Origin: a virus | Direction: 5' to 3' (one strand) | DNA: 22,854 nt | Virus record (IMG/VR): IMGVR_UViG_3300035034_001235 | Span: 1-22,854 of that record | Shown here: in pieces, positions 1-22,854 of the stretch | Position numbering within the stretch: the stretch's first letter is position 1 | How the letters are laid out: the number at the start of each line of letters is the position of its first letter | Notes under the pieces: generated by a model | Told to the model about the DNA's origin: nothing | The model's input: only the letters and a program-made list of their open reading frames with translations | Databases searched by the model: none | Translations under genes and position numbers: made by a program

Positions 1-1304
1 ATTTCATCCCAGCCCCAAAAGACATTTGGTGAATCGCCACGCTCTACAATGATTCCACTGTCGTCACTTGGTGTGCCTGTGCGACCAGTTGATAGTTCTA
101 GTAGCTTGTCTGAGATTGTGGTGTTCGTCGTATTGACGATTGTTGTTGTTCCATCAACCTGCATATTGCCAGCAATAACCACGCCACTTGCAGTGACTGT
201 CATTTGGTCAACGCCACCTGCTTTCAAATAGATGGTGTCATTGTCTGCGGTGCGTTCTGTTTCAACTGCTGTGTCTGCGTCACTGTCGGCAATAGCTTCA
301 CCATTGATAGTACCTGCTGCTGCAACGGCTTCATCACGTGCTGTCTCAGAAGCTGTCTGTGCTGTCTCAGAGGCAGTCTGTGCCGTCTCAGAAGCTGTCT
401 GGGCTGTCTCTGCTGCACCTTGGGCTGTCTCAGAAGCTGTCTGGGCTGTCTGGGCTGCTGCTTCGCTTGCTGCTGCGTTTGTCTCAGATGATGATGCTGC
501 TGCTGCACTGGCTGCTGTTTTGATGCGATAGTGTTTTGCAGAATAGTCAGAAGTGCTGTCATTGCCTGTGACCAGAACATCTTCTGCTTCGCTTGCCCAC
601 TTTTGGGCAAGGTCTGCCTGTGCTGTTGCCGTTGTTGCTGCTGTTGTTGCAACTGACAAATCCATCACCACGGCAAGGTCATTGTTTGATAGATCAGTGG
701 CCACGGTTCCTGTTGAAGTGAAATCATCAGTGACGAAATAAACGTCACCCGTTGTGCCGTCTCTTAGAACATCACCGTGCTTATAGGCTGTCGCGTTCGC
801 ATAATCGCCACGCCATGTGCCATATGCCTGAATGACAGTGGATTCACCTGTGGTGCTGTCAAAGCCATAGATTTTCCCAAGGCGTTCTGCTTTTGCTGGC
901 AAGGTTCCAATGGATGCGTTGTCAGTTGTTTCCAGCTTCACTGCACGATCAACATCAGACTTCAACTGCTGCATGTTCATATAGACGTTGAAGAACTCAT
1001 TTTCCAAAGTGGTCTTGTTGATTGGTCCTGATTGAAGAACTGAATCGCGTGTCAAAGAACGTTGACGATCAACACAAATCACTTCGTCACCACTAAGGGC
1101 TGACAAGACAGTGATTGAACCACCGCCGTTGGTGTTTGCACCTGAAACTGTGAAGTCTGTTGTGAGGGTCTTAGAAACACCGTCGATTGCCAGATATATA
1201 TCTGCGTCTTCTCTGAACTCAAACGGGATGTTGATTGATGTTTGTCCAATTGTTGCCGTGTAAAATCTCGGAAGTTGGGTGTCTTGCAAGCTGGTTATTG
1301 CCAT
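1..1304 (-). CDS. Tail fibre protein, T7 gp17-like N-terminal part (C-terminus off the left edge)
   Basis: 434 complete codons are visible and no stop occurs before the window edge. The ATG at 1304 follows AAAGGA at proper spacing; another ATG four bases upstream is out of frame. Residues 1 to about 150 (MAITSLQDTQLPRFYT..., ...VICVDRQRSLTRDS...) look like the T7 tail-fibre N-terminal domain, which anchors the fibre to the tail tube. Residues ~280-321 are imperfect TAQTASE heptads encoded by a near-21-bp repeat and probably form a trimeric coiled coil. After these come DQMTVTASGVVIAGNMQVDGTT and DSGIIVERGD, motifs common in fibres of marine phages ahead of the receptor-binding tip, which is missing here. 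It is the last virion gene, as in T7, and has its own late-type promoter. The family is well supported; the receptor cannot be inferred. Confidence 0.88.
   Translation of the reverse strand, partial: MAITSLQDTQLPRFYTATIGQTSINIPFEFREDADIYLAIDGVSKTLTTDFTVSGANTNGGGSITVLSALSGDEVICVDRQRSLTRDSVLQSGPINKTTLENEFFNVYMNMQQLKSDVDRAVKLETTDNASIGTLPAKAERLGKIYGFDSTTGESTVIQAYGTWRGDYANATAYKHGDVLRDGTTGDVYFVTDDFTSTGTVATDLSNNDLAVVMDLSVATTAATTATAQADLAQKWASEAEDVLVTGNDSTSDYSAKHYRIKTAASAAAASSSETNAAASEAAAQTAQTASETAQGAAETAQTASETAQTASETAQTASETARDEAVAAAGTINGEAIADSDADTAVETERTADNDTIYLKAGGVDQMTVTASGVVIAGNMQVDGTTTIVNTTNTTISDKLLELSTGRTGTPSDDSGIIVERGDSPNVFWGWDE
341..466 (-). repeat. 21-bp coding repeats (TAQTASE heptads) in the tail fibre
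   Basis: About six imperfect 21-base units encode TAQTASE or close variants (QGAAE and QTAQTAS breaks occur). Each unit is exactly one heptad, so copy-number change keeps the frame and lengthens or shortens the predicted coiled-coil shaft. Confidence 0.75.
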
Positions 1305-1327
1305 TCATTTTCCTTTGTTGTTATTAC

Positions 1328-1335
1328 TATTTATT
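1328..1335 (-). promoter_or_regulatory. T4-late-type promoter element AATAAATA (tail fibre)
   Basis: AATAAATA on the minus strand overlaps the TAA stop of the upstream internal virion gene. It is followed by an A-rich leader with AAAGGA and the fibre ATG 24 bases downstream. No -35 element is seen. It is one of 15 matching elements in the window. Confidence 0.6.
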
Positions 1336-3808
1336 CAAATGGCGTTGGGAATCTTGAAGGCGTTGCCTCGTTTGGTTTCCAAAAGAACTCTTGCCCACGT
1401 TCGTCATAAACGCGGTCCATATATCGTTCCATTCTGTTTGCTGAATCGGGATTCACTGTCTGTTCAAGCTGACCAATCAAGCCGTTCCTGAACGCAGTCT
1501 TCAAATACCAAATCGAACTCATTGGGATATATCGTGAACCCTTGTTCACCAGATCACCAAAGAAGGATTGCATCACTTCTTCTGCGTCTTTTTCGTTTTG
1601 GATTTTGCCAATGGCTGAGTTTAGAACACGCGAGACATCACCACCAATGCCACCGAACACTGGACCAGCAACTATTTGAAGCAGGTTGCGTTCTGCCATG
1701 TTGTCACCTGTCAGTGTTGAATATGCGAAATCACCAAAGACACTAAGACCACCACCAGCAATCGTTGCCTTCATCCAGAAGTCAGGTGTTGTCATATCAA
1801 GTGGATCACGCCCTGCTGCGATTTCTCGCATTTGAACTGAAAATGCACCCATGGCTGTCAGACCGATTGTGAGTTGGCTTAGATATTTCACACGCTCTAT
1901 TGGCGTTATTCGCGATCCACTGACTGCACGTGCCCAATGGGTGTGAAGAACCTGAATCGGAAATCTCTTATACATCGTCGCGGATTTTGAAAGTTCACCC
2001 ATAAGGGTTCCACCTTTTTGACCAAAACGCAGAATGCGTTCTGTTCTCAGACTTGATGAAATGACACCAAATCCACTTTCCGCCACAATCCCTTGGTGAA
2101 GCCTTGTGGCAATCTCACCAGCACCTGCCACACCAGCCTGTTCAAGTTTGGCAATCTCCATCATGCCAAGAACTTTCTGACCATCTAAATCAAGAAGGTC
2201 AGCCTTTTGAATAACCTTCCACGCTTCTTCATCAATGCCATAGGTGTCTAAGAAACGTGCCATCTGTCTATCAAGCTGATCAAAGGACTTCCCAACGCTC
2301 TCAGCAAGCCACATGGACATAGTTAGACTGAAAGCCTCTCTGCCTGCGTCTGTGTGTCCTGAAAGACCACTGAAACGCATTGTGGCGTCTGCCAGCCTGT
2401 CAGTGATGCCACCCATAGGAAGGTCACTGGTGAAGCGTTGTGATGCGATAATGTTTGAAGCGTAGTTCTCAGAAATCAAACCAGCCCGAATGGCAATGTT
2501 CTTTGAATCTGGATCACGTCTGATTAGGTTCACATAGTTTTTCACTAACTTTGTCATTGGCAGTTTGTTATAGCTTGCCGCCATTTGTGAAGTGACAAAA
2601 TCACCGGGAACGGCAAGCAAATATGCACTTCCCAACTGTGCCGATTGCAGAACTTTTCGAATGCCAGAAAATGTGTTGGCCACTTTCGGATTCACACTGG
2701 CAATGGCGTTGCCATTCACTTCATCGAAAGAACGTGTGATTTTATCTATTGCAACACGGCTGTCTTTGCCTTGCTTCGCATAATCGGCATCAACCACCTG
2801 TTTCATAAACTGCACCATTGCATCATCATTTGGTCCGAACATTTCCAAACGTGCGATGTCATGTGTCATGTTTTCAACGTGTGACAACATCGAAGCAAAG
2901 ATGTCTTCACGTCCAAACTGATTGTTATATGAAACCCAATCATCACCGTTGAAGTGAAGAATGCGTGAGTTATAACGCTGATTTGCCAGCTTCTTTTTGC
3001 CAGCAGATGTGCCACTTGTTGGCTTGATTTTGTTTCTTCCATTTGTGGTGATTGTGTCGAATGAATCGGCAAGCAGGTCACGAAGTTCTTTGTCTGTTAG
3101 TTGTCGCGAAGAAACCTGATCCAGCATCTTTGAACGATCAAGAAGTGGCATTGTTGTTTCAATCCAACGTGCCTTTCCAACTTTCATCATGCGGTCTGCA
3201 TCATGGACGTGTGGCAGAACCCAATCTTTTCGTTTGGCCAGCACACCACCTGCTGCACGGAAGCGATCAATCAGCCAATCATTCACGTTGTTGAAGGCGT
3301 CTGCCAGATCGTTTGCAGCCTGATTGTTGGAAGCACCACGAAGGGCTTCATGAAGGTCTTTGTCTGTTGCCAAGCCGTGTTTGTTGCGGCTGAACGAACG
3401 AAGCAAACGCGGTCTGAACTTATCCAAGACACCGCCCATGACTGCCATGGCTTGTTGTTGGATTGCCGCACGTCTGTTGAAGAAGTTGTTCTGTTTTCCA
3501 ATGTCCCTGATGTCACGATCAAACAAAGACAATGCACCATCTAAGGTGCCACGAGAATGTGAAGTCATGACATCTTCTATTTCGGTCTGCTTCTTCAAGC
3601 GAAGCATGGTCTGAAAGCGAATGATGCTTTTGTTCTTTGTGAAATCATCCAAGGCTTGTTGTGCAGCAACTGCACTGACGTGTGCTGGTGATCCAGCAGC
3701 CGTGTTCTGCTGTTCATATTGTTTGATCAGATCGAGCAGTTCACGGCCTTCATCACGTGAAAGCGTCCCTGCTGAAACTTTTGCTTTTATACATTCATTT
3801 GCACTCAT
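1331..3808 (-). CDS. Internal virion protein, gp16-like C-terminal portion (825 aa)
   Basis: A large protein in the T7 gp16 position, between the gp15-like gene and the fibre. With the 587-residue protein upstream it totals about 1,412 residues, close to T7 gp16 (1,318), so the ejection protein seems to be split over two genes. The C-terminal third has hydrophobic or glycine-rich stretches near residues 642-660, 676-696 and 709-721, as expected for a protein that enters the host envelope during DNA ejection. No lytic transglycosylase motif was recognised. The ATG directly follows the TAA of the upstream gene (TAAATG), with GGA in the upstream gene's last codons as a possible ribosome site, which implies coupled translation. 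The role is inferred from position, size and composition. Confidence 0.72.
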   Translation of the reverse strand: MSANECIKAKVSAGTLSRDEGRELLDLIKQYEQQNTAAGSPAHVSAVAAQQALDDFTKNKSIIRFQTMLRLKKQTEIEDVMTSHSRGTLDGALSLFDRDIRDIGKQNNFFNRRAAIQQQAMAVMGGVLDKFRPRLLRSFSRNKHGLATDKDLHEALRGASNNQAANDLADAFNNVNDWLIDRFRAAGGVLAKRKDWVLPHVHDADRMMKVGKARWIETTMPLLDRSKMLDQVSSRQLTDKELRDLLADSFDTITTNGRNKIKPTSGTSAGKKKLANQRYNSRILHFNGDDWVSYNNQFGREDIFASMLSHVENMTHDIARLEMFGPNDDAMVQFMKQVVDADYAKQGKDSRVAIDKITRSFDEVNGNAIASVNPKVANTFSGIRKVLQSAQLGSAYLLAVPGDFVTSQMAASYNKLPMTKLVKNYVNLIRRDPDSKNIAIRAGLISENYASNIIASQRFTSDLPMGGITDRLADATMRFSGLSGHTDAGREAFSLTMSMWLAESVGKSFDQLDRQMARFLDTYGIDEEAWKVIQKADLLDLDGQKVLGMMEIAKLEQAGVAGAGEIATRLHQGIVAESGFGVISSSLRTERILRFGQKGGTLMGELSKSATMYKRFPIQVLHTHWARAVSGSRITPIERVKYLSQLTIGLTAMGAFSVQMREIAAGRDPLDMTTPDFWMKATIAGGGLSVFGDFAYSTLTGDNMAERNLLQIVAGPVFGGIGGDVSRVLNSAIGKIQNEKDAEEVMQSFFGDLVNKGSRYIPMSSIWYLKTAFRNGLIGQLEQTVNPDSANRMERYMDRVYDERGQEFFWKPNEATPSRFPTPFE

Positions 3809-5572
3809 TTATTTTCCTAAAACACAGTTTGTGAACTGACTGATCAGTTCGTTGTCTCTTTCCAAATCATTTGAAATATCATTCGCTGATCTGGTGATTG
3901 GGTTTCCTTCTCCATCAATATCAATCACGAACTGACGGTCTGGATTTCCTTCAATCATCGTCTTGAAATCTTGTTCAATGGCTGCTGAATATTCGCCATC
4001 GTTGATCATCTTCGAAACTTCTTCTGATTGTTCTGCTGCTGCACGTGCTGTTGTGTTGCTGGCTGCACCACTTGCCTGTGATGGAATCTCTGCATTCCCT
4101 GCTTCGAATGGGCTTCGTGGTGGAACCACTGTCACTGGTGGTTCTGCATTCGCGGCTGCTGCTTGTGCTGGTCTTTTTGTTTTGAAGAATCGTCCATCAG
4201 CAACAAAGCCCTTTTCCAAGTCTGCTTCATCCAGTTCAAACTTCTTCGCGATCTGCTTTGATGTTGTGCTGCCACCATCGAAGAAAATAGAACCGTCTTT
4301 GGTTCGAACTGCTGAAATGACTAAGTTGCCTTGTGGTTCATCAAAACCTTGGGCCTTCACGTTTGGCTGCACGGCTTCATCAAGAACCTGATCAACAGTC
4401 TTGGTTGAACCAAGTGCTTCAAGTTCCTTTCGAACCACATCATCAACATTATCCACACCCGTTCTGGCCACGGCTGTTTTCACGCCATCAATAAGAAGGT
4501 CACGCACATCAGGTGGCAGAAGGTTTGGAAGGGCATTGTCTGTGACACTGCCACTTTGAAGAATATCGTCAGCACGTGACATCAAGACAGGATCAATCTT
4601 CCCGCTTTCAATGCTGTTTGTTGCTCTTTGCAGAAGGTCAACGTGGGTGTCTATGTCTGCTTGGCTTGCAAGCTTGTTGGGTGCTGATCGTTCGAACTCA
4701 CGATATTCACGCAACACACGAAGGTTTTCTTTCTGGGATGCTGGCAGTTCATCAATCCGTGCTTCTGCCTCTTCAATGATTTCATCAAGTCTGCTTGTTC
4801 CTTTTCGTGCCTTGGCCAACTTGCCAACACCACGTGCAATCAACTTGCCACCACCTGCCAAAACACCACCGGCTGCTGTTGCAGTCATGACGGTTTGAAA
4901 GGCACGTGCTTTTGCATCTTCTTCTGACATTCCCTGCTTGATTAGGAATGGAACAACCTTTGTCTGAATGAAGGCTTCTGACACACCTGCCACCGCTGCT
5001 TCTGTGGCCATGAATGCCAACAAGCCCTGTGCTGCGAAAGGTGCAGTGGCAACCATAGCTGCAATGTTGATTGGATCAGTCATGGCACCTTGGCCAGCAC
5101 CAACAAACTCACCAAATCCACCAGCCGTGCTGGAACGCGATGAAATATCATCTGTGTCTTCACGTGACAGACGTGCTTTGGTGATCACTGCTTGTTCAAT
5201 CTCAGCAAGTGTTTTCAGTTGAAGGTCAGGATTCTCTTCATTCAGTTTCTGAACGGTTTCGTCATATTCTCTTTTCTGTCGCTGAATGCGTTCAGCTTCC
5301 CTTATGCGGGTTCCACCACGTCCATCAACACCTGCCGGAAGTGGTGAGTTTGGAAGGTGTGGATTGCGTTGAATATCCAAACCAACTGTTCTGGCTTGCT
5401 CGAACTGCTGATCAAGTTCTTCGTCACGAAAGTTCTCATATGAAAAATATTGATCGTTGCGTTTGAACGACTCCAAACTGGCTTCATAGTTTTCTGTGAA
5501 GTTAGTTTCTAAGCTGCCAAATGAGTTTTCTTGAATGGTGGAAAGTGATTCATCGTCAAAATAAAATGGCAT
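3809..5572 (-). CDS. Internal virion protein, gp16-like N-terminal portion (587 aa)
   Basis: The product begins MPFYFDDESLSTIQ and has a charged, probably coiled-coil region at ~90-135 (IREAERIQRQKREYDE...). An alanine-rich hydrophobic stretch follows at ~165-215 (DPINIAAMVATAPFA...) and a glycine-rich segment at ~230-250. The second half is low in hydrophobic segments and ends SQFTNCVLGK. The ATG at 5572 overlaps the stop of the gp15-like gene (TGATG), and its own stop abuts the next ATG, so three internal-protein genes are translated together. Unlike T7 gp16, no N-terminal transglycosylase domain is apparent, so a cell-wall-degrading activity must lie elsewhere or be absent. Function is inferred from context. 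Confidence 0.68.
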   Translation of the reverse strand: MPFYFDDESLSTIQENSFGSLETNFTENYEASLESFKRNDQYFSYENFRDEELDQQFEQARTVGLDIQRNPHLPNSPLPAGVDGRGGTRIREAERIQRQKREYDETVQKLNEENPDLQLKTLAEIEQAVITKARLSREDTDDISSRSSTAGGFGEFVGAGQGAMTDPINIAAMVATAPFAAQGLLAFMATEAAVAGVSEAFIQTKVVPFLIKQGMSEEDAKARAFQTVMTATAAGGVLAGGGKLIARGVGKLAKARKGTSRLDEIIEEAEARIDELPASQKENLRVLREYREFERSAPNKLASQADIDTHVDLLQRATNSIESGKIDPVLMSRADDILQSGSVTDNALPNLLPPDVRDLLIDGVKTAVARTGVDNVDDVVRKELEALGSTKTVDQVLDEAVQPNVKAQGFDEPQGNLVISAVRTKDGSIFFDGGSTTSKQIAKKFELDEADLEKGFVADGRFFKTKRPAQAAAANAEPPVTVVPPRSPFEAGNAEIPSQASGAASNTTARAAAEQSEEVSKMINDGEYSAAIEQDFKTMIEGNPDRQFVIDIDGEGNPITRSANDISNDLERDNELISQFTNCVLGK

Positions 5573-7887
5573 CAGTTGGCTAATGCCCCTCTTCCATGCC
5601 TGTTGTTGTTCCTTGGTTTGGGTGCATTCAATCGAGTGGTCAGATTTTCGTGAATGTTGTCATAGGTCATTCTGAACGGCTTGTTTGTGTCGCGATCACG
5701 AAGGAACACGAAACCACCATTGCCGTTTGGCAAGCCAATCACATAAACGCCATTTGATATTCTGAATGGAACGCCATCATCTTTGATGCGATCAAGGCTG
5801 ACTTCTTCTGGTTCATCGAAGGTGCCAACAACAGGCATGGAAGAGACGCCACCGCTTTGAAGCAGGTCGTCTTCTTGGAGAAGACTCCATCTGTCTCGTG
5901 CTTCTGTGATTCCCATTCCAAACTTGAATGGAACAACTCTGTGGCCATTGATTTTTGGAACAGTTGAAAGGCTTTTCAAACCAAACAGGCTGGCAACGGC
6001 TCTTTCAGCCGTGCCATCATCAACACCTTTGCCAATCTTGTTTTGACTGACCATCATAGAAGCATAGATTTTGGTTGCTGCTTCTTTCAGTGTTGCACTG
6101 ACTCTGCCGCCCCTATCCATGGACATTCCATTGGCCAGCTTTGGAAAGAACTCGTTGATCTTCTCCAACACCGTCACTTCCAGTTTTTTCTTAGATTCCA
6201 AAATCTCTGGATTGTTTTTCAGGATTTCAGAACCTTCAACGATCTGACGTGCAGTGTTGCTGGCATCAGATGAACCCACTGACATCAAGCCAGCCACTGT
6301 TGCAATCTCTGGGTTCTTTGGTGCAATGGATTTCAGAACGGCGTTCAAGTCTTCACCTTCACCTGCAAAACGAACAAGGGTGCTGACCAGTTGAAGTTTT
6401 TCAACGTCAGTGCCGTCTTCATAATCGCGTGTGATGTTGTCCACTTCCGTTGCTGTCAGAAGTGGCATTTCTTGTGGTTCAGTGAAGATTGATGTTTCAC
6501 CATTGTCAGCCGTCACAGTGTATTTGCTGCCATAGTGTTCAGCACTGACACGCACGGCTTCACGTCTGCCTTCCCATGTTTCAGGATTTGAAAGCTGGAA
6601 TGGTGGAAGATTCACAACACCCATTTTTGCTGAGTGTCCAAGCGGGTCATTCTTTGCACCTGTGATGGTGTCGCCATGAACCTTTTCCATGGCTTTGAGC
6701 AATCGAATAGTGCCTGTGTTGCCACCTTCGTCATTCATTCCTGAACGCAATGACTCGATTTCATTTTGCTGCTGTTGGGTTCCCATTTGTCTGAACTGCT
6801 TCATCACATCGAAGTGGGCTTTGGCTTGTTCCCAATCGCCTTGAACAGCCGGATTAGATGCAACTATTTCTTCAAGCTGAACTGCGTTCGTTGGTGTGAA
6901 GCCGTCATAGAAAACATCAATGCCCTGCTTCACTGCCTTTTCTGTGTTTTTTGAATATGCGTTTAGTGCGGATGCATCACGTGACAAATCAGCACGAAGA
7001 CGCGAAAGAACACCACGGCGTTTTTCTGGTGATAGGATTTCACCACGCAGGGTGCTTGGGTCTTGTGCATCCTTTCGCAGTTTCGTCAGATCATAAGTTT
7101 CAAGGGCTTCAATATAGGCTTGTTTCTGTTGAACGGTTTGAAGCTGATTATAACCACGAACCCATTCACCCTCGCGTTGCACCTGTTTGAAATCAGTCAG
7201 CATCTTTTTGACCTGACCAATCTTTGCACCTTTGTTCTTCTGTAACTCTTCAATGTGTTGAAGAAGTTCTTCTGTCAGTTCACCCGCTGTTGCACCGCTG
7301 GGTGTCATATAGTCTTCACCCTTCACTTCACCTGAACTGATTCCAACAAAGATTTCGTTCGTCAAATAACCAACACGTTCAACACGGTCTGCAATCTCTG
7401 ATTCTTGTTGGCGTCTGATCACGTTGGTGTTGATGCTGCTTGTGTGGCGTCCAACAAGACCTGAGAAGCGTTCGTTCAATGCAGCACGAACACCTGCATC
7501 ACTTGTCACAGATGACACCAGTTTCTTTTTTAGATTGCTGGCTTGCTTTTGGAAGGCAACTGGATCGTCTTCATAAGTTGTGGCCAGTTCTTGAAGCTGG
7601 GTGTCTATCTCAGTTCTGCGTGATGGAAGGAACACACCTGCTGCACCTTGTGTGGCTGCTCTGCCTCGTGTGGTCAGTGGATTGCCTTTGATTAGGTCAG
7701 CACCATCAGATGCTTCTTGTGCTGCTTGTCCTTCTTCGAAGCCTTGTGCTTCCATTGCTTCATCAAGCTTCTTGCCCAACTTATTCGTCACATCATCCCA
7801 TAGCTGGGATTCTGAGTTTGGAATGAAAACACTTGGTGCACTTAGGTTGACTGTTGCGGGGCCGATTCGTGGCTGTTGTCTTGCCAT
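5572..7887 (-). CDS. Internal virion protein, gp15-like (771 aa)
   Basis: Length (771) and position between the gp14-like and gp16-like genes match T7 gp15 (747 aa), a DNA-ejection protein that forms part of the periplasmic channel. The sequence is mostly polar and helical. It has many charged coiled-coil-like stretches (around residues 95-260) and no clear membrane segment, as usual for this family. The ATG follows GGGGGAAC within the end of the upstream gene (CAATAAACCATG), a good ribosome site only a few bases past the upstream TAA. A C-terminal GLPNGNGGFVFLRDRDTNKPFRM segment resembles a small beta domain. Identification rests mainly on synteny and size. Confidence 0.75.
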   Translation of the reverse strand: MARQQPRIGPATVNLSAPSVFIPNSESQLWDDVTNKLGKKLDEAMEAQGFEEGQAAQEASDGADLIKGNPLTTRGRAATQGAAGVFLPSRRTEIDTQLQELATTYEDDPVAFQKQASNLKKKLVSSVTSDAGVRAALNERFSGLVGRHTSSINTNVIRRQQESEIADRVERVGYLTNEIFVGISSGEVKGEDYMTPSGATAGELTEELLQHIEELQKNKGAKIGQVKKMLTDFKQVQREGEWVRGYNQLQTVQQKQAYIEALETYDLTKLRKDAQDPSTLRGEILSPEKRRGVLSRLRADLSRDASALNAYSKNTEKAVKQGIDVFYDGFTPTNAVQLEEIVASNPAVQGDWEQAKAHFDVMKQFRQMGTQQQQNEIESLRSGMNDEGGNTGTIRLLKAMEKVHGDTITGAKNDPLGHSAKMGVVNLPPFQLSNPETWEGRREAVRVSAEHYGSKYTVTADNGETSIFTEPQEMPLLTATEVDNITRDYEDGTDVEKLQLVSTLVRFAGEGEDLNAVLKSIAPKNPEIATVAGLMSVGSSDASNTARQIVEGSEILKNNPEILESKKKLEVTVLEKINEFFPKLANGMSMDRGGRVSATLKEAATKIYASMMVSQNKIGKGVDDGTAERAVASLFGLKSLSTVPKINGHRVVPFKFGMGITEARDRWSLLQEDDLLQSGGVSSMPVVGTFDEPEEVSLDRIKDDGVPFRISNGVYVIGLPNGNGGFVFLRDRDTNKPFRMTYDNIHENLTTRLNAPKPRNNNRHGRGALAN

Positions 7888-7890
7888 GGT

Positions 7891-8373
7891 TTATTGTTCC
7901 CCCGGATGATTGCCAGAACCAAAGGAACTGTCAGTTGTTGTGGTGCTTCCACTGAACGCACCTGAACCTGCTGCCTTGATGGCAAAGCCAAGAACACTTT
8001 GTGCTGCCTTTGCGTTTCCGGCTGAAATGGCATTCTTCGCACTGGCATTTTTTGCATCTGCTGACAGTTCAGCGTTCAAGGTATTCACAAAGTTCTGTGC
8101 TTCTCCATCGGCTGCTGTCTGTGCTGCCAGTTGCGGCACACTGCCAAACGAACTGGTGACACCTGCTGCACCTGCTGCTGAAAGCTGTCTACCAATGATG
8201 CGATCAGTTTGCTTGTCATTCTCGTGCTTTTTCAGAACAGCATTAGTTCTTCCAATGGCTGCTTCTGATTTGAGTTGATTTGATTGTGCCTTGGCTGCGT
8301 TCCTTGATGATTGAACGCTCATTGCCGTTGAAACGGCCATCAAAGCCAGTGTTGCTGCTGCTACGCCACACAT
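7891..8373 (-). CDS. Internal virion protein, gp14-like (160 aa)
   Basis: A longer frame opens at 8415, but the late-type promoter and the ribosome site AAAAAGGAG lie inside it. I therefore start at the ATG at 8373, giving MCGVAAATLALMAVSTAMSV. T7 gp14 also begins with MC followed by a hydrophobic alanine-rich stretch, then a Q/A-rich helical region; here residues ~20-120 are similar (SSRNAAKAQSNQ...). This protein helps build the ejection channel in the outer membrane. The end is rich in G, S and T (AAGSGAFSGSTTTTDSSFGSG), a common gp14 tail. It is the first gene of the unit that carries the gp15-like and gp16-like genes. Confidence 0.78.
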   Translation of the reverse strand: MCGVAAATLALMAVSTAMSVQSSRNAAKAQSNQLKSEAAIGRTNAVLKKHENDKQTDRIIGRQLSAAGAAGVTSSFGSVPQLAAQTAADGEAQNFVNTLNAELSADAKNASAKNAISAGNAKAAQSVLGFAIKAAGSGAFSGSTTTTDSSFGSGNHPGEQ

Positions 8374-8396
8374 ATATTGGGGTCTCCTTTTTCTTT

Positions 8397-8404
8397 TATT
8401 TAGT
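8397..8404 (-). promoter_or_regulatory. T4-late-type promoter element ACTAAATA (internal virion protein unit)
   Basis: ACTAAATA overlaps the TAA stop of the gp13-like gene and is followed by AAAGAAAAAGGAG and the gp14-like ATG 24 bases downstream. Confidence 0.6.
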
Positions 8405-8849
8405 GGATTTCCCAAAACTCCAAGACGCCATGTGGCGTGTGATTGCCGTGGCCTGTGTCTCTAAAATCCATTCTATGAAGCCAGCCTTTCGCCACTTCGT
8501 TTTCTGTGTGAACCCGAACAAAACCGCGTTTCACTTTCGCCATTTGAAGAACTGAGCGAATATATTTCTGACCAAACTTTGTGGTGATAATCCAATCACG
8601 AACCCTTAGTTTGTCCGTGCCTAAAAAATAGAAGTGGATGGTTCGTGCGAACTCAGCACATCCATATGTGCAAAGTGGAATGCCATTCCGATGAATCACG
8701 AATGATTCCGTGGCAGTCTCCATCAGGTCTTTTGCAAAGTTGTCTTCAAACAATCCGCAAGCGTTCGCCTCTTTCTTATCCATCACCCTCATATTCTGAT
8801 AAATGAAATCCAAGTCTTCTTCTGTGGCATAATCCAAATCAATATCCAT
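8400..8849 (-). CDS. gp13-like protein with a GNAT-type fold (149 aa)
   Basis: It lies directly after the tail tube B gene, the position of T7 gp13 (138 aa), a virion-assembly protein. The architecture resembles an N-acetyltransferase fold: an N-terminal acidic helix region (YATEEDLDFIYQNMR), a central beta segment (FVIHRNGIPLCTYGCAEF) and a late VHTENEVAKGWLHRMDFRDTG, which matches the usual 'neighbour, position, GF' end of GNAT proteins. No confident acetyl-CoA loop is seen, so catalysis should not be assumed. The ATG at 8849 overlaps the upstream stop (TGATG); a GTG one codon earlier is also possible. Its TAA stop forms part of the next promoter element. Confidence 0.7.
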   Translation of the reverse strand: MDIDLDYATEEDLDFIYQNMRVMDKKEANACGLFEDNFAKDLMETATESFVIHRNGIPLCTYGCAEFARTIHFYFLGTDKLRVRDWIITTKFGQKYIRSVLQMAKVKRGFVRVHTENEVAKGWLHRMDFRDTGHGNHTPHGVLEFWEIH

Positions 8850-10759
8850 CACGGCATTCCCGTCGCGAAGATTGTTGTCACTGAGTTGATTTGTTGTGGA
8901 AGTGGTTCTTCGCGTTTGATGATTATGCTGACTTCGTTTCCATCTTTGGAAACATCACGTTCAATGATCTTCGTCACCCTTGCCACGTCTTGGCCAAACT
9001 CGGTGACTCCAAACTCACCCAATGGAATCAGTTCACCTTCGATGGTGAGTGTGGATGTGTCCTTCACTTTGACTTGGACACTTTCAACTGTGATGTCTTC
9101 GCCACGCATATTCTGGCCATTGATGTCAAAGGCGATTGGAAGCAAATGCAACTCACTGTCATAGTGCATTCCAACTGCAATGAACTTTTCTTCTTCCGTT
9201 GTGGTGACAACAGAACTGCCATCAAGACTGATGGTGCCAAGGTTGCTATATTCCGTGACACTCTCACCACCAACAATATAAAGGTTGTCAGCAGTTGGAA
9301 GTGTTGGTGCCGTCATGGTCCAAGTGTCAGTGCCGTTGGTGTTTGTTTCTGAATAGAAGTGGTCCAAGAAAATGGCATCATCTGTCATCTTCTCCATATA
9401 GGTTCCGTGGCTTCGTTCAATCAGCAGATATAAGCTGTTTTCAACAACAGCCACGCTTTTGACATCACCATCAGTTGTCCACTTGCTGAACCCATTCACA
9501 CGCTTTGCAGCATTGAATGACAGGCAGATCACATTGCCATCAGCGTTCACGATCAGAAGCAGGTTGCCTTGGGTGTTCTTATAACTTTTCAGATATGCCA
9601 TATCCACTGGATCACTGATCAGATCGTTGGCGATGTCACATAGATTTTCTGCAACGAACTTGTTTCTGTCTGTGTCCCATTTGAAAGCCCAAATAGCTTT
9701 TCCGGCTTTGTCCAAGAATAGTGTCTGGTCTTCCACATCAATGGGTTTGATGTTGCCGGAACCAATGGAAGTTTGTGTGCGAACGTCTGGAACGGACTCT
9801 GGATTGATGTCACCTGCTGCAATCACTTCATCTGCGTCTGTGAAGACCACGAGATTTTCAGCATGGATCAAACGCTTGATCACGTTGGATTGGTTTGAAT
9901 CGGTTCGATATGCATAGGCATATTGGGCTGTCGTTTCTGAATAGTCATAGTTGAACAAGTCACCAACATTGGTGCCCCAATAGCTGGCTGGAAGGTCAGT
10001 GGTGCCGCCAACAACAATGCGATCTTGGTGATAGGTGCCACATCTTGGCCAGCCGTGAACATCACTCCATGCATCTTCTTCCCAGATCGTGGATGCCGTT
10101 GTGTTCGCCAAGTTGTCGTCAACTGTGGCATTGGCAACAAGACCAGTGCTGATGCTGGTGATCGTTGCTAATCCATCATTGATTTTGATTTGAACGCCAA
10201 CATGTTCTGCAATCCAATAGTCTGTGCCAGCAGCCAAGGTCAGTGTGATTGCACCTGTTGTGGCACTTGGTGTCAGTGATCGTTGTTTGTGAAAGATTGC
10301 AAATGGCGTGTTGTCATAACTGACTTCTGAAACAATCCAATCTGTGTGTGATCCGTCACGGAAAATGCTGATTGGTTCGTGGTTCTGATGATAGACAAAC
10401 AAAGTGTCATCAACGTTCAGTGTGTCTATCTGCAAGACATCTGATGCCGAATAGGGAATGTTGCTGCTGTCTGTGAAAGCCAAGACATCATTCCGATAGA
10501 TTTCAAGCTTGGCTGCATACCACACAAACAAATATTCTTGTTGGTCTGTGAACTTGAACGTTGAAAACCACTTGGCGTTTGCGATGTCTTTGATGAACTC
10601 GAAGCCGTGTCTTGCTGCCACTGGTCCTTGTGGCAAAACAAAATAGTTGTCACCTTTTGCGAAGCCATATGGATAAACATCAATATCACTTCTGTCTGCT
10701 GCATCGGGACTCAAATAGCCACGAGTGAAGCCAAAGTTGGCTGAACGTAGTGAAGGCAT
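8849..10759 (-). CDS. Tail tubular protein B, gp12-like (636 aa)
   Basis: The product begins MPSLRSANFGFTRGYLSPDAADRSDIDVYPYGFAKGDNYFVLPQGPVAARHGFEFI. This is typical of podovirus tail-nozzle proteins: they open with an 'xxxNFxxGxLSP...R.D...Y..G...NN......G....R.G..F' signature. The rest is beta-rich with repeated short strands, as in the propeller-like nozzle. At 636 residues it is shorter than T7 gp12 (794). The ATG directly follows the stop of the gp11-like gene (TAAATG), with GGGG upstream. With gp11 it would form the short tail tube through which DNA leaves the capsid. Confidence 0.85.
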   Translation of the reverse strand: MPSLRSANFGFTRGYLSPDAADRSDIDVYPYGFAKGDNYFVLPQGPVAARHGFEFIKDIANAKWFSTFKFTDQQEYLFVWYAAKLEIYRNDVLAFTDSSNIPYSASDVLQIDTLNVDDTLFVYHQNHEPISIFRDGSHTDWIVSEVSYDNTPFAIFHKQRSLTPSATTGAITLTLAAGTDYWIAEHVGVQIKINDGLATITSISTGLVANATVDDNLANTTASTIWEEDAWSDVHGWPRCGTYHQDRIVVGGTTDLPASYWGTNVGDLFNYDYSETTAQYAYAYRTDSNQSNVIKRLIHAENLVVFTDADEVIAAGDINPESVPDVRTQTSIGSGNIKPIDVEDQTLFLDKAGKAIWAFKWDTDRNKFVAENLCDIANDLISDPVDMAYLKSYKNTQGNLLLIVNADGNVICLSFNAAKRVNGFSKWTTDGDVKSVAVVENSLYLLIERSHGTYMEKMTDDAIFLDHFYSETNTNGTDTWTMTAPTLPTADNLYIVGGESVTEYSNLGTISLDGSSVVTTTEEEKFIAVGMHYDSELHLLPIAFDINGQNMRGEDITVESVQVKVKDTSTLTIEGELIPLGEFGVTEFGQDVARVTKIIERDVSKDGNEVSIIIKREEPLPQQINSVTTIFATGMP

Positions 10760-11353
10760 TTAGGAACCCCTCACAGTTCTGAACACGTTCCTTTTCTGGG
10801 CTGGCTTGGATAAGTTTTCTTGTGCATTCAATCGAATGGCAGTGGCCAGACTGTCTTCCTTATCCAGTCTAAGCGATTGCGAAAGTGCATTTCTGTTGGG
10901 CACAAGTGCTTCACTCGCACGATATGCGAGAAAGTCCACATAGAAGCTGATGAACGCTGGTGGCAGGTCTGTTGCTGCTGGTCTGTGAATGTATTTCAGA
11001 ACGATGGCGTCTCTGTCGCTGAGAAGCTTCCTTCCCTGAATCAGATAATCAGCATGAAGGTTCAGCAAATATCCACTGGTGGTGTGCCCTGAGACTGCAT
11101 AGAGATAATCGCTTGGAAGATCGAAATGATAATCAAACCTTGAATCAATCGGTTCAGTTGTCAGACGCGACAACGAAACGTCTTTGATGGCGAAACTCCA
11201 ATCTGCTTGAAGAAGTGCGTTCTCCAAGACTTGTTCATATATCTCACTGAAAACCTTTTCATGTTTCGATGTTGGGTTTTCAAGTTCTTCAACTTTATCT
11301 TTGCCAAGTTTCCTTGATGCAAGTGTGCATATTTCTTCAAATGTTCCGGTCAT
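10760..11353 (-). CDS. Tail tubular protein A, gp11-like (197 aa)
   Basis: Length (197 against 196 for T7 gp11), position before the nozzle gene and sequence features fit the adaptor ring between portal and nozzle. These features are an N-terminal helix region (FEEICTLASRKLGKDKVEELENP), then the W..(A)....LS.......F.Y.F.LP.DYL pattern at ~50-85, and a helical C-terminus. The ATG has no recognisable ribosome site. It lies only four bases after a late-type promoter element, which itself follows a terminator, so the mRNA may start at or next to the start codon. The gene heads a unit with the gp12-like and gp13-like genes. Confidence 0.85.
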   Translation of the reverse strand: MTGTFEEICTLASRKLGKDKVEELENPTSKHEKVFSEIYEQVLENALLQADWSFAIKDVSLSRLTTEPIDSRFDYHFDLPSDYLYAVSGHTTSGYLLNLHADYLIQGRKLLSDRDAIVLKYIHRPAATDLPPAFISFYVDFLAYRASEALVPNRNALSQSLRLDKEDSLATAIRLNAQENLSKPAQKRNVFRTVRGS

Positions 11354-11357
11354 ATGA

Positions 11358-11365
11358 TATTTAGT
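11358..11365 (-). promoter_or_regulatory. T4-late-type promoter element ACTAAATA (tail tube unit), 4 bases from the ATG
   Basis: ACTAAATA on the minus strand is followed by TCAT and then the gp11-like ATG. It sits ten bases after the T-run of the preceding terminator, so this unit appears to start here. Confidence 0.62.
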
Positions 11366-11374
11366 CTGGAAACC

Positions 11375-11409
11375 AAAAAAGAACGGGAACAGCTTTCGCC
11401 ATTCCCGTT
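11375..11409 (-). terminator. Rho-independent terminator after the capsid/decoration unit
   Basis: AACGGGAA (11382-11389) pairs with TTCCCGTT (11402-11409) across a 12-base loop; on the minus strand a C and six Ts follow. T-rich sequence on the other side could make it work in both directions. Confidence 0.8.
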
Positions 11410-11436
11410 TTTCTCACTTAGATTGTTGGTGAAGAT

Positions 11437-11832
11437 TTATGCTGAATAGCTAAAATCCATCACACCGAAAACCGTCAGCGTGATTGTTTTATCACTTGAA
11501 GGTGTTGCGGCTGATCCAACATTCTTTGCAGTCACTGTGGTGTCAGCAGAAAGCTTATAACCATATGCACCACCTGCTGTTGCAAGGGCGTCATAAACAA
11601 CAGCACCTGCACTTGGGTCCATGCCGTCAATGAACAGATCAACGTCTGTTCCAGTGATCCCAATATCAACAGTGTTGTTTGTGGTTAGTGCTTCTGATTC
11701 ACCAAACCCACCAAGAACCGTGAAGCCCTTTGGAAGTTTCTCGTCTGAATCAACGGTTCCGTTGGATGCAACGGCGTTGAAGGTGAATGTTAGTTCGTAT
11801 GAAACGAAATCTGAAAATCTATTAGTTGCCAT
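11437..11832 (-). CDS. Probable capsid decoration or minor head protein (131 aa)
   Basis: A small beta-rich protein (MATNRFSDFVSYELTFTFNAVASNG...TVFGVMDFSYSA) rich in T, V, G and A, with no cysteine or membrane segment. A strong ribosome site, AAGGAG, lies ahead of the ATG. It shares an insulated transcription unit with the major capsid gene, with a terminator before the unit and another after it, which suggests high late expression. A head decoration protein is the best guess from size, composition and position between capsid and tail genes; a tail-tube or head-completion role cannot be excluded. I recognise no named family. Confidence 0.55.
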   Translation of the reverse strand: MATNRFSDFVSYELTFTFNAVASNGTVDSDEKLPKGFTVLGGFGESEALTTNNTVDIGITGTDVDLFIDGMDPSAGAVVYDALATAGGAYGYKLSADTTVTAKNVGSAATPSSDKTITLTVFGVMDFSYSA

Positions 11833-11845
11833 GATTCATTTCTCC

Positions 11846-12727
11846 TTATGTCACGTCTATTTCAACTTTGGTCACGCCCTGAGCATGAATGACGGCTGTT
11901 GCCGCACTCATTTCAACAAGTGCCTGAGTTGCGTTGATGTCTGCACGTCGTTCAGTCACAACGTTCAAATCTTTGACTGTCTCGAAACCAACTGAACGGC
12001 GATCCCATGCCAAGCAGTCATAGTCAGTGCCCGTGTAGGCAGTGCCAGTTCCGCTTGTGCCGTCACCAAGAATGTTGTCACGGTGAAGCTGTTCAAGTTC
12101 ATTAGATTTCACGATTGAGAAACCATATAGGAATCCCATGTGACCTGAATGAAGTGGCTTTGAGTTCACACTATCAATGGTCACGAAATCAGAAACAGTG
12201 TTCATCTTTTCGGCAACCTTCGGAGTGATGAAAAGAACGCGTGATTGTTCTGTTTCCATCCAATCTTGTTCATCAGCAATGCGGCCAACAGTTGCCATAA
12301 GCGTTTTGCTCATAGCTGCGTGTGTGCCGGAACCTGATGTGTTGATTCCCGATTTCTGTGCGATTGTTTTTAGAATGGTATAGTCAACTCTGCGTCCAAC
12401 AGAATATGAAAGCGACTTTGCGATTTCATTGATCATGTTGTTCACGTTGGTTTTTTCACCATCAAGCGAATCAATAGGTTCCGCTGTTTCCCAGTTCACA
12501 GGCGTTGCTTCTGCATAGCTCAAATCTGGATTTGCGAACTGAATCGTGGTGTGTGGCGAACGGTTTTCATAAACCGTGGATTTTCCCATGATTGGGAAAC
12601 GGACAGTTCCGGCTTTCACCGAACCGCCAATGGTATATGGACGTGCTTTGAAGCCTTCTTCTTGGAACACATGGTTCAGGCGTTCTTTGATCTTCACGTC
12701 AAAAATATTATTGAATGTGTCAGACAT
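11846..12727 (-). CDS. Major capsid protein (293 aa)
   Basis: An open frame extends to a TTG at 12748, but AAAGGAG lies within that extension, so the start is the ATG at 12727 (MSDTFNNIFDVKIKERLNHVFQEEG). It follows the scaffold gene, as T7 gene 10 follows gene 9. Features consistent with an HK97-type coat protein are an extended N-terminal arm, the segment around residues 75-120 with an elongated helix (NNMINEIAKSLSYSVGRRVDYTILKTIA), and a C-terminal strand-rich part with an RRSVGFETVKDLNVVTERRAD segment typical of phage coat proteins. It is shorter than T7 gp10A (345 aa). A 180-base structured leader precedes it. The capsid assignment is from synteny and these features. Confidence 0.82.
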   Translation of the reverse strand: MSDTFNNIFDVKIKERLNHVFQEEGFKARPYTIGGSVKAGTVRFPIMGKSTVYENRSPHTTIQFANPDLSYAEATPVNWETAEPIDSLDGEKTNVNNMINEIAKSLSYSVGRRVDYTILKTIAQKSGINTSGSGTHAAMSKTLMATVGRIADEQDWMETEQSRVLFITPKVAEKMNTVSDFVTIDSVNSKPLHSGHMGFLYGFSIVKSNELEQLHRDNILGDGTSGTGTAYTGTDYDCLAWDRRSVGFETVKDLNVVTERRADINATQALVEMSAATAVIHAQGVTKVEIDVT

Positions 12728-12797
12728 TGTTTTTTTTCTCCTTTGCAAAACATCTGTTTTGAAAGGGCGTTCTTTGTCGGATTAGGCGTCTTGGTTG

Positions 12798-12876
12798 TTG
12801 TGGTCTGACAGATCAAAAGCTTTGTGGTCTGATGAAACAGTTGGGCACTGTTTTGATCTTTGGTTCAGTTGGGCAC
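12798..12876 (-). promoter_or_regulatory. Structured, repeat-containing 5' leader of the capsid mRNA
   Basis: The capsid leader (about 12728-12910) has no gene but is ordered. AGATCAAAA (minus 12859-12851) can pair with TTTTGATCT (12818-12810). Inside lies a small hairpin, CAGT-GCCCA-ACTG, around 12838-12850. An 11-base direct repeat (plus-strand CAGTTGGGCAC at 12838 and 12866) and another 11-base repeat (TTGTGGTCTGA at 12798 and 12822) overlap these. This could be an mRNA-stability or translation-control element, or a protein-binding site; the function is unknown. Confidence 0.5.
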
Positions 12877-12915
12877 GTTCACCTGCAACGGTTCGTAAAA
12901 GTCACCTTTCACTTT

Positions 12916-12923
12916 TATTTATC
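12916..12923 (-). promoter_or_regulatory. T4-late-type promoter element GATAAATA (capsid unit)
   Basis: GATAAATA followed by AAAGTGAAAGG, placed 11 bases after the T-run of the scaffold terminator. It heads the long capsid leader. Confidence 0.62.
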
Positions 12924-12933
12924 TTTCACGCAC

Positions 12934-12959
12934 AAAAAATGGCGGTCGAAACCGCCATT
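12934..12959 (-). terminator. Rho-independent terminator after the scaffold gene
   Basis: On the minus strand AATGGCGGT and ACCGCCATT form a perfect 9-bp stem closed by a stable TTCG loop, followed by TTTTG. It separates the portal-scaffold unit from the capsid unit. Confidence 0.88.
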
Positions 12960-12987
12960 CTCTGAAATGATTTTTTGATGAAATGGA

Positions 12988-13878
12988 TCAATCCAAGTTG
13001 CTGATGCCCATTTGTTTCAGCTTGTTTTGAAGCACATCAATCTTGTTGTCATGTGCCTTGTCTTTGCCGAACTTATTGCTTCGAAGCATGGAACGAAGTT
13101 CATCTTTCATATCTTCAACAGTGGTCATATTGCCGCTGTCGCCACGTTCGAACGAAGGACCAGCCATATCTTTGACCACATTATCAAACATCCAAGTGAA
13201 CAGCGTTGGATTGCTGTTCACAGTTCTGGAAATGTCAGCAGGGATGTTTTGAAGAAAGGTGTTCATGCGTTGCACGTTCTCACCTGCCTTATCGCCCCAT
13301 GCACCTTGCACAGTCTCGATGATTTCATCATCTGAATAATGCGGTTCAGGTGTTCCCAATGTGCTTAGAACATCAGTGTAGATGTCAGCCATCACATCAA
13401 TCTGTGGTGCTTGAAATCCGTTCTCTGTGAACTTGTCTGCATATGCAGAAACAAGGTCGTCATTCAGAACCAGACCAAGGCGTTCGAACTGCTCTTGGAT
13501 GGCTTCTGATTTCATTGCCGCTGAAAGGTTCTCAGCAGCCACTTCTTTTGTCAGTGGTTCGCTGGCACCTTCTGTTTGTTCACCAGCTTCGTTCTTTGAT
13601 CGGGCTTTCTTTTCCCAATGCAAACGAGACTTGTTCAAGGCTTCAATATCAACTTCACCGTCTTTCATGAACTGTTCAGGGATTTTCAGTTCTGCGTCTG
13701 TGAAGTTGTCTGTTGCTGTCTCAGTTGATGTTGTTGTTTCTGTTTCGCCATCTGTGTTGCCAATGTTGTCAAAAGCACCTGTCACTGATGATGTGGACTC
13801 TGCTGAAACTTGTGATGTTGTCTCTGCTGCTGTTCCTTCTGTTGATGTTGTTTCTGTTGTTGGTGTTGCCTCGTTCAT
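12988..13878 (-). CDS. Capsid assembly scaffold protein, gp9-like (296 aa)
   Basis: An acidic, helical protein with a long, low-complexity T/E/S-rich N-terminus (residues ~1-60, ending ...STETATDNFTD), followed by LKIPEQFMKDGEVDIEALNKSRLHWEKK. The latter is the segment found near the start of podovirus scaffold proteins ('P.K.....G..D..AL..SY..LE..'). The C-terminus is basic-acidic and helical (KFGKDKAHDNKIDVLQNKLKQMGISNLD), as expected for coat binding. Length is close to T7 gp9 (307). Its ATG overlaps the stop of the Bbp19-like gene (ATGA), and AAAGGAACC is the ribosome site. Position between portal and capsid supports the call. Confidence 0.87.
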   Translation of the reverse strand: MNEATPTTETTSTEGTAAETTSQVSAESTSSVTGAFDNIGNTDGETETTTSTETATDNFTDAELKIPEQFMKDGEVDIEALNKSRLHWEKKARSKNEAGEQTEGASEPLTKEVAAENLSAAMKSEAIQEQFERLGLVLNDDLVSAYADKFTENGFQAPQIDVMADIYTDVLSTLGTPEPHYSDDEIIETVQGAWGDKAGENVQRMNTFLQNIPADISRTVNSNPTLFTWMFDNVVKDMAGPSFERGDSGNMTTVEDMKDELRSMLRSNKFGKDKAHDNKIDVLQNKLKQMGISNLD

Positions 13879-14168
13879 TTCGTTTCGGTTCCTTTCTGAA
13901 TCATATTTTCAATATATGTGGGCACGGCTTGTTTGCCGGATTTATAGACAAGAGTTGTTTCGTTCAGTTCCCGTTCGTTTGTGTGTGGGTGTGCTGAGTG
14001 ATGCCAAATGTCTTCATAGACTCTGATGCCGTCAGCCGTTCCAAACACACGTGCATAGATCACTGACAGTTCTTCTTGCTCTAACTTATTTCTTGTCGCG
14101 TTGGCTTCTCTTAGTGCTTTTCGCTTCATCTGTTCGTGAATCGGTCTTGCCACTTTGCGGTCCTCCAT
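13875..14168 (-). CDS. Bbp19-like phage protein (97 aa)
   Basis: The C-terminal half (YARVFGTADGIRVYEDIWHHSAH..., ending KSGKQAVPTYIENMI) fits the Bbp19-type pattern: 'F..VF.T..G..VL..L', then an '(E)G...V...I...I' helix. Such proteins lie between portal and scaffold in many podoviruses; their role is not established. The frame is open to a GTG at 14195. I prefer the ATG at 14168 (MEDRKVARPIHEQMK), though one at 14129 is also possible; all overlap the upstream gene by at least 44 bases. The N-terminal part is basic. The stop overlaps the scaffold start. Confidence 0.65.
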   Translation of the reverse strand: MEDRKVARPIHEQMKRKALREANATRNKLEQEELSVIYARVFGTADGIRVYEDIWHHSAHPHTNERELNETTLVYKSGKQAVPTYIENMIQKGTETK

Positions 14169-14346
14169 AAGTTTTCGCTTCACGCAATAAATCACGTGAA
14201 ATGTTGTCTAAATCGTTTTGGATTGATTGTTGGCGTTTCGCCAATCGTTGATATTCGTCTTGGGCTTCTTTGCTTTGCTGAGCCACGCCATTCTGTTGAC
14301 GTGATAGTTCAGCATAGCGTTCAAGCAATGCTTCAAGTTTGTTCAT
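14086..14346 (-). CDS. Small coiled-coil protein between portal and Bbp19-like gene (86 aa)
   Basis: Residues 1-55 are an almost continuous charged helix with heptad spacing (MNKLEALLERYAELSRQQNG...LDNISRDLLREAKT). The end is basic and disordered (SGKTDSRTDEAKSTKRSQRDKK). The ribosome site AAAGGAAAAG is good and lies just after a CTGAA repeat at the portal stop. Its 3' end overlaps the next gene by about 80 bases, so one of the two starts may be later than assigned. No family is recognised. Position suggests a head-assembly or accessory role. Confidence 0.65.
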   Translation of the reverse strand: MNKLEALLERYAELSRQQNGVAQQSKEAQDEYQRLAKRQQSIQNDLDNISRDLLREAKTYGGPQSGKTDSRTDEAKSTKRSQRDKK

Positions 14347-14349
14347 TCT

Positions 14350-14378
14350 TTTCCTTTCAGTTCAGTTCAGTTCAGTTC
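14350..14378 (-). repeat. Tandem CTGAA repeat at the portal stop codon
   Basis: On the minus strand CTGAA occurs four times in a row (GAACTGAACTGAACTGAACTGAA). The portal stop TGA lies in the first copies and the ribosome site of the next gene follows directly. Unit loss or gain would change spacing, or the last portal residues. Confidence 0.7.
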
Positions 14379-15956
14379 GTTTGGTGGTGGTGGCAGAAGG
14401 TCTTGTTGTCCTTCTCCACCTTGTGGCATTCCACCCTGTGCCATTTGTCGAATAAGGTTCTGGACATCTTCGCCCGATAGAACACCCTCTTCTGATAGAT
14501 ATTTATGTTTCATTCCCAAGGCAGTCAGTGCATCACGCACAAATGCTTTCAGGTCTATTTCGCTTTGCACAAGCTGAGCCATCAATGGGTTCGCACTGAT
14601 GGTGTTGATTGCTTCCAAGCCACTTGTTGCCGTGCTTAGTTCTTCACCACGTGACACCAAGCTTGTGACTGAAATCTCAATCCGCTTGTCATCAATCTCC
14701 AATGCTGGAAGTGCTTGAATGCTTTGAAGGGCACCCAATGACGCACGTGAAATCGGCTTCACCAGTTCTGCTTCAATCTGAAAACCAAGAGTTCTGACTT
14801 TCCGAAAAAACTCAGCCTGACGTGCCTGAATCTCAGTGCGTGTCATTTTGTCACCCTTTGCCTGTGGTGGTGGCAAAGCATCAGCATAAAGACCACGCAA
14901 AATGCGAAGACGATAATCATCCACCCATTGCTTCACTAACTGGTCATTGCCAGCCGTGGTGATCTGTTCTGGCTTCACTTGTGAAATGATTGTGCTGTTC
15001 GCAACAATCTCTTGATCACGAAGTGTTTCTGATTCACTCCAATATGTTGGATTGGCTTCACGATAAACGATGTCCAAACCGTTTTCGATTAGTTCAAAAA
15101 GAACTCGAACGTCTGGCAACATATCGCGAAGTGCACAGGTTCCCCAATCTTCACCGGGAATGGTGTCTGCACGAAAAGCCACAATGCGTTGATAAGGAAG
15201 TTCCTTCTCATAGAGTGACTTCCAGCCCTTCAACAAATGCTTTCCAAAATACCATTTGCCATTTGGCATCAGGATATTGGATTCAATGATTTCAATGCTC
15301 TTTTCGTCTTGTTCGCGTTCGTGCCCAATGCCCTGATCTTCACAATATTCATCAAAGTTTATGTTGGGATATTCATGACGCAAAACCCGCAATGGCTTCT
15401 TTGTCACACGGAACAATGAATCAATCTCACGTTCACCTTGAAGGATGAACAGTTCACGCAAATGAATAGGGAAATAGTGAAGCTTCTCTTTGACAATCTC
15501 CACACCAATGGCACCAGTGCCACATGTGTTGGCATATTTCAGTGCCGTGTTGATGGCACCATTCAAGTTCGTCTTGCTCAATAGTTTGAAGAAACGATGG
15601 TTGAACTCTTCAACGGTTTCAGCCAAGTCACCACCACCTTGAAAGGCTGGTTGTGCCAATGCCAAATCCAAAACATCATCGTCATATTGATCATTCGGAT
15701 TCTTCACAGGGCCGATATGAACAAACGGCACATCAACAGGAAGAAGATAAGTGATGATGTTTGTCACCAGTGTATCTATGGCTTCTCGTGGTGTTGTGTC
15801 GATTAGGTTTGATTTGTCGATTGCAGCATCAAGTTCGCGTGTGATCGAAAGGCTTGGAAACGCAGAAAGAAGACATTCATCCAGTTCATATTGGACACGC
15901 TCTTTCGATTTTTTCGCCTTCTTGAATCTGCTTTCTAAGTTGTCAGATGAAATCAT
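14367..15956 (-). CDS. Portal (head-tail connector) protein, gp8-like (529 aa)
   Basis: Length matches T7 gp8 (536). The N-terminus has an ...AFPSLSITRELDAAIDKSNLIDTTPREAIDTLVTNIITYLLP... region like the podovirus connector start (E...L..P......). Mid-protein segments include TCGTGAIGVE (~145) and KWYFGKHLLKGWKSLYEKELPYQRIVAFRADTIPGEDWGTCALRDMLPDVRVL (~235-290), the wing-to-stem part with the usual 'P....R......GE.YG.G......D...L' pattern. A long helix and YADALPPPQAKGDKMTRTEIQARQAEFFR (~345-375) match the conserved 'MTATEV..R'. The C-terminus is G/Q/P-rich. The ATG abuts the stop of the gp7.3-like gene (TAAATG). It would form the 12-subunit DNA-packaging ring. Confidence 0.92.
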   Translation of the reverse strand: MISSDNLESRFKKAKKSKERVQYELDECLLSAFPSLSITRELDAAIDKSNLIDTTPREAIDTLVTNIITYLLPVDVPFVHIGPVKNPNDQYDDDVLDLALAQPAFQGGGDLAETVEEFNHRFFKLLSKTNLNGAINTALKYANTCGTGAIGVEIVKEKLHYFPIHLRELFILQGEREIDSLFRVTKKPLRVLRHEYPNINFDEYCEDQGIGHEREQDEKSIEIIESNILMPNGKWYFGKHLLKGWKSLYEKELPYQRIVAFRADTIPGEDWGTCALRDMLPDVRVLFELIENGLDIVYREANPTYWSESETLRDQEIVANSTIISQVKPEQITTAGNDQLVKQWVDDYRLRILRGLYADALPPPQAKGDKMTRTEIQARQAEFFRKVRTLGFQIEAELVKPISRASLGALQSIQALPALEIDDKRIEISVTSLVSRGEELSTATSGLEAINTISANPLMAQLVQSEIDLKAFVRDALTALGMKHKYLSEEGVLSGEDVQNLIRQMAQGGMPQGGEGQQDLLPPPPNELN

Positions 15957-16166
15957 TTAGGGTGCAAGGTTCGCTTCTGGTGCAAGGAACACTTCTGTCA
16001 CTCCACGGCCACCTGTCTTGGTTGAGCGTGTTGAGTTGCGTCCTTTTCTCTTTTTCAGTTTTTCTTCTTGTTCTTTCTTAGCTGCTGCCTCTGCTGCCTT
16101 CTTCTTTGCAAGTTCTGCATCAGGATCAGGGATTGGTGCTGCTTTCGGTGATGACATGCCACACAT
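15957..16166 (-). CDS. gp7.3-like small virion/tail assembly protein (69 aa)
   Basis: A short protein just before the portal gene, as gene 7.3 is before gene 8 in T7. It has an MCGMSSPKAAPIPDPDAELAKKKAAE start, a lysine-rich helix (KKEQEEKLKKRKG) and an RNSTRSTKTGGRGV motif like the 'GR.STLLTG..G' element of podovirus gp7.3 relatives, which are minor tail proteins tied to host adsorption. The ribosome site AAGGAG precedes the ATG. The start sequence ATATGTGTGGC is identical at the gp14-like gene. Its stop directly abuts the portal ATG. Confidence 0.62.
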   Translation of the reverse strand: MCGMSSPKAAPIPDPDAELAKKKAAEAAAKKEQEEKLKKRKGRNSTRSTKTGGRGVTEVFLAPEANLAP

Positions 16167-16193
16167 ATTTTGTGTTCTCCTTGTTTCTTCTTT

Positions 16194-16201
16194 TATTTAG
16201 G
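16194..16201 (-). promoter_or_regulatory. T4-late-type promoter element CCTAAATA (portal-scaffold unit)
   Basis: TTGCCTAAATA is shared exactly with the two plus-strand elements at 22010 and 22664. Here it is followed by AAAGAAG, an AAGGAG ribosome site and the gp7.3-like ATG. Confidence 0.65.
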
Positions 16202-16204
16202 CAA

Positions 16205-16426
16205 TCACGTCAGTTCACGAAGCGTGGCAATCATTTCTTCTTGTTCTTCTGGTGTGCTGTTTCCAACTGCCTTGCACCAAATCATCAAGACCTTTTCGAA
16301 GGATTCCTGTGATGCGTTGAATGAACCAAGAAGGCTGCTGGCACGTTCAAAGCCCTCTTGCCACCATTCGAGATTGTGGGCTGCAACGATGGCTTGAAGT
16401 CTTTCTTTGTCATATTGAGTTTTCAT
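16205..16426 (-). CDS. Unknown 73-residue protein
   Basis: A short, acidic, helical protein (MKTQYDKERLQAIVAAHNLEWWQEGFERASSLLG...EEQEEMIATLRELT). The frame is open to 16462, but the promoter element and the AAAAAAAGGAAAC ribosome site lie in that extension, so the ATG at 16426 is used. It has its own promoter just downstream of a strong terminator, so it is probably made late and independently of the membrane protein upstream. No family recognised. Confidence 0.65.
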   Translation of the reverse strand: MKTQYDKERLQAIVAAHNLEWWQEGFERASSLLGSFNASQESFEKVLMIWCKAVGNSTPEEQEEMIATLRELT

Positions 16427-16461
16427 GTTTTGGGTGTTTCCTTTTTTTCTGTGTGCACACA

Positions 16462-16469
16462 TATTTATG
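16462..16469 (-). promoter_or_regulatory. T4-late-type promoter element CATAAATA
   Basis: CATAAATA, followed by TGTGTGCACAC and the ribosome site of the 73-residue gene 36 bases from its ATG. It lies 15 bases after the terminator hairpin. Confidence 0.55.
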
Positions 16470-16477
16470 CAGACAAA

Positions 16478-16522
16478 AGAAAACCAGTGTCTGAAATAGG
16501 CAAAACAGACACTGGCTTTTTT
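16478..16522. terminator. Bidirectional rho-independent terminator
   Basis: CCAGTGTCTG (16484-16493) pairs perfectly with CAGACACTGG (16506-16515) across a 12-base loop. TTTTTT follows on the plus strand, and TTTTCTTTT follows on the minus strand. It ends minus-strand transcripts from the membrane-protein gene. Confidence 0.9.
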
Positions 16523-16562
16523 GAGGAAATGCGAAAGGGAGTCACAACCTTTTCACACACAC

Positions 16563-16748
16563 TTATTTATCTTTTGCTTTGCCAACATTCACTGCCAGCA
16601 TATCAATGAAGCGATAAACTTTTGCCCACGTTGTTCCGGCCTTTGGCGTTGGTGTCACTGATGCAATGACAGACGCGATGCTGACGGCTGCAAACACATA
16701 TGGTGAATAGTCACCTGCCACACTTTGAATGATCGTTATGATTTCCAT
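16563..16748 (-). CDS. Small one-helix membrane protein, possible holin (61 aa)
   Basis: The start at 16748 (MEIITIIQSVAGDYSPYVFAAVSIASVIASV) is set by AAAGGAG upstream; a GTG five codons earlier lies on that ribosome site. One hydrophobic helix (~14-31) is followed by TPTPKAGTTWAKVYRFIDMLAVNVGKAK. The 'TPTP......K.YR.I..LA.N.GKAK' pattern occurs in small phage membrane proteins that are often labelled holins or left unnamed. Its TAA stop forms part of a late-type promoter element. Being the only membrane protein close to the virion genes, it is a lysis candidate; this is inference. Confidence 0.65.
   Translation of the reverse strand: MEIITIIQSVAGDYSPYVFAAVSIASVIASVTPTPKAGTTWAKVYRFIDMLAVNVGKAKDK
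16564..16571 (-). promoter_or_regulatory. T4-late-type promoter element GATAAATA overlapping a stop codon
   Basis: GATAAATAAGTGTG is identical over 14 bases to the element at 17637. It overlaps the last codons and stop of the membrane-protein gene, and a terminator follows some 50 bases later, so any transcript would be short. Confidence 0.4.
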
Positions 16749-16766
16749 GATGTCTCCTTTCACCGT

Positions 16767-16774
16767 TATTTATT
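16767..16774 (-). promoter_or_regulatory. T4-late-type promoter element AATAAATA (membrane protein)
   Basis: AATAAATA followed by ACGGTGAAAGGAG and the ATG 19 bases downstream. Confidence 0.6.
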
Positions 16775-16790
16775 GTCGGGAAGGTTCACA

Positions 16791-16878
16791 TCGAAGTTGG
16801 AAAAAATGTGCGGGACATCGAAGTTGGAAAAAATGTGCGAGATTTTTGAAGTTGGAAAAAATGTGCGAGATTTTTGAA
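16791..16878. repeat. Three 27-28-bp direct repeats plus a partial copy
   Basis: GAAGTTGGAAAAAATGTGCG occurs three times, starting at 16793, 16820 and 16848 (period 27, then 28), with a partial GAAGG at 16876. The array lies just upstream of the membrane-protein promoter. It contains an A6 tract per repeat, in phase at roughly 2.6 helical turns. Protein-binding sites or an origin element are possible; I do not think it is coding. Confidence 0.7.
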
Positions 16879-17054
16879 GGTCAGCATATAGAAACACGCG
16901 ATGCAAAAACCTGCTATGGCATCCCAAATGAACCTGATTTTCACGATCTGCCGCGAACTTTTTTCCTTTGAACACTCTGAAACATAATGTGATTCAATCT
17001 CTGTGACGCAATGTGACAGCCATTCTTGATGATGATGCTGGGAAAAATAAGCAT

Positions 17055-17168
17055 ATGATAAGCAGCAACGTGGCTGATGCCCTGATGATGGTGATGGAAC
17101 GTGGTCTAAATGTCCGAAGCTTGGGCATTTATCGAAAATCGTGGGTGTTTATAGAGAAAACCAATTGA
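17055..17168 (+). CDS. Possible 37-residue peptide on the opposite strand
   Basis: The frame starts ATGATAAGC and encodes MISSNVADALMMVMERGLNV and then RSLGIYRKSWVFIEKTN. The only hint of a ribosome site is GGGAAAAATAAGCAT. It would be the only plus-strand gene between the left edge and 22 kb, so it is more likely chance than real. Confidence 0.2.
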   Translation: MISSNVADALMMVMERGLNVRSLGIYRKSWVFIEKTN

Positions 17169-17196
17169 TGATGGACAATTGATTGGCATTATAAAT

Positions 17197-17430
17197 GATG
17201 GCTGTTCGATGGATGATGATGGCTGTTCGATGGATGATGATGGCTGTTCGATGGATGATGATGGCTGTTCGATGGATGATGATGGCTGTTCAATGGATGA
17301 TGATGGCTGTTCAATGGATGATGATGGCTGTTCGATGGTTCAATGATGGATGATGATGGCTGTTCGATGGTTCAATGATTCAATGATGATGGTTCAATGA
17401 TGACTGCTCGATGGTTCAATGATGCTGATG
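17197..17430. repeat. 21-bp tandem repeat array
   Basis: Six contiguous units of GATGGCTGTTCGATGGATGAT run from 17197 to 17322; units 5 and 6 carry G to A in TTCG. Two longer variants (17323 and 17355) are expanded by TTCAATGATGG-type inserts, and decay continues to about 17430. The first four units are identical, so the left side was copied most recently. The unit length is 7 codons, but no start codon with a ribosome site opens a frame through it. Iteron-like. Confidence 0.88.
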
Positions 17431-17522
17431 CAATCGTCACGAGACATCTATTTGAATGTGGTCAGACGATGTGCACCAATAAAAAATCTCAGTGCGAACA
17501 TAGTTGTCTGCCTGAGTGGGGT

Positions 17523-17538
17523 GGTGTTCGGGAACACC
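17523..17538. promoter_or_regulatory. 16-base inverted repeat, possible operator
   Basis: GGTGTTCGGGAACACC has perfect 7-base arms with a two-base centre and no T-run, so it is unlikely to be a terminator. It would suit a dimeric DNA-binding protein. It lies between the 21-bp array and the promoter at 17637. Confidence 0.4.
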
Positions 17539-17636
17539 GTTTGCTATTGCTGATGAATGAAAGACGCACCTGTGGCGTTGTGGGTTTGAATGTTTTGAAG
17601 TGTTTTTCTTTTCACTTCTTCTTGATCAATCACACT

Positions 17637-17644
17637 TATTTATC
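17637..17644 (-). promoter_or_regulatory. T4-late-type promoter element GATAAATA facing a non-coding region
   Basis: TGATAAATAAGTGTG overlaps the stop of the frame at 17643-17864. The next clear gene in its direction starts nearly 900 bases on, at 16748, after another promoter. Confidence 0.5.
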
Positions 17645-17864
17645 ATCGTGAATCATTTTCTCTTGGTGTGTCTAAGCGAAGAGTCATTGTTAGTTTGTCA
17701 TTGAAGTTTTGCAGCACCAAGAAATGTTTGTGGTCTTCTGTGAAACAAACGTGAGCAAGCGTGAAATCGTCTGGTCCTTTTGTTCTATGCACAAGATGAA
17801 ACTGATTTTGAAGGACTGCTTCATGAACGTTGATTTGTTCTGGCGTTTGCGAAGTCTTCCTTCG
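17643..17864 (-). pseudogene. Open frame continuing in phase after the TGA of the upstream gene (73 codons)
   Basis: Directly after the TGA at 17865-17867 the same frame stays open for 73 codons and reads like protein: VHEAVLQNQFHLVHRTKGP, DDFTLAHVCFTEDHKHFLVL, ending ...LTMTLRLDTPRENDSR. It has no ATG near its start; the first possible start is a GTG at 17792 without a ribosome site. Its stop sits within a TGATAAATA promoter element, as real gene ends do elsewhere in this window. Possible explanations are a nonsense mutation, programmed TGA readthrough, or chance. A short stem (CGAAG-GAAGA-CTTCG) follows the TGA directly. Confidence 0.45.
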
Positions 17865-18095
17865 TCACTTGATGATGTTCACCTTCATTCCATAGACAGG
17901 GTTCAGTGTGTCGTTCATTTCGTGATGGCGTGATATATGACAAAGCACTTGAAGCAGGTCTTGAAGGTCTTCTTCGTTCACTGTGATGTTGTCTGTTCTT
18001 GATTGCACGAGCTGGTTCTTCTGACGTTCTTGTTCTGGTGTCAGTCTATAAATGCGTTTCGTTGAATCTGGTCTGGTGATGATTGGCTTGATCAT
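17865..18095 (-). CDS. Unknown 76-residue protein, possibly truncated by an in-frame TGA
   Basis: The product starts MIKPIITRPDSTKRIYRLTP and ends LNPVYGMKVNIIK before a TGA. The ATG overlaps the stop of the upstream gene (ATGA), so it is translated by coupling in the small-gene operon. The polar, charged sequence (EEDLQDLLQVLCHISRHHEMND) has no recognised domain. Because the frame continues after the TGA, the original product may have been about 149 residues. Confidence 0.6.
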   Translation of the reverse strand: MIKPIITRPDSTKRIYRLTPEQERQKNQLVQSRTDNITVNEEDLQDLLQVLCHISRHHEMNDTLNPVYGMKVNIIK

Positions 18096-18436
18096 GTTTT
18101 CAATGTCTCAATGAAAGCTTCTGGTGTGTCGCCAAGCACGTCATATGCACTCACACGCCTTCCATTCAACCAGAACTGTTTGCTGTCATCTTTGAACGTG
18201 ATGGCTGGTCCTGTTGCGTTGTGCAGTTGTTCAGCATTATTGAAGCAGATTTCTTTGTGATCGTTCATGGCAACTCTGATGGCCACGTCTCTTGTGTCTT
18301 GTTCGTTCTCTTTGTTGGCTGATGAAAGAACTTTGTTGATGATTTCAAGTTGATGGTCTGAATCATTAGTCATGTTCATCATGGCATCAATCGCGATTTG
18401 CGTTTGAATGTCTATTGTCTCTTGATCAACTTCCAT
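18092..18436 (-). CDS. Unknown 114-residue protein
   Basis: The frame is open from 18568, but that part lies over the zinc-binding gene. I therefore start at the ATG at 18436 (MEVDQETIDIQTQIAIDAMM), which overlaps the upstream stop by 11 bases. The product is acidic and mostly helical, with a more structured C-terminal part (NATGPAITFKDDSKQFWLNG, RRVSAYDVLGDTPEAFIETL). The 'GPA....G...W...G......' layout resembles the small 'text-repeat' domains in phage and bacterial proteins where a residue pattern describes itself (GPA..Y..G...W...G). It is part of a coupled small-gene operon. Function unknown. Confidence 0.58.
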   Translation of the reverse strand: MEVDQETIDIQTQIAIDAMMNMTNDSDHQLEIINKVLSSANKENEQDTRDVAIRVAMNDHKEICFNNAEQLHNATGPAITFKDDSKQFWLNGRRVSAYDVLGDTPEAFIETLKT

Positions 18437-18734
18437 CTGGGTTATTGTTTCGGTGATAGTTGTCGCGTCTTGTTTTGAGATAGTGGGCTTTGTTCTTTTC
18501 TTTCCAACGTTGCCAATATGCATTCCAGCGTTCTTTGTTGGCTTGTCGCCATTCTCTGAAATATTCATTGCTCTTTCTTGGCTGGTTCAGTGAAGACAAT
18601 CTGTTGCATTCCACACATCTATAATCTGATGTGAAGCGTTCAGCGATGTGTCCGTGCTTGCATGGTTTGCCAGTGAAATATCTGGTCAGGTTGTTCTTGA
18701 TGGCAAAGCTTCTGGTGACTATTTCGTTGCTCAT
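18426..18734 (-). CDS. Small zinc-binding protein, CxHxH...CxxC type (102 aa), copy 1
   Basis: Residues ~15-45 read RYFTGKPCKHGHIAERFTSD, then YRCVECNR: one Cys, two His and a CxxC that can bind zinc. This module is common in phage proteins and at the N-terminus of some HNH endonucleases. No HNH catalytic motif follows here; the C-terminus is a basic, W/R/K-rich helix (REWRQANKERWNAYWQRWKE) suited to nucleic-acid binding. The ATG overlaps the stop of the membrane peptide gene (ATGA). A paralogue lies at 19154-19453, with near-identical DNA over the zinc motif. Function unproven; DNA or RNA binding is likely. Confidence 0.72.
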   Translation of the reverse strand: MSNEIVTRSFAIKNNLTRYFTGKPCKHGHIAERFTSDYRCVECNRLSSLNQPRKSNEYFREWRQANKERWNAYWQRWKEKNKAHYLKTRRDNYHRNNNPDGS

Positions 18735-18844
18735 AGGACCATCACAAAGACTTGCATCAAGAAAGCAATCGCCAGACCTGCTAGGGCAATCACTAGTCCA
18801 AATGATTTGTGGTAGGTGTTCATTAGTTTCATTAGTTTCATCAT
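18731..18844 (-). CDS. 37-residue single-helix membrane peptide
   Basis: MMKLMKLMNTYHKSFGLVIA, then LAGLAIAFLMQVFVMVL, then stop. A basic, Met-rich start is followed by a hydrophobic helix running to the C-terminus (residues ~15-37). It is too short for most gene callers. It is supported by AGAGAGGAAAC upstream, by its own late-type promoter at 18870, and by a 4-base overlap (ATGA) with the next gene. It is likely an inner-membrane peptide; holin-like or superinfection functions are possible but not shown. Confidence 0.68.
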   Translation of the reverse strand: MMKLMKLMNTYHKSFGLVIALAGLAIAFLMQVFVMVL

Positions 18845-18869
18845 TGTGTTTTGTTTCCTCTCTTTCTTT

Positions 18870-18877
18870 TATTTATC
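18870..18877 (-). promoter_or_regulatory. T4-late-type promoter element GATAAATA (small-gene operon)
   Basis: GGATAAATAAAAG overlaps the TAA of the gene ending at 18873. It is followed by AGAGAGGAAAC and the ATG of the membrane peptide 26 bases downstream. Confidence 0.6.
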
Positions 18878-19172
18878 CAAAATGGAAGTTTGTGGTTCTT
18901 TTTGCGTGGATTCCTTCACTATTGATCGTGAAGGTTCTGATTGTGATGGTTAGGTTTTTGAGCAATCGCACTTTGAATGTGTGTGTCACTGATTTGATGC
19001 GATCAACTCGAACCTTGAAGCCACGTCTTTGAAAATGCGTGTGCACCATCATCAAGAAATCATCGGGCAAAACATCGAACACACAGAACGTGAAAAAATC
19101 ATCTTCTGTGAGGATGTCTTTTAGATGCAGCCGTGGAATGAACGGGGTCTGCTTCAACGTGTTTGAAACCAA
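18873..19172 (-). CDS. Unknown protein, up to 99 aa, with a weak start
   Basis: The frame opens with a TTG at 19172 (19 bases inside the end of the upstream gene) after a stop just before it, so ATG cannot be used until an in-frame ATGATG mid-gene. The sequence (FIPRLHLKDILTEDDFFTFCVF, ..., FKVRLLKNLTITIRTFTI) is basic and beta-rich towards the end. Translational coupling to the upstream gene would explain the poor start. Its TAA stop is used by the next promoter element, which supports it as a real gene. No family recognised. Confidence 0.5.
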   Translation of the reverse strand: MVSNTLKQTPFIPRLHLKDILTEDDFFTFCVFDVLPDDFLMMVHTHFQRRGFKVRVDRIKSVTHTFKVRLLKNLTITIRTFTINSEGIHAKRTTNFHFG

Positions 19173-19453
19173 GTCACCAGCTTATCAATGAACGTTGTGC
19201 GTTGCTGCTTCTGTTTCCATCGTTTGAAGTAGTCTGGGTTTTTTCTGTGCCATTCCTTGAAATAGTCTGGATTGGCTGCACGCCATGCAATGGCATTCTC
19301 TGGATGTCTTTTCTTATATCGACGTGCGTTCTCTTTGGCACATTCAACACACGTGGAGTTCGCAACATAGCTTTCTGCCTTGTGTCCGTGCTTGCATGGC
19401 TTGCCAGTTGAATATGTCTTGTGCCCTTTTGCGATTGCTTCTTTGCGTGTCAT
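19154..19453 (-). CDS. Small zinc-binding protein, CxHxH...CxxC type (99 aa), copy 2
   Basis: It starts MTRKEAIAKGHKTYSTGKPC and has the same module as the 102-residue protein at 18426-18734: GKPCKHGHKAESYVANSTCV followed by ECAK. The C-terminus is very basic and aromatic (NPDYFKEWHRKNPDYFKRWK, with a repeated NPDYFK unit), which suggests nucleic-acid binding. AAAAGGA precedes the ATG, and a promoter element lies 25 bases upstream. The two copies probably arose by duplication. Confidence 0.72.
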   Translation of the reverse strand: MTRKEAIAKGHKTYSTGKPCKHGHKAESYVANSTCVECAKENARRYKKRHPENAIAWRAANPDYFKEWHRKNPDYFKRWKQKQQRTTFIDKLVTWFQTR

Positions 19454-19477
19454 GGTTTGGTTTTCCTTTTCTGCATG

Positions 19478-19485
19478 TATTTAGT
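19478..19485 (-). promoter_or_regulatory. T4-late-type promoter element ACTAAATA
   Basis: ACTAAATA followed by CATGCAGAAAAGGA and the ATG of the second zinc-binding gene. It lies just after the stop of the helicase-primase gene. Confidence 0.58.
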
Positions 19486-19506
19486 CAAAACAGAAAAAGA
19501 CTTGGT

Positions 19507-21705
19507 TTATATATATGAAGGCAGACTTTGCGTGATGCTGGCATAGTTGTCTTTTCGTGAGCCGTCATAGTCCATCTGTGTCATCAACTGATAGAGTTCT
19601 GAGCCGTCATAGCCTTTCAATCGAAGTTTGCGACACGCCTTGAAGAATGCGTTGTGGCGTTGCCCTGTGTTGGCTGGCACTGATTGATATTCTGCAAAGA
19701 TGTCATCAACTGATGCGTTGATTACATTGATCTGCTTCATTGGTTGATGTGCTGTTGTTGTTGGCACTGGAATATTCAGTTCATCAATCACGTCTATTGG
19801 GTTCAAGATGTCTGTGTGTCTGTCTTCAAAGAAGCTGATGCCATCTTTGACACATGGATGTGCTGGCAAATACATCAGATTTTCAGGTTGAAGCTTCGAT
19901 TCATCAATGCCGTGAAACTTTTCGTGCGTCTTGTCATCAACGAAGCCATTCAATCGGCACTTATTTCGCACCCATTCCATCATCAAGTGATAGGTTTCGC
20001 CATTCATCTGTGTTTGTGTTGGGATGAAGGCACGGAATCTAGTTTTGTCTGTTGAACTTGCCGTGTTGAAAGTGATGACACGAAATGGATGCATCAACTT
20101 TGCAAACTCAGATTCAGTCATCACGCCACCTTCCACATCAACCCAAAGATGCCATGAGAAATCAACATTGCTGCGTTTTCGATTGGTTGTGTCTTTGAAT
20201 GTTGAAGGACAAACAAGAATATTATCGCTCTTTCGTGCTGGCTTGGTTGTGTTGCTTAGATATTGCAGTTGTTCGATGAAGTCATTCAGTTCATAGGTGA
20301 TTTGCTTTTGTTGTTTGTCATATATGCCTTCACAGAAAGTGACAGGGAACCGGATGGCATGATTTCCTATAGAGTCTTTATAGAGAATCGTGCCAAGTCG
20401 ATTTGAAGATGGAATCAATGACTCAATCAGTTCCTTTTTCTTTCTTTTTCTATATGACAACTGCTCTTCTGATGTGGCTATGCATTTGATTTGTGATCCA
20501 GCGAATAGTTCTTGAATGCGAAGTGCTGACGCATGATCAGGAACAAAAATATCAACTGGCTCAGTTGCATTCGGATCACGCAACGAACAACGCATTGCAT
20601 CTTGATAGAACATTTCCATCTGTCTTGCTTTGGTTAGTTCATCACCAGATATGCCAAGTCCTTGCATCAATCTTCTTTCGAAGCCATTGGCAAGATAAGT
20701 GCCAAAGATGGCCACCTGATGCACATCACTATATGCGTTCAATCCATGTGCAATGGCTGGCAGACGCACACCATTTGTTTTCGGGTTTCTGATGTTGTTG
20801 TCCACATAAAGAAAGCCATCGTTGAAGTTGGCATTCGCCCAATCAACAAGAAGCTGGTGGTTTGTTTTTGAAGGTGTCTCTTTGGACATCTGTTCAAGGC
20901 GTGTCTTCGATGCACGATCAAACATATAGTGGATAGTCAGACGATGGCCATTCTCGTGTTTTTGAAAACGCAAACGAGAAGTCACAGGTTCATAATCAAC
21001 GAATGATGTGGTGTTCCATAGTTTCGGCATCAATGAATCATCGAAGTTCGCACCCATAACAATGGCACGTTTGAATCCGCACAAGAACGATGGTTGAAGC
21101 ACACTCAGAAAGTTGAAGATGCCGCTTTGGTTTTCTTCCAACATATATGTGATGCTGAAATCATCCAGCAATGCACGTGCCAAAGGTTCAAACACCTTAT
21201 CAACATCATCATGTTCACTGCCTTCAATAATATCGCGAAGAAAGGTTTCATCAGTTGAATGAATAGCAATGCCTTCTGGTGTGTGTGACTGCTTGAAATA
21301 GTCATTCAGTTCATCCCTGTGATTCTTCAAGTTCAAGCTGAATGTTTTTGTCATGGCTGGAATCTCGTCATGAATCACAGTCCAAGTGTGCTTGTGAATG
21401 AAGAACGGAATCAGACGCAACAACGCATGAGTGACAAAAACTATTTCGCCACTTCGTTTGTCTGCTGTTCTCAGATGGTCATTGAATGATTTGGCAACTA
21501 TGCCGGGGTTCTGTTCGCCATGGAACTTGAACGTTGAAACACGTTCTTTCACGAACGGTTCCCATTCTTCTATGCATTGGATTGTTGGTTGAACAACAAG
21601 AACGCGTTCGCCTTGATTGGCAAGCCTCACGGCTTCGTTCATTGCTGAATATGTTTTCGCAGAACCGCATCCTGCACTGACTTTATAGATTTTATTGTGT
21701 TGCAT
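19507..21705 (-). CDS. Helicase-primase fusion: SF2 helicase plus archaeo-eukaryotic-type primase (732 aa)
   Basis: N-terminal SF2 helicase: Walker A at 11-18 (AGCGSAKT, with Ala where GKT is usual), VVQPT at 37-41, DE box at 113-114 (VIHDEIP), and a motif VI-like QDAMRCSLR at 368-376. C-terminal primase of the AEP superfamily: acidic pair D523/E525 (WVDVEGG), NTASSTDKTRFRAFIPT at 547-563, then a His at 573 and LQPENLMYLPAHP at 605-617. This matches the 'NT..HT...PRFR..IP' and 'S.L.YLP' signatures of plasmid and phage primases. A PriCT-like helical end lies at ~679-732 (GQRHNAFFKACRKLRLKGYD). One protein could thus unwind DNA and prime synthesis. It is the leading gene of the minus-strand block, after a leader with two hairpins. 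Confidence 0.78.
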   Translation of the reverse strand: MQHNKIYKVSAGCGSAKTYSAMNEAVRLANQGERVLVVQPTIQCIEEWEPFVKERVSTFKFHGEQNPGIVAKSFNDHLRTADKRSGEIVFVTHALLRLIPFFIHKHTWTVIHDEIPAMTKTFSLNLKNHRDELNDYFKQSHTPEGIAIHSTDETFLRDIIEGSEHDDVDKVFEPLARALLDDFSITYMLEENQSGIFNFLSVLQPSFLCGFKRAIVMGANFDDSLMPKLWNTTSFVDYEPVTSRLRFQKHENGHRLTIHYMFDRASKTRLEQMSKETPSKTNHQLLVDWANANFNDGFLYVDNNIRNPKTNGVRLPAIAHGLNAYSDVHQVAIFGTYLANGFERRLMQGLGISGDELTKARQMEMFYQDAMRCSLRDPNATEPVDIFVPDHASALRIQELFAGSQIKCIATSEEQLSYRKRKKKELIESLIPSSNRLGTILYKDSIGNHAIRFPVTFCEGIYDKQQKQITYELNDFIEQLQYLSNTTKPARKSDNILVCPSTFKDTTNRKRSNVDFSWHLWVDVEGGVMTESEFAKLMHPFRVITFNTASSTDKTRFRAFIPTQTQMNGETYHLMMEWVRNKCRLNGFVDDKTHEKFHGIDESKLQPENLMYLPAHPCVKDGISFFEDRHTDILNPIDVIDELNIPVPTTTAHQPMKQINVINASVDDIFAEYQSVPANTGQRHNAFFKACRKLRLKGYDGSELYQLMTQMDYDGSRKDNYASITQSLPSYI

Positions 21706-21764
21706 TCCCTTTTCCTATTTTTGAAAGGGAAGCAGGTGGAGTTCCCTATTTTGGAAACTCCACC
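21705..21764 (-). promoter_or_regulatory. Two-hairpin leader covering the helicase-primase start
   Basis: Hairpin 1: GGTGGAGTTTCC and GGGAACTCCACC (minus 21764-21753 and 21746-21735) pair over 12 bp with one G-U, around a 6-base loop. The same pair is C-A on the plus strand, so the minus-strand RNA folds better. Hairpin 2: TTCCCTTT (21731-21724) pairs with AAAGGGAA (21712-21705), whose last A is the first base of the ATG, with AGGA in the loop. Hairpin 2 would hinder ribosome entry. Confidence 0.55.
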
Positions 21765-21910
21765 CTTTATTTTCGAAAGACAGAAGACACTGTTCAAGAA
21801 AATGACCTGATTTGCAGAACGTCTGCGGGATGGTCAGTCCAATCCTAATCTGTGGTTTCTTTCACAATCTAACTCTTTCCGAGGTGCTTCCAGTTCCTCT
21901 TCTTCAATGT

Positions 21911-21924
21911 TATTTATCATTATA
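21911..21924 (-). promoter_or_regulatory. Promoter candidate upstream of the helicase-primase: GATAAATA with adjacent TATAAT
   Basis: TATAATGATAAATA combines a host-type -10 hexamer with the late-type element. The 5' leader to the gene would be about 200 bases. No TTGACA-like -35 lies at proper spacing. A dual early/late promoter is possible. Confidence 0.42.
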
Positions 21925-22009
21925 ACACAAAAAGTTCGGGGAATACTATATAAATCAACAAAAAAATGCAGTTTTATTTGAATGTGGACAATAAAAAGTC
22001 TGTGTCTTG

Positions 22010-22017
22010 CCTAAATA
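22010..22017 (+). promoter_or_regulatory. T4-late-type promoter element CCTAAATA (plus-strand gene)
   Basis: TTGCCTAAATA, then ACT, then an ATG that opens a 12-codon frame (22021-22059). The 167-residue gene follows with its own ribosome site. Confidence 0.6.
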
Positions 22018-22020
22018 ACT

Positions 22021-22059
22021 ATGAAGGACTTGGTGTTCTTCAATAACAGAAGACAATAA
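22021..22059 (+). CDS. Possible 12-residue leader peptide
   Basis: MKDLVFFNNRRQ then TAA, starting three bases after the promoter element and ending just before the AAAGGA ribosome site of the next gene. It would be translated only from a leaderless RNA. It may be chance. Confidence 0.2.
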   Translation: MKDLVFFNNRRQ

Positions 22060-22072
22060 AGGAACCGCCCAC

Positions 22073-22576
22073 ATGGCAAACATCACATTCACAGACGATC
22101 AATATGAAGAAGTCATAGACTTCTGCAAAAACGTGATCATTCGCAAACAACAAGAACCCTCAGCATCAGCCCAACGTTCAGTTGAAACATATTCAAACAT
22201 CATTCGGAAGCTTTCGGAAAATGGCACACTCACAGACAGGGAACTTGCTGTTGTTCTGAACGGAAGCAACTGGTTCGCAGATTGGAACGATGAACTAAGT
22301 CAGGAAGTTTTTGACCTGCTGCCACTTAGTTCCGTGAACCTATTGAAAGAAGCTGGTCCAAACAAAAGACCAAAGCCTAAAACGAAGAGAAAGCCAATCG
22401 CACAAAAGCGAAAGCAAATGACCATTGAAGACTTGGTGATTGAAAACGAGTTTGAAGCGATTCAAGACGTGTTCAATATTCCCGACACACCACCAGCACA
22501 ATCAACATTGAGCAAAGAAGATGTGGAAGATGCAGTGTTCAACGGCATCAAAAGGTTCTTTTCGAATCTCAAATGA
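22073..22576 (+). CDS. Unknown 167-residue protein
   Basis: Starts MANITFTDDQYEEVIDFCKN after AAAGGAACC. Residues 1-100 look like a helical globular domain (NIIRKLSENGTLTDRELAVV, LNGSNWFADWNDELSQEVFD). A lysine/proline-rich linker follows at ~95-120 (KRPKPKTKRKPIAQKRKQ), then an acidic helical tail ending GIKRFFSNLK. Such a layout, with a basic linker and acidic or hydrophobic C-terminal peptide, is seen in nucleic-acid-binding or sigma/clamp-contacting phage proteins, but I recognise no family. It is the first gene of the plus-strand unit. Confidence 0.7.
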   Translation: MANITFTDDQYEEVIDFCKNVIIRKQQEPSASAQRSVETYSNIIRKLSENGTLTDRELAVVLNGSNWFADWNDELSQEVFDLLPLSSVNLLKEAGPNKRPKPKTKRKPIAQKRKQMTIEDLVIENEFEAIQDVFNIPDTPPAQSTLSKEDVEDAVFNGIKRFFSNLK

Positions 22577-22582
22577 TAAATA
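22575..22582 (+). promoter_or_regulatory. T4-late-type element GATAAATA overlapping a stop codon
   Basis: TGATAAATA overlaps the stop of the 167-residue gene and is followed within about 50 bases by a hairpin and terminator, so a transcript would be short. It mirrors the arrangement at 16564. Confidence 0.38.
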
Positions 22583-22586
22583 GATG

Positions 22587-22615
22587 TGAAGGGTTTATTG
22601 AACTCATTCCCTTCA
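22587..22615 (+). other. Inverted repeat between element and terminator
   Basis: TGAAGGG (22587-22593) pairs with CCCTTCA (22609-22615) across a 15-base loop. It has no T-run of its own. Confidence 0.4.
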
Positions 22616-22628
22616 ACTATCTCATGGA

Positions 22629-22662
22629 AGGAAAGTCAGTCTCACGATTGGCTTTCTTTTTT
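22629..22662 (+). terminator. Rho-independent terminator after the 167-residue gene
   Basis: GAAAGTCA (22631-22638) pairs with TGGCTTTC (22649-22656) with one G-U pair, followed by six Ts. Confidence 0.78.
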
Positions 22663-22663
22663 G

Positions 22664-22671
22664 CCTAAATA
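22664..22671 (+). promoter_or_regulatory. T4-late-type promoter element CCTAAATA, 5 bases from an ATG
   Basis: TTGCCTAAATA, then TTCTC, then the ATG of the next gene; no ribosome site is present. It begins two bases after the terminator T-run. Confidence 0.62.
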
Positions 22672-22676
22672 TTCTC

Positions 22677-22854
22677 ATGACATATTCCCCATCAGATTTG
22701 ATCTTAGACGCCCATTTCAATGACTTTGCCACTAGCGTGAACGCAGTGATTGGCACTGGCACTGGCAGTTCTGGCTATGGGCAATCAAACACCCTATCCA
22801 CTGTCACAAGTGGCAACACAATCACGGCAACGCAATGGTCAACATTGCTTGCAC
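22677..22854 (+). CDS. Probable virion structural protein, N-terminal 59 residues (runs off the right edge)
   Basis: The frame begins MTYSPSDLILDAHFNDFATS, then VNAVIGTGTGSSGYGQSNTL and STVTSGNTITATQWSTLLA, and is open to the edge. The pattern 'N....LGTG.G..GYGQ......V..G..IT..QW..LL' is the start of virion proteins known from T4-like marine phages. The ATG has no ribosome site and lies five bases after a late-type element, so a leaderless mRNA is likely. It would be a structural gene outside the T7-type cluster. Confidence 0.62.
   Translation, partial: MTYSPSDLILDAHFNDFATSVNAVIGTGTGSSGYGQSNTLSTVTSGNTITATQWSTLLA

Follow-up and report, generated by a model that had tools for sequence, protein, structure and literature searches.

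Putative T4-late-class promoter elements at the virion genes of a podovirus fragment and in a provirus of Azonexus hydrophilus

To our knowledge, T4-late transcription (gp55, gp33, and the clamp) is known only from large T4-like phages, and in the literature that we searched it is not described on another particle type. A viral genome fragment in which the short element TAAATA recurs at the gene boundaries of a podovirus virion module raises the question of whether promoters of this kind can serve such a particle and, if so, what reads them. In T4 late promoters, a −10-like element is present and the −35 region is not conserved (PMC7892883), and the late promoter element of cyanophage S-PM2 is NATAAATA (PMC2984593). 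We describe here the elements, a second virus that carries them, and the candidates for their reader.

The window and its genes

The window, that is, the whole stretch of DNA analyzed, is the full IMG/VR record IMGVR_UViG_3300035034_001235 of 22,854 bases. We judged it to be a fragment of a viral genome because genes are cut at both of its ends and no terminase is present. Its main genes are as follows.

3-1304, minus: tail fiber gene
1331-15956, minus: virion genes (phrog_684 structural protein, internal virion proteins, tail tubular B and A, capsid, portal)
1331-3808, minus: gene for the phrog_684 virion (structural) protein
7891-8379, minus: internal virion protein gene
10760-11353, minus: tail tubular A gene
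11846-12748, minus: capsid gene
14086-14346, minus: small gene after the portal gene
14367-15956, minus: portal gene
15957-16166, minus: small MCG gene
16205-16426, 16563-16748, and 18731-18844, minus: small genes
19154-19453, minus: endonuclease-VII-like gene, one of two such genes in the window
19507-21705, minus: gene for a 732-aa protein
22073-22576 and 22677 onward, plus: two plus-strand genes

The N-terminal half of the 732-aa protein resembles proteins of T4-like and jumbo phages, with a relationship to T4-like phage proteins that extends over 420 residues, and its C terminus is weakly primase-like, with a weak PriCT-1 match. Searches by the portal, tail, capsid, or 732-aa protein found no close relative of the window in viral_contigs, a collection that may leave out near-identical records.

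TAAATA elements in the window

TAAATA was found 16 times in the window, compared with a mean of 2.1 and a maximum of 6 in dinucleotide shuffles, and VHTAAATA was likewise found 16 times (shuffle mean, 1.4; maximum, 5). Under a second-order Markov model, it was the most overrepresented hexamer of all (16 versus 1.9 expected). Every copy was in the sense orientation relative to the local genes, and 14 of the 16 touched noncoding DNA, which makes up 9% of the window (Fisher's test, P = 3e-17). None of the single-base variants of TAAATA had a comparable sense-intergenic excess in the window. Chance or base composition as the source of the elements was ruled out by the shuffles, the Markov models, and the positions.

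A first-pass annotation, made from the sequence alone, had listed 15 sites at gene boundaries plus one extra TAAATA at 14500, had stated that they follow the direction of the local genes, and had proposed a count by strand against shuffled sequence. All of these sites were present on the strands that it gave, their directions were as described, and the count showed the excess reported above rather than an equal density within genes or on the two strands. Its motif, [GAC][ATC]TAAATA, was right for position 1, which is never T, but too broad for position 2, which is A or C (C being common) and never T. The 15 boundary sites thus share the consensus [GAC][AC]TAAATA, or VMTAAATA, with an invariant TAAATA core. 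The term "gene boundary" suited most sites and was loose for four (17637, 16564, 21911, and 12916). The T4 octamer TATAAATA has zero occurrences in the window. The elements, with the terminators and transcripts predicted next to them, are listed below.

1328-1335, minus: predicted promoter element AATAAATA, 23 nt before the tail fiber gene (3-1304)
8397-8404, minus: predicted promoter element ACTAAATA, 17 nt before the internal virion protein gene (7891-8379)
11358-11365, minus: predicted promoter element ACTAAATA, 4 nt before the tail tubular A gene (10760-11353), after an intrinsic terminator
11383-11408, minus: intrinsic terminator immediately before the 11358 element, −18.9 kcal/mol
12916-12923, minus: predicted promoter element GATAAATA, 167 nt upstream of the capsid gene (11846-12748), after a terminator
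12933-12964, minus: intrinsic terminator immediately before the 12916 element, −19.9 kcal/mol
14500-14507, minus: element CATAAATA within the 3′-terminal part of the portal gene, 153 nt before 14086-14346
16194-16201, minus: predicted promoter element CCTAAATA, 27 nt before the small MCG gene (15957-16166)
16462-16469, minus: predicted promoter element CATAAATA, before 16205-16426 and after a terminator
16470-16558, minus: possible noncoding transcript of ~90 nt, from the 16564 element to a terminator, with two hairpins (z = −6.8)
16564-16571, minus: predicted promoter element GATAAATA, before the possible noncoding transcript and within the final codons of a small ORF
16767-16774, minus: predicted promoter element AATAAATA, 18 nt before 16563-16748
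17637-17644, minus: predicted promoter element GATAAATA, with no clear downstream gene
18870-18877, minus: predicted promoter element GATAAATA, 25 nt before 18731-18844
19478-19485, minus: predicted promoter element ACTAAATA, 24 nt before the endonuclease-VII-like gene (19154-19453)
21911-21918, minus: element GATAAATA upstream of the 732-aa protein gene, separated from the next start by 205 nt that include a hairpin
22010-22017, plus: predicted promoter element CCTAAATA, 55 nt before 22073-22576
22575-22582, plus: predicted promoter element GATAAATA, before a possible noncoding transcript
22588-22664, plus: possible noncoding transcript of ~75 nt that ends in a terminator (z = −4.4)
22664-22671, plus: predicted promoter element CCTAAATA, with the A of the ATG of the gene from 22677 as the sixth base downstream

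The sequence downstream of the elements was also constrained. The sixth base after the element was a purine at 14 of the 15 sites (P = 8e-4), the fourth was G at 10 (P = 3e-5), and the fifth was T at 9. Nothing was conserved at −35, and TTGACA within two mismatches was found at 14 to 18 nt in 0 of the 15 sites, in agreement with the first-pass annotation. The missing −35 and the predicted purine initiator 6 nt downstream also support its assignment to a T4-late-like, −10-only class. Judged from the sequence, the elements are likely −10-only promoters, and likely of the T4 late class.

Intrinsic terminators directly precede the elements at 11363, 12921, 16467, and 22666. The elements at 16564 and 22575 head short, terminator-ended units that have strong hairpins but no convincing gene, and these units may therefore be small RNAs. 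The element at 14500 is possibly an internal promoter for 14086-14346. At 22664-22679 and 11350-11365, the element lies 4 to 5 nt before the ATG, an arrangement that would yield leaderless mRNAs.

A virion module without a T7-type polymerase

The virion module belongs to the epsilon15/phiV10/HTVC010P kind, whose portal, tail tubular, and internal virion proteins are homologous to those of the window and follow the same order. Its relatives include epsilon15/phiV10, Yersinia YeP5, Methylophilales MEP301, and HTVC010P-like pelagiphages, at 21 to 34% identity. A T7-type RNA polymerase was found in 0 of 48 related records (the window itself being a fragment), and the T7 positive control was detected at E = 1e-109. 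The first-pass annotation had taken the module for a T7-type one in which an own polymerase is the rule. Since these related records are without such a polymerase, that rule does not apply.

The same result bears on the idea that the elements are short promoters of a T7-type single-subunit RNA polymerase. A shared part of 8 to 11 bases had been called too short for such an enzyme, which was too strong a statement, as the yeast mitochondrial polymerase Rpo41 uses a promoter of 9 bases. Size aside, the 48 polymerase-free records leave this idea with hardly any probability.

The elements are not inherent to the module either. TAAATA enrichment comparable to that of the window was not found in about 170 other relatives of the virion module (89 collected by the phrog_684 protein or as named phages, 14 chromosomal, and 79 by tail tubular B), which rules out an inherent feature and argues against any deep conservation. 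Those tested among epsilon15/phiV10, YeP5, MEP301, and HTVC010P share the module with the window and lack TAAATA promoters.

A provirus with the same elements

We scanned viral_contigs for a pattern combining TAAATA, a ribosome site, and the beginning of the small MCG gene, and found IMGVR_UViG_2524023152_000001, a provirus in the betaproteobacterium Azonexus hydrophilus DSM 23864. It lies at about 486.0 to 519.2 kb of NZ_KE386925.1 and has a G+C content of 48%, versus about 63% in the surroundings. Its exact ends are uncertain because no direct repeat of 12 or more was found as attachment sites. Its genes encode a T7-gp19-type terminase, portal, capsid, tail tubular A and B, internal virion proteins, tail fibers, several HNH endonucleases, and an integrase, and among the proteins scanned none was recognized as belonging to a replication, RNA polymerase, sigma, or repressor family. 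The provirus may be a decayed prophage. Other matches to the promoter-plus-gene pattern (L104, L121, L167, L181, and L168) were rejected, having few sites or sites inside genes.

The virion proteins of the provirus are mostly only 21 to 27% identical to those of the window over the aligned stretches. TAAATA occurred 24 times in the provirus versus 4.7 expected, 21 of these copies touching noncoding DNA (P = 8e-16), and CATAAATA occurred 12 times versus 0.4 expected; the elements are mostly CATAAATA, and TATAAATA is also used. In both viruses, the element stands before the capsid, tail tubular A, tail fiber, and small MCG genes, and just as the window has its 14500 element, the provirus has CATAAATA just downstream of the portal gene (509019). 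A relative whose tail tubular B is 45% identical to that of the provirus (L230) has four sense, intergenic NATAAATA-type sites, some of them preceding the capsid gene and the tail tubular A gene. With no enrichment in the total count, it is only suggestive as a third, weaker case. Two tail fiber genes of the provirus (L186), at 4950-6401 and 6941-8290, have identical promoter-leaders and similar starts and possibly encode alternative fibers.

The host genome made it possible to weigh a host sigma factor as the reader. Host sigmas do recognize AT-rich −10 elements, and the 21911 element of the window abuts, on its upstream side, an ordinary sigma-70-type extended −10 (TGTTATAAT). However, of the 22 copies of CATAAATA in the 3.3-Mb Azonexus genome, 12 are in the 33-kb provirus and 10 in all the remainder. 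Sigma-70-like pairs are depleted across most of the window (6 versus 23), where the elements also lack a −35, and host-read promoters before every virion gene would leave unsilenced a provirus in which no repressor was recognized. We consider a host sigma very unlikely.

Promoters inside hairpins

In the provirus, 10 of 23 elements lie in or beside perfect hairpins that straddle the predicted start, compared with a mean of 0.34 and at most 2 in 300 shuffles. Most have the 5′ arm ahead of the predicted start, and the 3′ arm follows that start, usually covering the ribosome site or start codon; examples on the provirus contig are at 491966, 497289, 504409, 506997, and 512231. A hairpin covered the ribosome site or start codon at 7 of 13 gene starts with an element and at 2 of 28 without one (P = 0.002). 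RNA begun at such an element would be free of the 5′ arm, and read-through RNA would be poorly translated. In T4, hairpins of this kind keep late genes silent on read-through RNA; I-TevI and segB have the promoter in the hairpin, and the ribosome sites of soc and e are likewise hidden (PMC2988022). The arrangement belongs to the provirus and does not transfer to the window, where it was seen at 0 of 15 elements with no excess.

The hairpins also bear on whether the elements are asymmetric protein-binding or RNA-processing sites, akin to the stoperators of mycobacteriophage L5. Short, one-directional motifs at gene boundaries would fit such sites. Stoperators are longer, at 13 bp, whereas these elements are TATA-like, just 6 to 8 bp, and placed directly after terminators, with a putative initiator purine at a fixed distance. 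Moreover, the provirus hairpins have their 5′ arms ahead of the predicted start, and only RNA that starts at the element would escape them. Binding or processing sites are thus highly improbable.

Search for the reader of the elements

The first-pass annotation had expected a T4-like sigma elsewhere in the same genome. A gp55-like sigma (phrog_234) was not found in the window or in about 40 relatives with a working positive control, nor was there a recognizable match in the Azonexus provirus, which carries the same elements, or in its host genome (T4 control, E = 2e-70). The expectation thus found no support in the provirus; for the window virus, where the search covered the fragment, it may still hold. 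A marginal phrog_234 match in the host, a 53-residue stretch within a larger frame (E = 0.004), is most likely a host protein. Two proteins were rejected as sigma candidates: the product of 22073-22576, with a low-confidence fold and no structural match below E = 0.8, and the 187-aa orphan of the provirus, with an uninformative fold. Because neither the provirus nor its host has a recognizable gp55, the reader of the provirus promoters is either unrecognized by sequence or brought by an infecting phage.

The former case corresponds to a sigma or specificity factor of the phage's own, of a family unrecognizable by sequence, as with gp36 of phiEco32; the elements would then be a private −10-only promoter with a convergent likeness to T4. 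Phage sigmas diverge fast, that of 7-11 being only 15% identical to gp36, the provirus has orphan proteins of 187, 143, and 115 aa, and the window is a fragment. PhiEco32 is itself a podovirus with a single-element promoter (tAATGTAtA), a start 6 to 8 nt downstream, and its own sigma (PMC8948821). Phages phiEco32 and 7-11 (sigmas gp36 and gp47) thus resemble the window virus as podoviruses whose promoters are read by host polymerase with a phage sigma, which here we infer. They differ in consensus (tAATGTAtA or GTAAtg-(16)-aCTA) and in that their sigma family, phrog_1740, was not found in the window or in about 40 relatives, the phiEco32 control being positive. No scanned provirus protein matched a sigma family. 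Furthermore, two virion lineages at 21 to 27% identity share the T4-like motif, one of them with T4-like hairpins, which exceeds what convergence on a TATA-like sequence would give. An own sigma is therefore rather unlikely in our view.

Our best explanation, with a probability of about 0.65, is that the TAAATA elements are T4-late-class promoters read by a gp55-class sigma that is absent from this fragment. They would drive the virion and accessory genes of the podovirus one by one. Host RNA polymerase with a gp55-class sigma, being region-2-like only and so requiring no −35, would bind the element, and transcription would begin about 6 nt downstream on a purine; terminators ahead of several elements would insulate the units. 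This sigma would be supplied from outside the fragment, encoded either by the part of the genome that the record lacks or by a second phage present in the cell. That transcription starts at the elements, and which sigma is responsible, is inferred here from sequence features.

The likeness to the T4 and S-PM2 late promoters (TATAAATA/NATAAATA, read by gp55-RNA polymerase) lies in a −10-only element with no −35, a predicted start about 6 nt downstream, and service of late virion genes, and in the Azonexus relative also in promoters within hairpins that would free the ribosome site on late transcripts only. Unlike T4, the window phage is an epsilon15/HTVC010P-type podovirus with unrelated particle genes, its motif VMTAAATA lacks T at position 1, and no gp55 was found in the fragment, the provirus, or the provirus host. 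Against the T4-late explanation count this missing gp55, the departure from T4 at motif positions 1 and 2, the lack of hairpins at the window elements, and the lack of enrichment in the module relatives.

Possible dependence on a T4-like helper

T4-late promoters on nearly every virion unit of a small podovirus, together with an integrated relative without gp55, would suggest either an unrecognized phage sigma or trans dependence on T4-like helpers. As a tentative extension, the window virus and the Azonexus provirus may be virion-encoding satellites that use the late transcription machinery of a T4-like helper, a possibility that we regard as open to considerable doubt. Such a satellite would have its own podovirus particle and integrate, with its virion genes on T4-late promoters that come on only when a helper brings gp55 (plus clamp and replication). 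Hairpins over the ribosome sites would silence read-through RNA until the helper arrives.

The provirus has virion genes and, as far as families were recognized, no replication genes, whereas the window fragment has a helicase/primase-like gene. Circumstantial support comes from the window, in that the 732-aa protein has relatives in T4-like phages and the gene of its homologue in Aeromonas phage 25 adjoins gene 55. Counting against a satellite are the undefined ends of the provirus, its possible decay, and the window's own helicase/primase-like gene. The HNH genes gave no signal as to the identity of a helper.

In virophages such as Mavirus and Sputnik, which are eukaryotic, the virus has its own capsid, uses the helper's late promoters, and persists as a silent provirus woken by the helper. 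Satellites of the proposed kind would share this logic outside eukaryotes, and helper dependence, if true, would be a bacterial counterpart of virophages. Particle-encoding satellite phages do exist, namely, MulchRoom and MiniFlayer of Streptomyces (PMC10690885). The Azonexus provirus is like them in apparently having its own encapsidation genes and no replication genes, but host and particle differ, and a text search of that paper found no description of helper-promoter use. In the literature searched, we found no particle-encoding satellite that uses its helper's late promoters. We put forward satellite dependence as a testable hypothesis, and since the Azonexus strain is in a culture collection, trans-acting dependence is directly testable.

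Other features of the window

An Rfam search gave no match. Across the whole window, GTA/TAC is almost missing from both strands, with 33 occurrences versus 780 expected from base composition and 217 from dinucleotides. The codons GTA (1 of 294 for Val) and TAC (4 of 112 for Tyr) are correspondingly rare, and TpA is strongly depleted, at 0.29 of expectation. Because the depletion is symmetric between strands, it points to a cause at the DNA level (nuclease, modification, or mutation bias) rather than an RNase. It was not found in any relative tested. Finally, a noncoding stretch of the window, at 17190-17400 and 16790-16865, contains arrays of short direct repeats, with units like CATCATCCATTGAACAGC and CTTCAAAAATCTCGCACATTTTTTCCAA.
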